DNA from: an uncultured Tateyamaria sp.
GTDB taxonomy: Bacteria > Pseudomonadota > Alphaproteobacteria > Rhodobacterales > Rhodobacteraceae
DNA length: 64,000 nucleotides
Reading direction: 5' to 3'
Assembly: GCF_947487805.1 (NCBI RefSeq)
Contig: NZ_CANKXW010000009.1
Coordinates: 124,001-188,000, forward strand
The notes below the pieces were generated by a model. It searched no databases. It was not told the origin of the DNA and saw only the letters and a program-made list of their open reading frames with translations. The translations under genes were made by a program, and so were the position numbers. Positions 1 through 64,000 of the stretch are shown here, piece after piece. Positions within the stretch are counted from its first letter, which is position 1. Every line of letters begins with the position of its first letter.

Positions 1-198
1 CCAACTGTTGTTCTTGGCAATAATCGTGTGCTGGGCGCCCGACTGGTTGTTGAACCGCACCGTGTCGCCGTCGTTGACATAGGTCACGGCCGGGAAATAG
101 GCGTCCGGAAGGATCAGGATGGTATGCTCGGCCGCCTGGGCCGCTGTGGCCGAGGCCAGCGTGGCGACGGTCGCCAGTAATGTGATCGCGCGCTTCAT
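1..198 (-). CDS. Secreted cupredoxin-like protein (partial, 5' end only)
   Basis: Sixty-six N-terminal residues are visible and the gene runs off the left edge. It begins MKRAITLLATVATLASA, a signal peptide probably cut after the AQA near residues 21-23. The mature part (a VNDGDTVRF-type strand, then GAQHTIIA) resembles the start of small plastocyanin/azurin-like cupredoxins, where the first copper His lies in such an H-T/N context. An AAGGAG ribosome site lies 8 bases before the ATG. Copper binding cannot be confirmed because the C-terminal Cys/His/Met ligands are outside the window. Confidence 0.6.
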   Translation of the reverse strand, partial: MKRAITLLATVATLASATAAQAAEHTILILPDAYFPAVTYVNDGDTVRFNNQSGAQHTIIAKNNSW

Positions 199-307
199 GG
201 CAGCACTCCTTCGTTTGTTTCGGCATGTGGCCCGGCCCCACCCGCACCACAGAATCATCTGACCGTTTCTTGCCCGCGCATTGCGGCACAATTGCGGCGC
301 GGATGGG

Positions 308-1195
308 TCAGTCGCGCGGCAGTTGCGTCAAAATCCACGCACGAAACGACCGCAGGCTGGGCGGGGCCGGGCGGTCTGCGGGCCAGACAAGGTAATAGTC
401 GCCAATGCTCTGTCCGCCGCGCCCCGCCGCCGGAACCAGCGCGCCGCTCTCCAGATGCGGGGCGGCCACAAAGGTTGGTAACAGCGCCACGCCCAGCCCG
501 TGAATGGCCGCCTGCGCCATGGTCGAAAACTGGTCGAACACCATGCCGGGGGCGCTGGGCGCGGGGATGTCATGGGCCGCACACCACCGCGCCCAGGCGC
601 GGGGCCGCGTGTCCAGATGCAACAGCGGCAGGGCGCGCAGATCGGCGGGCGCGGCCTCTTCGGGCACAAGGCCCGGTGCGGCCACGGCAACCACCGTCTC
701 GGGCATCAGGGGCAGGTAATCCGCCCCCGGCCAGTCGCGCCGCCCGAAATGAATGGCCGCGTCAAAGGGCTGCGTGCGGAAATCAAACGGGGCCAGCCGC
801 GTCGACAGATTCACCGTCACCTCCGGGTGCGCCCCTGCGAAATCCGCCAGCCGCGGGGCCAGCCAGTGCATGCCAAAGGCGGGCAGGATCGCGAGGTTCA
901 GCGCGCCGCCCTCCGGGTTCGCCCCCGCCGCCACCGACGCCGACCCCAACCGGTGCAGCACGTCCCGCACCTGTCCGACATAGCTGCGCCCAACCGGCGT
1001 CAACACCAGCGCCCGGCCCTGCCGCGCAAACAGCTGCGCACCGATCTGGTCCTCCAGCGTCTTGAGCTGGCGGCTGATCGCACTCTGCGTCAACGACAGC
1101 TCCTGTGCCGCCGCCGTGGCCGATCCCAGCCGCGCTGCCGCCTCAAAGGCCAGCAGGGCAGGGATCGAGGGCAGGTATCTGCGATGGGCAAACAT
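308..1195 (-). CDS. LysR-family transcriptional regulator, divergent from gcdH
   Basis: The protein has about 295 residues, normal for LysR proteins. The N-terminal winged helix-turn-helix reads LPSIPALLAFEAAARLGS, then TAAAQELSLTQSAISRQLK, with the usual LFARQGR wing. The C-terminal part is a periplasmic-binding-protein-like effector domain. An upstream in-frame ATG at 1210 would add five residues. I prefer the ATG at 1193-1195 because MFAHRRYLPS matches the usual start of the GcvA-type group and a T-N11-A inverted repeat covers the upstream ATG. It is transcribed away from gcdH across about 100 bases, the standard arrangement for a LysR activator of glutaryl-CoA dehydrogenase. Control of gcdH is inferred from position. 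Confidence 0.88.
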   Translation of the reverse strand: MFAHRRYLPSIPALLAFEAAARLGSATAAAQELSLTQSAISRQLKTLEDQIGAQLFARQGRALVLTPVGRSYVGQVRDVLHRLGSASVAAGANPEGGALNLAILPAFGMHWLAPRLADFAGAHPEVTVNLSTRLAPFDFRTQPFDAAIHFGRRDWPGADYLPLMPETVVAVAAPGLVPEEAAPADLRALPLLHLDTRPRAWARWCAAHDIPAPSAPGMVFDQFSTMAQAAIHGLGVALLPTFVAAPHLESGALVPAAGRGGQSIGDYYLVWPADRPAPPSLRSFRAWILTQLPRD

Positions 1196-1210
1196 ATGAG
1201 TTTTTCTCAT
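1196..1210. promoter_or_regulatory. T-N11-A inverted repeat, candidate LysR operator
   Basis: ATGAG-TTTTT-CTCAT is a perfect 5-bp inverted repeat. T1197 and A1209 give the T-N11-A spacing recognised by LysR proteins. It lies in the divergent gap between the LysR gene and gcdH, immediately before the preferred LysR start, so it could mediate autoregulation and control of gcdH. No binding evidence is available. Confidence 0.4.
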
Positions 1211-1295
1211 GGATTGCAGGACAAGCCATCGTTAGATGTTCGCCGCGATCTCTGCAATACTGCCGCCCAACCGCACTTGCCCGAGGAATGCCGCC

Positions 1296-2519
1296 ATGAA
1301 CGCAGAAACCAAGGTACTCAAAGCCAAGGACGCCCCCGATCTGGGCAGCTTCGACTGGTCCGACCCCTTCCGCCTGTCCCAGCAGCTGTCCGAGGACGAG
1401 CGGATGATCCAGGCCTCCGCCGCCGCCTACGCCCAGGAAAAGCTGGCCCCCCGCGTCGTCAGCGCCTTTGCCGATGAAACCTCCGACCCCGAAATTTTCG
1501 CCGAAATGGGCGCGATGGGCCTCTTGGGTGCAACCTTGCCCGAGGAATACGGCGGCCTGGGCGGCTCCTACGTCTCCTACGGCCTCATCGCCCGCGAAAT
1601 CGAACGTATCGATTCGGGGTACCGGTCAATGATGTCCGTGCAATCCAGCCTCGTGATGTACCCGATCTATGCCTACGGCTCCGAGGACCAGCGCCGCCGC
1701 TACCTGCCCAAACTGGCCTCGGGTGAATGGATCGGCTGCTTTGGCCTGACCGAACCCAACGCAGGCTCCGACCCCGCGGGCATGAAAACCACCGCCAAAA
1801 AGGTCGACGGCGGCTATGTGCTGAACGGGGCCAAGATGTGGATCTCCAACGCCCCCATCGCCGATGTTTTCGTGGTCTGGGCCAAATCCGACGCCCACGA
1901 CGGCAAGATCCGCGGCTTTGTCCTCGACAAGGGCACCAAGGGCCTCTCCGCGCCCAAGATCCAGAACAAACTGAGCCTGCGCGCCTCCATCACCGGCGAG
2001 ATCGTGATGGAGAACGTCGAAATACCCGACACCGCGCTCTTGCCGGATGTGCAGGGCCTCAAGGGGCCGTTCGGCTGTCTCAACCGGGCGCGCTACGGCA
2101 TCGCGTGGGGGGCCATGGGGGCGGCCGAATTCTGCTGGCACGCCGCACGCCAATACGGGCTCGACCGCAAGCAATTCGGCAAACCGCTGGCGCAGACCCA
2201 GCTCTTCCAGAAAAAACTCGCCGACATGCAGACCGAGATCACGCTGGGCCTGCAAGGCGCGCTGCAAGTGGGCCGCCTGATGGACGCAGCCCAGGCAGCC
2301 CCCGAAATGATTTCCATCGTCAAACGCAACAACTGCGGCAAGGCGCTGGACATCGCGCGCATGTCCCGCGACATGCACGGCGGCAACGGCATCTCGGGCG
2401 AGTTTCAGGTGATGCGCCACATGATGAACCTCGAAACCGTCAACACCTACGAAGGCACCCATGACGTGCACGCCCTGATCCTGGGCCGCGCCCAGACGGG
2501 CCTTCAGGCCTTCTTCTGA
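1296..2519 (+). CDS. gcdH: Glutaryl-CoA dehydrogenase
   Basis: The product is a 407-residue FAD-dependent acyl-CoA dehydrogenase that oxidises and decarboxylates glutaryl-CoA to crotonyl-CoA in lysine/tryptophan degradation. The start is the ATG at 1296 behind CCGAGG; the reading frame opens 60 bases earlier without a ribosome site. Visible are the FAD/substrate loop [11 protein letters not shown] near residue 150, an Arg-rich substrate segment, and the C-terminal [16 protein letters not shown] with the family catalytic Glu at residue 386. These match GCDH more closely than short-chain acyl-CoA dehydrogenases. A LysR gene is divergent and a fused E1 dehydrogenase begins 10 bases downstream. 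Confidence 0.95.
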
Positions 2520-2529
2520 TCCCACGGGT

Positions 2530-4680
2530 ATGGACCGCGTCTCGATCGTACATGACAATTTCCTGCGCCGGGTGGCGGCGCGGGACCTGCCCGAGGCGTC
2601 CCCGCACGGGCTGGACGCAGGCACCAGCCGCGCGCTCTTTGACGCGCAATGCCTGACCCGCGCGCTCGATATCGTCAGCCGCGAGATGCAAAAGGCGGGG
2701 CAGGGGTTCTACACCATCGGCTCTTCGGGGCACGAAGGCATGGCCGCCGTCGCCCATGCCCTGCGCCCCGACGACATCGCATTCCTGCACTACCGCGACG
2801 GCACGTTTCAGGTCGCCCGCGCCGCGCAAAAGGGCCAGGACATGTGCCGCGACATGCTGCTGTCCTTCGCCTGTGCGGCAGACGACCCCACCAGCGGCGG
2901 ACGCCACAAGGTGCTGGGCAGCCGCGATCTCTTCATCCCGCCGCAAACCTCGACCATCGCCAGCCACCTGCCCAAGGCGCTGGGCGCGGCCTACGGTCTG
3001 GGCCTTGCACGGCGGAACCGCCCCGATCTGGCGATCCTGCCCCGCGATGGCATCGCCGTGGCCTCCTTTGGCGACGCCTCGCTGAACCACTCCACCGCCC
3101 AGGGCGCGATCAATGCCGCCGGGTGGACCTCCGTTCAGGGCGTGCCGCTGCCACTTCTGCTGATCTGCGAGGACAACGGCATCGGCATCTCGACCAAAAC
3201 GCCCACCGGTTGGGTCGCGGCCAGCCTCGCGCACCGTCCGGGCCTGACCTATTTCACCGGCGACGGCTGCGACCTCTGGGACGCGCACCGCGCCGCGGCT
3301 GAGGCGGCGGCCTTCGTCCGCACCCACCGCAAACCCGCCGTGCTGCACCTGCGCACCGTCCGCCTCTATGGCCACGCGGGCGCGGACGTCGCGACCAGCT
3401 ACCTGCCGCGGGCCGAGGTCGAGGCCGACGAGGCCAACGACCCGCTGCTGACCACCGCCGCTGGCCTCATCGCCCAGGGCATGGCACCGGACGACATCCT
3501 GCACATCTATCAATCCGCCCTCGACCGCACCCGCGCCGAGGCTGCCGAGGTTGCCAAGGCCCCCGCGCTGCCCGACGCACGCGCCGTCATGGCCGCCATT
3601 GTGCCGCCCCCCCGCGCCGCCGCCCCCACCAACGGCCCCGACGTGGACCAGCGCCGCACCACCTTCGGCAGCGACCACGCCCAGCTGGACCAGCCCCAGC
3701 CGATGTCCCGCCTGATCAACTGGGCGCTCACCGACCTGATGCTGGCCCACCCCGAAACCGTGATCATGGGCGAGGATGTGGGCCGCAAGGGCGGCGTCTA
3801 TGGCGTCACCCAGAAATTGCATGCCCGCTTTGGCCCCGCCCGCGTGATCGACACGCTGCTCGACGAACAATCCATCCTCGGACTGGCCATCGGCATGGGC
3901 CACAATGGCTTTGTCCCGATGCCCGAAATCCAGTTCCTCGCCTATCTCCACAACGCCGAAGATCAGCTGCGCGGCGAGGCGGCGACGCTGCCCTTCTTCT
4001 CCAACGGCCAGTGGACCAACCCGATGGTGCTGCGCATCGCAGGCCTCGGCTATCAAAAAGGCTTCGGCGGGCATTTCCACAACGACAACGCGCTCGCCGT
4101 GCTGCGCGACATCCCCGGCCTCGTGCTGGCCTGCCCGTCGAACGGGGCCGACGCGGTGCAGATGCTGCGCGAATGCCACCGGCTGGCGCGCGAGGAAAAC
4201 CGGCTCTGCGTCTTTGTCGAACCGATTGCGCTCTACCCGATGCGGGACGTCACGCCGGGCGACGGCGCGTGGATGCGCAGCTATCCCGCGCCCGGCACGA
4301 CACTTCCCATGGGCGAGGTCGGCGTGGACGGCGGCGGCGACCTCGCCATCGTCACCTTCGGCAATGGCCGCTATCTCGCCGAACAGGCCGGGGTGGACAA
4401 CGCCCGCCTGATCGACCTGCGCTGGCTCGCCCCCCTGCCGCTCGACAGCCTGCTGGCCGCCGTGGGCGATGCGCGCCACATACTCGTCGTGGACGAGACC
4501 CGTAAATCCGGCGGCGTGGCCGAGGCGGTGATGACGGCCCTCTTCGAGGCGGGGCACACCCGCGTCGCGCGCTACACCGCCGACGACAGCTTCATCGCCA
4601 CAGGCCGCGCCTATGCCGCGACGCTGCCCTCAGCCGAGGGCATCCGCACCGCCGCCGCCGCCCTGCGCGCCAAGGGTTAA
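2530..4680 (+). CDS. Fused 2-oxoacid dehydrogenase E1 alpha-beta (ThDP-dependent)
   Basis: One 716-residue chain carries both E1 subunits of the branched-chain/pyruvate type. The alpha part (about 1-370) has the HYRDGTF segment and a ThDP motif with GDAS at 181-184 and CEDNGIGIS near 214. An Ala/Pro-rich linker at about 355-375 leads to the beta part, which starts near MSRLINWALTDLM (residue 393) and carries MGEDVG near 412. It would decarboxylate a 2-oxo acid and acylate the E2 lipoyl arm. No E2 or E3 gene is adjacent. Coupling to gcdH (10-base gap) suggests the product acyl-CoA feeds GCDH, that is 2-oxoadipate to glutaryl-CoA. A branched-chain 2-oxo acid is the alternative. Confidence 0.85.
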   Translation: MDRVSIVHDNFLRRVAARDLPEASPHGLDAGTSRALFDAQCLTRALDIVSREMQKAGQGFYTIGSSGHEGMAAVAHALRPDDIAFLHYRDGTFQVARAAQKGQDMCRDMLLSFACAADDPTSGGRHKVLGSRDLFIPPQTSTIASHLPKALGAAYGLGLARRNRPDLAILPRDGIAVASFGDASLNHSTAQGAINAAGWTSVQGVPLPLLLICEDNGIGISTKTPTGWVAASLAHRPGLTYFTGDGCDLWDAHRAAAEAAAFVRTHRKPAVLHLRTVRLYGHAGADVATSYLPRAEVEADEANDPLLTTAAGLIAQGMAPDDILHIYQSALDRTRAEAAEVAKAPALPDARAVMAAIVPPPRAAAPTNGPDVDQRRTTFGSDHAQLDQPQPMSRLINWALTDLMLAHPETVIMGEDVGRKGGVYGVTQKLHARFGPARVIDTLLDEQSILGLAIGMGHNGFVPMPEIQFLAYLHNAEDQLRGEAATLPFFSNGQWTNPMVLRIAGLGYQKGFGGHFHNDNALAVLRDIPGLVLACPSNGADAVQMLRECHRLAREENRLCVFVEPIALYPMRDVTPGDGAWMRSYPAPGTTLPMGEVGVDGGGDLAIVTFGNGRYLAEQAGVDNARLIDLRWLAPLPLDSLLAAVGDARHILVVDETRKSGGVAEAVMTALFEAGHTRVARYTADDSFIATGRAYAATLPSAEGIRTAAAALRAKG

Positions 4681-4753
4681 GGCAGAGTTACCGGCTCCAC
4701 GGAAACCTTAACGACAGGCGAAAATGAACAGGGCGCTAACGCGGGCGGGCCAA

Positions 4754-4792
4754 GCAAAACGTACAGCCCCGGCCCAAAACTGTACGTTTTGC
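4754..4792. repeat. 13-bp perfect inverted repeat with GTAC core
   Basis: GCAAAACGTACAG at 4754-4766 is repeated in inverted orientation as CTGTACGTTTTGC at 4780-4792, with a 13-base spacer. The same core recurs at 4829-4839 (AAAACGTACAG) and, degenerate, near 4852-4864, 4879-4886 and 4900-4907. The array fills the convergent gap between the E1 gene and the SnoaL gene. It could be a bidirectional terminator or a protein-binding array; no U-tract of terminator type is evident. Confidence 0.6.
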
Positions 4793-4891
4793 CCCAAAAC
4801 CCCGCATCACCCCGGATAGGCGCGCGCAAAAACGTACAGTTTCCCACCAATTCCGTACATTTTCCCCGCAAACGGGCACCGTACGCTGCGT

Positions 4892-5887
4892 TTACCCCTC
4901 CGTACGCTCCATCGCGTTCGACCGCGCAATCAGGTCCACGCCCATCTGCGCCATCAGGTCCATGTAGTCGAGGCAAACCCAGTTCTCTGCGATCTGCCCG
5001 CCCGCGCAGCGGTAGAAATCCATCACCCGCAGCGTCAGCGCCTTGCCCGTCGCAGCCACCCCCAGATAGGGGCCGCGATGGGTCATCGTCATCGACGGCC
5101 AGCCCGAGATCGCGGCGTAATTCCCCTGTCCGATCCGGGCATAGTGATTGCCCCCCTTGCGGTCCGGAAAGGCCGCCAGAAACGGCGCGCGGTGGTCCTG
5201 CACGAACCCGTCCCAACGGTAGTTCGATCCGACCCCGCCCGGCCCGTACCACAGCATGTCGTCAGCCCAGTATCCGCCCTTGCCGGTCTGCCCCTTGGAC
5301 GCGCCGGTGTTGGGGTCATAGACGTGCAGATCCCCCAGCATCGCCTCGATCAGATCGAGGCTTGCCGCGCCATCCCCGCCGGGCAGAATGCCGTCATGGG
5401 TGGCCGGCCCGGGGAACAGCATCTCTGTCCCCAAAAGCCCGCCAAACGGATCCCGCCCCGCCTGCCGCATCAGGTCCGGCAGATCCAGGATCACCCGGGC
5501 CTCCACGATGCGGCCGTGCTCTACGCGGTAGAACTCGCCCGACCGCAAAAACGCCAACCGATTCGACGGCGCAATCCCCCAGAGCGGCCCCGCAAACGTG
5601 CCCACATAATGCGTCACCGCCGCAATCCAGTCGCCCCCGACCGCGCGCCGATTGGCCCCGGTGATGAAAATCTCATCGCGCCGCCGGACGTGCCGCAGTG
5701 CAGCGCGAAGTGGTGCAAAAACCGTCTCCCACGCCGCCGCGCGCGCCGCCACCTCATTCACGGGATGCGAGAAATAAAAGGCGCAATCGTCCGAAAACGC
5801 CGTCTCCAACGCGCGCTGCGCTGCGGCATCATCCTCTGCCCAAATCCCGGTCAATGCGGCGTGGATGCGCCCGATATCATCGCTCAT
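4892..5887 (-). CDS. Double SnoaL/NTF2-like protein (island copy 1)
   Basis: The protein has 331 residues from the ATG at 5887 with an AGGGAG ribosome site; an upstream ATG at 5923 would lie inside the operator palindrome and is rejected. Two NTF2-like alpha+beta-barrel domains are recognisable. The first includes the GEFYRVEHGRIVEA strand pair. The second includes WYGPGGVGS, the PDRK loop, a GWPSM segment and MDFYR...ENWV. The second half closely matches the proteins at 14067 and 15071. SnoaL-fold proteins include polyketide cyclases, isomerases and dehydratases, so the reaction cannot be named. It is divergent from the ABC ATPase gene and probably under the same LacI-type control. Confidence 0.8.
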   Translation of the reverse strand: MSDDIGRIHAALTGIWAEDDAAAQRALETAFSDDCAFYFSHPVNEVAARAAAWETVFAPLRAALRHVRRRDEIFITGANRRAVGGDWIAAVTHYVGTFAGPLWGIAPSNRLAFLRSGEFYRVEHGRIVEARVILDLPDLMRQAGRDPFGGLLGTEMLFPGPATHDGILPGGDGAASLDLIEAMLGDLHVYDPNTGASKGQTGKGGYWADDMLWYGPGGVGSNYRWDGFVQDHRAPFLAAFPDRKGGNHYARIGQGNYAAISGWPSMTMTHRGPYLGVAATGKALTLRVMDFYRCAGGQIAENWVCLDYMDLMAQMGVDLIARSNAMERTEG

Positions 5888-5905
5888 CGTTTCAAAGCTC
5901 CCTGA

Positions 5906-5925
5906 TTTTGCACACGTGTGCAAAA
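5906..5925. promoter_or_regulatory. 20-bp perfect palindrome, LacI-family operator candidate
   Basis: TTTTGCACACGTGTGCAAAA is perfectly self-complementary with a central CG, the usual form of LacI/PurR-family operators. It lies in the divergent gap between the SnoaL gene (start 5887) and the ABC ATPase (start 5989), so one repressor could control both directions. The only LacI-family gene in the window, at 17785, lies inside the same island and is the obvious candidate. The pairing is inferred. Confidence 0.75.
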
Positions 5926-5988
5926 AACAGTTGCCAAGCCGCGGTGCGGATGTCTAGCCTCAATCAACACGCCGTGACGGGGGACCCA

Positions 5989-7035
5989 ATGGCCGAAATC
6001 CAATTGCGCAATATCAACAAACGGTGGGGCTCCTTTGTGGGCGTCGACAACTTTGATCTGACCATCGCGGACGAGGAATTTCTGGTCCTGCTGGGGCCGT
6101 CGGGCTGTGGCAAGACGACGACCATGCGGATGATCGCGGGGCTGGAGGACGCCACCGACGGCGACATCGTGATCGACGGCAAACGGGTCAACGATCTGGA
6201 CCCCAAGGACCGCGATGTGGCGATGGTGTTCCAGTCCTACGGGCTCTATCCGCACCTCAACGTCTACGAGAACATCCGCTTCCCGCTCAAGGTGCGCAAG
6301 GTCGATCCAGCGACCCATGACGAACGGGTGCGCCGCGCCAGTGCGATGGTGGAACTGGACGAATTCCTGCACCGCAAACCTGCCGAACTCTCGGGTGGTC
6401 AGCGCCAGCGCGTGGCGCTTGCCCGTGCCATCGTGCGCGAACCCAACGTGTTCCTGATGGACGAGCCGCTGTCGAACCTCGATGCGAAACTGCGCGTGTC
6501 GACACGGGCGCAGATCAAGAACCTCAGCCACGAGCTGAAGGTCACCACCGTCTATGTGACCCATGACCAGATCGAGGCGATGACGCTTGCCGACCGAGTG
6601 GTCGTGATGAAGCAGGGCAAGGTGCAACAAGTTGGAACGCCTACGGAAATTTACGATCACCCGGCCAATACCTTTGTCGCGTCCTTCATCGGATCGCCCG
6701 CGATGAACCTGATGGACGGCACCATGTCCGGCGGCACATTCACCGGCGACAATGTCAGCATCTCGGGCCTGTCCGCGCCGGACGGGCCGGTCACCATGGG
6801 CTTCCGCGCCGAAGACGCCGAGCTGTCCGAAGGGCAGGGCGAGATCACCGCGCCGATCTACACGATCGAGCTTTTGGGCGACGCCACGATGCTTACCGTG
6901 CGCGCGGGCGGCCAGCTGGTGTCGGTCAAGGCGCACAAGGAGTTCCGGGCCGAGATCGGCGACACCGTGACGTTCCGGGTTCCGGCGGGCATTTGCCACG
7001 CCTTTTCCTCTTCCGACGGCGAACGCATCGCCTGA
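5989..7035 (+). CDS. ABC transporter ATPase, MalK/UgpC type
   Basis: The 348-residue cytoplasmic ATPase belongs to a carbohydrate-type (CUT1) importer. Walker A GPSGCGKTT has Lys42, the signature LSGGQRQR is at 134-141, Walker B is LMDEP with D158/E159, and the switch His is in YVTHDQ. A C-terminal MalK/TOBE-like regulatory domain covers about 240-348. The start at 5989 (MAEIQLRNINKRW) is typical for the family; the upstream open frame is not. It is the first gene of the rightward transcript, followed by the binding protein and, after one oxidoreductase gene, two permeases. The substrate is unknown. Confidence 0.93.
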   Translation: MAEIQLRNINKRWGSFVGVDNFDLTIADEEFLVLLGPSGCGKTTTMRMIAGLEDATDGDIVIDGKRVNDLDPKDRDVAMVFQSYGLYPHLNVYENIRFPLKVRKVDPATHDERVRRASAMVELDEFLHRKPAELSGGQRQRVALARAIVREPNVFLMDEPLSNLDAKLRVSTRAQIKNLSHELKVTTVYVTHDQIEAMTLADRVVVMKQGKVQQVGTPTEIYDHPANTFVASFIGSPAMNLMDGTMSGGTFTGDNVSISGLSAPDGPVTMGFRAEDAELSEGQGEITAPIYTIELLGDATMLTVRAGGQLVSVKAHKEFRAEIGDTVTFRVPAGICHAFSSSDGERIA

Positions 7036-7129
7036 GGGAACCGTCCGCGCCCCGGCATGGGGCAGGACCAATCAGGCCGGTGCAGACTTGCAAGATGCAC
7101 TGGCTCTTAATGCAACAGGGAGTTTGCAC

Positions 7130-8350
7130 ATGTACTTGAAGAAACTGGCACTCGCGGGCGCTGTCTCGTTGATGGGCACGTCGGCATTTGCCGCCTGCGC
7201 CTATGAAAACACCGTGCCGCTGAAGTCGCTGTCGGCGGGGTTCGAAGCATGGAAAGCCGTCACCGACGCGATGGCCGAATGCGGGAATTTCCAGGCCGAG
7301 CTGGACCAGGAATTCCGCACCAAGCAGCCCGCGGCGTTCGAGGCGAACCCGTCGCTCTATCACATTGGCGGCGTGTCCAACGGCACGATCACACCGCTGC
7401 TGAACGCAGGCACGATCCGCCCGCTGGATGATCTGGTTGCCAAGTATGGTCAGAACCTGTCGCCCAACCAGCTGATCCGCGTGGACGGCCAGATCATGGC
7501 CGTGGCCATGATGGTCAACACCCAGCACCTGATGTACCGCGAGGACATCTTCAACGATCTGGGCATCGACACGCCGACGTCCTGGGATGAAGTGTTTGCC
7601 GCCGCTGAAAAGATCAAGGCCGCAGGTGTCGTGGATCACGCGATTGGCGCGACCATGAAATCCGGCTGGAACCTGGCGCAGGAATTCGTGAACATGTATC
7701 CCGGTTTCGGTGGCACGTTCTTTAACGACGACAACACCACCGCCGTGAATTCCGAAGCGGGCATGAAGGCACTGGCCACCATGCAGAAAACGCTCGAGTT
7801 CACCGATCCCGAGGTTCTCGTCAGCGACAGCACCTACGTGCAGCAGCAGTTCCAGCAGGGCAAGATCGCGATCTCCAACCTCTGGGCCAGCCGTGGTGGC
7901 GCGATGAACGACGCCAACGAAAGCACTGTGGTGGGCAAGGTCAAGATGGCGGCCGCACCAGTTGCCATGGACGGCGGCGCACCGGCCACGACACTGTGGT
8001 GGGACGGCATCGTGATCGCGTCCAACATCACCGATGAAGAGGCTGATGCCGCGTTCCGTCTGGCGATGGAAGGTCTGGACGAAGACATGGTCAAGGCCAA
8101 CAACGATGCGGCCATCTGGCTGGTCAAGGGCTACGAGCCCGGCCCGCTGGCCGAAGGTGCGATTGCAACCGCAACCGCCACACCTGCGGCACCGCCCTAT
8201 CCATCGACCACGCAGATGGGCCTGTTGCACACTGCATTGGGCAACGAACTGCCTGCGTTCCTGACGGGCGAGCGTGACGCGGCGGCGACGCTGGTTGCGA
8301 TCGAGGAAGCCTACACCACATCGGCCAAAGAGGCCGGCGTGCTGCAATAA
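7130..8350 (+). CDS. ABC transporter substrate-binding protein (family 1)
   Basis: The 406-residue periplasmic binding protein has a signal peptide MYLKKLALAGAVSLMGTSAFA cut near residue 21. A GGGA ribosome site lies about 8 bases before the ATG at 7130. The mature chain has the extracellular solute-binding family 1 layout: NTQHLMYREDIFNDLGIDTPTSWDE near the hinge, GTFFNDDNT in the middle, and LWWDGIVI before the C-terminal helices. It would deliver ligand to the permeases at 9908 and 10964. Family 1 proteins mostly bind sugars or polyols, but the binding-site residues here do not identify a ligand. Confidence 0.92.
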   Translation: MYLKKLALAGAVSLMGTSAFAACAYENTVPLKSLSAGFEAWKAVTDAMAECGNFQAELDQEFRTKQPAAFEANPSLYHIGGVSNGTITPLLNAGTIRPLDDLVAKYGQNLSPNQLIRVDGQIMAVAMMVNTQHLMYREDIFNDLGIDTPTSWDEVFAAAEKIKAAGVVDHAIGATMKSGWNLAQEFVNMYPGFGGTFFNDDNTTAVNSEAGMKALATMQKTLEFTDPEVLVSDSTYVQQQFQQGKIAISNLWASRGGAMNDANESTVVGKVKMAAAPVAMDGGAPATTLWWDGIVIASNITDEEADAAFRLAMEGLDEDMVKANNDAAIWLVKGYEPGPLAEGAIATATATPAAPPYPSTTQMGLLHTALGNELPAFLTGERDAAATLVAIEEAYTTSAKEAGVLQ

Positions 8351-8405
8351 GCACTTCACTTGGCTGGCCGGGGATGTCCCGGCCAGCCGACGTTCCGGGG
8401 GATCC

Positions 8406-9911
8406 ATGAAAACCGAGTATGATCATATCGTTGTGGGCGGTGGCTCTGCTGGATGCGCGGTGGCTGCGCGTCTTGCCGAACAACCGGGCGCACGCGTCTG
8501 TGTGATCGAGGCGGGGCCGTCGGATGCGGATTTGCGGGTCAAGGTGCCCTTCGGCCTGGTGCATTTGCTGGGCTCTGACCGGCGCAACTGGAAACGCCAG
8601 ACGGTGCCCATGGCTGCTGCGGGAGAGCGCCGTGTGTCGGTGCCGCGCGGGCGGATGCTGGGCGGGTCGGGGTCGATCAACTCGATGGTCTGGTTTCGCG
8701 GCACCCGCGCGGATTTCGACGCCTGGCAGGTGCCCGGCTGGGACAGCGACACGGTATGGGCGGCCTTTGATGCGGTCGAGGCGCGCATGACACCCGCGCG
8801 GCTGCCGCATCCGCATCCCCTTTCTGAGGCGTTTGGCGCGGTCTTTGCCGCCAATGATCCCGGTGCGCCGCCCACGCCGGAACGGCAGAGCGCGGGCGTG
8901 TTTCACACCAACATGCGCAATGGCGCGCGCTGGTCCGCGGCGGACGGGTTCCTGCGTCCTTCGGGGGCCGAGGTGCTGACCGGGGCCGAGGTGGACCATG
9001 TTTTGTTCGACGGCCTGAGGGCGACGGGCGTGGCGCTGCGTGACGGGCGCAAGATCCTGGCGCGCGGCGGGGTGGTCCTGTCCGCCGGCAGCATCGAAAG
9101 CCCGATGATCCTGATGCGCTCCGGCATTGGGCCCGGTGCCGACCTCAGGGCCGCTGGCATCGACGTGCGGCTGGATGCGCCGGGGGTCGGGGCAAACCTG
9201 CACGACCATCCGGGCTTTGGCCTGCATTTCAAGGGGCGCGGGTCGGGTTATGGCCTGACGCTGGCGCAATTGCCCGCCTGGGCGGTCGCGCCGCTGCAAT
9301 GGCTGGCGCTGCGGTCTGGACGGCTGAGCTCCAACACGGTCGAGGCGGGCGCATTCTATGGGCTGGGCGACAGCGACGTGCCCGAGATCCAGACGCATTT
9401 CCTGCCCTTCCTGATGGGCTGGCAGGGCCGCGCGATCATCTGGGGGGCGGGGTATTTCGCCGACGTGTGCCTGTGCCAGCCTCGGTCGCGCGGCGCGCTG
9501 CGCATCGGCGCGGACCGGTATGCGCCGCTGATTGACCTGAACCTCTTTGGCGACGACCGGGACCTCGACATGATGGTCGCCGCCGTTGCACGCCTGCGCG
9601 CGGTTCTGGACCGCGCCGATTTTGGCGCGCGCCGCGCGCCCGAGGCGTTCCCCGGCCGCAACATCACCGGTGACGCGCTGCGCGAGACGATCCGCACCCG
9701 TGCGGGCACGGCCTATCACCCGGTGGGCACGGTCGCGCTGGGTGGTCCGCTTGGACCCACCGGCGCGGTCAAGGGCGTCCAGAACCTCTGGGTCGCGGAT
9801 GCCAGCGTCATGCCGCGCATCACAAGCGCCAACACAAACGCCCCGTCGATGATGATCGGCTGGCAGATCGGGGGCCATGTCGCCGCCGCAGCGACAAGGA
9901 AAGCAGCATGA
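8406..9911 (+). CDS. GMC-family FAD oxidoreductase (choline dehydrogenase-like)
   Basis: The 501-residue flavoenzyme has the N-terminal FAD Rossmann motif VVGGGSAGC (residues 8-16). The GMC signature RGRMLGGSGSINSMVW lies near 82-97. The C-terminal active site is YHPVGTVALG with the catalytic His, then ADASVMPRITSANTNAP with the partner Asn. Such enzymes oxidise primary or secondary alcohols to carbonyls. The start ATG follows GGGGGATCC. It lies between the binding protein and the first permease and overlaps the latter by 4 bases, so it probably acts on the imported substrate. It is an alternative to the HisD-like and SDR dehydrogenases for the first oxidation step. Confidence 0.92.
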   Translation: MKTEYDHIVVGGGSAGCAVAARLAEQPGARVCVIEAGPSDADLRVKVPFGLVHLLGSDRRNWKRQTVPMAAAGERRVSVPRGRMLGGSGSINSMVWFRGTRADFDAWQVPGWDSDTVWAAFDAVEARMTPARLPHPHPLSEAFGAVFAANDPGAPPTPERQSAGVFHTNMRNGARWSAADGFLRPSGAEVLTGAEVDHVLFDGLRATGVALRDGRKILARGGVVLSAGSIESPMILMRSGIGPGADLRAAGIDVRLDAPGVGANLHDHPGFGLHFKGRGSGYGLTLAQLPAWAVAPLQWLALRSGRLSSNTVEAGAFYGLGDSDVPEIQTHFLPFLMGWQGRAIIWGAGYFADVCLCQPRSRGALRIGADRYAPLIDLNLFGDDRDLDMMVAAVARLRAVLDRADFGARRAPEAFPGRNITGDALRETIRTRAGTAYHPVGTVALGGPLGPTGAVKGVQNLWVADASVMPRITSANTNAPSMMIGWQIGGHVAAAATRKAA

Positions 9912-10936
9912 AGTTCAAGACATTCTTCTGGTTCGTGGCGCCCTCGGTTTTCATGATGCTGCTGTTTATCGCGGCCCCGCTGGTGTCGGTGTTCCTGCAA
10001 TCGTTTCAAGTCACCCAGCCGGTGGTCCAGCAGGTCGAGGTCGAAACCTGCACGCCCGGTTTCCTGACCCAGACCTGCACCACCGAACTCAAGACCGTGC
10101 CGATCATCGACGAGGTGACGGGCAAGGCCCAGACCACCACGTCCTGGGTCGGGTTCCAGAGCTACCAAAACGTGTTGCAGATGGACAAGGTCTGGGAGGC
10201 CGTGAGCGATGGCCGGTTGCGCGACATTCTCCAGATCGATTTCTGGAAGGCCCTGCGGTTCACGCTGATGTTCACCCTTGTCACGTTGCCGCTGGTCATC
10301 GGGGTGGGCCTGATGATCGCACTGGCCGTCAACAACGCGTCCAAGTCGCTGCGCGGGCCGGTGATCTTCGTGTCGCTCCTGCCGTTCATCATCACGCCGG
10401 TTATCGGGTCGCTGTCGATCTACTGGCTCTTTGTGGGCGACGGCATCCTGACTGCGACGCTGGAGCGCTGGACCGGGCAGGACATCGCGATGTTCGCCAA
10501 TGCCTGGACGATCGAGTTGCTGATGTATTTCTACCGCGTCTGGCACGTTGCCCCCTTTGCCTTCGTGATCTTCTATGCAGGCCTCCAGACCGTGAACATG
10601 GACACGCTGGAAAGCGCGATCATCGACGGGGCCAACCGGTTCGAGCGGCTGCGCTATGTGATCGTGCCGCACCTGATGCCGCTGATCATTTTCATCGCGC
10701 TGATCCACCTGATGGACTGCTACCGCGTGTTTGACGAGATCATCGGCTTCCGCAGCCAGGCGCACGTGATCTCGCTGCAATGGCTGACCTTTGATTTCCT
10801 GACGCCCGACGATTCTGGCAACCGCGCCATCAGCCGGGCCGCGGCCAGCTCCATGCTGACCATGATCGGGATCGTCATCCTGCTGATCCTGCCACTGCGC
10901 CGCACATGGCGCGACCACAAGGGAGGGGCGCATTGA
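9908..10936 (+). CDS. ABC transporter permease, MalF type
   Basis: The 342-residue inner-membrane subunit starts in an ATGA overlap with the GMC gene. The N-terminal helix is followed by a long extracytoplasmic loop (about 35-95) with two CxP/C motifs (ETCTPGF, QTCTTEL), as in MalF-like proteins with an inserted periplasmic segment. Five further membrane helices follow. The ATPase-contacting EAA loop is LESAIIDGANRFERLRYVIVPHLMP. It pairs with the permease at 10964. The two cysteines in the loop could form a disulphide, which is unusual for this family. Confidence 0.9.
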   Translation: MKFKTFFWFVAPSVFMMLLFIAAPLVSVFLQSFQVTQPVVQQVEVETCTPGFLTQTCTTELKTVPIIDEVTGKAQTTTSWVGFQSYQNVLQMDKVWEAVSDGRLRDILQIDFWKALRFTLMFTLVTLPLVIGVGLMIALAVNNASKSLRGPVIFVSLLPFIITPVIGSLSIYWLFVGDGILTATLERWTGQDIAMFANAWTIELLMYFYRVWHVAPFAFVIFYAGLQTVNMDTLESAIIDGANRFERLRYVIVPHLMPLIIFIALIHLMDCYRVFDEIIGFRSQAHVISLQWLTFDFLTPDDSGNRAISRAAASSMLTMIGIVILLILPLRRTWRDHKGGAH

Positions 10937-10963
10937 TGTGCTGCCCCAAAGGGAGACCTGACC

Positions 10964-12118
10964 ATGTCAAGTAAAGCCACCGCACAGCCGCTGTCGCTCA
11001 AGATCGCGTCGGGTGCCTTCCTGGCCTTCTGGTGCCTGATCGCCGCCTTCCCCATCGTGTGGATCGCGGTGATGAGCGTGAAATCCCCGCGCGACGCCTT
11101 TGCCGCCAGCGCCTGGGACGTGATCACCGGGCCCGCCACCCGCGCGGCCGGAAACGGGCTGAGCCTGCTCGACATCGTCCTCGGGCTGATCGTCCTGTTC
11201 CTCGCGATCCGTTGGGCGTTTACCCGCCTGCCGGGTCTGGTCCAGCAATTCACGCCGCCGGGCCTGATCGCGCTGGGCTGGCTCATCGGGGCGGCGGTCT
11301 ATGGCATCCTCTTTGTGCTGGTCTTCTTTGGTGTGCTGCCGCTGGTGCTGGGTCCGCTCAACAGCGTGCTTGGCCCGCTGGGCACGCCCATCATCGGCCT
11401 GACGACCGAACATTACGTGGCGGTCTGGGGCGAGAACCAGTTCTACCGCAACTTCATGAACTCGATGATCGTGACGGCGGGCGTGGTGACCGTGTCGCTG
11501 ACCGTGGGCACGCTGGCCGGGTACGGCCTCGCGCGGTCCGGTTCGAACCTCGCGTTCTGGCTGCTGATCGTGGCGCTGGTGTTCCGGGCGCTGCCGCACT
11601 CCGTACTTGTGGCGGGTTACTTGCCGTGGTTCATCAACTCGGCCGAAATCCTGCGCCCCATCTTTGGTGATCTGGCGCCCACTCTGTATGGCCAGCCCTG
11701 GGCCATCATCGCGGTGCTGGTGGCAATCAACCAGCCCTTCACCATCTGGATGCTGCGGTCGTTCTTTCAGAACATCCCCTCCGAATTGGACGAGGCCGCG
11801 CGTGTGGACGGGTGCAGCCACTTTCAGGCCTTCCGCCGCGTGATCATGCCGGTCATGTGGCCGGGCGTCATCACCACCGGGCTGTTCAGCTTCCTTCTGG
11901 GCTATAACGACTTCCTCGTCACCGCGCTGCTGCTGGATGCACAGAACCAGACGATGGTTCCGGCCATTGCAGGCTACTTCAACCGCGAAACCACCACGAC
12001 CGATCAGGTCGAGGCGGTGGCTGCCGCCGTCTCCATCACAGCACCCCTGTTCCTTCTGGTCATGGTGTTCCAGCGCCAGATCGTATCGGGGCTGACGGCG
12101 GGCGCGGTGAAAGGCTGA
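10964..12118 (+). CDS. ABC transporter permease, MalG type
   Basis: The 384-residue inner-membrane permease is longer than typical MalG proteins (about 280-300). The extra length is two or three additional hydrophobic segments at about 60-130, between the first helix and the conserved MetI-like core. The EAA loop reads ELDEAARVDGCSHFQAFRRVIMPVMWP. A GGGAGACC ribosome site precedes the ATG, 27 bases after the MalF-type gene. It completes the four-component importer with the genes at 5989, 7130 and 9908. Confidence 0.9.
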   Translation: MSSKATAQPLSLKIASGAFLAFWCLIAAFPIVWIAVMSVKSPRDAFAASAWDVITGPATRAAGNGLSLLDIVLGLIVLFLAIRWAFTRLPGLVQQFTPPGLIALGWLIGAAVYGILFVLVFFGVLPLVLGPLNSVLGPLGTPIIGLTTEHYVAVWGENQFYRNFMNSMIVTAGVVTVSLTVGTLAGYGLARSGSNLAFWLLIVALVFRALPHSVLVAGYLPWFINSAEILRPIFGDLAPTLYGQPWAIIAVLVAINQPFTIWMLRSFFQNIPSELDEAARVDGCSHFQAFRRVIMPVMWPGVITTGLFSFLLGYNDFLVTALLLDAQNQTMVPAIAGYFNRETTTTDQVEAVAAAVSITAPLFLLVMVFQRQIVSGLTAGAVKG

Positions 12119-12133
12119 TGGCTTCTTCTGGCT

Positions 12134-12166
12134 AAAAATATCCTGGGGTCTGGGGCAGCGCCCCAG
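12134..12166 (+). repeat. Dispersed AAATA-hairpin repeat, copy A
   Basis: AAAAATATCC is followed by a GGGGTC bridge and a stem CTGGGGC-AGC-GCCCCAG (12150-12166). It belongs to the same family as the copies near 26131, 44905 and 63162 and the truncated copy at 19781. Here it sits inside the rightward transcript between the permease and a SnoaL gene, so it could be an intra-operon mRNA-stabilising or attenuating hairpin. Confidence 0.7.
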
Positions 12167-12195
12167 TCCAACAGGCACAAAAAGGACAGACAGAT

Positions 12196-12726
12196 ATGAA
12201 AGGTTCCCGCCCGGAACAAGCGGTCCTGACCCGCGACACCGACATGACCAAAACCGACGCCACCCGCGCGGTGATCGAAGGCATGGTCGACGGCCTGAAC
12301 GACCACCGCATCGACGACATCGGCCAGTTCTTCGCCCAGTCGTTCCGCTGGATGGGCAATACCGGCTGCGGCACCAAGACGGGGCTGCAAGAGTTTCAGG
12401 ACAACTGGCAGCGCCCCTTTCAGGCGGCGTTTTCCGACAAGGTCTGCGTGGACGAGGCGCGCCTTTACATGGGCGAGTGGGCCGCAGCCTTTGGCCGTCA
12501 GGAGGCCACGCATTCCGGTACATTCATGGGCATCGCGCCCACCGGCAAGCGGATCGAGATCCGCTACATGGACTTCTGGAAAGTCGAAGAGGACCGCATC
12601 ACCGACAACTACGTGATGGTCGATTTTCCCCACGTACTCGCCCAGCTGGGGCGGGACGTTTTTGATGGCGAGGGTTGGGAGGCCTTCGATCGCGGCGAGA
12701 AGACCCCGCCGCGTCCCGATAACTGA
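12196..12726 (+). CDS. Single-domain SnoaL-like protein (island copy 2)
   Basis: The 176-residue protein has one NTF2-like domain covering about 25-160. It aligns by eye to the second domain of the island's double-domain proteins: HSGTFMGIAPTGKRIEIRYMDFWK, then DNYVMVDFPHVLAQLGRDVF. AAAGGA lies 10 bases before the ATG. An internal ATG (MTKTDATRAV) is a weaker start. It lies downstream of repeat copy A and 9 bases before the HisD-like gene. Ester cyclases and small isomerases share this fold; the reaction is unknown. Confidence 0.82.
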   Translation: MKGSRPEQAVLTRDTDMTKTDATRAVIEGMVDGLNDHRIDDIGQFFAQSFRWMGNTGCGTKTGLQEFQDNWQRPFQAAFSDKVCVDEARLYMGEWAAAFGRQEATHSGTFMGIAPTGKRIEIRYMDFWKVEEDRITDNYVMVDFPHVLAQLGRDVFDGEGWEAFDRGEKTPPRPDN

Positions 12727-12735
12727 GGTGACGAG

Positions 12736-14064
12736 ATGACAATTGAGTATTTGAAGCGCGGCAAGCCAGAGGCGGAGCGGGCCGAAGACGACGCCAAGAC
12801 ACGGGCCATCGTCGAGTCGACTCTTGCCGATATCGAGGCACGTGGCGACGCGGCGGTGCGCGACCTCTCGGAGAAGTTCGACAGCTACAGCCCCGAGAGC
12901 TTCCGACTGAGCCTCGCAGAGATCGAGGCGCTGATCGAAGAGCTGACCCCGCGCGAGCTGGAGGATATCAAGTTCGCCCAGCAACAGGTGCGCGACTTTG
13001 CGCAGGCGCAGCGGGATTCGATGCTGGATATCGAGGTCGAGACGATGCCGGGCGTGATCCTCGGGCACAAGAACATCCCCGTGCAGTCCGTCGGTTGCTA
13101 CGTGCCGGGGGGCAAGTTTCCCATGGTCGCGTCGGCCCACATGTCTGTCGCCACGGCGTCGGTCGCGGGTGTGCCACGCATCATCGCCTGCACGCCGCCT
13201 TGGCAAGGCAAGCCCAACGCGGCGGTGATTGCCGCCATGCATCTGGGCGGGGCGCATGAGATTTACGTGATGGGCGGCATTCAGGCCGTGGGCGCCATGG
13301 CCATCGGCACCGAGACGATTGACCCCGTGCACATGCTGGTTGGCCCCGGCAACGCCTTCGTCGCCGAGGCCAAGCGCCAGCTGTTTGGCCGTGTGGGCAT
13401 TGACCTCTTTGCCGGCCCCACCGAGACGATGGTGATCGCGGACGACACGGTGGACGCCGAGATGTGCGCCACCGACCTCTTGGGACAGGCCGAACACGGC
13501 TACAACTCTCCGGCGGTCCTGCTGACCAATTCGCGCAAGCTGGCCGATGACACGGGCGCAGAGATCGAGCGCATCCTGACCATCCTGCCCACCGCCGACA
13601 CGGCGCGCAAAAGCTGGGAGGACTATGGCGAGATCATCCTGTGCGACACCTATGACGAGATGCTCACGGTCGCCGACGATGTCGCCTCCGAGCACGTGCA
13701 GGTCATGACCGACCGGGACGACTGGTTCCTGGAGCACATGACCTGCTACGGCGCGCTGTTCCTCGGGCCGCGCACCAATGTGGCCAATGGCGACAAGGTG
13801 ATCGGCACCAACCACACCTTGCCCACGAAAAAGGCGGGGCGGTATACGGGTGGTCTGTGGGTTGGCAAGTATCTCAAGACACACAGCTATCAAAAGGTCA
13901 CCACCGACGAGGCCGCCGCCGAGATCGGGGCCTATGGTTCGCGTTTGTGCATGCTCGAAGGGTTCGTGGGCCACGCCGAACAATGCAACCTGCGTGTGCG
14001 CCGCTATGGCGGCATCAACGTGCCCTATGGCGAGGGTGCGCCTGCCCGCGACGCAGCGGAGTAG
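12736..14064 (+). CDS. HisD-superfamily NAD-dependent dehydrogenase (HpsN-like, not histidine biosynthesis)
   Basis: The 442-residue protein has the histidinol dehydrogenase fold. By alignment with Salmonella HisD the zinc ligands are Q251, H254, D353 and H413, and the catalytic pair is E319/H320, so the active-site framework is intact. Overall sequence and the MTIEYLKRG start resemble HpsN, the 2,3-dihydroxypropanesulfonate dehydrogenase, rather than biosynthetic HisD, and no his genes are nearby. It would oxidise an alcohol in two steps to a carboxylate. Position between SnoaL genes in an importer operon supports a catabolic role. The substrate is not determinable; sulfonate, polyol and aromatic alcohols are all possible. 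Confidence 0.88.
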
Positions 14065-14066
14065 GC

Positions 14067-15074
14067 ATGTCGGAGCAAAACCAACGCAACAAGGTCACGG
14101 CGCTCACGCTGTGGGCGGCCTTGGATCGCGATCCGGGCTCGGCGGCATCGCTGCTGGGGCGGGTTGGCCATTGGCAGGGGCCCGCGCCCATCGGCGTACA
14201 AACGTCGGGCGCGGATATTATCGCTGCCCTCTTTGCCCCGCTGCGCACGGCCATCCCCGACCTGCGGCGCGAAACGCACCTGTTTCTGGGCGGGCAATCC
14301 AGCGCGCATGAGGACGGGCAGGGCGACGGCGCCTATTGGGTCGCGGGCACGGGCTATTACACCGGGCGGGCTGTGCAGTCGGTCTTTGGCATTCCGGCCA
14401 CCGGGCACGATCTGCGCATCCGCTGGGGCGAGTTCCTGCGCTTTGACGCGGAGGGGCAGATCACTCACGCCCAGACGATCTGGGACTTCGTGGACTGGTT
14501 CGACCAGATCGGCCTGCCCGTGTTGCCCAAGCCACGCGGGGCGCAGCATGTCTATCCCGCACCGACCGCCTATGACGGCATCCACGCGGATGCGCAGGAT
14601 CACGATGCGACGCAGGAAACGCTGATCTTCGGGCGGGATTTCATTTTTGGCGGCCTGAACGGATTTGACGAAACGGATCTGTCCAGCATGGGCATGGCAC
14701 GGTTCTTCCATCCGAACGTCAAATGGTACGGGCCGGGCGGGATCGGGGCGTGCCTGTCCCTGTCCGAATTCGAGACCCTGCACCAGCAACCGTGGCTGAC
14801 GGCCTTTCCCGACCGCAAGGTGATGCACCTCGAAAGCCTCTTTGCCGAAGACCGGGTTCTGGCGGCATCGGGGCCGCGCGGCGTCGTGGGCAGCCATGGT
14901 GGTACCTATCTGGGCCACGCCGCCACAGGCGCGCCCATCGAGGTGTCGGGGCTGGATTTCTGGCTGCGCACCGAGGGCAAGTTTACCGAAAACTGGGTGT
15001 TTGTGGACATGGTCCACCTGTTCGCGCAGATGGGCGTCGACCTCTTTGCGCGCGCAAAGGAACAGGCGCAATGA
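14067..15074 (+). CDS. Double SnoaL/NTF2-like protein (island copy 3)
   Basis: The 335-residue protein starts at the ATG at 14067, two bases after the HisD-like stop. Domain 1 (about 10-150) has WVAGTGYYTG and FGIPATGHDLRIRWGEFLRF. Domain 2 (about 205-330) has FFHPNVKWYGPGGIGAC, FPDRKV and the GLDFWLRTEGKFTENWVFVDMVHLFAQMGVDLFAR end. The GIPATGH strand recurs in the next gene, and the WYGP-G-IG plus FPDRK core recurs in copies 1 and 4. It lacks a signal peptide and is presumably cytoplasmic. It overlaps the next gene by 4 bases. Confidence 0.83.
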   Translation: MSEQNQRNKVTALTLWAALDRDPGSAASLLGRVGHWQGPAPIGVQTSGADIIAALFAPLRTAIPDLRRETHLFLGGQSSAHEDGQGDGAYWVAGTGYYTGRAVQSVFGIPATGHDLRIRWGEFLRFDAEGQITHAQTIWDFVDWFDQIGLPVLPKPRGAQHVYPAPTAYDGIHADAQDHDATQETLIFGRDFIFGGLNGFDETDLSSMGMARFFHPNVKWYGPGGIGACLSLSEFETLHQQPWLTAFPDRKVMHLESLFAEDRVLAASGPRGVVGSHGGTYLGHAATGAPIEVSGLDFWLRTEGKFTENWVFVDMVHLFAQMGVDLFARAKEQAQ

Positions 15075-16126
15075 CAGACCGACACAGTGCACACAAGGAT
15101 CTGATCGCGCCGGTGCGCGCGGCGATGTACGACTTTGATCTGGCGGGGTTGCGCGCCGCCCTGCATGCGGCTTGCGCGCCGGATGTGGTGTTTCGGCTGG
15201 CTTTTCCGTTTGAAAGCATCGCGGGCGTGGATGCCTATGTGGACGCGGTTTTCGCGCCGCTGGCCGCGGGCTGGCCCGACCTTGAGCGCCGCGATCACAT
15301 CGTCATGGCCGGGCCCACGCCCGAAGGGGCCGATTGGGTGGGCTGCGGTGGCTACTACACCGCGACCGCAACCGCGCCGTGGCTGGATATTCCGGCCACA
15401 GGCCACATCGTGCACATGCGGTTCCACGAATTCTACCGCGTGGTGGATGGCAAGATAGTCGAGATGCAGGCGCTGTGGGACATCCCCGAGGTGATGATGC
15501 AGGCAGGTGCGTGGCCCATGGTGCCGTCGTTGGGGCGCGAGTGGCACGTGCCGGGACCGGCCAGCTGCGATGGTCTGGTGCCGGGGCCCTATGACCCGCA
15601 GGCCAGTGCGGCCTCGTGCCAGCACATCATCGACATGCTGGCGCACCTCAAGAAACACCCCAGCCAAGGTGGCGCGGAAGTCATGGAAATGGAGCGGTTC
15701 TGGCACCCGAAGATGATGTGGTACGGCCCCAGCGGCATAGGGTCCGGGCGCGGCATTGCGGGGTTCCGCAACTGGCATCAGATCCCGTTCCTGAACGGTA
15801 TGCCCGACCGTGGGCAATATGTGGACGAGATCGTCTATCACTTCTTTGGCGACGGGAACTACGCGGCGGTGACCGGATGGCCGGACATGTACCAGACGAT
15901 CACGCAGGGCGGGTGGCTGGGCCTGCCGCCGACCCATCAGCGGATCGAGATGCGGTCGCTGGATTTCTGGCGGCTGGAGAACGGGTTGATCCGGGAAAAC
16001 TGGGTCATGGTGGACATGTTGCAGATGTATGACCAGCTGGGGGTCGATGTTCTGGCGCGCATGCGCGAGTTCAACAAGGCGCGGTCCGGTTTTGACCCTC
16101 AGACAGGGCGGGCGGTGGCGGCATGA
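15071..16126 (+). CDS. Double SnoaL/NTF2-like protein (island copy 4)
   Basis: The 351-residue protein is coupled by ATGA overlaps to copy 3 upstream and to the GST gene downstream. Domain 1 contains WVGCGGYYTATA and IPATGHIVHMRFHEFYRVVDGKIVEM. Domain 2 contains MMWYGPSGIGSGRG, a GMPDRG loop, NYAAVTGWPDMYQT and SLDFWRLENGLIRENWVMVDMLQMYDQLGVDVLARM. The resemblance to copies 1 and 3 is clear in both halves, which implies duplication of an already double-domain ancestor. The tandem copies may form heteromers or act on successive intermediates. Confidence 0.83.
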   Translation: MTDRHSAHKDLIAPVRAAMYDFDLAGLRAALHAACAPDVVFRLAFPFESIAGVDAYVDAVFAPLAAGWPDLERRDHIVMAGPTPEGADWVGCGGYYTATATAPWLDIPATGHIVHMRFHEFYRVVDGKIVEMQALWDIPEVMMQAGAWPMVPSLGREWHVPGPASCDGLVPGPYDPQASAASCQHIIDMLAHLKKHPSQGGAEVMEMERFWHPKMMWYGPSGIGSGRGIAGFRNWHQIPFLNGMPDRGQYVDEIVYHFFGDGNYAAVTGWPDMYQTITQGGWLGLPPTHQRIEMRSLDFWRLENGLIRENWVMVDMLQMYDQLGVDVLARMREFNKARSGFDPQTGRAVAA

Positions 16127-16752
16127 TCGTGCATGGGCGCGCCAGTTCATCGAATGTGCAGGCCGTGATGTGGGGCCTGACCGAACTTGGCCTCACGGCC
16201 GAGCGGCGTGATGTGGGCGGGCGGTTCAAGGGCACGGACACGCCCGCCTACCGGCGCATGAACCCGATGGGGCTGGTGCCGGTGCTGGAAGACGGGGATC
16301 TCGTCCTGTTCGAAAGCGCCGCGATCCTGCGCTATCTCGTGGGGCGCCCCGGCGCTGACGGGCTGGCCGCGGGTCCGCGCGATGACATGTGGGCCGAATG
16401 GGCCAAGACGACGCTGGCCCGCGCCTTTACCGAACCGGTGTTCTGGGCCTATTACCGCACCCCTGCCGCGGATCGCGACATGGACGCCGTGCACGCGGCA
16501 CTGGCCCGGTTCGAGGGGTTCCTGAGCATGGCGATGGCCGAACGCGGCGCGCGCCCGTGGATCACCGGGGACCAGCTTGGGCTGGCCGACATCTGGGTCG
16601 GGCACCTGCTCTATCGCTACTTCAGCCTTGATTTGCCCCGCGCCGTGCCAGAAGGATCGCAGGCCTATTACGATGCGCTGACACAGCGGCCCGCATATCG
16701 GGACCATGTGATGGTGGACTATACCGAGCTGAAAGGGAGGCTTGTGTTTTGA
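16123..16752 (+). CDS. Glutathione S-transferase family protein
   Basis: The 209-residue protein has a thioredoxin-like N-terminal domain (about 1-78) with the cis-Pro in GLVPVLEDGD and the glutathione-binding ES pair in LFESAAILRYL. An all-helical C-terminal domain follows. The N-terminal SSS in the GRASSSN segment is in the position of the catalytic Ser/Cys. It is translationally coupled (ATGA) to the SnoaL gene upstream and (TTGA) to the SDR gene downstream. In catabolic operons such enzymes often cleave ethers, isomerise or dehalogenate; nothing here selects among these. Confidence 0.88.
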   Translation: MIVHGRASSSNVQAVMWGLTELGLTAERRDVGGRFKGTDTPAYRRMNPMGLVPVLEDGDLVLFESAAILRYLVGRPGADGLAAGPRDDMWAEWAKTTLARAFTEPVFWAYYRTPAADRDMDAVHAALARFEGFLSMAMAERGARPWITGDQLGLADIWVGHLLYRYFSLDLPRAVPEGSQAYYDALTQRPAYRDHVMVDYTELKGRLVF

Positions 16753-17510
16753 CCCAGTTGCCCCGAACCCCGTCCTTTGACCTGAGCGGCAAGCGCGCGC
16801 TTGTGACCGGGGCGTCCTCCGGCATCGGGCTGGGCTGCGCCGTGGCGCTGGCCGAGGCGGGCGCGCATGTGGTTTGCGCCGCGCGCCGGGCGGATGCGCT
16901 GGCCGATGTGGTGGCGGCGATGACCGAACAGGGATGGACCGCCAGCGCCCTGCCGCTGGATGCGTCGGACGTCGATGCCGTGAACGCGGTATTCGCAGAT
17001 CCATACGATATCGTACTGAACTCTGCCGGCCTGGCGCGGCACGGCCCCGCCATGGACACCGTGCCCGAGGATTTTGATGCGGTTGTGGGGATCAACCTCA
17101 AGGGTGCCTATTTCCTGTCGACCGCGGCGGCGCGGGCCCTGACACGGGCAGGCAAGCCCGGCTCGATCATCCATATCTCGAGCCAGATGGGCCATGTGGG
17201 CGGTGTTGACCGCGCCGTCTATTGCGCGACGAAACACGGGGTCGAGGGCATGGTAAAGGCCATGGCCATCGAGTGGGGCAAGGCAAACATCCGCATCAAC
17301 ACGGTCTGCCCGACCTTTGTGCGCACCGCGTTCACCGAAAAATCCTTTGAAGATCCCGAGCGGTACGCCTGGATCATGGACAAGATCAAACTGCCCCGCG
17401 TGGCCGAGGTCGAGGACATCATGGGCGCGGTCCTGTTTCTGGCGTCGGACGCGTCGGCGATGGTCACCGGCACCTCGATGCTGATTGACGGGGGGTGGAC
17501 AGCGGACTGA
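16749..17510 (+). CDS. Short-chain dehydrogenase/reductase
   Basis: The 253-residue classical SDR has TGASSGIG near residues 20-27, NSAG, a catalytic Ser in IHISSQMG and the YxxxK motif YCATK. The C-terminal LASDASAMVTGTSMLIDGGWTAD is typical. The start is TTG within a TTGA overlap with the GST stop; no ATG is available before the nucleotide-binding motif. It probably acts on a hydroxyl/carbonyl of the island's substrate with NAD(P). The next small gene overlaps its stop by one base. Confidence 0.92.
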   Translation: MTQLPRTPSFDLSGKRALVTGASSGIGLGCAVALAEAGAHVVCAARRADALADVVAAMTEQGWTASALPLDASDVDAVNAVFADPYDIVLNSAGLARHGPAMDTVPEDFDAVVGINLKGAYFLSTAAARALTRAGKPGSIIHISSQMGHVGGVDRAVYCATKHGVEGMVKAMAIEWGKANIRINTVCPTFVRTAFTEKSFEDPERYAWIMDKIKLPRVAEVEDIMGAVLFLASDASAMVTGTSMLIDGGWTAD

Positions 17511-17785
17511 TGCGTGATCCCATCACAGAACCGGTGAACGACTTGGAGCGCGCCCTGAGCGACCGCGCGCGCGCCGCGTGGAGTGCGATGCCGGACGACG
17601 TGAAGTTTGCCATGCGCAAGCGTCTTTTCCAGATGAACCCGATCAACGCGATCAAGGAAGTTGGGGTGCATTTCCGCGACGGTGCATGGTCGATCACGCC
17701 ATTTCCTGATGCGCACGGGTTTGGAGAGTTGGGCCTTGCGGGTTGCAAGTACATCCATGACAAATTGTGCGAGCGACCAAACTGA
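17510..17785 (+). CDS. Small uncharacterised protein
   Basis: The 91-residue protein is not recognised. It starts in a TGATG overlap with the SDR stop and ends in the same kind of overlap with the LacI gene, so it is almost certainly translated. The N-terminal half is helical and charged (NDLERALSDRARAAWSAMPDDVKFAMRKRLF). The second half contains VGVHFRDGAWSITPFPDAHGFG and a Cys in LAGCKYIHDK. It has no signal peptide or membrane helix. Confidence 0.7.
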   Translation: MRDPITEPVNDLERALSDRARAAWSAMPDDVKFAMRKRLFQMNPINAIKEVGVHFRDGAWSITPFPDAHGFGELGLAGCKYIHDKLCERPN

Positions 17786-18804
17786 TGCCGGACAAGGTGA
17801 CAGCATTGGATGTGGCCGAACGCGCGGGCGTGTCCCGGTCTGCGGTCAGCCGGGTGTTCACGCCCGGCGCATCCGTGTCCAAACGCACGGCGGACAAGGT
17901 GCGGCAGGCGGCGGATGCGCTGGGCTACCGGCCCAACGTGCTGGCGCGCAGCCTGATCACCGGGCGCAGCCGCATCATTGGCCTCGTCGTCGCCTACCTC
18001 GAAAACCACTTCTACCCCGAAGCCATCGAACGGCTGAGCCGCAAGTTGCAGGAACAGGGCTATCACGTGCTGGTGTTCCTGTCGTCCAACTCGGGTGAAG
18101 AGGCCGACGAGGTGATGGAGGAACTGCTGGACTACCAGGTCGATGGCATCATCGCCGCCAGCGTTGGCATGTCCAACGACCTCACGCAACGGTGCGAAGC
18201 GGCCGGCATCCCGATTGTCCTGTTCAACCGGGCACAGGATGACGACCGGCTGTCCTCGGTCACGTCTGACAATTATCACGGTGGGCGCAAGCTGGCCGAA
18301 TTCCTGGTCGCGGGCGGGCACAGGCGCATTGCCCATGTCGCCGGGTGGGAAGGCGCCTCGACCCAGCGCGACCGCGAGGCCGGGTTTGTGGCGGGGTTGC
18401 AGGCCGCCGGGCAGAGCCTGCATGCCCGCGGCGTGAGTGATTTCAAGTTCGAGCAGGCCAAGCAGGTTGCGCGCGAGATGTTTTCAGGCCCCGACCGGCC
18501 CGATGCGGTGTTCTGCGCCAATGATCACATGGCCTTTGCCGTGATGGATGTGCTGCGCTTTGAGCTGGGCTTGCGGCTTCCGGACGACGTGTCTGTCGTG
18601 GGATATGATGACGTGACGCTGGCCGCCTGGCCCAGCTATGACCTGACCACGGTGCGCCAGCCTGCGGGCCAGATGGCCGATGCCACGGTCGAGATCTTGA
18701 TGGATCGGCTGTCCGATCCCGAAACCAAACCCCGCCGAGTCGCGCTGGACGGACCACTGGTCCTTCGCGGATCGGCACGTTTACCCAAAGGATGGACCTC
18801 ATGA
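17785..18804 (+). CDS. LacI-family transcriptional regulator
   Basis: The 339-residue protein has an N-terminal HTH, VTALDVAERAGVSRSAVSRVF (about residues 5-25), followed by the hinge YRPNVLARSLITGRS. A periplasmic-binding-protein-like effector domain follows, with FCANDHMAFAVMDVLR near the ligand cleft. The HTH is of the type that binds palindromes with a central CpG. It is embedded in the catabolic operon (TGATG and ATGA overlaps), so autoregulation through the operator at 5906 is likely. The inducer is presumably the imported compound or an intermediate. Confidence 0.93.
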   Translation: MPDKVTALDVAERAGVSRSAVSRVFTPGASVSKRTADKVRQAADALGYRPNVLARSLITGRSRIIGLVVAYLENHFYPEAIERLSRKLQEQGYHVLVFLSSNSGEEADEVMEELLDYQVDGIIAASVGMSNDLTQRCEAAGIPIVLFNRAQDDDRLSSVTSDNYHGGRKLAEFLVAGGHRRIAHVAGWEGASTQRDREAGFVAGLQAAGQSLHARGVSDFKFEQAKQVAREMFSGPDRPDAVFCANDHMAFAVMDVLRFELGLRLPDDVSVVGYDDVTLAAWPSYDLTTVRQPAGQMADATVEILMDRLSDPETKPRRVALDGPLVLRGSARLPKGWTS

Positions 18805-19769
18805 AGGGTTTTTCGAACCGGTGGAAGGACTTCCCCGACTATATCATCGGTATCACCAAGGAGATCTGGGAAGATCGCGGCATCGCGACGCTGCATCACT
18901 ATTACAGCCCCGATATCGTGGTGCGGTCGCCGGGGTCCGTGGTCATCGGCAATGAAAAGGTCATCGGGGCGACCATGGCGACCCTGGCCGAATTCCCCGA
19001 TCGGACCTTGCTGGGCGAGGACGTGATCTGGAGCGGGACACCAGAAGAGGGGATGCTGTCCTCGCACCGGTTGCTGAGCACGGCGACGCATCTGGCCGAT
19101 GGTGTCTATGGCAAGGCGTCGGGCAAAAAGCTGACCTACCGCATCATTGCGGACTGTCACGCGATCAATGATCAGATCAACGACGAATGGCTGATCCGGG
19201 ACCAGACCGCGATCGTGAACCAGATCGGGTGGGAGGCCAAGGCCTATGCCGCCGACCTGATCGAACGTGAGGGCGGGATGGAAAACGCCGTGCGGCCCCT
19301 GACCCCCGCCATCGATCAGCCGGGACCCTACAAGGGCCGGGGCAACGACAACGTCTGGGGTGAGAAATATGCCGACATCCTGACCCGGATCATGGGCGCG
19401 GATATGGCCGCGATCCCCGCAGAATACGACCGGGCGGTGCAGTCGGAATATCCCGGCGGGCAGACCGGGCATGGCACCGGGCCGGTGGACCGGTTCTGGA
19501 TGGGGCTGCGTGCGTCCTTCCCGGATGCCACCTTTACCATCGATCACCAGATCGGGCGCGACGACGACCTGATGCCGCCCCGTGCCGCGATCCGCTGGGC
19601 GCTGCATGGCAAACATGACGGGTGGGGGTATTTCGGGGCGCCGACGGGTGCGGAGGTCTATGTGCTGGGCATCAGCCATGCGGAGTTCGGCCCCTGGGGC
19701 CTGCGGCGGGAATATGCGCTTTTTGACGAGACGGCGATCTGGAAGCAGATTCTGCTCCAGACCGGCTGA
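18801..19769 (+). CDS. Double SnoaL/NTF2-like protein (island copy 5, divergent)
   Basis: The 322-residue protein starts at the ATG at 18801, coupled to the LacI stop by ATGA, with AAAGGA 8 bases upstream. An ATG at 18792 overlaps that site and is less likely. Domain 1 (about 15-150) includes HYYSPDIVVRSPGSVVIGNEKV, a classic SnoaL-like opening. Domain 2 (about 205-320) includes FWMGLRASFPDATFTIDHQIG and WALHGKHDG. It lacks the WYGP motif of copies 1, 3 and 4, so it forms a separate branch. Function is unknown. Confidence 0.8.
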   Translation: MKGFSNRWKDFPDYIIGITKEIWEDRGIATLHHYYSPDIVVRSPGSVVIGNEKVIGATMATLAEFPDRTLLGEDVIWSGTPEEGMLSSHRLLSTATHLADGVYGKASGKKLTYRIIADCHAINDQINDEWLIRDQTAIVNQIGWEAKAYAADLIEREGGMENAVRPLTPAIDQPGPYKGRGNDNVWGEKYADILTRIMGADMAAIPAEYDRAVQSEYPGGQTGHGTGPVDRFWMGLRASFPDATFTIDHQIGRDDDLMPPRAAIRWALHGKHDGWGYFGAPTGAEVYVLGISHAEFGPWGLRREYALFDETAIWKQILLQTG

Positions 19770-19780
19770 GGTCGGATATG

Positions 19781-19803
19781 CATATTTTTGGAACAATGAA
19801 GGG
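19781..19803 (-). repeat. Dispersed AAATA-hairpin repeat, truncated copy E
   Basis: On the minus strand this reads TTCATTGTTCC followed by AAAAATATGC. It matches the left half of copy B (44903-44921) with one mismatch. The GC-rich hairpin half is missing. It occupies the gap before the GTG start of the PNPOx-like gene. Confidence 0.6.
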
Positions 19804-19811
19804 GCAGGGGT

Positions 19812-20426
19812 GTGGAACGCTATGATGCGCTGATGTTCACGCCGGGGGTGCGCGCCCTGCAGGAGGCGGACGGATCGGCGGAGATGTATGCCCGAAATTA
19901 CGGGCCGCGGACCCATGCGCTCAATGCGGATGAGGTGGCGTTTGTCGCGCAGCGCACGTCGTTTTATATGGCGAGCGTTTCCGAGACCGGGTGGCCTTAT
20001 GTCCAGCATCGCGGGGGGCCTGCGGGCTTCCTGAAGGTGCTGGATGATCATACGCTGGCCTTTGCGGATTACCGGGGCAACCGGCAGCATATCAGCGAAG
20101 GCAACCTGGCGTCGGACAACCGGGTGTCGCTGTTCCTGATGGATTATCCGCGCAAGGCCCGGTTGAAGATGCAGGGTCACGCGACGGTCGTGCGGGCCGA
20201 GGATGCGCCTGCGCTTGCCGCGCGTGTCGCCGTGGACGGGCAGGGCCGGGTCGAGCGGGTGGTGACGATTGCGCTGGCCGCGTTCGATTGGAATTGCCCG
20301 CAGTTCATCACGCCGCGGTTCGATGCCGCCGAGATCGCGCAGCTGGTGGCGCCGGAGCTGGACAGGCAGCAGGCGCGCATCGCGGAACTGGAGGCCGAGA
20401 TTGCGCGGCTGAAGGGGCAGGGATGA
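19812..20426 (+). CDS. Pyridoxamine 5'-phosphate oxidase-like flavoprotein
   Basis: The 204-residue protein starts at GTG behind a GGGGCAGGGG tract. The split-barrel core (about 35-165) shows FYMASVSETGWPYVQHRGGPAGFLKV, the usual FMN-binding opening of this superfamily, and RVSLFLMDYPRKARLKMQGHA. The C-terminus is a short coiled coil (about 175-203) with a run of Glu/Arg heptads. Such proteins bind FMN, F420 or haem; the cofactor here is unknown. It overlaps the next gene by 4 bases. Confidence 0.85.
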   Translation: MERYDALMFTPGVRALQEADGSAEMYARNYGPRTHALNADEVAFVAQRTSFYMASVSETGWPYVQHRGGPAGFLKVLDDHTLAFADYRGNRQHISEGNLASDNRVSLFLMDYPRKARLKMQGHATVVRAEDAPALAARVAVDGQGRVERVVTIALAAFDWNCPQFITPRFDAAEIAQLVAPELDRQQARIAELEAEIARLKGQG

Positions 20427-20959
20427 CCGATATCTACCGTGCAGCAGAACGGTTGATGGGCATGGAGGATGCAGATTGGCGCCGTCATGCAAACCCGCTC
20501 AGCGTATGGACGCGGTTCACCTGTCTGCCCTTGATCGTCCTGGCCATCTATGCGCGCCAGTGGATCGGGTGGGGGGCATTGCCTCTGGTCCTGCTGGCGG
20601 TGGCGTGGACATGGATCAACCCGCGCCTGTTTCCGCCGCCTGCCGATTTCGGCAGCTGGGCGGCGCGCGGGACATTGGGGGAGCGCGTGTTCCTGGCGCG
20701 CCATCGCTACGACGTGCCGGCGCACCACATCCGAATGGCGCATATCCTGACCGGACTGTCCGCGCTGGGCCTTGTGCCGCTGATCTACGGGCTGGTCACC
20801 TTTGATGCGTGGGCCACGGGCGCGGGCCTTCTCGCGGTGATCCTGTCCAAGGTGTGGTTCGTGGACCGCATGGTCTGGATCCACGCCGACATGACCGACA
20901 CACAACCGGGCGACCCTTTGCCCGACCCGACATTGCCACATGAAAGGACCACATCATGA
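20423..20959 (+). CDS. Small integral membrane protein (DUF6653-like)
   Basis: The 178-residue protein starts in an ATGA overlap with the PNPOx-like gene. After a soluble start (ADWRRHANPLSVWTRF) come two closely spaced membrane segments near 34-68, a cytoplasmic HRYDVPAHH region, and two more hydrophobic segments near 110-145. The ending is KVWFVDRMVWIHADM. The WRRHANPxSVWTRF opening resembles the DUF6653 family as I recall it; this is not verified. Function is unknown. The short overlap with the bicupin gene suggests co-translation. Confidence 0.7.
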   Translation: MTDIYRAAERLMGMEDADWRRHANPLSVWTRFTCLPLIVLAIYARQWIGWGALPLVLLAVAWTWINPRLFPPPADFGSWAARGTLGERVFLARHRYDVPAHHIRMAHILTGLSALGLVPLIYGLVTFDAWATGAGLLAVILSKVWFVDRMVWIHADMTDTQPGDPLPDPTLPHERTTS

Positions 20960-21921
20960 CCCCCGCCGAGATGGAGCCGCGCATCGTGCGCTATGGCGAT
21001 CTTCGCCCCTGCAAGACCGCATTCATCGATGCGCACACGCCCGGCAGCGACCAGAAAGAAAACTTTACCATCATCGGTGGCGGTGTGTCGGAAAGTGCTG
21101 ACCAGCATGTCCACATCTCGATCCCGCACGGGTTCAACATCGGCGCTGCCGGCCAGCCGCCCAAGTGCCGCAACTCGCTGCACAGCCACCGCACGGCAGA
21201 GGTGTTTTTTGTCCTGTCGGGACGCTGGCGGTTTTTCTGGGGCCGCTGGGGCACGGCGGGCGAGGTGGTGCTGGAAGAGGGCGACATCATCAACATCCCC
21301 ACGGGCATTTTCCGCGGGTTCGAGAATATCGGCACGGACTACGGAATGATCATGGCGATCTTGGGCGGTGACGATGCGGGTGGCGGCGTGATTTGGGCGC
21401 CGCAGGTGATCGAGGATGCGACCGACCACGGCCTCGTGCTGGGCGAGAACGGCAAGCTTTATGACAGCAAGGCGGGCGATACGCTGCCCGACGGGATTGC
21501 GCCGATGCCGGTGCTGACCGAGGCGGAGCTTGCCGCCTATCCCGAAATGTCGCCGATGCAGGTCGTGGGCATGGGCGTGCGCCGCTATTGGGACATGGTG
21601 TGCCTGGCCAAGGATACCCCCTGCAAGGTGATCGGCGAGACCGGGATCATCCGCGACAAGCCCGGTTTCGAGGTGGATCTGGTCACGCGATCAAGTGCGA
21701 GCGACGAGATGCACCAGCATGACCGCCCGTCTGTCCTGATGCCCATGCGCGGGCACTGGCGGGTGACATGGGAGGGCGGGGCCACGACGCTGGCACCCGG
21801 TGACACGATGAGCGTGCCCGAGAACCTGCCCCATGCGGCGGTGCCGTCGATGACGGGTGAGGCATCGCTTTATCATATCGTGGGCACGGATGACCCGGCG
21901 GGACCCACATGGCAGGGATAG
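20956..21921 (+). CDS. Two-domain cupin protein
   Basis: The 321-residue bicupin has cupin 1 (about 70-130) with HSHRTAEVFFVLSGRWRF, keeping two His and a Glu of the metal site. In GDIINIPTGIFRGFENIG the usual third-His position appears to be Phe/Arg. Cupin 2 (about 235-310) has HQHDRPSVLMPMRGHWRV and ENLPHAAVP, with the acidic ligand not evident. Bicupins of this layout include dioxygenases and isomerases. Cytoplasmic location is inferred from lack of a signal. It overlaps the preceding gene by 4 bases and the methyltransferase gene by 13. Confidence 0.85.
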   Translation: MTPAEMEPRIVRYGDLRPCKTAFIDAHTPGSDQKENFTIIGGGVSESADQHVHISIPHGFNIGAAGQPPKCRNSLHSHRTAEVFFVLSGRWRFFWGRWGTAGEVVLEEGDIINIPTGIFRGFENIGTDYGMIMAILGGDDAGGGVIWAPQVIEDATDHGLVLGENGKLYDSKAGDTLPDGIAPMPVLTEAELAAYPEMSPMQVVGMGVRRYWDMVCLAKDTPCKVIGETGIIRDKPGFEVDLVTRSSASDEMHQHDRPSVLMPMRGHWRVTWEGGATTLAPGDTMSVPENLPHAAVPSMTGEASLYHIVGTDDPAGPTWQG

Positions 21922-22520
21922 ACGCCTCTCCGGACGACACGCAGCAGGTCTATGAACGGCAGGCCGAGGCCTTTGACGCAGGCCGGTCCCGCGCCTTGTT
22001 CGAGGCGCGCTGGCTGGCCCGGTTCACCGCCTGCCTGCCCGCGGGTGGTCGGGTGCTGGATCTGGGATGCGGCAGCGGTGATCCGATTGCCCGCTGGTTC
22101 ATTGCCGAAGGCTTTGCCGTCACCGGTGTCGATTTCGCCCAGCCGATGCTGGACCTTGCGCGCGGGCGTTGGCCGGGTGGCGATTGGCGGTTGGGCGACA
22201 TGCGCAACCTCGACCTGCCGGACCGCTTTGACGGGATCGTGGCGTGGAACAGCTTTTTCCACCTGCGCCCCGACGACCAGCGCACCTGCATTGGTCACAT
22301 GGCCCGGCATCTTGTGCCGGGCGGCTCACTGCTGCTAACCGTGGGACCGGAGGCGGGCGAAGTATCCGGCACCGTAGGGGGAGAGCCGGTGTACCATGCC
22401 TCCCTGTCGCCCGCAGGTTACGCCACCTGCCTCGAAGACCACGGCCTGCGCCTGACCGGGTTTCTGGCCGAGGATCCGGACACCGACAAGGCCAGCGTGC
22501 TGATGGCCCGCAAAGACTGA
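21909..22520 (+). CDS. Class I SAM-dependent methyltransferase
   Basis: The 203-residue protein contains motif I VLDLGCGSGDPIA (about 50-62), an acidic motif II in VTGVDFAQPMLDLAR, and FDGIVAWNSFFHLRPDDQ. This is a standard small-molecule methyltransferase core without extra domains. The ATG at 21909 lies inside the bicupin gene. No residues identify the acceptor. The following MetE-like gene suggests methyl-group chemistry at this end of the operon. Confidence 0.88.
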   Translation: MAGIDASPDDTQQVYERQAEAFDAGRSRALFEARWLARFTACLPAGGRVLDLGCGSGDPIARWFIAEGFAVTGVDFAQPMLDLARGRWPGGDWRLGDMRNLDLPDRFDGIVAWNSFFHLRPDDQRTCIGHMARHLVPGGSLLLTVGPEAGEVSGTVGGEPVYHASLSPAGYATCLEDHGLRLTGFLAEDPDTDKASVLMARKD

Positions 22521-22535
22521 ACCAGGAGAGACCCA

Positions 22536-23660
22536 TTGCCCGTTCTGACAACCCACACCGGCAGCCTGCCACGGACCCAAGAGGTCGTCGATTTCATCTT
22601 TGCCCGCGAGCGGGAGGAACCCTATGATCAGGCCGCCTTCGATGCGGCGATGACAAAGGCCGTGGATGACACGGTGGCCAAGCAGGTCGCCGCCGGGGTG
22701 GATATCGTAAGCGACGGCGAGACGTCCAAGATCAGCTACGCCACCTATGTCAAGGACCGCTATACCGGGTTTTCCGGTGACAGCCCGCGCAATGCGCCCG
22801 CGGACCTCAAGCAATTCCCCAGCTTTCTCAAGCGTTTGGCAGAGGGCGGCGGGACGCCGCAATATGCCCGCCCCATGTGCACCGGAGAGGTCAAAAGCCG
22901 CGGGCAGGGCGAGTTGGAAAAGGATATCGCCAACCTCAAGGCGGCGATGGCCAAGCACGGGGTGACGCGCGGTTTCATGAACGCGGCCTCGCCGGGCGTC
23001 ATTTCGCTGTTTCTGCAAAATGATTTCTACCCCACGCGGGATGCCTATCTGGCGGCCCTCGCGGATGCGATGAAGGCGGAATACGAAACCATCGTCGCCG
23101 CCGGTCTGGACGTGCAGCTTGACTGCCCCGATCTGGCGCTCAGCCGCCATATGCTTTTTGCCGATCTGAGCGATGCGGAATTTCTCAAGATCGCCGACGC
23201 CCATGTCGAGGCGTTGAACCATGCGCTGTCGGATGTGCCGCAGGACAAGGTGCGCGTGCACATCTGCTGGGGCAATTACGAGGGGCCGCACACCTGTGAC
23301 ATCGACATGGACACCGTGTTCCCCACGTTGATGGCGACCAAGGCACGCTATGTCCTGTTCGAGACCTCGAATCCGCGCCACGCCCATGAATGGACCGTTT
23401 TCCGCGACCGCAAATCCGAGATCCCGGAGGACAAGGTGCTGGTGCCGGGTGTGGTGGACACCACTACCAATTTTGTCGAACACCCCGACGTCGTCACCCA
23501 GCGGCTGGAGCGGTTCACCGACATCGTCGGGGCCGACCGTGTGATCGCGGGCAGCGATTGCGGCTTTGGCACCTTTGCGGGCTTTGGCTCTGTCGATCCG
23601 GAGATCGCCTATGCCAAGCTGTCGGCCCTCACCACCGGTGCCGCGCGGGCCAAGGGGTAG
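22536..23660 (+). CDS. MetE C-terminal-domain-like (cobalamin-independent methionine synthase II family) protein
   Basis: The 374-residue protein starts at TTG with AGGAGAG 8 bases upstream. The THTGSLPR opening and TIM-barrel layout are those of stand-alone MetE-C-like proteins. Zinc-type residues appear in HICWGNYEGPH and GSDCGFGT. The family includes methyl/alkyl transferases acting on thiols, such as epoxyalkane:coenzyme M transferase. It is too short for full MetE (about 750) and lacks the folate N-terminal half, so a transalkylation or lyase role is more likely than methionine synthesis. Confidence 0.87.
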   Translation: MPVLTTHTGSLPRTQEVVDFIFAREREEPYDQAAFDAAMTKAVDDTVAKQVAAGVDIVSDGETSKISYATYVKDRYTGFSGDSPRNAPADLKQFPSFLKRLAEGGGTPQYARPMCTGEVKSRGQGELEKDIANLKAAMAKHGVTRGFMNAASPGVISLFLQNDFYPTRDAYLAALADAMKAEYETIVAAGLDVQLDCPDLALSRHMLFADLSDAEFLKIADAHVEALNHALSDVPQDKVRVHICWGNYEGPHTCDIDMDTVFPTLMATKARYVLFETSNPRHAHEWTVFRDRKSEIPEDKVLVPGVVDTTTNFVEHPDVVTQRLERFTDIVGADRVIAGSDCGFGTFAGFGSVDPEIAYAKLSALTTGAARAKG

Positions 23661-23663
23661 GTT

Positions 23664-24356
23664 ATGGACAGCGCCCTGCATGACCTGCTGAAATCGGTCG
23701 ACACGCCCACGGTCTGCAACGCCATCGAGGTCGCGCAGGGCAAGCGCGGGTTCAACGGCTTTACCCGCGGCACGATGCTGGCCTCGGACCCGGATGGTGT
23801 GATGGTCGGCTATGCCCGCACCGCCCGTATCCGCGCCGTGGCCCCGCCGACCGAAGCACCGGAGGTGATCAAGGCACGGCGCATGGCCTATTACCGCTAC
23901 ATGTCCGAGGGGGATCGCCCCTCCGTTTGCGTGGTGCAGGATCTGGATGTGCCCGCCGCCATCGGCGCCTATTGGGGCGAGGTGAACACCAACATCCACA
24001 AGGCGTTTGGTCTGGCCGGAACGCTCACCGACGGGGTGATGCGCGATCTGGGCGACGTGGCCGAAGGCTATCCGGTGGTCGCCGGGTCCATCGGCCCCAG
24101 CCACGGCTTTGTGCACGTGGTGGATTACGACACGCCCGTGCGCATCTTTGGCCTGGACATCCGACCCGGTGATCTGGTCCACGCGGACCGCCACGGTGCC
24201 GTTGTGGTGCCGGAGGACGTGATCCCGCACCTTGCTGATGCCATCGCGACCCTGATGCGGTCCGAGGCCATCGTGTTCGACGGGGTCAAGGGCAAGCGCG
24301 TGACCTTTGACGAATTCGAAAGCATCTGGGCCGCGTTCGAGGCTGCGCGCACGTGA
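23664..24356 (+). CDS. RraA-like / HMG aldolase-family protein
   Basis: The 230-residue protein follows the MetE-like gene by 3 bases. The fold signature includes TPTVCNAIE at the start and GTLTDGVMRD, matching the GxxTDGxxRD substrate/metal motif of 4-hydroxy-4-methyl-2-oxoglutarate aldolases. The GDLVHADRHGAVVVP strand follows. Such enzymes cleave 4-hydroxy-2-oxo acids to pyruvate and a second acid, or decarboxylate oxaloacetate. It could be the carbon-splitting step of the island pathway. An RNase E inhibitor role is unlikely outside enterobacteria. Confidence 0.87.
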   Translation: MDSALHDLLKSVDTPTVCNAIEVAQGKRGFNGFTRGTMLASDPDGVMVGYARTARIRAVAPPTEAPEVIKARRMAYYRYMSEGDRPSVCVVQDLDVPAAIGAYWGEVNTNIHKAFGLAGTLTDGVMRDLGDVAEGYPVVAGSIGPSHGFVHVVDYDTPVRIFGLDIRPGDLVHADRHGAVVVPEDVIPHLADAIATLMRSEAIVFDGVKGKRVTFDEFESIWAAFEAART

Positions 24357-24883
24357 CCCGCTGGGCAGCGGCGCTGATGCTGCTATGTCTGCCCTGCATG
24401 GGGATGGGGCAGACGATGGAACTGGAACCCGACTGGGAATATGTGGCCGACACGGTCATGGGCGGTGTCTCGCAAGGGGCCGCACGCCTTGAGACAGTGG
24501 ACGGGCGGCAGGCCACGCGCCTGACCGGCACGGTGTCGCTCGACAACAATGGGGGCTTTGTCCAGATCGCGTTTGATCTGGCGGGTGGCGCGGTGTTCGA
24601 TGCGTCCGGCTATACTGGCATCGCCCTCGATCTGCGCGGAAACGGAGAGGACTACGACATCCGCTTGCGCACCGACGCGCTGACCCGACCCTGGCAATCC
24701 TTTCGCACCAGCGTGACGGTCCCGCCCGCGTGGACAACCCTGCGGCTGCCCTTTGCGGCCTTTGTGCCCCACCGCACCGACGCCGCGTTCGATCCGTCCC
24801 GCCTGCGCCGCATCGGCATCCTCGCCATCGGCCGCGAGATGCAGGCCAACATCGCCGTGTCCGGCGTGCGCCTCTACCGCTAG
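24353..24883 (+). CDS. Exported CIA30-like protein
   Basis: The 176-residue protein starts with GTG in a 4-base overlap with the RraA-like gene and has a signal peptide ending near GMGQT (residue 20). The mature part has DTVMGGVSQGAARLE, SLDNNGGFVQIAFDL and YTGIALDLRGNGEDYDIRLRTD, the jelly-roll pattern of the CIA30 (complex I intermediate-associated protein 30) family. Bacterial members are of unknown function. A role as an extracytoplasmic binding protein is possible. Its TAG stop shares a CTAG palindrome with the stop of the convergent gene. Confidence 0.8.
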   Translation: MTRWAAALMLLCLPCMGMGQTMELEPDWEYVADTVMGGVSQGAARLETVDGRQATRLTGTVSLDNNGGFVQIAFDLAGGAVFDASGYTGIALDLRGNGEDYDIRLRTDALTRPWQSFRTSVTVPPAWTTLRLPFAAFVPHRTDAAFDPSRLRRIGILAIGREMQANIAVSGVRLYR

Positions 24884-26112
24884 TCGCGCGGCGCGGGCGC
24901 GCCCCCTTCGAAATTGTTGCCATTGACATAGTCGCAAGGCGGCTCCTGCATCTGCAAATGCAACCCGTCCCCGGTAAAGGGATGCGCGCGCGCCAGGTCT
25001 TCGTCCACCTCGATGCCCAGACCGGGCGTGTCGGGCGGTGTGATGAACCCGTCCTCGACCCGAATGCTGCCCTTGATCAGCTGGTCGTGGAACGATGTCT
25101 CGATCGTCTCGCACATCAGAATGTTCGGAATCGAGGCCGCCAGATGGATGTTCGCCGCCCACTCCACCGGCCCGGCATAAAGATGCGGCGCCATCTGCGC
25201 ATTGTAGACCTCGGCAATGGCGGCAACCTTCTTCATCTCCCAGATGCCACCGGCACGGCCCAGGGCGGGCTGCACGATGGGCGCCGCACCGCTGCGCAGC
25301 ACGGGCGCAAACTCGGCCTTGGTGGTCAGCCGCTCGCCCGTGGCCACAGGGATGCGCACCGCGCGCGCCACCTTGGCCATCTCCTCGACCGCATCCGGCG
25401 GAATGGGCTCTTCGAACCACAAGGGGCTGTAGGGCTCCAGCGCCTGACCCAACCGGATGGCCCCAGCGGTCGTGAACTGCCCATGCGTGCCAAAAAGCAG
25501 ATCGGCCCGGTCGCCCACGGCGGCGCGGATCGCCTTGCAGAACGCCACCGACAGCGCAATGTCGCGCATCCCCGGCATATGCCCGCCGCGCATCGTGTAA
25601 GGCCCCGCCGGGTCGAACTTCACCGCGGTATAGCCGCGCGCGACACAGTCCAGCGCCGCCTCCGCCGCCATCTCGGGTGATGTCCAGAACGCGTTCAGAT
25701 CATGATGCGGCAACGGATAAAGGTAGGTATAGGCCCGGATCCGGTCGTTCATCCGCCCGCCCAGCAGCGCATGCACAGGCCGCCCGCGCGCCTTGCCGAG
25801 GATGTCCCAACAGGCAATCTCCAACCCCGAAAACGCGCCCATCACCGTCAGGTCGGGCCGCTGCGTGAACCCCGACGAATAGGCGCGGCGGAACATCAGC
25901 TCGATGTTTTCCGGGTTCTCGCCCGCCATGTGCCGATCAAACACGTCCTCGATCACGCCGCGCATCGCCTCCGGCCCCACCGACGCGGCATAACACTCGC
26001 CCCAGCCGACAATGCCATCATCCGTGGTCAGCTTGACCAATATCCAATAGCGCCCGCCCCACCCCGGCGCAGGCGGAGCGGTCACGATGATATCCAGATC
26101 TTTCAATTTCAC
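24880..26112 (-). CDS. Mandelate racemase/muconate lactonizing enzyme-family protein (acid-sugar dehydratase type)
   Basis: The 410-residue enolase-superfamily protein has an N-terminal capping domain (about 1-125) and a C-terminal barrel. Visible are TAVKFDPAGPY near 165, DLLFGTHGQFTTAGAIR near 205, WFEEPIP near 235 and ATGER near 260. The last two carry metal-ligand Glu residues. The position usually holding the first ligand Asp (as in GIDLHGR-type motifs) reads GTHGQ here. Members dehydrate sugar acids to 2-keto-3-deoxy acids. It converges on the island and lies downstream of the alcohol dehydrogenase gene on the same strand. Confidence 0.85.
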   Translation of the reverse strand: MKLKDLDIIVTAPPAPGWGGRYWILVKLTTDDGIVGWGECYAASVGPEAMRGVIEDVFDRHMAGENPENIELMFRRAYSSGFTQRPDLTVMGAFSGLEIACWDILGKARGRPVHALLGGRMNDRIRAYTYLYPLPHHDLNAFWTSPEMAAEAALDCVARGYTAVKFDPAGPYTMRGGHMPGMRDIALSVAFCKAIRAAVGDRADLLFGTHGQFTTAGAIRLGQALEPYSPLWFEEPIPPDAVEEMAKVARAVRIPVATGERLTTKAEFAPVLRSGAAPIVQPALGRAGGIWEMKKVAAIAEVYNAQMAPHLYAGPVEWAANIHLAASIPNILMCETIETSFHDQLIKGSIRVEDGFITPPDTPGLGIEVDEDLARAHPFTGDGLHLQMQEPPCDYVNGNNFEGGAPAPRD

Positions 26113-26130
26113 CGCACAGGCTCCTTCATC

Positions 26131-26176
26131 TTGCCAAATAAACTCCGGGGGGCCCGAAGGGCGGGGGCTGGCCCCC
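26131..26176 (+). repeat. Dispersed AAATA-hairpin repeat, copy D
   Basis: CAAATAAACTCCGGGGGG begins the element and a GGGGGC-TG-GCCCCC stem (26163-26176) ends it. It separates the alcohol dehydrogenase stop (26179) from the enolase-superfamily start (26112) on the opposite strand. It is more diverged than copies B and C. Confidence 0.55.
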
Positions 26177-26178
26177 TC

Positions 26179-27270
26179 CTACCTGTCAAACAGGATAACG
26201 TTCCGCCGTGCCGTGCCGGATTTGGTGTCTTCGATGGCCTCGTTGATCTGGTCCAGAGACCAGCGGCCAGAAATCAGACTGTCCAGCTGCAACCGCCCCT
26301 GTTGATAAAGGTCGATCATCCACGGAATGTCGCGCTGGATCACTACGTCCCCCATCTTGGAGCCGACCATGCCCTGACCCGTCGCGGCCAGCATCACCGG
26401 CTCGTATTCCGTCATGGCACCCGAATGCGGCATGCCGACCATGATCACCTTGCCGCCTCTCCCGAGGTAACGCGGCGCCTGTTCATAGGCGGGGATAGCC
26501 CCAACCGTGACGATCACCGCCTCGGCCCCCTTGCCCCCCAGCGCCTTGTAGCTGGCGCGCCAGGGCGATTTGACCGTCGCCAGCACGCCATGGGTCGCAC
26601 CAAAGGCCTTGGCGTCCTCCAGCTTGTCCTCGGTCATGTCCACGGCCACGATGCGCCGCGCCCCGGCAATGCGCGCGCCCTGAATGGCGTTCAGGCCAAC
26701 GCCGCCCGCGCCGATGACCACAACGTCCTGACCGGCGCGCAACCCGGCGGCATTCACCACGGCACCCACGCCGGTGATCACGCCGCAGGCGATGAGGGAG
26801 GCGGCCTCTTTCGCGATGTCGCCGGGGATCTTGACCAGTTGTTTCTGGTCCACCACCACCTTTTCGGCAAAGGCCCCGCAGGCCATGGCCTGATGCAGCT
26901 TGGTGTCGTCCCGAGTGCGGATCGGGCCCTTGTCGCCGTCATAGGGCGTCTCGCAGATCGTGGGCTTGCCGCCCGCGCAGGACGGGCAGGTGCCGCAGGA
27001 CCGGATCAGCGTGACAACCACGTGATCGCCTGGCGTGAGCCCGGTGACGCCCGTTCCAACCGCGCTGACGACGCCTGCCGCCTCATGGCCGTAGACCGCA
27101 GGCAGGCTGCCGCCCCATGCCCCGCTGGCATAAGAGATGTCGGAGTGGCAGATTGCCACCGCATCCAGCGTCACCTCGACTTCGCCCATCTCTGGCGCGC
27201 GCAGCAGGATGTCCTCGACCACAAGCGGCGCGCCGAATTCGTGGCACACGGCGGCTTTGATTGTTTGCAT
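26179..27270 (-). CDS. Zinc-dependent alcohol dehydrogenase (MDR family)
   Basis: The 363-residue medium-chain dehydrogenase has catalytic zinc residues in AICHSD (Cys), GHEAAG (His/Glu) and LIACGVITG (Cys). The structural zinc loop CGTCPSCAGGKPTIC carries four Cys. NAD binding is through VIGAGGVGLNAIQ. The layout resembles class III (glutathione-dependent formaldehyde) and aryl-alcohol dehydrogenases. It is on the minus strand directly upstream of the enolase-superfamily gene, separated by repeat copy D, and may supply an oxidation step for the same pathway. Substrate assignment is not possible. Confidence 0.9.
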   Translation of the reverse strand: MQTIKAAVCHEFGAPLVVEDILLRAPEMGEVEVTLDAVAICHSDISYASGAWGGSLPAVYGHEAAGVVSAVGTGVTGLTPGDHVVVTLIRSCGTCPSCAGGKPTICETPYDGDKGPIRTRDDTKLHQAMACGAFAEKVVVDQKQLVKIPGDIAKEAASLIACGVITGVGAVVNAAGLRAGQDVVVIGAGGVGLNAIQGARIAGARRIVAVDMTEDKLEDAKAFGATHGVLATVKSPWRASYKALGGKGAEAVIVTVGAIPAYEQAPRYLGRGGKVIMVGMPHSGAMTEYEPVMLAATGQGMVGSKMGDVVIQRDIPWMIDLYQQGRLQLDSLISGRWSLDQINEAIEDTKSGTARRNVILFDR

Positions 27271-27378
27271 ATTCGTCCCTTGCTCCGCCGCGTTTGAGTT
27301 ACGGCGGTTTTGATCCCGTTCCGGTTTTCACGGACGGTGCCGCAGGATCCCTGGCACTGCAAGACAGTTTCCGACGTT

Positions 27379-28608
27379 TCAGGACCCAAGCGTGTCGCTG
27401 ATGTCCGCGGGTTTCACCGATCTGTGCGTGATCAGGAACACCATCAGCGCCACGGCGACCAGCGCCCCGGCCAGAAAGAACGGCGCGCCGGGGATGTACA
27501 GATCGGCATCCGCCTTGGTGAATGTATAGAACATGCTGGTCATCATCAGCGGCGACAGGATCGTGGCAAGTGCCGCGATCGAGGTCAGCGCCCCCTGCAA
27601 CTCGCCCTGTTGGTCGTCGCCCACGGCCTTGGACATGATCCCCTGCAGCGCGGGCGTGATCACCGCAGGCAACGCCGCGATAGGGGTCAGGATCAAGAGC
27701 AAGGTGCCCGAACTGACCACGCCGATCAGCAGGAAGACGCCAACATCCGCGACATGCCCATAGATGACCGCCCCGCGTTCGCCCAGCACCCGCAGGATCG
27801 GGCGGATCAGCCCCCCCTGCACGATGGCCATGGACACGCCGAACAGACCCAGCGACAGCCCCACCATCCCCGGCGACCAGTCAAACCGCTCGGCGGTGTA
27901 ATAGGCCCAGATCGACGGATACACGACAAAGGCCACCTGGTAGATGAAGAACACCAAGAGAAGCGGCCCCAGACCGGGCAGGCGGCCCAGTTGCCAGAAC
28001 ACGCCCAGCGGGTTGGCGCGCCACCACGACATCGGACGGCGGATGCGGTCATTCACGGTTTCGGTCAGCACCAGATAGCCAAAGACCGCGTTGGCGGCCG
28101 CCAGGGCTGCGGCGGCATAGAACGGTGCGCGGGTGCCGTATTCGGCCAGAAACCCGCCCATGACCGGCCCCAGCACGAACCCCATGCCAAAGGCGGCACC
28201 GATCAGGCCGAAATTCGCGGCCTTCTCCTCGGGTGCCGAGATGTCGGCCATATAGGCATTGGCGGTCGACTGCGTGGCGGCGGTGATACCGCCCACGACC
28301 CGGCCCGCAACCAGCAGCCACATGGAACCGGCCACCGCCATCACCAGATAGTCGGCACACAGCACCACCAGCGACGACAGCAGCACGGGCCGCCGCCCGA
28401 ACCGGTCCGACAGCGCGCCCAAAAGAGGGCCGAACAGGAACTGCATCGCGGCAAAGGTCGTGGCCAGCACACCGCCCCAGAGGGCGGCGGTGCCAAGGCC
28501 CGTGCCCTGCACTTCCTGGATCAGGTCGGGCATGACCGGCACGATCAAACCGATCCCCATGGCATCGATCATCACCGTCAGCAGGATAAAGAGGACCGGC
28601 AGTCTCAA
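27379..28608 (-). CDS. TetA-type MFS efflux transporter
   Basis: The 409-residue, 12-helix major facilitator begins with TTG inside a TTGA overlap with the pcaB-like stop. Motifs match the TetA(A)/(C) branch: VMIDAMGIGLIVPVMPDL in helix 1, GALSDRFGRRPVLL in loop 2-3, and FGLIGAAFGMGFVLGPVMGG in helix 5. TetA relatives export tetracyclines, other drugs or metabolites by proton antiport. As the last gene of a catabolic-looking operon it may export a pathway intermediate. Tetracycline resistance should not be assumed from this similarity. Confidence 0.87.
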   Translation of the reverse strand: MRLPVLFILLTVMIDAMGIGLIVPVMPDLIQEVQGTGLGTAALWGGVLATTFAAMQFLFGPLLGALSDRFGRRPVLLSSLVVLCADYLVMAVAGSMWLLVAGRVVGGITAATQSTANAYMADISAPEEKAANFGLIGAAFGMGFVLGPVMGGFLAEYGTRAPFYAAAALAAANAVFGYLVLTETVNDRIRRPMSWWRANPLGVFWQLGRLPGLGPLLLVFFIYQVAFVVYPSIWAYYTAERFDWSPGMVGLSLGLFGVSMAIVQGGLIRPILRVLGERGAVIYGHVADVGVFLLIGVVSSGTLLLILTPIAALPAVITPALQGIMSKAVGDDQQGELQGALTSIAALATILSPLMMTSMFYTFTKADADLYIPGAPFFLAGALVAVALMVFLITHRSVKPADISDTLGS

Positions 28609-29927
28609 AATGCGGCCACCCTTGCGGCAAAGGCGCGGGCCTCCCGTGGCGCGTCGCCCATTTGCGCCGCCGGTGAAAACAGGTCTTCGGACAGGGCAGG
28701 GTGCGCATCCCGCGCCACCTTGCGCAGTGGCGTGCCAGTGACGATGGCCGCGGCCACCAGCGCCTTGGTCTCGGCCTGTGCCTCGGGACGCGGCATCGTC
28801 GCGGCCAGAGCAAAGCTGAGCGCTTCGGCGTGCAAAAGGCCCAAGCCGCCCAGATGATCTGCCATGCGCGCAGGCGCGGGCTGCACCTCCGGCAGCAGCT
28901 TGGCTGCGGTTTCCACGGCACTGGCGGTGCAGAGCGCGATCTGCGGCAGCACCATCCATTCGGTGAACCACGCCGCGCCATCGCGCTGGTGCTGATGTGC
29001 TGCGGCCGCTTGCAGGCTGGCGCGCAGCCCGGCCATCTGGTGCCCGAGGGCAACCAGCACCGAGGGTGCGACGGGGTTCTGTTTCTGCGGCATGGTCGAG
29101 GACGACCCGGCACCGCCCAGCGTGACCTCGCCCGTGTCCGACCCGGTCAGGCCAATCAGCCCCTGTCCCAAGCCGGCCAGAGACGCGACCACCTGCGCCA
29201 TCCACGCCGCGATGCGCAGGATCGGGCCACGGTCCGTGTGCCAGCTGCGCCCCGGATCGCCCAGCCGCAATGCCTCGGCCAAAGCGGCCCGCGTCGCGGC
29301 GGCCTCCGGCCCCAGCGCGGCACCCGTGCCCGACGCCCCGCTCAGCGACACCCACAGCGATTGCGCCCGCAGATCCGGCAGCGCCTCAAGCGCATCGGCC
29401 AGCGGCGCACCCCATTGCGCCAGAACGGCACCCCAGGACGTGACCGTGGCATGCTGGCCGTAAGTGCGCGCAGGCATGGGCAGATCCGCATGGGCCGCCG
29501 CCTGGGTTCCCAGCCCTGTCAGAACATCTCGCAGGCGAGCCTCCAGCGCGCTTAGCGTCTGGCGCAGGCGCAGCATCAGGCCTGTGTCGATGATGTCCTG
29601 ACTGGTGGCCCCCCAATGGGCGAACTGCGCGTGTTCCGGCGCTTCCATCGCCGCGCGAAAGGCGGTGACGAGGCCCGGCACGCTGACCCCGTTGCGGGCG
29701 GTGGCATCCGACAGGCCCGCGGGATCAATCTGCACCTCAAGGCTCGAGCGATGGATAAAGGCGGCGCTCAGCTCGGGGATCACGCCTTGCGCGCCCTGCA
29801 CCTTGGCCAGCGCGCCCTCGACCAGCAACATGGCGCGCACCTCGGCGCTGTCCGACCACAGCCGCCCGACCTCGCCCGTCGCAAACAGCGGCCCATACAA
29901 GGCCGAGGAAAAGACGCTCGCCGCCAT
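28605..29927 (-). CDS. pcaB: 3-carboxy-cis,cis-muconate cycloisomerase-like protein
   Basis: The 440-residue fumarase/aspartase-superfamily protein has the signature GSSSTMPQKQNPVAPSVL. The PcaB-like opening (FSSALYGPLFATGEVGRLWSD) and HWGATSQDIIDTG are also present. PcaB converts 3-carboxymuconate to 4-carboxymuconolactone in the protocatechuate branch of the 3-oxoadipate pathway. The gene is coupled to pcaD-like upstream (3-base gap) and the MFS gene downstream. Adenylosuccinate lyase is unlikely because the overall sequence follows the PcaB pattern. The absence of pcaC, pcaG and pcaH in the window leaves the substrate open. Confidence 0.88.
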   Translation of the reverse strand: MAASVFSSALYGPLFATGEVGRLWSDSAEVRAMLLVEGALAKVQGAQGVIPELSAAFIHRSSLEVQIDPAGLSDATARNGVSVPGLVTAFRAAMEAPEHAQFAHWGATSQDIIDTGLMLRLRQTLSALEARLRDVLTGLGTQAAAHADLPMPARTYGQHATVTSWGAVLAQWGAPLADALEALPDLRAQSLWVSLSGASGTGAALGPEAAATRAALAEALRLGDPGRSWHTDRGPILRIAAWMAQVVASLAGLGQGLIGLTGSDTGEVTLGGAGSSSTMPQKQNPVAPSVLVALGHQMAGLRASLQAAAAHQHQRDGAAWFTEWMVLPQIALCTASAVETAAKLLPEVQPAPARMADHLGGLGLLHAEALSFALAATMPRPEAQAETKALVAAAIVTGTPLRKVARDAHPALSEDLFSPAAQMGDAPREARAFAARVAAF

Positions 29928-29930
29928 GGA

Positions 29931-30719
29931 TCAGATATGCCCCGTGGACGTCAGGAACTGGGTGAGCGTCTCCGCGTATTCCTGCGGCTGCTCCACACAG
30001 GGCAGGTGGCCTGCCCGCCGGATCAGGTGAAAGCGGCTGCCCGGCACCAGATCCACCGTCTCGCGCACCAGATCGGGCGGGGTGGCACCGTCCTCGCTGC
30101 CCGCAATGCCCAGCGTCGGCAGCCGCAGCGTCGCCGTCGTCGCATAGAAATCCGACCCGGAAATGGCCGCCGAACAGCCCGCATATCCCGCATCCGGCTG
30201 CCGCACCAACAGGTTGCGCCACAGCTCAAGCTCGGGTGTGTCAAGGAACGCCCGGGAAAACCACCGCTCCATCGTGGCATCGGCCAGCGCCTCGATTCCG
30301 CCGGCCTCGACAGCGGCGATCCGGTCGGCCCACATATCCTTGGTCCCGATCTTGGCACCGGTGTTGGACAGCACCATCGACCGCACCAGATCCAGCCGCT
30401 TGACCGCCAGCCCCTGCGCGATCAACCCACCGATGGACAGGCCCACAAAACAAGCCCCGGCGAAGCCGGTGCGCTCCATCAACCGCTCCACGTCGCTGAC
30501 CAGCGTGCCCATGGCATAGGGCCCATTGGGGCAAGTAGACAGCCCATGCCCCCGCTTGTCATAGCGCAGGATGCGCAGCCCCGCAGGCAGCAGCGGCAGG
30601 ATCGGATCCCACAGCCGCATGTCCGTGCCGAGCGAATTGGCAAAGACCACCGGCGCGCCATCCTTGGGCCCGTCGATGCGGAAATGCAGGCGAACGTCGC
30701 CCAGGTCGGCCATGTGCAT
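29931..30719 (-). CDS. pcaD: 3-oxoadipate enol-lactonase-like alpha/beta hydrolase
   Basis: The 262-residue hydrolase has the nucleophile elbow GLSIGG, an acid Asp in AGSEDGATPP and a catalytic His in RRAGHLPCVE. The PcaD-typical opening FANSLGTDMRLWDPILP and RYDKRGHGLS are present. PcaD opens 3-oxoadipate enol-lactone. A GAGGGA ribosome site overlaps the stop of the upstream gene, 9 bases before the ATG at 30719; an ATG two codons later is possible. Next to pcaB-like this suggests aromatic catabolism or a parallel lactone pathway. Confidence 0.88.
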   Translation of the reverse strand: MHMADLGDVRLHFRIDGPKDGAPVVFANSLGTDMRLWDPILPLLPAGLRILRYDKRGHGLSTCPNGPYAMGTLVSDVERLMERTGFAGACFVGLSIGGLIAQGLAVKRLDLVRSMVLSNTGAKIGTKDMWADRIAAVEAGGIEALADATMERWFSRAFLDTPELELWRNLLVRQPDAGYAGCSAAISGSDFYATTATLRLPTLGIAGSEDGATPPDLVRETVDLVPGSRFHLIRRAGHLPCVEQPQEYAETLTQFLTSTGHI

Positions 30720-30724
30720 GAATG

Positions 30725-31915
30725 TCAGTCCCTCAGTCGCATATGTGCAATGATCTGCCCGTGATCCGAGGCCAGCTTGTTATAGGGGGCCTCGGCATGG
30801 CTGCCATCGGTGAGATGATCGTTCAACACGCTGAAATAGTCCATCTGCCCGATGCTGTCCCTTGCGTCAGGCAGAAAGTGGCGCGACATAAAGATCTGGT
30901 CGATGCTCTCATAGACCCCGCCAAACGCTGCCGTATAGACCATGTCCCGCGTGGATTTGCGCACGAACTGTTTTTCCGCCGAATGCAGGCGCACGGCGTC
31001 AATGGCCTCGCGGATCTGCACGTCTTCCTCGGCGCTGTAGCGGTCGCGCGGTGTCTCGGCGTCATGGCGCAGCATCCAGGCATAGTTCTTGAACGGATGC
31101 TCGCCGCTGATGATTTCCGAACTGACGGCGTGTTCGCCATCGTTGAAATCCCCCATGGCCATGACCGGGTTGCCTGCCTCCAGCTCTGCGACGATGGCGC
31201 GGCGCAGCACCCAGGCCTCGGCCATGCGGCGCAGCGACGACCGCACCGCCCCCAGCGCCCGCGCCACGGGATCATATTCGGTCAGGTCGATTTCCGGGGG
31301 AAAGGCCGCACCTTCGGGGCGCACGAACTCGCCCAGTTTGGATTTCAGATGGCAATTGAACACGGTGATCACGTGATCCCCTACCGGGACCCGCACCTTG
31401 AGGATCGGACGGCTCAGCCGCGTCAGGCGAAAGCTGCCGCCCCCATCCGGTCCCATCGGGCCAAAGTCGATGTCGAGCGGCGTGTCCAGTTCCTGAATGA
31501 TTTCCGGCGCCCCGACAAATCCCAGCCGCGACAGGATCGCCACGCCGGGACGTCGTTGTCCCGGTGCGCCGTCATTGATGTTGGGTGCCACGGCCAGGCT
31601 TGCTTGCGTGTAAGGGCGGTAGGCCAGTTTGCGAAAGATCGCCTTGCGCCGATAGCGCTTGTTCGGACCGGGAATATGGGCGGCATTGCCCTCGGCCCCC
31701 TCGCGGTCTGCCTGATCGATGACGTCGCGCAGGGCTGGTTCCTCGAATATTTCCTGAAACCCCACGATATCGGCATCCATCGTCTGGATCTGTTCGGACA
31801 GCCAATCGGCCTTCCAGGCGTATTCCTCGGGCGTGTAGCTTTGGAACCGGTAATATTCCTGATCGGGGCCAATCAGGTTCTTGACGTTGAAACTGGCGAT
31901 GGTGAATTCGGTCAT
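30725..31915 (-). CDS. Endonuclease/exonuclease/phosphatase (EEP)-family protein
   Basis: The 396-residue protein shows the EEP active-site order: IASFNVKNL at the N-terminus, IVGFQEIFE (metal Glu), NCHLKSK, GDFNDGEHA (catalytic Asp/Asn) and ASDHGQIIAHM (catalytic His) at the C-terminus. It has no signal peptide. The start at 31915 overlaps the dehydratase stop by 4 bases (ATGA). Family members cleave phosphodiesters in nucleic acids, lipids or nucleotides. The role in an operon with PcaB/PcaD-like enzymes is unclear. Confidence 0.85.
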   Translation of the reverse strand: MTEFTIASFNVKNLIGPDQEYYRFQSYTPEEYAWKADWLSEQIQTMDADIVGFQEIFEEPALRDVIDQADREGAEGNAAHIPGPNKRYRRKAIFRKLAYRPYTQASLAVAPNINDGAPGQRRPGVAILSRLGFVGAPEIIQELDTPLDIDFGPMGPDGGGSFRLTRLSRPILKVRVPVGDHVITVFNCHLKSKLGEFVRPEGAAFPPEIDLTEYDPVARALGAVRSSLRRMAEAWVLRRAIVAELEAGNPVMAMGDFNDGEHAVSSEIISGEHPFKNYAWMLRHDAETPRDRYSAEEDVQIREAIDAVRLHSAEKQFVRKSTRDMVYTAAFGGVYESIDQIFMSRHFLPDARDSIGQMDYFSVLNDHLTDGSHAEAPYNKLASDHGQIIAHMRLRD

Positions 31916-32883
31916 GTCAATGTGTCCAGACTTTGCGCAAATATATCCGGGTCGACATTGCCGCCCGAAATCGTGACGATCACGTCCTCGCCTTCTATGG
32001 CGTCCTGCCGACACAATGCGGCAGCAAGGGCCACCGCCCCGCCCGGTTCCGCCACCAGCTTGAGGCGGACAAAGGCCAGCGCCATGGCCCGCAGCGCCTC
32101 GTCCTCGGTCACGACCAGACCGGGGCCGCACAGCCGCTGCATGATCGGAAATGTGATGTCGCCCGGCTGCGGAGTGATGATTGCATCGCACAGATTGCCG
32201 GAGGTGGCGTTGTTGCGTTCGATCCCGCCCGACCGCAGCGACCGCGCCACATCGTCGAACCCCTCGGGCTCGACCGGGCGCACGCGCAGGCCGGGGGCCT
32301 CGGCCTCCAGCGCCAGCGCGATGCCGCCCGTCAGCCCGCCGCCGCCGCAGCACACCAGAACGTCCGCTGCCGTGACACCCACGGCCTGCGCCTGCGCCGC
32401 GATCTCCAGCCCCGTGGTGCCTTGACCGGCGATCACTTGCGGCTCGTCGAACGGCTTGATCAGCGTCAGGCCACGCTCTTGCGCCAGCTGCGCGCCGATG
32501 ATGTCGCGGTCTTCGCTGCCGCGTTCATAAAGGACCACCTCGGCCCCCAGCGCGCGGGTGTTGTCGATTTTCAGCGCGGGCGCATCGCGCGGCATCACGA
32601 TGACCGCAGGCACCCCGTGCAGTTGCGCGGCCAGCGCCACCCCCTGTGCGTGGTTGCCGCTGGAAAAGGCGATGACACCGCGGCTGCGCACCCGGTCGTC
32701 CAGGGCCGACACTGCCGACCACGCGCCGCGGAACTTGAAACTGCCCGTGTGCTGCAGGCATTCCGGCTTGACCCAGACCCTGCGCCCGGCGATCTCGTTC
32801 AGAAACGGGGAACTCAGCAACGGCGTTTCGCGGGCATGGCCGGTCAGGCGCTCTGCGGCGGCGCGGATCATCTCGATGTTCAT
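31912..32883 (-). CDS. Threonine/serine dehydratase-like PLP enzyme
   Basis: The 323-residue fold-type II PLP enzyme has the PLP-lysine motif GSFKFRGAW, the substrate loop SSGNHAQGVA and the phosphate-binding glycine loop CGGGGLTGGIA. It lacks the C-terminal ACT regulatory domains of biosynthetic IlvA, consistent with a catabolic threonine/serine ammonia-lyase or a 3-hydroxyaspartate-type dehydratase. The ATG at 32883 overlaps the hydrolase stop by 4 bases. An upstream extension of the frame is antisense to nothing known and has no better start. Confidence 0.87.
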   Translation of the reverse strand: MNIEMIRAAAERLTGHARETPLLSSPFLNEIAGRRVWVKPECLQHTGSFKFRGAWSAVSALDDRVRSRGVIAFSSGNHAQGVALAAQLHGVPAVIVMPRDAPALKIDNTRALGAEVVLYERGSEDRDIIGAQLAQERGLTLIKPFDEPQVIAGQGTTGLEIAAQAQAVGVTAADVLVCCGGGGLTGGIALALEAEAPGLRVRPVEPEGFDDVARSLRSGGIERNNATSGNLCDAIITPQPGDITFPIMQRLCGPGLVVTEDEALRAMALAFVRLKLVAEPGGAVALAAALCRQDAIEGEDVIVTISGGNVDPDIFAQSLDTLT

Positions 32884-33698
32884 GCCATCTGCTCCATCCA
32901 GGTCTTGAGGGCGGCCAGCGCCTCGGGTTCGTCCAGAAAGGGGATATGCCCCCGGTCCGGCACCTCGGCATAGATCATGTCGGGGCGGCGGTCCTGCATC
33001 TTTTGTGCCGTCGCACGGGTCAGCAGGTCGGACCCGGCCCCGCGGATCAGGCACAGCGGCTTGCCCGCCAGTGCGTCAAAGAACGGCCAGAGGTCGGCCA
33101 CGGCACCGCCCGCCTCGACCGCGTCGCGCAGTTTCGGGTCATAGGTGATGTCGAGGCCGTCCGCGGTCTGGGTGAAATGCGTGCGCGCCTCTTGCAGCCA
33201 GCGCGCGGGAGGGACGTTCGCAAAACCGTGCAGGACGTGGGGCAGGGCGGCGGCGGCCTCTTCGATGGTGCGGGCGGCGGGGCGGCGGCCCAGATAGGTC
33301 ATGATCCCGGCAAGCCCGCCCGCGTCCAGTTCCGGGCCAACGTCGTTCAGGGCGGCGCCAAGCAGCCGGTCTGGCGCTGTGGCAGCCAGCCCCATCGCGT
33401 TCAACCCGCCCCGCGAGGTGCCAAGGATCGCCGCCGCGTTCAGCGACAGGTGGTCCATCAGCTCCATCACATCGCGGATCTCGATGGGCAGAGTGTAGTT
33501 TTGCCAGTTGGCGTCCCGGTCCGATTGCCCGCGCCCGCGGTAATCCATGGCAATCAGGCGGCAGGACGGCAGATGGGGGGCGACGTATTGGAAATCCTGT
33601 GTGGTGCGGGTGAGGCCCGGCAGACACAGGAGCGGCAGGCCAGCGCCGCTGTCCTCGAAATAAAGCGACAGCCCGTCCGATGTCTGAAACCGGCTCAT
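32880..33698 (-). CDS. Alpha/beta hydrolase
   Basis: The 272-residue protein has an oxyanion region CLPGLTRTTQDF, the RGRGQSDRD turn, the nucleophile elbow GTSRGG (Ser), and a C-terminal DRGHIPFLDEPEA with the catalytic His. The cap region (about 125-195) is helical. It could be an esterase, lactonase or C-C hydrolase. It is coupled by 4-base overlaps to the HAD gene upstream and the dehydratase downstream. It is clearly different from the PcaD-like protein in the same operon. Confidence 0.88.
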   Translation of the reverse strand: MSRFQTSDGLSLYFEDSGAGLPLLCLPGLTRTTQDFQYVAPHLPSCRLIAMDYRGRGQSDRDANWQNYTLPIEIRDVMELMDHLSLNAAAILGTSRGGLNAMGLAATAPDRLLGAALNDVGPELDAGGLAGIMTYLGRRPAARTIEEAAAALPHVLHGFANVPPARWLQEARTHFTQTADGLDITYDPKLRDAVEAGGAVADLWPFFDALAGKPLCLIRGAGSDLLTRATAQKMQDRRPDMIYAEVPDRGHIPFLDEPEALAALKTWMEQMA

Positions 33699-34381
33699 GC
33701 GCCAGCGACGTCCGGAATGCCGGTCAGATCACCCAGAACGGTGCCGGGCACCGATGGCAGACGGTCCATCGGCTCGCCCGCGCGGTTGACCCAGACGGTC
33801 GAGAACCCATAGCCCGCAGCCCCCGCCGCGTCCCAGCCGTTGGACGACACGAACAGCACCTCGTCGCGCGCGCAGCCAAAGCGCGCACCCACCAGGTCAT
33901 AGACCCGTGCGTCGGGTTTGAAGATGCCCACGCTTTCGACCGACAGGCAATCGTCCAGAACATTGCCGATGCCTGCCGATTGCACCGCCCCGTTCAACAT
34001 GTCGGGCGAGCCATTGGACAGGATCGCCGTGTTGAGCCCGGCGGATTTGAGGCGCTGCAGCATTGCGGGCACTTCAGGGTAGGCTTGCAGTTCCCAATAG
34101 AGCGCCAGCAGGCGCTCGCGCAATGTGAGGTCGTTGTCGTGCCCGGTCTTTTGCAGCGCCCAGTCGAGCCCGTCCTGGGTGACGCGCCAGAAATCGGTGT
34201 GATCGCCGGTGATGGCGCGCAGCCATGTATATTGCAGCTGTTTCAGGCGCCACTGTTCGGCAATGTCGGGCCAGGTGTCCTTGATGGCGGCAAAGTCCGG
34301 CTCGGCCGCGGCCTGCCGCGCGGCGGCGGCCACATCGAACAGGGTGCCATAGGCGTCGAAGATACAGGTGGTGATTGGCAT
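33695..34381 (-). CDS. HAD-superfamily (S)-2-haloacid dehalogenase-like protein
   Basis: The 228-residue protein has HAD motif I with the nucleophile Asp in CIFDAYGTLFD, motif II in AILSNGSPDM, a motif III Lys in IFKPDARVYDL and motif IV in VSSNGWDAAGA. The DAYGTLFD and SNGSPDML forms are characteristic of type II haloacid dehalogenases, which hydrolyse L-2-haloacids. AAGGAG precedes the ATG at 34381. It is the first gene of a seven-gene, overlapping minus-strand operon ending at the MFS gene. Confidence 0.88.
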   Translation of the reverse strand: MPITTCIFDAYGTLFDVAAAARQAAAEPDFAAIKDTWPDIAEQWRLKQLQYTWLRAITGDHTDFWRVTQDGLDWALQKTGHDNDLTLRERLLALYWELQAYPEVPAMLQRLKSAGLNTAILSNGSPDMLNGAVQSAGIGNVLDDCLSVESVGIFKPDARVYDLVGARFGCARDEVLFVSSNGWDAAGAAGYGFSTVWVNRAGEPMDRLPSVPGTVLGDLTGIPDVAGA

Positions 34382-34534
34382 GGGTGCTCCTTCGTGGGGG
34401 CAGTCTGGCACGGTGGACAGACTGGCACGGGGGCGGGCGAACGAAAAGGGGGAAGGTGGGGTTTACCCTACTGCCAATGGCGGGCAGGGTGTGGCACCTG
34501 TTTCAAGTGACAGAAAACGTTGGGAGAAGACGAG

Positions 34535-34969
34535 ATGGCCGCAATCAAGGACGGGGATACGGTCCGTATCCATTACACGGGGACTTTGCTGGACGGCACC
34601 GTCTTTGACAGCTCGGACGGGCGCGACCCGCTGGAATTTGTTGTGGGATCGGGCCAGATCATTCCGGGTCTCGATGTGGCGCTGCCGGGCATGAGTGCGG
34701 GCGAGAAGAAGACCGTGCAGATCCCGTGTGATCAGGCTTACGGCGCAATCAACCCGGCCTTGCAGCAGGGCGTGCCGCGCGATGCGATCCCGGCGGAGAT
34801 CCCACTGGAAGTTGGCTTGCAGTTGCAGATGCAGACGCCGCAGGGCCAGCCGATGCCGGTTACCGTGGTTGAGGTGGGCGACGAAGAGGTCATGCTGGAC
34901 GCCAATCACCCGCTTGCGGGCAAGGACCTGAAATTCGATTTCGAAGTGGTGTCCTTCGACGGCGCGTGA
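34535..34969 (+). CDS. FKBP-type peptidyl-prolyl isomerase, SlyD/SlpA-like
   Basis: The 144-residue protein is a short FKBP domain interrupted by an insert-in-flap chaperone segment (about 70-115), the SlyD layout. VRIHYTGTLLDGTVFDSSDGRDPLEFVVGSGQIIPGLD is split here as the front of the FKBP fold, and DANHPLAGKDLKFDFEV closes it. The His-rich metal-binding tail of E. coli SlyD is absent. GGGAGA lies upstream of the ATG at 34535. It catalyses proline isomerisation in the cytoplasm and helps folding. It is divergent from the HAD gene. Confidence 0.92.
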   Translation: MAAIKDGDTVRIHYTGTLLDGTVFDSSDGRDPLEFVVGSGQIIPGLDVALPGMSAGEKKTVQIPCDQAYGAINPALQQGVPRDAIPAEIPLEVGLQLQMQTPQGQPMPVTVVEVGDEEVMLDANHPLAGKDLKFDFEVVSFDGA

Positions 34970-34985
34970 CGCCGGTCGGACGCTG

Positions 34986-35002
34986 TTTGCCGTTCCGGCA
35001 AA
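34986..35002. terminator. Hairpin between convergent genes
   Basis: TTTGCCG-TTC-CGGCAAA forms a 7-bp perfect stem just after the FKBP stop and before the stop of the convergent small gene. There is no U-tract, so terminator function is uncertain. Confidence 0.35.
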
Positions 35003-35023
35003 GGCGCCCCGCCCACCGTCCCG

Positions 35024-35383
35024 TCAGCCACCCGGTTTCAGATCGCGCAAGGTTTGGCCGAGGGTATTGGCCTGGGTTTGCGGTGCGACCGGGTCTGGCC
35101 CGGTCAGGGCCAGCGCCCCGGCTCGGCGGACCGGCACCGTGTCGCGCGGCATGTGCCGCACCTCGACCGTTTCTGGCTGTGTCAGCGTTGCCTGGGTCGT
35201 GCGGGGTGGCACGTCATGCAGATAGGCCAAAGCGTCCGCCGTTGCCTCGGGGTAGAGGCGCAGCACCGACATCAGCCCGATCCCCGTCAGCGACCACAGC
35301 GCGCGGCCCAACCAGCGGGACCGGCGCGCGCGGGCGTTGCGGCGTGCGAGGACGCGGTCGTGGGTATGCTGTGCCGGTTTCAT
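35024..35383 (-). CDS. Hypothetical small membrane-anchored protein
   Basis: The 119-residue product is not recognised. The first 25 residues are strongly basic (VLARRNARARRSRW), followed by one hydrophobic segment (LGRALWSLTGIGLMSVL) likely to anchor it with the C-terminus outside. The remainder is Thr/Pro-rich and low complexity. It lies 38 bases downstream of fabI on the same strand. No strong ribosome site precedes the ATG, so it may be spurious, but no other gene covers this stretch. Confidence 0.45.
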   Translation of the reverse strand: MKPAQHTHDRVLARRNARARRSRWLGRALWSLTGIGLMSVLRLYPEATADALAYLHDVPPRTTQATLTQPETVEVRHMPRDTVPVRRAGALALTGPDPVAPQTQANTLGQTLRDLKPGG

Positions 35384-35421
35384 GGCACCGGCATAGCCGC
35401 GGGATTCGGCGAAATTTTGAC

Positions 35422-36213
35422 CTAGAGATGGTCAGGCTGCGGCATGCCCAGCACGTGGAAACCGCCATCGACGCGGATGATCTCTCCGGTCGTGCAGGCG
35501 CCCGCATCCGAGCACAGGTAGACGGCGGTGCCACCTACCGCCTCGAGCGTCGCGTTGGAGCGCAGCGGGGCGTTCTGGTCGGTGTGCTTGTAGGTCTTGC
35601 GCGCGCCGCCGATGGCAGCACCGGCCAGCGTTTTCATCGGGCCGGGCGAGATCGCGTTGACGCGGATGCCTTCGGGGCCGAGGTCATTGGCCAGATAGCG
35701 CGTGGCCGATTCCAGTGCGGCCTTGGCCACACCCATCACGTTGTAGTTGGGCACCACCCGGTTTGAGCCTTGATACGTCAGCGTCAGGAGCGTGCCGCCA
35801 TTGTCGATCATCAGGGGATGCGCGCGGCGCGCCACCTCGATGAACGAATAGGCCGAGATGTCCATCGAATGCTTGAAGTTCGCGCGGCTGGTGTTGAGGA
35901 ACCGGCCTGTCAGCTCTGCCTTGTCGGAAAAGGCGATGGCGTGCACGACAAAGTCGATCGTGGGCCAGCGTGCGCCAAGTGCGTCAAAGGCCGCATCGAG
36001 CGATGCGTCATCGGTGACGTCCACATCGACCATGAAATCCGACCCGACGCTGGCCGCCAGCGGCTCCAGCCGCTTGCCGAATGCCTCGCCCTGGTAGGTA
36101 AAGGCCAGCTCGGCCCCCGCCTCCGACAGCGCCTTGGCGATGCCCCACGCAATGGAGCGATCATTGGCCACGCCCATGACGAGGCCGCGTTTTCCCTTAA
36201 GCAATTCTGACAT
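35422..36213 (-). CDS. fabI: Enoyl-[acyl-carrier-protein] reductase (NADH)
   Basis: The 263-residue atypical SDR catalyses the last reduction in each cycle of fatty-acid elongation. FabI features are VMGVANDRSIAWGIA at the NADH site, the HAIAFSDKAEL segment, and the catalytic YQGSNRVVPNYNVMGVAK (Tyr-x6-Lys). It starts 9 bases after the fabB stop, giving a fabA-fabB-fabI order on the minus strand. This FabI would be the expected triclosan target. Confidence 0.95.
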   Translation of the reverse strand: MSELLKGKRGLVMGVANDRSIAWGIAKALSEAGAELAFTYQGEAFGKRLEPLAASVGSDFMVDVDVTDDASLDAAFDALGARWPTIDFVVHAIAFSDKAELTGRFLNTSRANFKHSMDISAYSFIEVARRAHPLMIDNGGTLLTLTYQGSNRVVPNYNVMGVAKAALESATRYLANDLGPEGIRVNAISPGPMKTLAGAAIGGARKTYKHTDQNAPLRSNATLEAVGGTAVYLCSDAGACTTGEIIRVDGGFHVLGMPQPDHL

Positions 36214-36222
36214 ATGAAACTC

Positions 36223-37452
36223 TTACCCGTGAAATCTGGACAGGATCATCGATCCGTTTGTGCCGCCAAAGCCGAATGAATTTGTCATAACGGAATCAAG
36301 CCCCGCATCGGCCCGCATCTGCGTCGCGATCTCGGATGGATCGAGCGCGGGGTCGAGCGTTTCGACGTTGATCGACGGCGTGATGAAATCATGCTCCAGC
36401 ATCAACAGGCTGAAGATCGCCTCGAGCGCGCCTGCCGCACCCTGCGCGTGGCCGGTCATCGACTTGGTCGAACTGACGGGCGGCGTGGTGCCTTGGCCAA
36501 AGACGCGGCGTACCGCTTCGATCTCGCCCACATCGCCCACGGGGGTCGACGTGCCGTGCGCGTTGATATAGCTGACCGTGCGCCCTTCGGGCAGCGTTTC
36601 GAGGGCTGCGCGCATGGCGCGTTCGCCGCCCTCGCCGGAGGGGGCCACCATGTCGTGACCGTCCGAGGTTGCGGCATAGCCGGTGACCTCGGCATAGATC
36701 CTGGCTCCGCGCGCACGCGCGTGCTCCAGCTCTTCGAGCACCACGATGCCGCCGCCGCCCGAAATCACGAACCCGTCGCGGTCGGCGTCAAAGGCGCGGG
36801 ATGCCTTGGCGGGTGTGTCATTGTATTTCGACGACATTGCGCCCATCGCGTCAAACAGGCACGACAGCGTCCAGTCGAGTTCTTCCGCCCCGCCCGCGAA
36901 CATCACGTCCTGTTTGCCCAGCATGATCTGTTCGGCCGCGTTGCCGATACAGTGCAGCGACGTGGAACAGGCGCTGGTGATGGAATAGTTGATGCCCTTG
37001 ATCTTGAACCCCGTGGCGAGATTCGCGCTGATGGTCGAGGACATGCACTTGGGCACCGCAAACGGGCCGATGCGCTTGGTCGCGCCGGTGCTCAGCACGG
37101 TCTGATGCGCGGCCAGCATGGCCGAGGTCGATGGCCCGCCGGAGCCTGCGACCAGCCCGGTGCGCGGGTTCACGATGTCGCCTTCCTCAAGGCCCGCATC
37201 CGCAATCGCCTGGCTCATCGCGATATGGGCATAGGCCGCACCCGGCCCCATGAACCGCAGCGCGCGCTTTTCAACATGGTCCTTGACGTCCAGCTTCAGC
37301 GTGCCGGCGATCTGGCTGCGAAAGCCGTGCTCGACCATGTCTTCGCTGGCGACAATGCCGGATGTGCCCGCCTTGAGACTGGACAGCACTTCGTCCGCAT
37401 TGTTCCCGATGGATGAAACGATGCCTAATCCTGTGACGACGACCCGGCGCAT
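36223..37452 (-). CDS. fabB: 3-oxoacyl-[acyl-carrier-protein] synthase I
   Basis: The 409-residue condensing enzyme has the catalytic Cys in SACSTSLHCIG, and His residues in NAHGTSTPVGD and TKSMTGHAQGA. The FabB-type opening MRRVVVTGLGIVSSIGNN and placement beside fabA identify it as KAS I rather than FabF. It extends cis-3-decenoyl-ACP and is needed for unsaturated fatty acids. A GAGGAG ribosome site precedes the ATG. It is between fabA (113-base gap) and fabI (9-base gap). Confidence 0.95.
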   Translation of the reverse strand: MRRVVVTGLGIVSSIGNNADEVLSSLKAGTSGIVASEDMVEHGFRSQIAGTLKLDVKDHVEKRALRFMGPGAAYAHIAMSQAIADAGLEEGDIVNPRTGLVAGSGGPSTSAMLAAHQTVLSTGATKRIGPFAVPKCMSSTISANLATGFKIKGINYSITSACSTSLHCIGNAAEQIMLGKQDVMFAGGAEELDWTLSCLFDAMGAMSSKYNDTPAKASRAFDADRDGFVISGGGGIVVLEELEHARARGARIYAEVTGYAATSDGHDMVAPSGEGGERAMRAALETLPEGRTVSYINAHGTSTPVGDVGEIEAVRRVFGQGTTPPVSSTKSMTGHAQGAAGALEAIFSLLMLEHDFITPSINVETLDPALDPSEIATQMRADAGLDSVMTNSFGFGGTNGSMILSRFHG

Positions 37453-37565
37453 GGGCGCACTCCTCTGGTAGGTTTGGTCCTATCTATGACGATGACTTGG
37501 GATGGCGCAACCAGATAGGGCTGCTGCAAGGCGCTCCGCCGGGCAGGGCGATCCGCGCCGCGCCG

Positions 37566-38075
37566 TCAGCTTTCGCTGAGTGCGACCTTCATGTCCTTGA
37601 CCTCATAGATCACCTCGCCATCGGCCTCGACGATGCCATCGGCCACACCCATGGTCAGGCGGCGGGTCTGCACGGCCTTGGTAAAGTCGATCTTGTAGGT
37701 CAGCATCTTGCGGTCGGGCCGCACCATGCCCTTGAGCTTGACCTCACCCACACCCAGCGCATAGCCGCGCCCGGTCCAGCCGCGCCAGCCCAGGTTGAAC
37801 CCGGTCAGCTGCCACAGGCCATCGAGGCCGAGGCAACCGGGCATGATCGGGTTGCCCGGGAAATGGCAGTCAAAGAACCACAGGTCCGGCGTGATGTCGA
37901 ACTCGGCCAGCACATGCCCCTTGCCATGCGCGCCACCATCGCCCGAGATGTCGGTGATCCGGTCCATCATCAGCATCGGCGGTTCCGGCAGCTGGGCATT
38001 GCCCGGCCCGAACAGCTCGCCGCGGGCGCATTTCAGCAGGTCATCTTTGTCAAAGCTCGTGGGGTAATTCGCCAT
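37566..38075 (-). CDS. fabA: 3-hydroxydecanoyl-[acyl-carrier-protein] dehydratase/isomerase
   Basis: The 169-residue hotdog-fold enzyme dehydrates 3-hydroxydecanoyl-ACP and isomerises trans-2- to cis-3-decenoyl-ACP, the branch point to unsaturated fatty acids. The catalytic His is in [21 protein letters not shown] and the Asp in GLDGLW. Length and sequence match FabA, not FabZ. It is first in the fabA-fabB-fabI group and divergent from the oxygenase-like gene at 38220. The iron regulator irr follows that gene, as in many alphaproteobacteria. Confidence 0.96.
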
Positions 38076-38219
38076 ACTGGCCTCTTGTCATCGCGCACTT
38101 GCCCCGCTGATTGGGGTCTGGCCCGTCTAACACCGCGCGGCCCGCGTGTGCAAGTGCAGGCCTGTCTGCCCAGCCGCGCAGGGCTTGCGCACGCGTGCAA
38201 CCGGCTGCACTGTGGCGCC

Positions 38220-39005
38220 ATGGAACATATTGTCGACCTTGACCGCTATCCCCTGCACCGTCCGGACACGGACGCCTGGCGCGACCTCGTCGCCACGGCC
38301 AAGGCCGGGCTGGCCCGCGACGGGCTTTTCAACTTCGAAGGGTTCATGCGCCCCCAGGCGCTGGCCACCACGCTGGCGCACGTACACCCGCGTATGGAGG
38401 TCGAGTCCTTTCATCACTGCCGCTGGCACAACATCTACTTCAGGGACCATGTCGATGGCCTGTCCGCCGATGACCCGGCGCTGACCAAGGTTGAGACGGC
38501 CAATCACACGCTCTGCCATGACCAGATGCGCGGCACCCCGCTGGACGAGATCTATCAGTGGCCCGCATTTGCCACCTTTCTTGCCGCGGTGATGGACAAG
38601 CCCCGCCTGCACGTGATGGACGACCCGCTGGCCGGGCTGAACGTGCTGGAATATCGCGCGGGCGAGGCGCTGAACTGGCACTTTGACAGGTCGATCTTTA
38701 CCACCACGCTGCTGTTGCAGGAACCGTCCGAAGGCGGCGTGTTCGAATACGCCCAGAACCTGCGGTCCGAGGACGACCCCAACCACGCGGGCATCGCGGA
38801 CCTGCTCGGCGGGCGGATCACGCCCACGCGCCTGCCGCAGACGGCCGGAACGCTCAACGTGTTTCTGGGGGTGAACACGGCGCACCGCGTGTCCACGGTG
38901 CAGGGCGCGCAATCGCGCATCGTCGCGGTCCTGTCGCATTACGACACACCGGGCCGCAGCTTCTCCGACAGCGAGCGCATGGGCTTTTTCGGGCGTGTGT
39001 CATAA
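38220..39005 (+). CDS. Putative Fe(II)/2-oxoglutarate-dependent oxygenase
   Basis: The 261-residue protein starts at the ATG at 38220. A double-stranded beta-helix is suggested by the facial triad H154-x-D156 (LNWHFDRS) and H222 (NTAHRVS), with R233 (SRIVAVL) placed to bind 2-oxoglutarate. The N-terminal helical region contains several His in SFHHCRWHNIYFRDH. It resembles the HalD/ArpA-type hydroxylase-like group in general layout, but I do not recognise a characterised match. It lies between fabA (divergent) and irr (same strand, 73 bases downstream). Confidence 0.72.
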   Translation: MEHIVDLDRYPLHRPDTDAWRDLVATAKAGLARDGLFNFEGFMRPQALATTLAHVHPRMEVESFHHCRWHNIYFRDHVDGLSADDPALTKVETANHTLCHDQMRGTPLDEIYQWPAFATFLAAVMDKPRLHVMDDPLAGLNVLEYRAGEALNWHFDRSIFTTTLLLQEPSEGGVFEYAQNLRSEDDPNHAGIADLLGGRITPTRLPQTAGTLNVFLGVNTAHRVSTVQGAQSRIVAVLSHYDTPGRSFSDSERMGFFGRVS

Positions 39006-39078
39006 TGCGCAAATCGCCTTTTGCGATTGAATTGCAGAGTTTTGACCCTTTATATGGACAAAGGCACCCGAGGATACG

Positions 39079-39498
39079 ATGACCCAGGATCAGCATCAGG
39101 TAGGCAGCACATGGCTCGCAGGCGCAGGTCTGCGCCCGACACGTCAGCGCGTGACGCTGGCCGCATTGCTGATCGGCGATGGCCAACACCGCCACGTTAC
39201 CGCAGAAAGCCTGTTCGAAGCCGCCAAGGATCAGGGCGAGGCCGTGTCGCTGGCGACCGTCTACAACACGCTGCGGGCGTTCTGCGATGCGGGGCTGATG
39301 CAAGAGGTGACGGTTGACGGCTCCAAGAGCTATTTCGACACAAACACCCACGATCACCCGCATTTCTTCTGGGAAGATGACGCGCGGCTGACCGATGCGC
39401 CGTCGGACCAACTGGTGATCGCGCAGATCCCCGATGCACCCGAAGGGGCGGAAATCGCCTCTGTCGATGTGGTTATCCGGCTGCGTCGCAAGGGCTGA
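39079..39498 (+). CDS. irr: Iron response regulator, Fur family
   Basis: The 139-residue Fur-superfamily repressor/activator has the winged-helix RPTRQRVTLAALLI...VSLATVYNTLRAFCDAG and the His-rich FDTNTHDHPHFFWEDD typical of Irr. Irr controls haem synthesis and iron genes in alphaproteobacteria and is destabilised or inactivated by haem. The N-terminal Cys-Pro haem motif of Bradyrhizobium Irr is absent, as in other members of the clade. Location near fabA is the usual one. GAGGA precedes the ATG. Confidence 0.93.
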   Translation: MTQDQHQVGSTWLAGAGLRPTRQRVTLAALLIGDGQHRHVTAESLFEAAKDQGEAVSLATVYNTLRAFCDAGLMQEVTVDGSKSYFDTNTHDHPHFFWEDDARLTDAPSDQLVIAQIPDAPEGAEIASVDVVIRLRRKG

Positions 39499-39587
39499 TC
39501 CGCGCAGGTTTGTGGCTGCGCTTTACCAAGACCTAAGACTTTTTCTGTACCCGTCACGGACCCCGGATTTTTTCAGGTGCATTTGAC

Positions 39588-40325
39588 GTGTTTGATTCTG
39601 CTCAGTCTTCCCCGGCACCCGAGGCCGCGCCGCTGACCCGGCAGTTGCAGCTGGAATGCCGCGCCCTCGCGGCTGTTCCGCACGAATTCCGCGCCGTGGG
39701 CACGTGGCTCAACTACGACTGTGCACTCTATTCCCAGATGGACGCGCCCGAGGATCGCGAACGGCTGGCCGCGGATATGGCGCGCGCACGCGAGGCGCTG
39801 GACGGGGTGATGCCCTATTTCGATCTCGACGCCGACATCCCGGACGTGCAGCCCGAAGCACTGGCATGGTTCCGGTCCTGCCTGCAACGCGCACCACAGC
39901 GCTCGGACCCGTTCCGTGTCACCGCGCGGATGCTGTTCCGCCTGCAACATGTGGTCGTGCACGAACCCGACGCCGCCGAGGCCACGCACCGCGAAACATC
40001 TGTCTACATCATCAACGAACTGGCGCCGGAAATTGCCGGGCTGCTCGACATTCTCGACGGCGAAATCGCGCAACAGGAAACCGACCGCGTGCGCTGGGCC
40101 GAACAGCTCAGCAAAGAGGCGGACACCGCAGTGGCCCAGATCCAGTCGATCAGCAAGATGGTGCGCCTGATCTCGCTCAACGCCTCGGTCGAGGCCGCGC
40201 GCGCCGGGGATGCGGGCCGCGCATTCGGCGTGATCGCAACAGAGGTCAAGGCGATGTCTGAGGCGATCCAGCGCTCGGCAACAACCGTGACCGGCACGGT
40301 GCGCGACCTGACAGAGCGGCTCTAG
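39588..40325 (+). CDS. Soluble protein with a truncated chemoreceptor signalling domain
   Basis: The 245-residue protein begins at GTG. The C-terminal 80 residues carry the hairpin tip of methyl-accepting chemotaxis proteins: KMVRLISLNASVEAARAGDAGRAFGVIATEVKAMSE split across a helix-turn-helix. The family normally has a signalling helix pair of about 250 residues; here only the tip and short arms remain. The N-terminal 150 residues are an all-helical domain I do not recognise, without membrane helices. It could bind CheW/CheA in the cytoplasm or be a degenerate receptor. Confidence 0.78.
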   Translation: MFDSAQSSPAPEAAPLTRQLQLECRALAAVPHEFRAVGTWLNYDCALYSQMDAPEDRERLAADMARAREALDGVMPYFDLDADIPDVQPEALAWFRSCLQRAPQRSDPFRVTARMLFRLQHVVVHEPDAAEATHRETSVYIINELAPEIAGLLDILDGEIAQQETDRVRWAEQLSKEADTAVAQIQSISKMVRLISLNASVEAARAGDAGRAFGVIATEVKAMSEAIQRSATTVTGTVRDLTERL

Positions 40326-40335
40326 CGCGCGGCGC

Positions 40336-41208
40336 TCAGAACCACTGCCCCGGCTCCATCAACCCCAGATCCAGCAACTGCCGCGAATGCCATTCGAACG
40401 GGGCAGAGTTGTGCCATTTGAACGTCTCGATATCGAACGTGCTGCCCGGGTTCAGCTTGAGCGCCTTGGCCGTGCGGAACGAACAGATCGCCGCCGTCAG
40501 ATTGTGGTGCCATTGGCAGGCATAGGTGTTGTATTCCTCGTCGCTGAACGTGTGGTCGGCGCGCAATTTAAGGCCCGGCTTGGTCTTGAACAGCGCGATC
40601 CGGTCGATCTTGCGCCGGACGGTCGGCACATGTTCCTCGTAGCGCCAGCGCAGCCCGCCAAAGAAATCCAGCTGACGTTCCTTGGCATGGCCATCGGCGT
40701 CCTGCCGCGCCAGCGCATAATATCCCGACCGGTCCAGATGCGCCCGGTCCAGCGCCACCGCATTGGGATGCGCCCACAGGTCGTCGGAATAGAGGTCCAC
40801 CACATAGGTCAGCATCGCGTCGCGCCGTTCCTCGGTATGAAAGGCCAGCATCTCGCCCACCGTGCGCGTCTCGCAAAACGGGTGGAACAGGTATTCCGCG
40901 TTATAGCAATAGTACATCCACGTGCCCGCAGGCAGTGCGGCGATCAACGGGTTGATCGCGTCCTGGGTCGCGGTGTCGCTGGCCATCATGTAATCGACGC
41001 GGATCACAGTATCATGCAGATCGGCAGGCAGCTCGAACTCTGCCGGCATCATCGCGATGACATGTTTGAACCCCGCCTGCATGTGATGGCGCAGGGTCGT
41101 GGCGACCTCCACATCGTCCTCCACCAGCACAACCGCGACCGGCCCTTTCTTGGGCAGGGCGTTGGCGTCTTTGATAAGACGGGTCAGGCTGTCGAATTGC
41201 ATGGGCAC
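40336..41208 (-). CDS. Conserved hypothetical protein, possible GT-A-type glycosyltransferase
   Basis: The 290-residue protein is not firmly recognised. The opening VAVVLVEDDVEVATTLRHHMQAGFKHVIAMMP resembles the start of glycosyltransferase family 2/92-like domains (a D/E pair, then HHxxxGF). GTWMYYCYNAEYLFHP occupies the place of the usual acidic metal motif, but no clear DxD is present. It has several Trp/His-rich stretches in the C-terminal half (YACQWHHNLT, FKWHNSAPFEWHSRQ). It converges with the chemoreceptor-like gene (10-base gap) and is divergent from miaB. Confidence 0.6.
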   Translation of the reverse strand: MPMQFDSLTRLIKDANALPKKGPVAVVLVEDDVEVATTLRHHMQAGFKHVIAMMPAEFELPADLHDTVIRVDYMMASDTATQDAINPLIAALPAGTWMYYCYNAEYLFHPFCETRTVGEMLAFHTEERRDAMLTYVVDLYSDDLWAHPNAVALDRAHLDRSGYYALARQDADGHAKERQLDFFGGLRWRYEEHVPTVRRKIDRIALFKTKPGLKLRADHTFSDEEYNTYACQWHHNLTAAICSFRTAKALKLNPGSTFDIETFKWHNSAPFEWHSRQLLDLGLMEPGQWF

Positions 41209-41319
41209 ACCGCAACATACTCCGTAACCCTTTCATTGGGATAAACCGCGCTCCATTGCAAGATGCAGACGGGGCTGGTACAGCGCGCACCTGATTTCCC
41301 TTGCCCTTTGGATGCCCCC

Positions 41320-42642
41320 ATGACGACGCCGAAAAAGCTCTTCATCAAGACCTACGGCTGCCAGATGAACGTCTATGACAGCGAACGCATGGCCGAAAGC
41401 CTGGGCGGACAGGGCTATGTCGAGACCAAGACACCCGATGACGCGGACATGATCCTGCTCAACACCTGCCACATCCGGGAAAAGGCGGCGGAAAAGATCT
41501 ATTCCGAACTGGGCCGCTATAAAGGGCTCAAGGCTGCCAAACCCGATCTCAAGATCGGCGTTGCAGGCTGTGTGGCCCAGGCCGAAGGCCCCGAGATCAT
41601 GCGCCGCCAGCCGATGGTCGATCTGGTCGTCGGCCCGCAAAGCTATCACCGCCTGCCCGAGATGGAGGCCAAGACCCGCAAGGGCGAAAAGGCCCTCGAC
41701 ACCGATTTCCCCGAAGAGGACAAATTCGAACGCCTCGCCTCCCGCCCCAAGGCCAGCCGCGGCCCGACCGCGTTCCTGACCGTGCAGGAAGGCTGCGACA
41801 AGTTCTGCGCCTTCTGCGTGGTGCCCTACACCCGCGGCGCCGAAGTCAGCCGCCCCGCCGCCCGCATCCTCGACGAGGCGCGCGATCTGGTCGAACGCGG
41901 CGTGCGCGAAATCACCCTGCTTGGCCAGAACGTCAACGCCTATCATGGGGCCGGGCCGGACGGGTCCGATTATACACTGGCCAAGCTGATCTGGGATCTG
42001 GACAAGGTGGACGGGCTGGAACGCATCCGCTTTACCACCAGCCACCCCAACGACATGACCGATGACCTGATCGAGGCGCACGGCACCTGTTCCAAGCTGA
42101 TGCCCTACCTGCACCTGCCCGTGCAATCGGGCAGCGACCGCATCCTCAAACGGATGAACCGCAGCCACACCGCCGAAAGCTATCTGCGCCTGATTGAACG
42201 CATCCGCGCCGCACGCCCCGATATCCTGATGTCGGGCGACTTCATCGTGGGCTTCCCCGAGGAAACAGAGGCCGATTTCCAGGCCACGCTCGATCTGGTC
42301 GAGGCGGTGAACTACGGCTACGCCTACAGCTTCAAATACTCGACCCGCCCCGGCACGCCCGCCGCCGAACGGCCCCAGGTCGACCCGGCGGAGGCTGACG
42401 ACCGCCTGCAACGGCTCCAGGCCCTGATCACGCGCCAGCAACGCGACATCCAGAACGGCATGGTCGGCCGCACCGTCAACGTGCTCTTTGAAAAACCGGG
42501 CCGCCTGCCGGGTCAGATGGGCGGCAAGAGCGACTACCTCCACGCCGTGCACGTCGACAATGCCCAAGCGGGCATCGGTGACATCGCCCCGGTGAGAATC
42601 GTCGCCGCCGGTGCCAATTCTCTGACCGGAGAATTGGCCTGA
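41320..42642 (+). CDS. miaB: tRNA-2-methylthio-N6-isopentenyladenosine37 synthase
   Basis: The 440-residue radical-SAM methylthiotransferase has N-terminal UPF0004 cysteines in [15 protein letters not shown] and GVAGCVAQ for the auxiliary cluster. The radical-SAM CxxxCxxC is in [17 protein letters not shown], and a C-terminal TRAM domain covers about 375-437. It adds the methylthio group to i6A37 of tRNAs reading UNN codons. The ATG at 41320 starts [14 protein letters not shown]. In many relatives miaB is next to phoH; here an OmpA/lipoprotein pair intervenes. Confidence 0.96.
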
Positions 42643-42776
42643 ACCCCGCGTGCCGTGCCAAATTGAATGGCGAATTGCCCGTCATAGCTGGTAAGTGCGC
42701 TAAATATAGCCACAATATCTGGTAATTACGGGTTCACAGACGGTTAAAATTTCCCTACGGTTTCTTCCATAAGGGT

Positions 42777-42815
42777 AAAAGCCCGTCCACCTGGGACGTC
42801 TGCACGTGGGCTTTT
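42777..42815 (+). promoter_or_regulatory. Leader hairpin of the OmpA-family gene
   Basis: AAAAGCCC (42777-42784) pairs with GGGCTTTT (42808-42815), enclosing an inner CGTCC/GGACG stem. It ends 31 bases before the GTG start of the OmpA-family gene. A weak promoter TTCACA-17-TACGGT lies just upstream (42733-42761). The hairpin would form the 5' end of the mRNA and could stabilise or attenuate it. Confidence 0.45.
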
Positions 42816-42846
42816 GCGGGGGACTAACAATAAAAGGGACAGAGCT

Positions 42847-43443
42847 GTGGCGAATTTGTTTTCCCGAACAGTGAACAGACTTTTGACAACTGCGGCTGCC
42901 ACCGCGGTGGCGCTGACATCGTTGATGGCGTCCGATGTATCCGCACAGGCCTTTGGCCAGACGCGGTCGCAACAGGGCCGCGACCAGGGCCAGTACATTC
43001 CGACCATCTGGGTGGACCCGGACGGCTGTGAACACTGGGTCATGGATGACGGTGCCGAGGGCTATATGACACCGCACACCAACCGCAAGGGGATCCCGGT
43101 CTGCCGCCGCGGCAACCTGTGCGGCGTGATGCAGTCGGATCAGTTCTTCAAGACCGACAGCTTCCGCATCCACCCGGCGGGCAAGCAGCGCCTGGCGCAG
43201 TTCTTCCAGAACTCGACCGCTCAGGCCTTCATCATCACGGGCCACACCGACAGCCGCGCCAGCGACGCCTATAACCTGCGTCTGTCGCTGAACCGTGCCA
43301 ACGCTGTCGCGGCCATTGCGCAGCAATCGGGTGCAAACATCGCGGACGTGCGCGGCTATGGCGAACGCCTGCCCGCGGCATCGAACAACACCGCGCAAGG
43401 CATGGCCAAGAACCGCCGTGTCGAAATCATCTGCATTCAGTAA
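42847..43443 (+). CDS. OmpA-family outer-membrane-associated protein with N-terminal Cys domain
   Basis: The 198-residue protein starts at GTG with AGGGA 7 bases upstream; the earlier in-frame TTG has no ribosome site. A signal peptide runs to about residue 37 (DVSAQA). Residues 54-86 form a short domain with IWVDPDGCEHW, DDG and GIPVC that recurs in the next gene. Residues about 105-198 are an OmpA/MotB peptidoglycan-binding domain (FIITGHTDSRAS, LNRANAVAAI, NRRVEI). It lacks the eight-stranded barrel, so it is a periplasmic or Pal-like anchor rather than a porin. Confidence 0.88.
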   Translation: MANLFSRTVNRLLTTAAATAVALTSLMASDVSAQAFGQTRSQQGRDQGQYIPTIWVDPDGCEHWVMDDGAEGYMTPHTNRKGIPVCRRGNLCGVMQSDQFFKTDSFRIHPAGKQRLAQFFQNSTAQAFIITGHTDSRASDAYNLRLSLNRANAVAAIAQQSGANIADVRGYGERLPAASNNTAQGMAKNRRVEIICIQ

Positions 43444-43455
43444 GGGGCACCTCTC

Positions 43456-43758
43456 ATGACCAAGTTGAAATTTGTCCCGCTTCTGATCGCCGGTCTGGGT
43501 GTCGCCGCCTGTGGCGATGGCTATCCGCCGGACAAGACAGTCGACCGCGGCTTTGACCGCAAGGACCTCAGCCAGCTTCAGGCCGGCATCTGGGTCGATC
43601 CCAATGGCTGCGACCACTGGATCATCGACGACGGCGTCGAAGGCTACCTGTCGGCCCGCCTCGACAAATACGGCAAGCCCGTCTGCTCCGGCGTCGCACC
43701 ACCCACACAGACCGTGGGCGACTTCAAAGGCGGCTCGACCGTACGTGACCCGAACTGA
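43456..43758 (+). CDS. Small lipoprotein sharing the Cys domain of its neighbour
   Basis: The 100-residue protein has a lipoprotein signal with lipobox LGVAAC (Cys19) followed by Gly-Asp; Asp at +2 or +3 can favour inner-membrane retention in enterobacteria, but rules differ elsewhere. Residues 45-77 (IWVDPNGCDHWIIDDGVEGY ... GKPVC) match residues 54-86 of the upstream OmpA-family protein at most conserved positions, including both Cys. It follows by 12 bases and ends before a strong terminator. The function is unknown. Confidence 0.82.
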   Translation: MTKLKFVPLLIAGLGVAACGDGYPPDKTVDRGFDRKDLSQLQAGIWVDPNGCDHWIIDDGVEGYLSARLDKYGKPVCSGVAPPTQTVGDFKGGSTVRDPN

Positions 43759-43778
43759 CCCGGTGCACCGCGCATTTC

Positions 43779-43816
43779 AAAGGCCGGAGCGTTCCCGACG
43801 CTCCGGCCTTTTTTGT
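43779..43816 (+). terminator. Strong intrinsic terminator after the lipoprotein gene
   Basis: A 14-bp perfect stem (43779-43792 with 43798-43811, loop TCCCG) is followed by a run of Ts. It ends the OmpA/lipoprotein transcript and insulates it from phoH. Confidence 0.92.
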
Positions 43817-43905
43817 TTCAATTCGATGAAAATGGCCCGTCCCCCGTTGCACCCCCTCCGGGAACTTGCAACGCTTGCGCAACCCAAAGACACACGGAGC
43901 AGGAT

Positions 43906-44898
43906 TTGACCCTAGACCAACCGCCCAAAGAAGTGGTTCTGGAATTCCCCGACAACCGGCTGCTGATCGATCTCTGCGGCCCCTATGACAGCCACCTGAC
44001 CGCGATCGAGGCCGCGCTCGAGGTCCAGATCATCCGCCGCGGCAACGTGCTGGCGATCCTCGGCGAGGACGACGCCCAGAAACGCGCCAGCGACGTGCTC
44101 AACGCGCTCTACCTGCGGCTCGAGACGGGCAAGGAGGTCGAACCCGCCGATGTCGACCGCGAGTTGCGCATGGGCGGCTCCGAAGAAGACACCGGCACCC
44201 AGGCCGGGGATCAGCTCGAAATGCCCGTGGGCAACCGGATCGAGATCAAGACCCGCAAGAAACTGGTCGAGCCCCGGACGGATGCGCAGAAGGCCTATGT
44301 GCAGTCGCTCTTTGACAACGAAATGGCCTTCGGCATCGGCCCCGCAGGCACGGGCAAGACCTACCTTGCCGTCGCCGTCGGCGTGTCCATGTTCATTTCC
44401 GGCCATGTCGACCGTATCATCCTCTGCCGCCCCGCGGTCGAGGCGGGCGAACGGCTTGGCTTCCTGCCCGGCACCCAGGAGGAAAAGGTCGACCCCTACA
44501 TGCAGCCGCTCTATGACGCGCTCAACGACTTCCTGCCGGGCAAGCAACTGGCCAAGCTGAAAGAGGAAAAGACCATCGAAATCGCGCCGCTTGCCTTCAT
44601 GCGCGGCCGCACGCTCAGCCGCGCCTTCGTGGTGCTCGACGAGGCACAGAACGCCACCACCATGCAGATGAAGATGTTCCTGACCCGCCTCGGCGAAGGC
44701 TCTCGCATGGTCATCACCGGCGACCGCACCCAGATCGACCTGCCGCGCGGCGTGCCCTCGGGGCTGGCCGATGCCGAACGTCTGCTCAAATCCGTGCCCA
44801 AGATCAGCTTCAACTACTTCACCTCCAGGGATGTCGTCCGCCACCCCCTTGTGGCCGCCATCATCGAAGCCTACGAGGCCGACACAACACCGTCCTGA
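43906..44898 (+). CDS. phoH: PhoH-family ATPase
   Basis: The 330-residue protein is placed at a TTG start ([14 protein letters not shown]) behind GGAGCAGGA; the frame is open further upstream but would read through the preceding terminator. It has an N-terminal KH-like region and a PhoH ATPase core with Walker [29 protein letters not shown] and Walker [15 protein letters not shown]. PhoH proteins are linked to RNA metabolism and usually precede ybeY. It starts the phoH-ybeY-corC-lnt group. Confidence 0.92.
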
Positions 44899-44902
44899 TC
44901 CT

Positions 44903-44947
44903 TCATTGTTCCAGAAATATGCCGGGGGTCCGGGGGCAGGCCCCCGG
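44903..44947 (+). repeat. Dispersed AAATA-hairpin repeat, copy B
   Basis: TTCATTGTTCCAGAAATATG is followed by CCGGGGGTC and a stem CCGGGGG-CAGG-CCCCCGG (44930-44947). This is the most complete copy. It lies between the phoH stop and the ybeY coding region, and the ybeY reading frame stays open through it. Confidence 0.72.
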
Positions 44948-45445
44948 TTCAGACAGATACCACACGATATCGACATCCTGATCGAAGACCCCCGCTGGCA
45001 AGCTCTTGATGTCACTGCGCGTGCGGCCATCGACGCCACGCTCGCCGCCTGCGGGATAGATCATGCCGAACTGTCCCTGCTGGCCTGCGACGACGCCCGC
45101 ATCGCGGCGCTCAATGCCGATTTCCGCGACAAACCCACGCCCACCAACGTGCTCAGCTGGCCCGAAGAGGACCTGAGCCCCGACGCGGACGGCGCGTCCC
45201 CCCGCGCGCCCACCCCGGATCCGGGCGGCGCGCTGGCGCTGGGTGACATCGCCATCGCCTATGACACCTGCGCGGCCGAGGCCGCCGCACAGGGCAAATC
45301 CATGTCGGACCATGTGACGCATCTGATTGTGCATGGAACTTTACATTTGCTGGGCTATGACCACATCCGTGACCGCGACGCCACGCGCATGGAGGCGCTC
45401 GAGGTCAAAATACTTGGCAAACTGGGCATCGCTGACCCATATTAG
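44906..45445 (+). CDS. ybeY: Endoribonuclease / rRNA maturation factor (start uncertain)
   Basis: The YbeY family metal site [15 protein letters not shown] (HGxxHLxGYDH) is intact near the C-terminus and the NVLSWP strand is conserved, so the enzyme is probably functional in 16S rRNA 3'-end maturation. The expected N-terminus is about [10 protein letters not shown], but no ATG, GTG or TTG occurs in frame close to it. The only standard in-frame start not inside phoH is TTG at 44906, which would translate the repeat copy B. In-frame ATA (44957) and CTG (44978) are non-standard alternatives. Confidence 0.85.
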
Positions 45446-45486
45446 CCCCATCGACGATCGATCCCGCAGGAACTGGACAGGAGCAA

Positions 45487-46374
45487 ATGGGCGAAAACGA
45501 CGGATCGTCTGGCGCAGCGCACCGCGCGCAGTCAGACAATGACACGACCGAACCGACAACTGGCAACGGATTCTTCTCGCGCGTGATTGGCGCGCTCAGC
45601 CCGTCCGAGGCACCCGAATCCCCCCCCGACAGCCCCAGCCCGCGTCCCCAAAGCCACGGCATGATCAACCTGCGCCGCATGCGGGTCGAGGATGTCGCCG
45701 TGCCCAAGGCCGACATCACCGCCGTGCCCGACACGGTGACGCTCGATGAACTGGTCGCCGTCTTCAAGGACAGCGGCCTGACCCGGCTGCCCGTCTTCGA
45801 AGGCACGCTCGACACCCCCATCGGCTTTGCCCACCTCAAGGACATCGCGCTGCACCACGGCTTCAACGGGGGCGGCGCCGCCTTTGACGTGCACGCGCAA
45901 TTGCGCCCGCTGCTCTTTGTGCCGCCGTCGATGACCATCGGCGTGCTCCTGACCAAGATGCAGACAGAACGCCGCCACATGGCCCTCGTGATCGACGAAT
46001 ATGGCGGCGTCGACGGCCTAGTGACCATCGAGGACCTGATCGAACAGGTCGTGGGCGAGATCGAGGACGAACATGACGTGGACGAAGGCGTGCTCTTCAC
46101 GCTTGAGAAAACCGGCTGCTATCTGGCGCTGGCCAAGACCCCGCTCGAGGAATTCGAGGCCGAAACCGGGCTGTCCCTCACCACCCACGCCGACGTGGAC
46201 GAAGAGGAAATCGACACGCTGGGCGGTCTGGTCGTGATGCTTGCCGGCAAGGTGCCCGCGCGGGGCGAGGTCGTGCCGCATCCCGACGGCCCGGAATTCG
46301 AGGTGATCGACGCCGATCCGCGCCGCATCAAGCGGGTGCGCGTGCGCCTGCACGGGCGGGACGCCGCGGAATGA
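45487..46374 (+). CDS. CorC/HlyC-family CBS-domain protein
   Basis: The 295-residue protein has a low-complexity start (about 1-60), two CBS domains (about 65-190) opening with MRVEDVAVPKADI, and a C-terminal CorC_HlyC transporter-associated domain (about 205-290) with DTLGGLVVMLAGKVPARGE. It has no membrane helices, so it is the soluble CorC type linked to magnesium/cobalt efflux. CAGGAG lies upstream of the ATG. It overlaps lnt by 4 bases. Confidence 0.9.
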   Translation: MGENDGSSGAAHRAQSDNDTTEPTTGNGFFSRVIGALSPSEAPESPPDSPSPRPQSHGMINLRRMRVEDVAVPKADITAVPDTVTLDELVAVFKDSGLTRLPVFEGTLDTPIGFAHLKDIALHHGFNGGGAAFDVHAQLRPLLFVPPSMTIGVLLTKMQTERRHMALVIDEYGGVDGLVTIEDLIEQVVGEIEDEHDVDEGVLFTLEKTGCYLALAKTPLEEFEAETGLSLTTHADVDEEEIDTLGGLVVMLAGKVPARGEVVPHPDGPEFEVIDADPRRIKRVRVRLHGRDAAE

Positions 46375-47915
46375 CCCAAACCGCCGCGCCAGCAGCGGCG
46401 CTGCCGGCCTGGGGCGTGGCGATCCTTGCGGCCCTCGCCGGGGCCTGCGGCGCGCTGGGCCACCCACCCTATGATCTGCCCGTGGCCATCGTGGTGCCGA
46501 TGATCGCGGGCTTTGTCTTTCTCCACATGGCCCGCACGCCGCGCGGCGCGCTGGCCTTCGGCTGGGCACTGGGCTTTGGCTATTTCGGCCTGACCCTGTC
46601 GTGGATCACCGAACCGTTTCAGGTGGATGCGGCGGAAACCGGGTGGATGGCCCCCTTTGCCGTGGTTCTGCTGGCGCTGTTGTTGGGTGCATTCTGGGCT
46701 GCGGCTATGTCCTTTGCCCGCTGGGCCGGGGGACGGCCCTGGATGCTGGCCGTCGCATGGGCTGGTGCCGAGTTGCTGCGCGCCTACGTCTTCACCGGCT
46801 TTCCCTGGGCGATGCTGCCACAGGCGTTGGTGGATCTGCGACTGGGGCAGGGGCTTGCGTGGCTGGGTCCACATGGGTTGACGCTTGGTCTGCTGGGGGC
46901 AATCGCCTTGGGGTTCACCTATCCAAATGCGCAATTTCCCGGCGCGGTGCGGCTTCGCATGTTGATGGGCGGGGTTGTCGCCGTGGCGGCACTGTTCCTG
47001 ATACGACCCATCGGCGTGGAGACACCCTCGCTCACCGACCACACCGTCCGCCTGATCCAGCCCAACGCACCGCAGCACGAAAAATGGGATCCCGAAAAGA
47101 TCCCCGTTTTCGTCAACCGCCAGATCGACTTTACAGGGGCAGGGGACACGGTGCCCGACCTGATCGTCTGGCCCGAAACCGCGCTGCCCTATTTGCAGGA
47201 ATACGCCCAGCCCGCCTTTGACGCGATTGCGCAGGCAGCACGCGGCGCGCCCGTGGCGCTGGGGATCCAGCGCTCGGACGACCGCGGCTACTATAACGGC
47301 ATGGTCGTTCTGGATGCCGCGGGACAGGTGATCCAAAGCTATGACAAGCACCACCTCGTGCCCTTTGGCGAATACATGCCGCTGCCGGGCCTTTTCCGCA
47401 GCCTCGGCATCCGCGCGCTGGCCGACCGGGCCGACAGCGGCTATCAAAGCGGGCCGGGGCCGCGTGTGCTGGACCTCGGTGCGCTGGGCACCGCGCTGCC
47501 GCTGATCTGCTACGAGGCCGTGTTCGCCCATGACGTGGGCGGTGCGGCCACGCGGCCCGATTTCCTGATGCAGCTGACCAATGACGCGTGGTTCGGCATG
47601 CGGTCCGGCCCGCAACAGCACCTGGCCCAGGCCCGGATGCGCGCCATCGAACAGGGTCTGCCGCTGATCCGCGCGGCCAATACCGGTATCTCCGCCGTGA
47701 TCGACCCAAAGGGGCGCATCACCGCCTCGCTTGCGCTGAACACCGCCGGATATCTCGATGCGGGCCTGCCTGCGGCGGCCGCGCCCACGCTCTATGCGCG
47801 CACCGGGGATCTGCCCTGGGTGTTTGTGGTGCTGGCCGGGCTGATTGCGGCGGTGTTGCATCGGGCCCGGACGCGCCGTACGCGAACCATTGACGCGGGC
47901 ACACACGACGCGTAA
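46371..47915 (+). CDS. lnt: Apolipoprotein N-acyltransferase
   Basis: The 514-residue inner-membrane enzyme transfers the third acyl chain to lipoproteins. It has six or so N-terminal membrane segments (to about 215), then a periplasmic nitrilase-fold domain with catalytic Glu in VWPETALP, Lys in YDKHHLVPFGEY and Cys in LICYEAVF, and a final membrane helix near 480-500. The start is an ATGA overlap with the CorC-type gene. It ends 62 bases before metK, a gap that holds a riboswitch. Confidence 0.94.
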   Translation: MTQTAAPAAALPAWGVAILAALAGACGALGHPPYDLPVAIVVPMIAGFVFLHMARTPRGALAFGWALGFGYFGLTLSWITEPFQVDAAETGWMAPFAVVLLALLLGAFWAAAMSFARWAGGRPWMLAVAWAGAELLRAYVFTGFPWAMLPQALVDLRLGQGLAWLGPHGLTLGLLGAIALGFTYPNAQFPGAVRLRMLMGGVVAVAALFLIRPIGVETPSLTDHTVRLIQPNAPQHEKWDPEKIPVFVNRQIDFTGAGDTVPDLIVWPETALPYLQEYAQPAFDAIAQAARGAPVALGIQRSDDRGYYNGMVVLDAAGQVIQSYDKHHLVPFGEYMPLPGLFRSLGIRALADRADSGYQSGPGPRVLDLGALGTALPLICYEAVFAHDVGGAATRPDFLMQLTNDAWFGMRSGPQQHLAQARMRAIEQGLPLIRAANTGISAVIDPKGRITASLALNTAGYLDAGLPAAAAPTLYARTGDLPWVFVVLAGLIAAVLHRARTRRTRTIDAGTHDA

Positions 47916-47926
47916 GTGCGTCCAGA

Positions 47927-47973
47927 CCTGTTACAACGGCTTCCTGACGTGACGGGGTTCATTTCAATGGAGC
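47927..47973 (+). ncRNA. SAM/SAH riboswitch
   Basis: An 8-bp stem (47927-47934 CCTGTTAC with 47949-47956 GTGACGGG) encloses AACGGCTTCCTGAC. A downstream CAATGGAGC (47965-47973) contains the Shine-Dalgarno for metK. GGCTTCC can pair with the GGAGC to form the pseudoknot that hides the ribosome site when ligand is bound. This matches the small SAM/SAH riboswitch described upstream of metK in Roseobacter relatives. Ligand binding would reduce translation of SAM synthetase. Confidence 0.88.
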
Positions 47974-47977
47974 GCTC

Positions 47978-49159
47978 ATGTCCCGCAACAATTACACCTT
48001 TACCTCGGAATCCGTCTCCGAGGGTCACCCTGACAAGGTCTGCGACCGCATTTCAGACGCCGTCCTCGACGCTTTCCTCGCCGAAGAACCCGAAGCCCGC
48101 GTCGCCTGCGAAACCTTTGCCACCACCAACCGCGTCGTCATCGGCGGTGAGGTCGGTCTGAGCGATCAGGACAAGCTGCACGACTACATGGGCCGCATCG
48201 ACGAGATCGCCCGCGCCTGCATCAAGGATATCGGTTACGAACAGGACAAGTTCCACTGGAACACCTGCGAGATCACCAACCTGCTGCACGAACAGTCCGC
48301 CCACATCGCCCAAGGGGTCGATGCCGCGGCGGACAAGGACGAGGGCGCAGGCGATCAGGGCATCATGTTCGGCTATGCCACCAACGAAACCCCCGCACTC
48401 ATGCCCGCGCCGATCCAGTACGCCCACGCGATCCTCCGCCGCCTGGCCGAGGTCCGCAAGGACGGCACCGAACCCGCCCTTGGCCCCGACGCCAAATCGC
48501 AGCTCTCGGTGATCTACCGCGACGGCAAACCCGTCGGCGTCAGCAGCCTCGTGCTGTCGACCCAGCACCTCGACGAAAGCCTGACCAGCGAAGACATCCG
48601 CGCCATGGTCGCCCCCTACATCACCGAAGTATTGCCCGATGGCTGGCTGACCGATGAAACCGAATGGCACGTGAACCCAACCGGCAAGTTCGTGATCGGC
48701 GGCCCTGACGGGGATGCGGGCCTCACGGGGCGCAAAATCATCGTGGACACCTATGGCGGCGCGGCCCCCCACGGCGGCGGCGCGTTCTCGGGCAAGGACC
48801 CGACCAAGGTGGACCGTTCGGCCGCCTATGCCGCGCGCTATCTGGCCAAGAACGTCGTGGCGGCGGGTCTCGCGGACAAATGCACGATCCAGCTCAGCTA
48901 TGCCATCGGCGTGTCCAAACCGCTGTCGATCTACTGCGACACCTTCGGCACCGGTCAGGTCGCCGACGCGGCCATCGAGACCGCCGTGGCCCGCGCCATG
49001 GACCTCACGCCGCGCGGTATCCGCGAACACCTGCAACTGAACAAACCCGTGTACCAGCGCACCGCGGCCTACGGCCACTTTGGCCGCGCGCCCGATGCCG
49101 ATGGCGGGTTCTCATGGGAACGCACGGATCTGGCCGACGCGCTGAAATCCGGCCTGTAA
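47978..49159 (+). CDS. metK: S-adenosylmethionine synthetase
   Basis: The 393-residue enzyme makes SAM from methionine and ATP. It shows the signatures [24 protein letters not shown] (substrate/Mg site, written here as one family motif in two parts), [12 protein letters not shown] for ATP binding, and [16 protein letters not shown]. Length is typical. The ATG at 47978 follows GGAGC of the SAM/SAH riboswitch, so translation is expected to be feedback-controlled. A GC-rich hairpin follows the stop. Confidence 0.97.
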
Positions 49160-49165
49160 CGACGC

Positions 49166-49185
49166 GGCCGCGCCCCGGCGCGGCC
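49166..49185 (+). terminator. GC-rich hairpin after metK
   Basis: GGCCGCGC-CCCG-GCGCGGCC is an 8-bp perfect stem starting 6 bases after the metK stop. No U-tract follows, so termination efficiency is doubtful. Confidence 0.4.
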
Positions 49186-49263
49186 CGCCCGATCACCAAA
49201 CGGTGCTTGGAAATTGAGCGCGGGCTGGCCTAGCCTTTCATCCATCTGATGAAAGGTTTGCCC

Positions 49264-49815
49264 ATGTCCCGCCTCACGACCCTCCTGACCCCGCTTCTGG
49301 CGCTGTGCCTCACGGCCACCCTGACCCTCGCACAGGACGCTGAAACGCCCGCCGAGGCCGAGCCGCCGATGACCATGTTGCGCATGGCTCAGATCATCCG
49401 CGCGATTGACCCCGATGCGCGCCCGGCGGGCAACATGATCCAGTTCACCATCGACGATATCCCGCTCGTCGTTGTGGCCGATCCTGGCGCGGACCGGATG
49501 CGCGCCATGGTGCCGATCCGCTCGGCGGACGGGCTCAGCAGCGCGGAACTCATGCGCCTGATGCAGGCCAATTTCGACACCGCCCTCGATGCGCGCTATG
49601 CCGTGGCGCAGGGGCGGCTCTGGGGCGTGTTCATCCACCCGCTCAGCCCGCTGCAAAAGGACCAGCTTCTGTCGGCCTTCATCCAGACGATCAACGTCGC
49701 GCGCACCTATGGGCAAACCTATTCCGGTGGTGCCGTCACCTTTGGCGGGGGTGACAGCAACGGGATCTACGAGGACCTGCTCAAGGAATTGCAGGAACGC
49801 GGCGAAGAGATCTGA
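49264..49815 (+). CDS. Exported YbjN-like protein
   Basis: The 183-residue protein starts at the ATG at 49264 with AAAGG 8 bases upstream; an ATG at 49249 lacks such a site. A signal peptide (MSRLTTLLTPLLALCLTATL) ends near LAQDA. The mature part shows the YbjN/type III chaperone-like layout: RAIDPDARPAGNMIQFTI, VPIRSADGLSSAELMRLMQANFD, then ISPLQKDQL-like helices. The C-terminal part is Gly-rich. Function is unknown; related proteins are common after metK or elsewhere in alphaproteobacteria. Confidence 0.72.
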   Translation: MSRLTTLLTPLLALCLTATLTLAQDAETPAEAEPPMTMLRMAQIIRAIDPDARPAGNMIQFTIDDIPLVVVADPGADRMRAMVPIRSADGLSSAELMRLMQANFDTALDARYAVAQGRLWGVFIHPLSPLQKDQLLSAFIQTINVARTYGQTYSGGAVTFGGGDSNGIYEDLLKELQERGEEI

Positions 49816-49835
49816 GGGCCCCGCACCTCACGCGG

Positions 49836-49865
49836 GCGGCTGCGCCCGAAACAGCGCGCAGCCGC
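49836..49865. terminator. Hairpin between convergent genes
   Basis: GCGGCTGCGC (49836-49845) pairs perfectly with GCGCAGCCGC (49856-49865) around a 10-base loop. It lies between the convergent YbjN-like and aminotransferase genes and may act for both strands, although no clear U-tract is present. Confidence 0.45.
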
Positions 49866-49873
49866 GCCATGCG

Positions 49874-51205
49874 TCACCCCTCCAGCACGTCCATAACGGC
49901 GGCGTGCAACGTGTCGACGATCAGATCGATCTCGGCAGACGAGGATGTATAGGACGGGGCCAACAGCACGTGATCGCCAAGGGTGCCATCGGCACAACCC
50001 TGGCTCGGATAGGTCATCATGCCGCGCGCCATCGCCGCCGCACCGATCTTCTGGGCGATACCGTCTGCCACCGGGAACGGTGCCTTGCTGGCCCGGTCCG
50101 CGACCACCTCGATGGTCCAGAACAGGCCGCGTCCGCGAATGTCGCCCACATGGGCGTGCTGACCAAAGGTGGCACGCAGCCCGTCTTCCAGTTGCTTGCC
50201 CCGTGCCTTCACATTCTCCAGCAGGTTCTCGTCGCGGATCACGTGCTGCACGGCCAGCGCGCCGGCGGTGGCAATGGCGTGGCTCATATAGGTGTGCCCG
50301 TTCCACAACCGCCCGCTGCCCTCCTGCACGGCCTGCACCACCCGTTCCGAGGCGATCACGGCGGCGATGGGCTGATATCCTGCGCCCAGCCCCTTGGCCG
50401 TCGTGGTGATGTCGGCGGCAATCCCCTCCTGTTCCAGCGCAAATGTGGTGCCGGTCCGGCCCATGCCGCACATCACCTCATCCGCGATATAAAGAACCCC
50501 GTAGGTATCGCAGATCTCGCGAATGCGCTTGAAATACCCCGCCGGGGCCGGCTGCGTGCCCAGCGACGCGCCCACGACAGGCTCGGCGACAAAGGCCATG
50601 ACCGTCTCGGGCCCAAGGCGCAGGATCTCCGCCTCCAGCAAGTCGGCCATGCGCCGCGCAAACGCCGCCTCGTCCTCGCCATCCTTCTGCATCCGGTAGG
50701 CATAGGCCGCATCAATGTGGCTGACATCCATCAGCAGTGGTGCAAACGGCGCGCGGCGGCCTGCGTGACCGCCCGTCGCCAGCGCGCCAAGCGTATTGCC
50801 GTGATAGCTGGGCTTGCGGGCAATGATGCGCGACCGCGTGGACATGCCACGCTCGACGAAATACTGCCGCGCGAGCTTCAGCGCGGCCTCCATCGCTTCG
50901 GACCCGCTGCCCAGAAACATCACGCGGCCCGCGCCGGTGCCGCTGGGCGCGGCAGCAATCAGACAATCCGCCAGATCCTCGGCGGGCTGGTTGGTGAACG
51001 CGCCGGTATGGGCAAAGGCCAGCCTGTCCACCTGCGCCTTGATCGCGTCACGCACCACGGGGTGGTCATGCCCCAGACAGGACACCGCCGCGCCGCCGCA
51101 GGCATCAAGGTACCGGTGGCCGTGATCGTCGATCAGGTAGTTACCCTCGGCCCCTGCAATAACGGGCAGGGTCGCTGTGAGGTCGCGGTAAAAAACATGG
51201 CTCAT
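49874..51205 (-). CDS. Class III PLP-dependent aminotransferase
   Basis: The 443-residue enzyme is started at the ATG at 51205 (MSHVFYRDLTATLP); an ATG at 51244 would add 13 residues without a clear ribosome site. It has fold-type I class III features: LGSGSEAMEAALKLAR, KPSYHGNTLGALA, the Asp in YIADEVMCGMGRTG and the PLP Lys in TTTAKGLGAGYQP. Such enzymes transfer amino groups of omega-amino acids, taurine, diamines or similar to pyruvate or 2-oxoglutarate. No neighbouring gene identifies the substrate. Confidence 0.9.
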   Translation of the reverse strand: MSHVFYRDLTATLPVIAGAEGNYLIDDHGHRYLDACGGAAVSCLGHDHPVVRDAIKAQVDRLAFAHTGAFTNQPAEDLADCLIAAAPSGTGAGRVMFLGSGSEAMEAALKLARQYFVERGMSTRSRIIARKPSYHGNTLGALATGGHAGRRAPFAPLLMDVSHIDAAYAYRMQKDGEDEAAFARRMADLLEAEILRLGPETVMAFVAEPVVGASLGTQPAPAGYFKRIREICDTYGVLYIADEVMCGMGRTGTTFALEQEGIAADITTTAKGLGAGYQPIAAVIASERVVQAVQEGSGRLWNGHTYMSHAIATAGALAVQHVIRDENLLENVKARGKQLEDGLRATFGQHAHVGDIRGRGLFWTIEVVADRASKAPFPVADGIAQKIGAAAMARGMMTYPSQGCADGTLGDHVLLAPSYTSSSAEIDLIVDTLHAAVMDVLEG

Positions 51206-51490
51206 GGTGGTTCCGTTCCGGCCTTTGAATACGGGGTGATTCATCTACGCCACCAATGAACCATGATGGGCGCGTGTGCGACAACAACCGTGACAGGCCG
51301 GGCGGCGCGGGCCTTGCTGCGCGGCCCATTGCCGACAAGGGCATGGTGCGACCGGGGCGCCGCCCGCCGTCGGGCAGCAGCCTAGCGGAGGGCGGGTTAA
51401 CATCCGCTACCGGACCGTGCGCAGGCCCAACCCCTTGAGATCGCGCCACAGTCCGGCACTGTTTGAGATCGCGTGAACCCACCGCACCGG

Positions 51491-51508
51491 CTGTCCCCGC
51501 GGGGACAG
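51491..51508. promoter_or_regulatory. 18-bp perfect palindrome upstream of rpsA promoter
   Basis: CTGTCCCCGCGGGGACAG is perfectly self-complementary and ends 23 bases before the predicted -35 box. With no loop it is better suited to binding a dimeric protein than to RNA folding. The regulator is unknown. Confidence 0.5.
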
Positions 51509-51531
51509 ATGCGCGCGATGTCGCCGCACCC

Positions 51532-51560
51532 TTGCCCTTTGCGCCAACACCCGCTATATG
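51532..51560 (+). promoter_or_regulatory. Predicted sigma-70-type promoter of rpsA
   Basis: TTGCCC (51532-51537) and TATATG (51555-51560) are separated by 17 bases, a good vegetative promoter match. It predicts a leader of about 160 bases before the rpsA ATG. Confidence 0.5.
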
Positions 51561-51606
51561 CCCGCACGTCGCCAAGGTGTAAACGCCACAAGACATCGAG
51601 ATGAGC

Positions 51607-51637
51607 AGGGTCGGTTTCTTCCGGCCCTCTTTGTTTT
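51607..51637 (+). terminator. Terminator-like hairpin inside the rpsA leader
   Basis: AGGGTCGG-TTTCTT-CCGGCCCT forms an 8-bp stem with one G-U pair, followed by CTTTGTTTT. It lies between the predicted promoter and the rpsA start, so it could attenuate rpsA transcription or end a short leader RNA. Confidence 0.5.
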
Positions 51638-51727
51638 GGTTTGCGCCTGACCAACGAAACCCATCAAGACCGGCGGAGACAACCGCACGGCCCGAAAAAC
51701 CGAACATAGTTAGGAAACGCACGCCAC

Positions 51728-53404
51728 ATGGCTGATAAATTGATGGAGGAATTCGAAGCCCTCCTGCAAGAAAGCTTCGAAATGGACACACCCGAAGAAG
51801 GGTCCGTTGTCAAAGGCAAGGTTCTGGCAATCGAAGCCGGACAAGCCATCATCGACGTAGGCTACAAGATGGAAGGCCGCGTCGAGCTCAAAGAGTTCGC
51901 AGAACCCGGTGAAGCCCCCAAAGTCGAAGTCGGCGACGAAGTCGAAGTCTTCCTGCGCTCCGCCGAGAACGCCCGTGGCGAAGCCGTCATCTCCCGCGAG
52001 ATGGCCCGCCGCGAAGAAGCATGGGATCGTCTGGAAACCGCCTACGCTGGCGAAGCGCGCGTCGAAGGCGCGATCTTTGGCCGTGTCAAAGGTGGCTTTA
52101 CCGTTGATCTGGGCGGCGCTGTTGCGTTCCTGCCCGGCTCTCAGGTTGACGTCCGCCCCGTGCGCGACGCGGGCCCGCTGATGGGTCTGAAACAGCCGTT
52201 CCAGATTCTGAAAATGGACCGTCGCCGGGGCAACATCGTTGTGTCGCGTCGCGCAATCCTCGAAGAATCCCGCGCCGAACAGCGCGCCGAGGTTATCGGC
52301 AACCTGACCGAAGGTCAGACAGTCGACGGCGTGGTCAAGAACATCACCGAATACGGTGCGTTTGTTGACCTGGGCGGCGTCGACGGCCTGCTGCACGTCA
52401 CCGACATGGCATGGCGCCGCGTGAACCACCCGTCCGAGATCCTCACCATCGGTGAGACGATCAAGGTGCAGGTGATCAAGATCAACAAAGAGACGCACCG
52501 CATCTCGCTGGGTATGAAACAGCTGCAAGAAGATCCATGGGATCTGGTGGCCGCGAAATACCCGCTGGAATCCACACACACAGGCCGCGTGACCAACATC
52601 ACGGACTACGGTGCTTTTGTTGAGCTGGAGCCCGGTGTCGAAGGTCTGGTCCACGTCTCCGAAATGTCCTGGACCAAGAAGAACGTGCATCCCGGCAAGA
52701 TCGTTTCGACCAGCCAGGAAGTCGAAGTCATGGTTCTGGAAATCGACGGTGCCAAGCGCCGCGTGTCTCTCGGCCTGAAACAGACCATGCGCAACCCGTG
52801 GGAAGTGTTTGCAGAAACACACCCCGAGGGCACGGAAGTCGAAGGCGAAGTCAAGAACATCACCGAGTTCGGTCTGTTCGTTGGCCTCGACGGCGACATC
52901 GACGGCATGGTGCACCTCTCCGACCTCAGCTGGGACCAGCGCGGCGAGGAAGCCATCCAGGATTACCGCAAGGGCGACATGGTCCACGCGGTTGTGTCCG
53001 AAGTGGACGTCGAGAAAGAGCGTATCTCGCTCTCGATCAAGGCGGTTGGCGGCGACAAGTTTGCCGAAGCCGTGGGCGGCGTGAAGCGCGGCTCGATCGT
53101 GACCGTCGAAGTGACAGCCATCGAAGATGGCGGCGTCGAAGTGGAATACGAAGGCATGAAGTCCTTCATCCGCCGCTCCGACCTGAGCCGCGACCGTGCC
53201 GAACAGCGCCCCGAGCGTTTCTCGGTCGGTGACAAGGTTGATGTCCGCATCACCAACATCGACAGCAAGACACGTCGTCTGGGCGTCTCGATCAAGGCGC
53301 GCGAAATCGCCGAAGAGAAAGAGGCCGTGGAACAGTACGGTTCGTCCGACAGCGGTGCATCGCTGGGCGATATCCTCGGTGCGGCGCTGAAAGGCGACGA
53401 ATAA
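51728..53404 (+). CDS. rpsA: 30S ribosomal protein S1
   Basis: The 558-residue protein has six S1/OB-fold repeats; repeats 3-6 are well conserved with the GAFVDLGGVDGLLHVTDM-type core, and the first two are more divergent as usual. S1 binds mRNA at the ribosome and is essential for initiation on structured leaders. The last repeat is followed by a short acidic tail. It has a long leader with regulatory-looking structure and is closed by a strong terminator. ihfB follows on the same strand. Confidence 0.97.
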   Translation: MADKLMEEFEALLQESFEMDTPEEGSVVKGKVLAIEAGQAIIDVGYKMEGRVELKEFAEPGEAPKVEVGDEVEVFLRSAENARGEAVISREMARREEAWDRLETAYAGEARVEGAIFGRVKGGFTVDLGGAVAFLPGSQVDVRPVRDAGPLMGLKQPFQILKMDRRRGNIVVSRRAILEESRAEQRAEVIGNLTEGQTVDGVVKNITEYGAFVDLGGVDGLLHVTDMAWRRVNHPSEILTIGETIKVQVIKINKETHRISLGMKQLQEDPWDLVAAKYPLESTHTGRVTNITDYGAFVELEPGVEGLVHVSEMSWTKKNVHPGKIVSTSQEVEVMVLEIDGAKRRVSLGLKQTMRNPWEVFAETHPEGTEVEGEVKNITEFGLFVGLDGDIDGMVHLSDLSWDQRGEEAIQDYRKGDMVHAVVSEVDVEKERISLSIKAVGGDKFAEAVGGVKRGSIVTVEVTAIEDGGVEVEYEGMKSFIRRSDLSRDRAEQRPERFSVGDKVDVRITNIDSKTRRLGVSIKAREIAEEKEAVEQYGSSDSGASLGDILGAALKGDE

Positions 53405-53440
53405 GTCCGGGGGATCAAACCCACGACACGACATTGCGAA

Positions 53441-53465
53441 AGGGGGCCGAAAGGCCCCCTTTTTT
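53441..53465 (+). terminator. Intrinsic terminator of rpsA
   Basis: AGGGGGCC-GAAA-GGCCCCCT is an 8-bp stem capped by a GNRA tetraloop and followed by six Ts. It is a canonical intrinsic terminator. Confidence 0.95.
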
Positions 53466-53720
53466 CGTCCGCACTGCCGTTCACGGTGGCCCCGAATCAC
53501 GGGGACGTGAATGGGATGCCTCGACCTTGGGTTGTACTCGCTTGACTGGCAACCGCCGACAATTGGGGCAATTTTTCCGCGTGAGCCGCGTCCGCAACTC
53601 GTAAAAACCCGCTTAGACCAAAGGCTTCCTATTCACGAGTGGCATTTAAGTTCCTATAGTCACCGTCAGGATTGCCAAACGCGGCGACCACTTGCCTGCA
53701 TCCATTCGGGGGGAAACATC
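53466..53720 (+). promoter_or_regulatory. ihfB upstream region with promoter-like element
   Basis: This 255-base stretch carries no recognisable gene. A TTCACG-17-TATAGT pair at 53632-53660 could be the ihfB promoter, giving a leader of about 55 bases. A GGGGGGAAA tract close to the ATG serves as ribosome site. Nothing else was identified. Confidence 0.4.
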
Positions 53721-54005
53721 ATGATCCGGTCAGAGCTGATCCAAAAGATCGCCGACGAGAATCCGCATCTCTATCAACGCGATGTGGAGCGGATCGTGAA
53801 CACCATCTTTGATGAGGTGACGGGGGCCATGGCGCGGGGCGACCGGGTGGAACTGCGCGGCTTTGGCGCGTTCTCGGTCAAGAAGCGTGACGCGCGTGTT
53901 GGCCGCAACCCGCGCACCGGTGAAACCGTCGATGTCGAGGAAAAGCACGTGCCGTTTTTCAAGACCGGCAAGCTGTTGCGTGATCGTCTGAACGGGAAAG
54001 CCTGA
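53721..54005 (+). CDS. ihfB: Integration host factor, beta subunit
   Basis: The 94-residue DNA-bending protein starts [18 protein letters not shown]. The HU/IHF signature [22 protein letters not shown] includes the intercalating Pro in the beta arm. IHF alpha/beta heterodimers bend DNA at specific sites. Placement after rpsA is typical of proteobacteria. Its stop overlaps the lapA-like start by one base. Confidence 0.95.
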
Positions 54006-54355
54006 TGCGTTATATCCGTTACGCCTGTATCGCCGTATTTGCGATTGCCCTGATTGCCGTGGCCCTTGCAAACCGTGGCATGGTCACGCTCAACCTGCTG
54101 CCGACCGAGGTGGCGGGCATGTTTGCCGTGGCCCCGTCGATCGAATTGCCGCTGTTTGTCGTGATCTTTGGCGGTATTGTCGCGGGCCTGCTGATCGGGT
54201 TCGTGTGGGAATGGCTGCGCGAACATGCGATCCGCGCCGAGAACGCGCGCAACGCCCGCGAGGTCCGGCGGCTGGAGCGCGAGGTCAAGCGCATGAAATC
54301 CGAAAAGCACGAAGGTCAGGACGAGGTTCTGGCGCTTTTGGACGAAGCCAGCTAA
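54005..54355 (+). CDS. LapA/DUF1049-family membrane protein
   Basis: The 116-residue protein has two membrane helices (about 5-24 and 48-68) and a cytoplasmic coiled coil (about 72-105; HAIRAENARNAREVRRLERE). This is the lipopolysaccharide assembly protein A layout, which in E. coli works with LapB to control LpxC. It is the second gene after rpsA, as in many alphaproteobacteria, and is coupled to ihfB through a TGATG overlap. Confidence 0.88.
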   Translation: MRYIRYACIAVFAIALIAVALANRGMVTLNLLPTEVAGMFAVAPSIELPLFVVIFGGIVAGLLIGFVWEWLREHAIRAENARNAREVRRLEREVKRMKSEKHEGQDEVLALLDEAS

Positions 54356-54364
54356 GCCACTGTC

Positions 54365-55009
54365 ATGCCTGACGTTTCCGTCAAGATCTGTGGCCTCAGC
54401 CACGCTGAGCACGTGGCCGCCGCCGTGGCCGCGGGCGCGCGCTATGTCGGGTTTGTGTTCTTTCCCAAGTCCCCGCGCAACGTGTCGCTGAACACCGCGC
54501 GTGCGCTGGCGCTGGAAGTGCCCGAGGGCGTGGCCAAGGTTGCGCTGGTGGTCGACGCGGGTGATGCGTTTCTGGATGAACTGGTGGCGCAGGTGCCGCT
54601 GGACATCCTGCAACTGCACGGATCCGAGCCCCCGGAGCGCGTGGCCGAGGTCAAGGCCCGTTACGGCCTGCCGGTGATGAAGGCGGTGGGGGTCGCGGGG
54701 CCGGAGGATCTGCCCAAGCTGGACGCCTATGCGCGCGTGGCCGATCAGATCCTTGTCGATGCCAAGCCGCCCAAAGGGGCCGATCTGCCCGGCGGCAATG
54801 GCGCGACCTTTGACTGGACGCTGATTGCGGGGCGGCGTTGGCCGGTGCCGTGGATGCTGGCCGGGGGGCTGAGCCGGGACAACGTGGCCGAGGCGGTGCG
54901 CGTCACAGGCGCGCGTCAGGTGGACCTGAGCAGCGCCGTCGAGACCGCGCCGGGTCAGAAGGACAGTGGTTTGATCCACGCCTTTTTGGATACGGTCAAG
55001 GCGATCTGA
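54365..55009 (+). CDS. trpF: Phosphoribosylanthranilate isomerase
   Basis: The 214-residue TIM-barrel enzyme catalyses the third step from chorismate-derived anthranilate to tryptophan. [16 protein letters not shown] carries the catalytic Cys, LDILQLHG and the C-terminal [14 protein letters not shown] with the catalytic Asp and phosphate site are present. It starts 9 bases after the lapA-like gene. Unusually, a GNAT gene separates it from trpB. Confidence 0.95.
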
Positions 55010-55455
55010 TGGTTGCGTTTCGCACAGCCACCGAAGCGGATGTTCCGGACATTCTGACATTGATGCAGGACGACGCACTGGGTGCGACCCGAGAGGGGCA
55101 GGACCTTGGGCATTATGTCGATGCGTTCCGGGCGATGGTGGCCGAGGGCAACAACCATGTGATCGTGGGTGTCCGTGAGGCGCGCGTGATTGCGACCTAT
55201 CAGATCACGTTCATCTCTGGCCTGTCGCTGCGCGCGGCCCGGCGGGCGCAGGTTGAAACCGTGCGTGTGGCCAGCGATTTGCGGGGGCAGGGCATCGGCG
55301 CGCTGATGATCGCGGACGCCGAAGCGCGGGCGCGGGCGGCGGGATGCACCCTGTTGCAGCTGACCATGAACAAAAGTCGCACCGATACGGCACGGTTCTA
55401 CCAGCGCCTTGGCTTTACCCCTTCGCACATCGGGTATAAACGCGATCTGACCTGA
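55009..55455 (+). CDS. GNAT-family N-acetyltransferase
   Basis: The 148-residue protein starts in a one-base overlap (TGATG) with trpF. Acetyl-CoA binding is indicated by [20 protein letters not shown] (the Q/RxxGxG/A motif) and a C-terminal [18 protein letters not shown]. The substrate is unknown. Its insertion between trpF and trpB is not the common order. Confidence 0.9.
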
Positions 55456-55469
55456 ACGCGGAGGCCGAG

Positions 55470-56717
55470 ATGGCAAACGATCTTTTCAACTCTTTCATGA
55501 CTGGGCCTGACGAGAATGGCCGGTTTGGCGATTTCGGCGGGCGGTTCGTGTCCGAGACGCTGATGCCGCTGATCCTGAGCCTTGAGGAAGAGTACGAAAA
55601 GGCCAAGACCGACGACAGTTTCTGGGCCGAGATGGATTTCCTGTGGAAGCATTATGTCGGCCGTCCCAGCCCGCTTTACCACGCCGAGCGCCTCACCGAG
55701 CATCTGGGCGGTGCCAAGATCTATATGAAGCGCGACGAGCTGAACCACACCGGCGCGCACAAGATCAACAACGTGCTGGGGCAGATCATCCTGGCGCGGC
55801 GCATGGGCAAGACGCGGATCATTGCCGAGACCGGGGCAGGGCAGCACGGTGTGGCCACAGCCACGGTCTGCGCGAAATTCGGTTTGAAATGCGTGGTTTA
55901 CATGGGTGCGCATGATGTGGAGCGTCAGGCCCCCAACGTGTTCCGGATGAAGCTCTTGGGTGCCGAGGTGATCCCGGTGACGTCCGGCCGCGGCACGCTG
56001 AAGGACGCGATGAACGACGCGCTGCGCGACTGGGTGACCAACGTGCGTGATACGTTCTATTGCATCGGCACGGTGGCCGGGCCGCATCCCTATCCGGCCA
56101 TGGTGCGCGATTTCCAGAGCATCATCGGCAAGGAAGTCCGCGAACAGATGATGGAGGCCGAGGGCCGTTTCCCCGACACGGTGATCGCCGCCATCGGCGG
56201 TGGGTCGAACGCGATGGGCCTTTTCTTTCCCTTCCTCGACGACAAAGAGGTCGGCATCATCGGCGTGGAAGCCGGCGGCAAGGGTGTGAATGACAAGATG
56301 GAACATTGCGCGTCCCTGACCGGCGGGCGTCCCGGCGTGCTGCATGGCAACCGGACGTATCTGTTGCAGGACGATGACGGGCAGATCCTCGAGGGGTTCT
56401 CGATCTCGGCGGGGCTGGATTATCCCGGCATCGGGCCGGAACATGCGTGGCTGCATGACATTGGCCGGGCCGAATATGTGTCCATCACCGACCGCGAGGC
56501 GCTGGAGGCCTTCCAGCTGTGCTGTACGCTCGAAGGGATCATCCCCGCGCTGGAACCGAGCCACGCGCTGGCCCACGTGATGAAGATCGCGCCCGAGCTG
56601 CCATCCGATCACATCATCTGCATGAACATGTGCGGGCGGGGTGACAAGGACATCTTTACCGTCGCACGCGCGCTGGAATTCGACATGTCGGGTCCAGAAG
56701 GGCGCAACGTCGAGTAA
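55470..56717 (+). CDS. trpB: Tryptophan synthase beta chain
   Basis: The 415-residue PLP enzyme condenses indole with serine. The PLP Lys is in [12 protein letters not shown], the ammonium tunnel/COMM region follows in [15 protein letters not shown], and the phosphate loop is [10 protein letters not shown]. It has the classical TrpB1 length and should pair with TrpA, but trpA is not the next gene; a minus-strand DUF2237 gene follows immediately. Confidence 0.96.
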
Positions 56718-57089
56718 TCAGGTGGCCGCGTGTGTCCGCAGCACTTCGAGCGACACGATCTCCAGTGCCCGCTGGTGCGTGGCGGCGAGGTTGACTTGCG
56801 GCGCGCAGCCTTCGTCATGGGCCTGAAGAAAGCGTGAGGCGCAGAGGCACCAGCTGTCGCCCGGTTTGAGACCGGCAAAGCGGAACTCGGGGCGGGGGGT
56901 GCTGAGGTCGTTGCCCACATATTTGGAAAACGCCAGAAACTCGGCCGTCATCACGGCGCAGACCGTGTGGCTGCCCTGATCGGCGGCACAGGTGTTGCAG
57001 TGGCCGTCGCGGAAAAACCCGGTCACGGGGTCGGTGCCGCAGACCGCCAGCGGGTTGCCCAACACGTTGATGCTGTCGTCCGGCTCCAT
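56718..57089 (-). CDS. DUF2237-family protein
   Basis: The 123-residue protein starts at the ATG at 57089 with AAAGGA 7 bases upstream; an earlier ATG at 57113 lacks one. It shows the DUF2237 pattern: NVLGNPLAVCGTDPVTGFFRDGHCNT, then DQGSHTVCAVMTAEFLAFSKYVGNDLSTP and LKPGDSWCLCASRF. Six to seven conserved Cys suggest metal or disulphide chemistry. Function is unknown. It follows the serine hydrolase by 4 bases. Confidence 0.87.
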   Translation of the reverse strand: MEPDDSINVLGNPLAVCGTDPVTGFFRDGHCNTCAADQGSHTVCAVMTAEFLAFSKYVGNDLSTPRPEFRFAGLKPGDSWCLCASRFLQAHDEGCAPQVNLAATHQRALEIVSLEVLRTHAAT

Positions 57090-57093
57090 CCGT

Positions 57094-58263
57094 TTATCCT
57101 TTGGTTGCATCAACGATGTCGCGGAACATGTTGATATTGCGTTCGTTCACACCGCTTTCCCGGAACTTGCGGTCGGCACCGGTGGTTACGATGACAACAC
57201 CCGCCTGTTGATCGATATAGAGGTACTGGCCGTAAATGCCACGGCCCATGAATTGGCCCGCAGTCGCGCCCACCGGGATCCACCATTGATAGCCATAGCC
57301 GATCTTGCCCGGCTTGGTGCGCGCACTGGGCGCGGTCGAAGCGGCGATCCAGTCGGCTGGCACGATCTGTTGACCCTGCCATGACCCGTTTTGCAGGATC
57401 ATCTGGCCGAAACGGGCATAGTCACGGGTGCTGAAGTTCAGCCCGCCCAGCACGAATGCCACGCCCACACCGTCGGTGATGTAGTAGGGTGTGTGCTCCA
57501 ACCCCATGGGTTCAATCAGTTTTTCGGCCATCAGGTCGGGGATGTCGCGGCCCGTGGCGGCGCGGGCGACCATGCCGACGATATGGGTGTCGATGGAGGT
57601 GTATTTCCATTCCACCCCCGGTTCGGTCGTACTCTCGGTGAGGCCTGCGGCAAAGTCGTCCATCCTGCCGCCAAGGGCAAGGATGCGCCCCATCCTGTTG
57701 ATATCGCTGGAAGGATCGAGATAGTCCTCGTCGAATGTGATCCCGCTCGACATTTGCAGCACATTGCGGATGGTCGCGCCGTCATAGGCGCTGCCTTTGA
57801 GCGTGGGCACGTAGTCGGTGACGGGGGCATCCAGTGATGTGATCGCACCCTCGGCCACCAGGATGCCGAAGAGGGCCGAGAGGTAGCTTTTGGCGATGGA
57901 CCAGCTGATCCTTTGGTCGTCGGAGCCGGTGCCCTGGTAATAGGCCTCGTGCACGATCTGGCCGTCCTTGAGCACGAGGGTCGAGGTGACGCTGCGATCG
58001 GTGACCCATGTGTCGTAGCCCGCAGGCATGGTCAGGTCTGGGCCCCGGGGCAGGGGGCTGACCGCACCTGCGCCCTTGGGGATATCCCTGTGGAGGAATG
58101 CGCCGTCCATGTTGGAGAAATTCGACACGATGCGATCTGCATCAAAAAGGGAGTTCACGGCGAGCAGGCGGGTGATCTCATCCCGCTTCCAGAATCCAAC
58201 CAGAACAGCGGCGATTATCAACATCAAGCCGATACGCAGCAGCCATTTCAGAACAAGACGCAT
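57094..58263 (-). CDS. Membrane-anchored serine hydrolase (beta-lactamase/esterase VIII family)
   Basis: The 389-residue protein has an N-terminal membrane anchor (about 6-25) and an extracytoplasmic penicillin-binding-like domain. The SxxK motif is S122-I-A-K125 in ISWSIAKSYLSALFG; a Tyr in EWKYTSIDTHIVG is placed as the general base (YxS rather than YxN). The family holds class C-like beta-lactamases, D-aminopeptidases, esterases and 6-aminohexanoate-dimer hydrolase-like proteins. The SIAK form is closest to the latter group. The natural substrate is unknown. Confidence 0.87.
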   Translation of the reverse strand: MRLVLKWLLRIGLMLIIAAVLVGFWKRDEITRLLAVNSLFDADRIVSNFSNMDGAFLHRDIPKGAGAVSPLPRGPDLTMPAGYDTWVTDRSVTSTLVLKDGQIVHEAYYQGTGSDDQRISWSIAKSYLSALFGILVAEGAITSLDAPVTDYVPTLKGSAYDGATIRNVLQMSSGITFDEDYLDPSSDINRMGRILALGGRMDDFAAGLTESTTEPGVEWKYTSIDTHIVGMVARAATGRDIPDLMAEKLIEPMGLEHTPYYITDGVGVAFVLGGLNFSTRDYARFGQMILQNGSWQGQQIVPADWIAASTAPSARTKPGKIGYGYQWWIPVGATAGQFMGRGIYGQYLYIDQQAGVVIVTTGADRKFRESGVNERNINMFRDIVDATKG

Positions 58264-58315
58264 GTGTTATCCCCCGTTGGCGGTGGTCCGATCATAGAAC
58301 AGGCGGGGGCAAGGG

Positions 58316-59356
58316 TTAAGGGGTGCCCGTCCAGTTGATCCAGCGGCCGTGGAAGTCGGCGCGGCCAAGGTGGAGGGTCAGGTCACCGGGCCAGAGCCGC
58401 AGGGTCAGGGCGGCCCCGACTGCGCCGGTCGTGTCGCCATCGGTTTCCATCTGCATCCAGGCGAGGGGTGTCCGGGCCGTGGCGCGCGCGCCTGCCGCCT
58501 CGATCAGGGCGGTGCCGCGGGCCTGCGCATCGGCGGGAAAATACTGCCACGCGACGGTGTGCTGGATCATGTGCATGTGCCCTGCGGGGGCTGCATCAAG
58601 GCGCTGCGCCAACCAGTTGATTGCATCGCCTTTTTCGACGGTGGCCTGCATCACGGCGGCGGCGGCGCGGGTCAGGTCCAGTCGGTGGGGTTGATCCGCC
58701 CAGAGATATGCGGTGAGCCGCAAAAGATCGTCCGTATCGTTTGGATTCAACGGGTTGAGGTCGACACCTGATCTATCCACAACCTGTGGATTGTTTTCGG
58801 GCGGCTGCAGGCCGGTCCAGTCCGGCGTCAGCGTCAGGGCGGGGCTGTCGGGGCCGTGGATCTGCGTGCCGGTGTCGAGGGCGAACTTGTCCCACATCAG
58901 GTTCAGCCCGCCGCTTGCGCCCAGTTCGGACAGCACGATAGGCCGGTCAAAATGCGCGCAGGCGGTGCGGGCCATGGCAATCAGCGCGGCGCTGCGGCGG
59001 ACTTCGTTTGTCTGGGGCGGGCTTGTTGTCCAGTCGAGCAGGAAATCCTCGTGAGTTTTCAGGGCATTTAGGACGGCGTGCTCAAGTGTTGCATCATCCG
59101 TGTCATGGGGCGGGTAGGCGGCCATCAGGTCCGGATCGTCGGCGCGCAGCACCAGCGCGTGCAGCCCGCCTGCGATGCGCAGGGGCAGCGAATGGCCCGC
59201 GGGTCCGATATCGCCCGTATAGTCCGCCATGCTGCGGCCCAGCCTGCTTGTGGAGTCCCAAGTGTCGGCGAGAATGGTCAGGACGCGCCCCATCAGGGGC
59301 GAGCCCATGCGCGCGCAGGTGCCTGCCTGGTCGCGAAAGGCGGTGGTCAGGGTCAT
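58316..59356 (-). CDS. DUF2332-family protein
   Basis: The 346-residue protein is coupled by an ATGA overlap to pth upstream. It has the DUF2332 layout with LSELGASGGLNLMWD near 135-150 (a SAM-like glycine loop) and WQYFPADAQARGTALIEAAG in the C-terminal half. This resembles a degenerate methyltransferase fold, but activity is unproven. The serine hydrolase gene follows 52 bases downstream. Confidence 0.85.
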   Translation of the reverse strand: MTLTTAFRDQAGTCARMGSPLMGRVLTILADTWDSTSRLGRSMADYTGDIGPAGHSLPLRIAGGLHALVLRADDPDLMAAYPPHDTDDATLEHAVLNALKTHEDFLLDWTTSPPQTNEVRRSAALIAMARTACAHFDRPIVLSELGASGGLNLMWDKFALDTGTQIHGPDSPALTLTPDWTGLQPPENNPQVVDRSGVDLNPLNPNDTDDLLRLTAYLWADQPHRLDLTRAAAAVMQATVEKGDAINWLAQRLDAAPAGHMHMIQHTVAWQYFPADAQARGTALIEAAGARATARTPLAWMQMETDGDTTGAVGAALTLRLWPGDLTLHLGRADFHGRWINWTGTP

Positions 59357-60027
59357 TTGAACTTGTCCATCAGCTTTTGCATGGCCGAGCGTGTGTCAGC
59401 GGGTGGTGTGTCGGCCACCTTGGCCGGGGTCGGGGCCTTGGCGCCGGTGCCCGAGCGTGGGGGTGCGACCCGCAGGGCGACGGCGTTCATGAATTTCGGC
59501 CCGTCGCCGCGCGCCAGATGCGGTGCACCGTCCGCACAGCCGCGCAGCACATCATCAAGCCACCCGGCATCGGCCTTGGGAAAATCGCGCAGCACATAGC
59601 CCGGCACGGCGTCCTTGTGGCCCGGGTGGCCCACGCCCAACCGCACACGGGCATAGTCCGCGCCGATATGCGCGTGGATCGAACGCAACCCGTTGTGGCC
59701 CGCATGGCCGCCACCCATTTTCCAGCGCACCTTGCCGGGGGCGAGGTCGATCTCGTCGTGCAGGACGATGACGTCGCCCGCGTCCAGTTTGTAAAACCGC
59801 ATGGCCGCGCCGACACTGTCGCCGGATTTGTTCATGAAGGTCTCGGGCTTGAGCAGCACCGCGCGGTCAGAGCCGAAGCGCCCCTCGGACACGACACCCT
59901 GATGCTTGGACTTCCACGCCGGAAAGCCGTGATCGGCGGCGATTTCGTCCAGCGCCATGAAGCCGATATTGTGACGGTTGCGCGCGTATTTCGCGCCCGG
60001 ATTGCCAAGGCCAACGATCAGTTTCAT
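59353..60027 (-). CDS. pth: Peptidyl-tRNA hydrolase
   Basis: The 224-residue enzyme recycles peptidyl-tRNA. The start at 60027 (MKLIVGLGNPGAKY) has the conserved Asn; NRHNIGF carries the catalytic His, and VLHDEIDLAPGKVRWK the Asp. The C-terminal tail (about 185-224) is Pro/Ala-rich and longer than in E. coli. rplY, usually its direct upstream partner, is 1.2 kb away with an opposite-strand gene between. Confidence 0.95.
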   Translation of the reverse strand: MKLIVGLGNPGAKYARNRHNIGFMALDEIAADHGFPAWKSKHQGVVSEGRFGSDRAVLLKPETFMNKSGDSVGAAMRFYKLDAGDVIVLHDEIDLAPGKVRWKMGGGHAGHNGLRSIHAHIGADYARVRLGVGHPGHKDAVPGYVLRDFPKADAGWLDDVLRGCADGAPHLARGDGPKFMNAVALRVAPPRSGTGAKAPTPAKVADTPPADTRSAMQKLMDKFK

Positions 60028-60227
60028 GGGTGCACTCTTTTGAAATGTTGCGGCGCAGCATAGGGATTTGCGGCGGCACGGTCCAGACACCCAGATGGTC
60101 CGCCCGCGCGCCGCGGTCGCGCGCAGCTATCCGGTTGCACGATACGGCGCGAGGTCTGGATTTCCCCACTACCCACGGTAGCGGGTGCGCCTATGCTGGC
60201 CTTCTTTATCAAAAGGCTTTTTTAACT

Positions 60228-61130
60228 ATGGCAAATATTACTGGCATCAAAGTGCAGCTTGATACGGCGTCGGATTGGTGGTCACCCACCAGGGACGCCT
60301 TGTTTCTGGGTGTGTATTCCAAGCAGGGGGGGCGTGAATTCCGCCTCAATGGCGCGATTGATCTGAACGTTGACGATCTTGAAATCACGCTTGCACTGGG
60401 CACGTCCTGCTGCCCGACGGACAGCGATGTGCAGGTGCAATACAGCACCGGATTGGGGGTAAACGATCCGCTCCTGAACCCGATCCGGCTGGAGGATGTG
60501 GAGTTTGTTTATCTGCGCAAGGAGACGGCAGAGTCCACCAGTGTGAACGATGACCAGTACAAGCTGGATGGCGTGAGCGTGCTGATGTGCGATGGGGGCG
60601 GCAATCTGCGCCGGTTCCGCAAGGACTTCGAGATCAATTTCAGCGATGAAGCCGGCTTGCAGCACTGGTTGGGTGAGACCAGTCCGCCCGTCTGTGCGAT
60701 CACCGTGACGTTGCGATTGCTGGAACACAAGGACGAGGACAAGAAGCCCGCGGGCTACAAGTGGGACTTCAACTTTGGCATGCGCTTTGCGGGTCAGACA
60801 CATAATATTCTGCCCAAGGACTACCGGATCAAGATCCGGCGCAAGGACGAACCGGATGAATGGCATCGCCATTTCAACCTGAGCCACACGGTCTATTCGG
60901 TTGGCTGTTGCGGCCAGACGCCCGAGATCGAGGTGTTCGGAGACGCGACCGAGCTGGATTGGACATCGCGGGACGACTATGGGTCCGCACACAGGCATCA
61001 CAAGGTGGCCTGCGACCACGCGCCCGCCACCACGACCGGCAATTTCGATTTCCTGGTCAAGGGGCAGTCGTCGAACAGGAAATCCCGCATATTCTTTACC
61101 TACGACATCACCACCCAGTGCCTGGGCTGA
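60228..61130 (+). CDS. Uncharacterised orphan protein between rplY and pth
   Basis: The 300-residue protein is not recognised. It has no signal peptide. The start MANITGIKVQLDTASDWW and LFLGVYSKQGGREFRLN suggest a beta-rich N-terminal domain, perhaps PLAT/C2-like. Later parts are rich in charged residues and aromatic strands (KWDFNFGMRFAGQTHNIL, RHFNLSHTVYSVGCCGQTPEIEVFG), with two CC pairs (TSCCPTD, GCCGQ). A weak AAAAGG lies 11 bases before the ATG. Opposite orientation to rplY and pth suggests insertion into an ancestral pair. Confidence 0.75.
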   Translation: MANITGIKVQLDTASDWWSPTRDALFLGVYSKQGGREFRLNGAIDLNVDDLEITLALGTSCCPTDSDVQVQYSTGLGVNDPLLNPIRLEDVEFVYLRKETAESTSVNDDQYKLDGVSVLMCDGGGNLRRFRKDFEINFSDEAGLQHWLGETSPPVCAITVTLRLLEHKDEDKKPAGYKWDFNFGMRFAGQTHNILPKDYRIKIRRKDEPDEWHRHFNLSHTVYSVGCCGQTPEIEVFGDATELDWTSRDDYGSAHRHHKVACDHAPATTTGNFDFLVKGQSSNRKSRIFFTYDITTQCLG

Positions 61131-61146
61131 TCCGCGTAGAGACATG

Positions 61147-61178
61147 AAAAAAGGCCGCCCCGATCCGGGGCGGCCTTT
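61147..61178 (-). terminator. Terminator of rplY
   Basis: A 13-bp perfect stem (61150-61162 with 61166-61178, loop of 3) is followed on the minus strand by a run of six Ts. It ends rplY transcription before the orphan gene and also forms a hairpin after that gene's stop on the plus strand. Confidence 0.92.
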
Positions 61179-61201
61179 GCATTCGTACCGGGGGGAAGGA
61201 T

Positions 61202-61846
61202 TTATTCCTCGCCGCCCGCCTCGGTTGCCGCTTCTTCGCCTTCGGCGTCGCTCTCTTCGCTTTCAGAAGAGCGCAGGCCCGACGGTGCAGAAATGGTCGC
61301 GATCACAAAGTCGCGGTCGATCGTGGGCTTCGACCCTGCGGGCAGGTTCACCGAAGAGATGGTGATGCTGTCGCCAACCTCGGCCTCGGACACGTCGATG
61401 GTGATGCTTTCGGGGATGTCACCGGCCGTCACGACCAGTTCCACCTCGGGACGCACGAGGCTCAGCACGCCGCCCTTTTTCAGGCCGGGAGACACCTCTT
61501 CACCTTCCACGTCAACGCCGATGAACAGGTTGATCTTGGTGGTGCGGCGCAGGCGCATGAAATCCACGTGTGTGGGCAGGTCCTTGACCACATCGCGCTG
61601 CACGTCGCGGCAGATGACGCGGACGTCGTCGTGGCCGTCGACTTTCATGTTGAAGAGCGTCGACTTGAAGCGACCGGCCTTCAGCATCTTGAACAGTTTG
61701 TTAAAGGGCAGATTGATCGGCAGCGGATCCGTGTCGCCACCAAAAACAATCCCTGGAACCATGCCGTCGCGGCGGGCCTGACGAGCGGCGCCCTTGCCTG
61801 TCCCCGTACGTTCCAGGGCTTCGAGATCAGGAATCTCTCCAGCCAT
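61202..61846 (-). CDS. rplY: 50S ribosomal protein L25 (CTC/TL5 form)
   Basis: The 214-residue protein has the N-terminal 5S-rRNA-binding L25 domain ([18 protein letters not shown] near 20-40) and a C-terminal CTC/TL5 beta domain ([21 protein letters not shown]). A Glu-rich acidic tail ([20 protein letters not shown]) closes it. Length fits the general-stress CTC type. It is divergent from the MFS gene at 61995 and followed by its own terminator. Confidence 0.95.
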
Positions 61847-61994
61847 CGTAATTCTCCAAAGTTAGGGCAGGGTGCCTCCAAGGCTGTCACCCCGCGTGAA
61901 GTGCGCGCTATAGACCGGTTCGGCCCGCGTGAAAAGCCGGAAAATGCGTGGTTTTGCACTGGACCGGATGCGGCATGCGTGTCACCGCTGGCGC

Positions 61995-63143
61995 ATGCGG
62001 ATATTCAGCGATCTTTTTGCGTCCCGCCGCGCACTTGCGGGCTTTGTCGTGGTGGGCTTTGGCTGGGCTGCGTTTTCGGCGCAGATGCCGGTGATCAAGG
62101 GCCAGGTGGGCGTGAGCGACGGGGCCTGGGGCACGCTTGTACTGATTGGGTCGACGGGGGCGCTGATGGCGATGTGGCTGGCGCCGCTGGTCTTTCGGCT
62201 GGTGGGGCGCTGGGCGCTGATCGTGGGGGCTATGGCCATGGTGGCGGGCTTTGTGCTGGCCGGTGCGGCGCACACGCCGCTGGCCATCGGCGTGGCGCTG
62301 TTTCTGGCCGCCGGTGGCTCTGGCGTGGCGGATGTGCTGGCCAATGCCGAGGTGAGCGAGGCAGAGGCAGAGACGGGCCGCAGCCTGATGAACCTCAACC
62401 ACGGCCTTTTCTCCGTGGCCTATGCGGTGGCGGCAGTGCTGGTGGGGGCGGCGCGCGAAGGCGGGTTCGGGCCTGTGGCGGTCTTTGGCGCGATGGGGAT
62501 CGCCGTGGCGGTCCTGACGCCCTGGATGCTGCTGCCCACCCGCGCGCCTGATCCGGATGACGCGCAGGATGCGGCGGGCATGCCGCGGGCACTGGTCTGG
62601 GTGGGTGGCCTCGTGGTGCTGTCGGCCTTTCTGGGCGAGGCCGCCTCCGAGGGCTGGTCGGCTCTGCATGTCGAACGCACACTGGGCGGCGGCCCGGCCG
62701 AAGGCGCGCTGGGCCCGGCGTTGCTGGCCACGGGCATGGCCATCGGTCGGCTGGGCGCACATATGTTCGGCGCTGGCTGGCCGCCCTTCCGCGTGATGGT
62801 GCTGGCCTCTTGCCTGGCAGGATGCGGTCTGGCGCTGGCCGGGGCCGCGCCGGGCCTGACCACCGCCTATGTCGGCTTTCTGCTCGGGGGCCTGGGCGTC
62901 TCGGTGGTGGGCCCGCTGGCGCTGGGCCTCGTGGGTCAGGCCGTGCGCCCCAAACACCGCCTTGCCGCCATCAGCCAGGCCGCCGCTCTGGGCTATGCCG
63001 CCTTTTTCCTCGGGCCAGTGGTCATGGGGTTCGTGGCCGAGCTTTTCGGCCTGCGCGTGTCCTTCTATGTAATTGCCGCGGCCATGTTCGTCGTGGCCGC
63101 AGGGCTCCTGCCACTCTGGTCAGGCATGCTGGCGCGCCGCTGA
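61995..63143 (+). CDS. MFS transporter
   Basis: The 382-residue protein has about 12 hydrophobic helices. The preferred start is the ATG at 61995 (MRIFSDLFASRRALAGFVVVGFGWAAFS split over the first helix); earlier ATGs at 61929 and 61968 would add basic residues. The internal symmetry and glycine-rich helices (LFLAAGGSGVADVLANAEVSE, FLLGGLGVSVVGPLALG) resemble the FucP/YbjJ-like group. The substrate is unknown. It is divergent from rplY and ends before repeat copy C. Confidence 0.85.
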   Translation: MRIFSDLFASRRALAGFVVVGFGWAAFSAQMPVIKGQVGVSDGAWGTLVLIGSTGALMAMWLAPLVFRLVGRWALIVGAMAMVAGFVLAGAAHTPLAIGVALFLAAGGSGVADVLANAEVSEAEAETGRSLMNLNHGLFSVAYAVAAVLVGAAREGGFGPVAVFGAMGIAVAVLTPWMLLPTRAPDPDDAQDAAGMPRALVWVGGLVVLSAFLGEAASEGWSALHVERTLGGGPAEGALGPALLATGMAIGRLGAHMFGAGWPPFRVMVLASCLAGCGLALAGAAPGLTTAYVGFLLGGLGVSVVGPLALGLVGQAVRPKHRLAAISQAAALGYAAFFLGPVVMGFVAELFGLRVSFYVIAAAMFVVAAGLLPLWSGMLARR

Positions 63144-63161
63144 CCCCTTCCTTTCGCGACA

Positions 63162-63194
63162 AATACCTCGGGGGTCCGGGGGCCGCGCCCCCGG
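63162..63194 (+). repeat. Dispersed AAATA-hairpin repeat, copy C
   Basis: AAATACCTCGGGGGTCC leads into a CCGGGGC-CGC-GCCCCCGG stem (63177-63194). It sits between the convergent MFS and 2-hydroxyacid dehydrogenase genes, where it could serve as a terminator. Confidence 0.68.
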
Positions 63195-63225
63195 GCGGTC
63201 GCCGCAGGACACTGCGGCGAAATCC

Positions 63226-64000
63226 CTATTGCCAGCGGCCCTCGAACCCTTCGGGCACCAACAGGTTGTGCCGGCCCAGATCCGCCACCTGCGTCTCGCC
63301 GCACAAGGCCATGGTCGTGTCCAGCTCCTTGTGGATCACGTTCAGCGCCTCGGTCACACCCTGCTGGCCCATGGCCCCCAGTCCGTAAATGAAAGCGCGC
63401 CCGATATAGGTGCCCTTGGCGCCCATCGCGACTGCTTTCAACACGTCCTGACCGGACCGGATGCCGCCATCCAGATGCACCTCAACCTGATCACCCACCG
63501 CGTCCAGGATCGCAGGCAGCGCACGGATCGACGACAGCGCCCCATCCAGCTGCCGCCCGCCGTGGTTCGACACGATGATCGCATCCGCCCCGACCTTCAG
63601 CGCCATCTTGGCGTCCTCAGCATCAAGGATCCCCTTGAGGATCACCTTCCCGCCCCATGCCTCTTTCAGCTTGGCCACCTTGTTCCAATCCAGTGATGGA
63701 TCGAACTGTTCTGCCGTCCACGCGCCCAGTTGCGACATGTCGGACACGCCGTGCACGTGACCGACGATGTTGCCGAACTCGCGCCGCTTGGCGGACAGCA
63801 TTTCGATCCCCCAGCCCCATTTGGTGGCCAGGTTCGCGATGGTCTTGGGGGTCATCTTGGGCGGGGCGGACAACCCGTTCTTGATGTCCTTGTGCCGCTG
63901 GCCAAGGATCTGCAAATCCAGCGTGATGACCAGCGCGGAACAGTTCGCATCCTTGGCCCGCTGGATCAGGCGGGAGACGAAATCCTCATCCTTCATCGTA
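63226..64000 (-). CDS. lldD: FMN-dependent alpha-hydroxyacid dehydrogenase (partial, C-terminal part)
   Basis: About 258 C-terminal residues are visible; the gene continues past the right edge. The FMN/catalytic motif SNHGGRQLDGA (active-site His) and the preceding VILKGILDAEDA strand are those of L-lactate dehydrogenase (LldD)/glycolate oxidase-family enzymes. VHLDGGIRSGQDVLKAVAMGAKGTYIGRAFIYGLGAMG completes the FMN site (shown here as one region, not exact limits). LldD is the likeliest member by overall likeness; mandelate or other hydroxyacid substrates are possible. Confidence 0.88.
   Translation of the reverse strand, partial: TMKDEDFVSRLIQRAKDANCSALVITLDLQILGQRHKDIKNGLSAPPKMTPKTIANLATKWGWGIEMLSAKRREFGNIVGHVHGVSDMSQLGAWTAEQFDPSLDWNKVAKLKEAWGGKVILKGILDAEDAKMALKVGADAIIVSNHGGRQLDGALSSIRALPAILDAVGDQVEVHLDGGIRSGQDVLKAVAMGAKGTYIGRAFIYGLGAMGQQGVTEALNVIHKELDTTMALCGETQVADLGRHNLLVPEGFEGRWQ

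Follow-up and report, generated by a model that had tools for sequence, protein, structure and literature searches.

A gene set common to many marine bacteria, found here between positions 4892 and 24883 of the 64,000-nucleotide stretch of DNA that was analysed (the window), appears to serve the uptake and degradation of a single small compound. The cluster is a genuine co-inherited unit, more than a product of chance, and the compound may be a mycosporine-like amino acid (MAA), one of the abundant sunscreens of algae, corals and cyanobacteria.

Gene content and recurrence of the cluster

ORF calls and Pfam matches place 21 genes in this interval (Table 1), in agreement with the sequence-only reading, which had described a packed gene set with an importer, a LacI regulator and five SnoaL proteins. 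Gene starts were our choice among the ORF starts; several mechanical ORF starts were over-extended.

Table 1. Genes of the cluster in their order along the window, with the basis of each assignment and the number of the 81 loci in which the family was found
Feature	Coordinates	Strand	Basis	Loci
SnoA, tandem SnoaL protein, divergent from importer	4892..5887	-	Pfam SnoaL/SnoaL_2	56/81 (family)
ABC importer ATPase, UgpC/MalK type	5989..7035	+	Pfam ABC ATPase; NF008653 above cut-off	69/81
Solute-binding protein	7130..8350	+	Pfam SBP_bac_1	69/81
GMC oxidoreductase, accessory	8406..9911	+	Pfam GMC	4/81
Importer permease 1	9908..10936	+	Pfam BPD_transp_1	67/81
Importer permease 2	10964..12118	+	Pfam BPD_transp_1	65/81
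SnoB, single-domain SnoaL protein	12244..12726	+	Pfam SnoaL; alignment to SnoaL 1sjw	67/81
HisD-like zinc dehydrogenase, HpsN relative	12736..14064	+	Pfam Histidinol_dh; PDB sequences; residue test	66/81
SnoC, tandem SnoaL protein, SnoD paralogue	14067..15074	+	Pfam SnoaL	counted together with SnoD
SnoD, tandem SnoaL protein, search anchor	15071..16126	+	Pfam SnoaL; structure model	
Glutathione S-transferase, accessory	16123..16752	+	Pfam GST	8/81
SDR dehydrogenase	16749..17510	+	Pfam SDR	60/81
LacI-family regulator	17785..18804	+	Pfam LacI	74/81
SnoE, divergent tandem SnoaL protein	18792..19769	+	Pfam SnoaL, two stretches	78/81
PNPOx-like protein, accessory	19812..20426	+	Pfam PNPOx	6/81
DUF6653 protein, accessory	20423..20959	+	Pfam DUF6653	4/81
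Bicupin	20956..21921	+	Pfam Cupin_2; conservation; model and Foldseek	67/81
Class I methyltransferase, accessory	21909..22520	+	Pfam methyltransferase	18/81
MetE C-domain-like protein	22536..23660	+	Pfam Meth_synt_2 above cut-off	60/81
RraA-like aldolase or decarboxylase	23664..24356	+	Pfam Aldolase/RraA	51/81
CIA30 protein, accessory	24353..24883	+	Pfam CIA30	7/81
MR/MLE (enolase superfamily), probable accessory enzyme, beyond the range described earlier	24880..26112	-	Pfam MR/MLE	9/81

Recurrence was followed in 81 loci, namely the window and the best 80 of 587 relatives in order of similarity to SnoD. Loci truncated at contig ends were kept, so that the counts are lower bounds, as were two repeats (L096 of L095 and L128 of L127, all four staying in the counts), and SnoC was merged with SnoD in the family counts. 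The importer, LacI, SnoaL, HisD-like and SDR dehydrogenase, bicupin, MetE-like and RraA-like families recur, also in other gene orders such as that of the rearranged locus L095, and co-occurrence outside the source genome, the absence of which had been named beforehand as refuting, was checked and found in the 81 loci. This recurrence supports the earlier proposal of a single catabolic unit that is tied to an importer, has a regulator of its own and includes an aldolase-like gene. The full gene set does not hold as one unit, as the GMC and DUF6653 (4 each of the 81 loci), PNPOx (6), CIA30 (7), GST (8) and methyltransferase (18) genes are accessory. Three classes of alcohol dehydrogenase had also been proposed; the HisD-like (66/81) and SDR (60/81) classes stand, but GMC is found in so few loci (4/81) that the recurrent classes shrink to these two. 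Amidohydro_2 genes occur in 25 of the 81 loci and MR/MLE genes in 9, both being present in L095. Literature searches on the gene set found no described pathway with such a set and no publication dealing with the cluster, just as no pathway had been recognised from the sequence.

Of 295 genomes sampled from the host's family (Rhodobacteraceae), 118 carry SnoD or a close paralogue; as the matches with weaker E-values include paralogues, such numbers do not measure how often the whole cluster occurs. Three loci (L126, L131 and L132) hold the importer, SnoD and SnoE only, which suggests that the SnoaL proteins probably act first. Elsewhere in the source genome there is a 57% homologue of the alpha/beta hydrolase c14, and the 20 kb examined there contain no further gene of the cluster.

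Importer and enzymes

The importer is of the CUT1 ABC type, with a MalK/UgpC-type ATPase, an SBP_bac_1 protein and two permeases assigned through Pfam and NCBIfam, and in sequence comparisons with solved structures the 7130 product comes closest to sugar-type binding proteins (best E 7e-15). The best NCBIfam match of the SDR product is KduD-like, under the cut-off.

Four of the five SnoaL proteins are tandem, with a match in two stretches or a length of ~330-350 residues, while the protein encoded at 12244-12726 is single. SnoC and SnoD are 35% identical, and the model of SnoD (pLDDT 82) contains two NTF2-like folds, with IdmH and polyether epoxide hydrolases as its Foldseek neighbours. Two such domains are likewise seen in the tandem NTF2-fold epoxide hydrolase Lsd19 (3rga), but the whole-length superposition is poor, with an rmsd of 17.6. 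The fold and the Pfam family are common to the polyketide cyclases SnoaL (1sjw) and IdmH (6hnn); in contrast to these, the cluster's proteins are in a catabolic setting with an importer, and His107 and Asp121, which we take to be the catalytic residues of SnoaL, are replaced by Asp110 and Val124 in SnoB, in an alignment that covers the single-domain protein only. The isomerase, cyclase or dehydratase roles suggested earlier for the SnoaL proteins are still compatible with the data, but the residues at these positions of SnoB speak against them, and the genes found as neighbours in other bacteria favour amino acid release.

Over its full length the 12736 product scores 386 bits against HpsN, the R-DHPS 3-dehydrogenase of Cupriavidus pinatubonensis (PDB 8v35), and 251 against the best histidinol dehydrogenase. 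A histidinol dehydrogenase proper appears less likely: the protein passes TIGR00069, yet its nearest solved relatives are HpsN, and the gene lies inside a catabolic cluster. The catalytic Glu318-His319 and Asp352 of HpsN correspond to Glu319-His320 and Asp353, which are kept in at least 97% of 66 aligned rows, as are the zinc-site residues Gln251, His254 and His413. His126 of HpsN is described as the diagnostic residue for sulfonate recognition (PMC11382572). At this position the 12736 product has Met130, with methionine in 66/66 rows and, among 19 further rows, methionine in 11 and leucine in 8. As the sulfonate-reading histidine is replaced in every row checked, the DHPS dehydrogenase HpsN was ruled out as the identity of the enzyme, the neighbours of which are also not DHPS genes.

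The bicupin consists of two cupins, the first with an invariant HxH and Glu (H76, H78 and E82) and with Arg120 in place of the third usual metal histidine, all four being invariant in 66/66 rows; no such conservation is seen at the second site. The top Foldseek match of its model is the quercetin 2,4-dioxygenase YxaG, but at only ~14% identity and a TM of ~0.5, and the fold also fits oxalate decarboxylases. In the MetE-like protein H242, C244, E276 and C342 are kept in at least 97% of 60 rows, and the zinc ligands of MetE are presumably His, Cys, Glu and Cys. Arg127-Asp128 of the RraA-like protein is invariant in 51/51 rows and would match the Arg-Asp pair that we take to lie in the active site of RraA-fold aldolases of the HMG/CHA type; its match to the curated CHA aldolase model TIGR02798 (ligK_PcmE), however, is weak, at 29.8 bits far below the cut-off of 304.5.

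Neighbouring genes as a clue to the substrate

In Vibrio, the gene for SnoF, a related tandem SnoaL protein, adjoins L-serine ammonia-lyase in 23 of 26 loci and in none of 20 control windows. The operon (L189-L213, with exceptions) holds SnoF, the lyase, a sodium:solute symporter, an MFS carrier, a porin and LacI. It resembles the cluster in its tandem SnoaL protein, LacI regulator and uptake genes but differs in having a symporter instead of the ABC importer, in the presence of the serine lyase and in that the ring-type enzymes are outside it; they are found elsewhere in two of the Vibrio genomes that carry the operon (L226 and L227). SnoF is a paralogue of SnoD and not SnoD itself, which counts against the MAA reading, and since the operon is confined to one genus it represents one conserved arrangement, not 23 independent events.

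An Ensifer plasmid carries two SnoaL clusters with the threonine genes tdh-kbl in between, and in Halomonas (L119) kbl is close to SnoaL genes. Beside the core clusters of 104 loci, kbl was found in 2, with a further weak 33% match, and serine lyase in 1; there was no enrichment of serine/threonine genes near the core clusters, and one match to the TDH query had E <1e-20. None of the three serine/threonine genes looked for was found in the 12 loci of the gamma family f178, in 8 of which the RraA-like gene is absent and a GarL/HpaI-type aldolase is present. Sarcosine oxidase, purU, core MetE and DUF1852 are neighbours on a Vibrio pelagius plasmid, DmdA and SBP56 are near the Marinovum cluster, SBP56 is near that of Phaeobacter piscinae, and a GcvT-like gene is found in Halobellus. 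Such one-carbon or methylthio neighbours are not recurrent (among 104 loci SBP56 in 2, and soxB, purU and DUF1852 in 1 each) and were therefore not used as support.

Candidate substrates

MAAs consist of a C7 ring (4-deoxygadusol) carrying one O-methyl group and glycine plus either serine, as in shinorine, or threonine, as in porphyra-334. We know of no reference family for MAA catabolism, and literature searches on MAA breakdown found no catabolic genes. That the cluster is a LacI-controlled unit importing and catabolising MAAs has, in our judgement, a little less than an even chance, and for it we infer the substrate and each reaction. The reading draws on the co-inheritance of importer, regulator and enzymes, on the serine lyase beside SnoF, tdh-kbl in Ensifer and kbl in Halomonas, on the GarL/HpaI-type aldolase where the RraA-like gene is missing, on a HisD-like enzyme that has the catalytic residues but lacks the sulfonate-reading histidine of HpsN, and on a bicupin model nearest to YxaG. 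It also draws on a review passage, which states that bacteria form 4-deoxygadusol from shinorine and porphyra-334 and reports the suggestion of Dunlap and Shick that both are converted to mycosporine-glycine by Vibrio harveyi through hydrolysis of their hydroxyamino acids (PMC3083659).

In the proposed scheme MAAs would be taken up by the CUT1 importer, and the tandem SnoaL proteins, acting without cofactor, would hydrolyse the enamine and imine bonds to give free amino acids. The O-methyl group may be taken off with the MetE-like protein, and the HisD-like enzyme would oxidise the ring CH2OH, adjacent to C-OH, to a carboxylate. Acireductone dioxygenase cleaves between two enol carbons, and in a similar manner the bicupin might split the reductone ring to yield 4-carboxy-4-hydroxy-2-oxoadipate, from which the RraA-like aldolase would form pyruvate and oxaloacetate. 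This scheme assigns no firm role to the SDR, alpha/beta hydrolase, amidohydrolase, MR/MLE enzyme or methyltransferase. Against it, serine/threonine genes are missing beside the core clusters of most loci, an O-demethylase is required, for which the MetE-like protein is a candidate only, the bicupin fold fits oxalate decarboxylases too, Arg120 takes the place of the third usual metal histidine, and the GMC, SDR, lactonase-like and MR/MLE genes fit sugar-acid routes equally. A wider form of the proposal, in which a new tandem-SnoaL hydrolase family strips the amino acids and the HisD-like enzyme, bicupin and pyruvate aldolase convert the ring to pyruvate and oxaloacetate, so completing aerobic mineralisation of MAAs, with some vibrios holding only a serine-harvesting operon beside or without the pathway, is somewhat unlikely. 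If the substrate is an MAA, the cluster would provide genes that account for what becomes of these algal, coral and cyanobacterial sunscreens and for a flux of carbon and nitrogen, and it would bring cofactor-free tandem-SnoaL hydrolases into catabolic enzymology.

The same serine/threonine neighbours would be expected if the substrate were another conjugate of these amino acids, such as one with a sugar or a cyclitol, where the SnoaL proteins free the amino acid and the remainder follows a sugar-acid route through a lactonase-like amidohydrolase, an MR/MLE dehydratase and a pyruvate aldolase. The Amidohydro_2 and MR/MLE genes and the likeness of the binding protein to sugar-type proteins agree with this, but the bicupin (67/81) and MetE-like protein (60/81) have no obvious place in it and we know of no abundant marine serine/threonine conjugate of this kind, so that it would seem distinctly unlikely. 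Most core loci are without serine/threonine genes, which would be accounted for if these belonged to other SnoaL paralogues and the substrate were a polyol, branched sugar or methylated cyclitol containing no amino acid, with the SnoaL proteins as isomerases or dehydratases. The CUT1 importer with its UgpC-like ATPase, LacI, the SDR with its sub-threshold likeness to KduD, the HisD-like enzyme and the aldolase would all suit such a substrate; the SnoF operon with L-serine ammonia-lyase, tdh-kbl in Ensifer and the need for up to nine cofactor-free domains are nevertheless left unexplained, and we consider this alternative unlikely.

A polyketide-type biosynthetic or xenobiotic cluster with SnoaL cyclases would be in keeping with the Pfam family and the Foldseek neighbours of SnoD, but it is very improbable given that the recurrent families of the 81 loci include no synthase, that the importer and repressor belong to the core and that the presumed SnoaL catalytic residues are not kept in SnoB. 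Still more improbable, to the point of being hardly credible, is sulfonate catabolism of the DHPS type through an HpsN-like dehydrogenase. Among solved proteins the 12736 product is closest to HpsN, but the replacement of His126 described above and the lack of a desulfonating enzyme among the recurrent families of the 81 loci both oppose it. Whatever the substrate, a HisD-like subfamily labelled histidinol dehydrogenase sits in a catabolic operon, and public plasmid records annotate this conserved subfamily as histidinol dehydrogenase despite that setting.

Recurrence and gene content of the cluster

ORF calls and Pfam searches bore out the gene set claimed in the sequence-only reading, with 21 genes and all of the listed families present. 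We hold with high confidence that the cluster is a real, widespread unit that matches no described pathway found. In open PubMed Central, where top titles and abstract starts were covered, no paper on the cluster or on genes for the breakdown of mycosporine-like amino acids (MAAs) was found, which does not itself show absence in print.

Relatives of SnoD, a tandem SnoaL protein, occur in 118 of 295 genomes sampled from the family (E <= 1e-20). A profile search at E <= 1e-40 matched 132 of 292 genomes sampled at order level and 21 of 289 at class level, 17 of the latter outside the family. These counts include paralogues. The same genes are seen in 20 neighbourhoods of other family genomes. Here the binding protein and permease-1 are of two types, with roughly 67-91% or 39-45% identity to those of the window, whereas the enzymes are similar throughout, and the importer may thus have been swapped. 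Among named genomes 587 SnoD relatives were detected, of which the best 80 were fetched; the closest at this locus are records of uncultured Tateyamaria, a genus of the Roseobacteraceae (L053-L056, SnoD 80-89% identity).

Features, positions (in the window unless a locus is named) and occurrence in the 80 fetched loci plus the window, which are mutually related and were picked via SnoD, and so are not independent
Feature	Position	Loci (of 81)
Cluster	4892-24883	
SnoD (anchor)		81
SnoE		78
LacI		74
Binding protein		69
ATPase		69
SnoB		67
Bicupin		67
Permease-1		67
HisD-like		66
Permease-2		65
SDR		60
MetE-like		60
SnoA		56
RraA-like		51
Alpha/beta hydrolase		36
Amidohydro_2 protein		25
Methyltransferase		18
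MR/MLE		9
GST		8
CIA30		7
PNPOx		6
GMC		4
DUF6653		4
Acyl-CoA dehydrogenase and E1/transketolase-like pair, upstream	1236-4680	6 and 7
Zinc alcohol dehydrogenase adjoining MR/MLE gene	26179-27270	4
SnoaL and MetE-like row, Halobellus limi	L135:10614-17007	
SnoF query, Vibrio	L187:10617-11618	
Lone SnoF-like gene, window's genome	L174:8016-9008 (G000:C2:236018-237010)	

The upstream pair, accompanied in Ruegeria sp. THAF33 by aminotransferase and malonyltransferase genes, probably belongs to a separate pathway.

Loci that keep the genes in other orders argue for more than mere shared ancestry. In a record labelled SAR324 (L095) the MR/MLE, amidohydrolase, RraA-like, SDR, HisD-like, SnoE, permease (both), binding protein, SnoD, SnoA, LacI, MetE-like and bicupin genes are present in reshuffled order, and neither an ATPase nor a SnoB gene was detected. 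Altered orders are likewise seen in L176 (2.8 Mb) and L180 (1.4 Mb), which are small genomes of Alphaproteobacteria from outside the family. Versions of the cluster are found in Halomonas (L119, L120), on a soil Ensifer plasmid (L136), on Octadecabacter, Paracoccus and Marinovum plasmids and in the gamma family f178 (L214-L225). Three loci (L126, L131, L132) are reduced to the importer, SnoD and SnoE, suggesting that the SnoaL proteins act first. On a plasmid of the haloarchaeon Halobellus limi four tandem SnoaL genes, a single one and a MetE-like gene follow one another close to an ABC importer, the binding protein of which has no match to that of the window. Labels or assemblies of some bins are doubtful: records labelled Roseobacter and Flavobacteriia (L127/L128) have identical contig names and lengths, and one SAR324 bin has the cluster on two contigs (L095/L096). 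In Phaeobacter piscinae (L137) and Marinovum algicola (L140) the SnoaL genes adjoin an SBP56-like gene, which has a neighbour gene common to both; none of the remaining loci among 104 examined has the SBP56-like gene.

Predicted chemistry of the proteins

The tandem proteins SnoA, SnoC and SnoD share 31-36% identity pairwise, and SnoE is divergent from all three. The predicted SnoD model (pLDDT 82) matches single SnoaL-type domains such as IdmH well; its list is headed by Lsd19 and MonB, epoxide hydrolases of tandem type, with poor superposition over the whole length.

The best PDB sequence for the HisD-like protein is HpsN (386 bits), followed by a histidinol dehydrogenase (251 bits). His126 of HpsN is described as the sulfonate-recognising residue that separates it from histidinol dehydrogenases (PMC11382572). 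In the HisD-like protein this position is Met in all 66 rows, among them that of the window; another 19 rows have Met (11) or Leu (8). The catalytic and zinc residues are kept. The protein is therefore no HpsN, but its predicted chemistry is that of HpsN or HisD, the conversion of a primary alcohol to an acid. The bicupin residues H76, H78, E82 and R120 are kept in 66/66 rows, and Foldseek placed its model (pLDDT 82) first with quercetin 2,4-dioxygenase YxaG, closely followed by oxalate decarboxylases; at a TM of about 0.5, these matches do not settle the reaction. Arg127-Asp128 of the RraA-like protein is present in 51/51 rows and the candidate zinc ligands of the MetE-like protein are kept across rows.

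Mycosporine-like amino acids as a candidate substrate

MAAs are common marine molecules in which one core bears either serine, as in shinorine, or threonine, as in porphyra-334. We put an MAA as the substrate at somewhat under even odds, and hold the single pathway steps with lower confidence. In 4-deoxygadusol a tertiary C-OH with CH2OH occurs together with a 1,3-dicarbonyl system and an O-methyl group. In the route we infer, the CH2OH of its ring would be oxidised, the O-methyl group removed and the bond joining the two enol carbons broken in an acireductone-type cleavage, yielding 4-carboxy-4-hydroxy-2-oxoadipate. As this is the substrate of known RraA-fold aldolases, an enzyme of that type would release pyruvate and oxaloacetate. 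The idea came from the enzyme set; next came a review (PMC3083659), which describes 4-deoxygadusol formation by bacteria and reports a suggested hydrolysis of the hydroxyamino acids of shinorine and porphyra-334 for Vibrio harveyi; the latter was met after the Vibrio europaeus lyase had been found, and the genus-wide Vibrio test came last.

The aldolase is exchanged in f178, where SnoF, a related tandem-SnoaL paralogue, occurs in 11 of 98 genomes. Eight of the 12 loci examined have a GarL/HpaI-type aldolase; none of these eight has a match to the RraA-like protein and seven have the HisD-like gene. Of the 80 named loci, 50 have the RraA-like gene and a single one, L119, has the GarL type, alongside the RraA-like gene. 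Such a swap between two types of pyruvate aldolase speaks for a 4-hydroxy-2-oxo acid among the late intermediates. Serine lyase, tdh and kbl are in 0/12 f178 loci.

Serine and threonine genes near SnoaL loci

On a Vibrio europaeus plasmid a SnoA relative lies near an L-serine ammonia-lyase gene (TIGR00720, 650 bits). The core cluster of Ensifer adhaerens E-60 has a SnoaL importer cluster in its vicinity, and tdh (585 bits, cut-off 380) and kbl (676 bits, cut-off 460) are located between the two; in Halomonas smyrnensis (L119) kbl (648 bits, cut-off 493) is near the SnoaL genes. As these were spotted after the fact, the Vibrio case was tested on new genomes of that one genus with SnoF as query. 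SnoF was found in 25 of 99 genomes, at 26 loci (two in one genome). The lyase is at 23 of these and a symporter and MFS carrier at 24, most also having a porin and a LacI gene (L188-L213); the exceptions are L188, L190 (a 49-position remnant only) and L191 (a plasmid copy). Lyase, symporter and carrier were in none of 20 control windows, taken at a distance of 300 kb from the locus in 20 of these genomes, and each of the 25 genomes has 2-3 lyase genes. Being within one genus, the loci amount to one conserved operon, which offers a direct entry point for experiments. In some of these genomes (L191, L193, L226, L227) the importer-SnoD-SnoE cluster, or else the HisD-like gene and the bicupin gene, is present as well.

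A lone SnoF-like gene, in the window's genome and at L182 (G055), is flanked by genes that from their translations resemble NtrX-type regulators and TrkA/TrkH-type genes, and could lie in a nitrogen-related setting.
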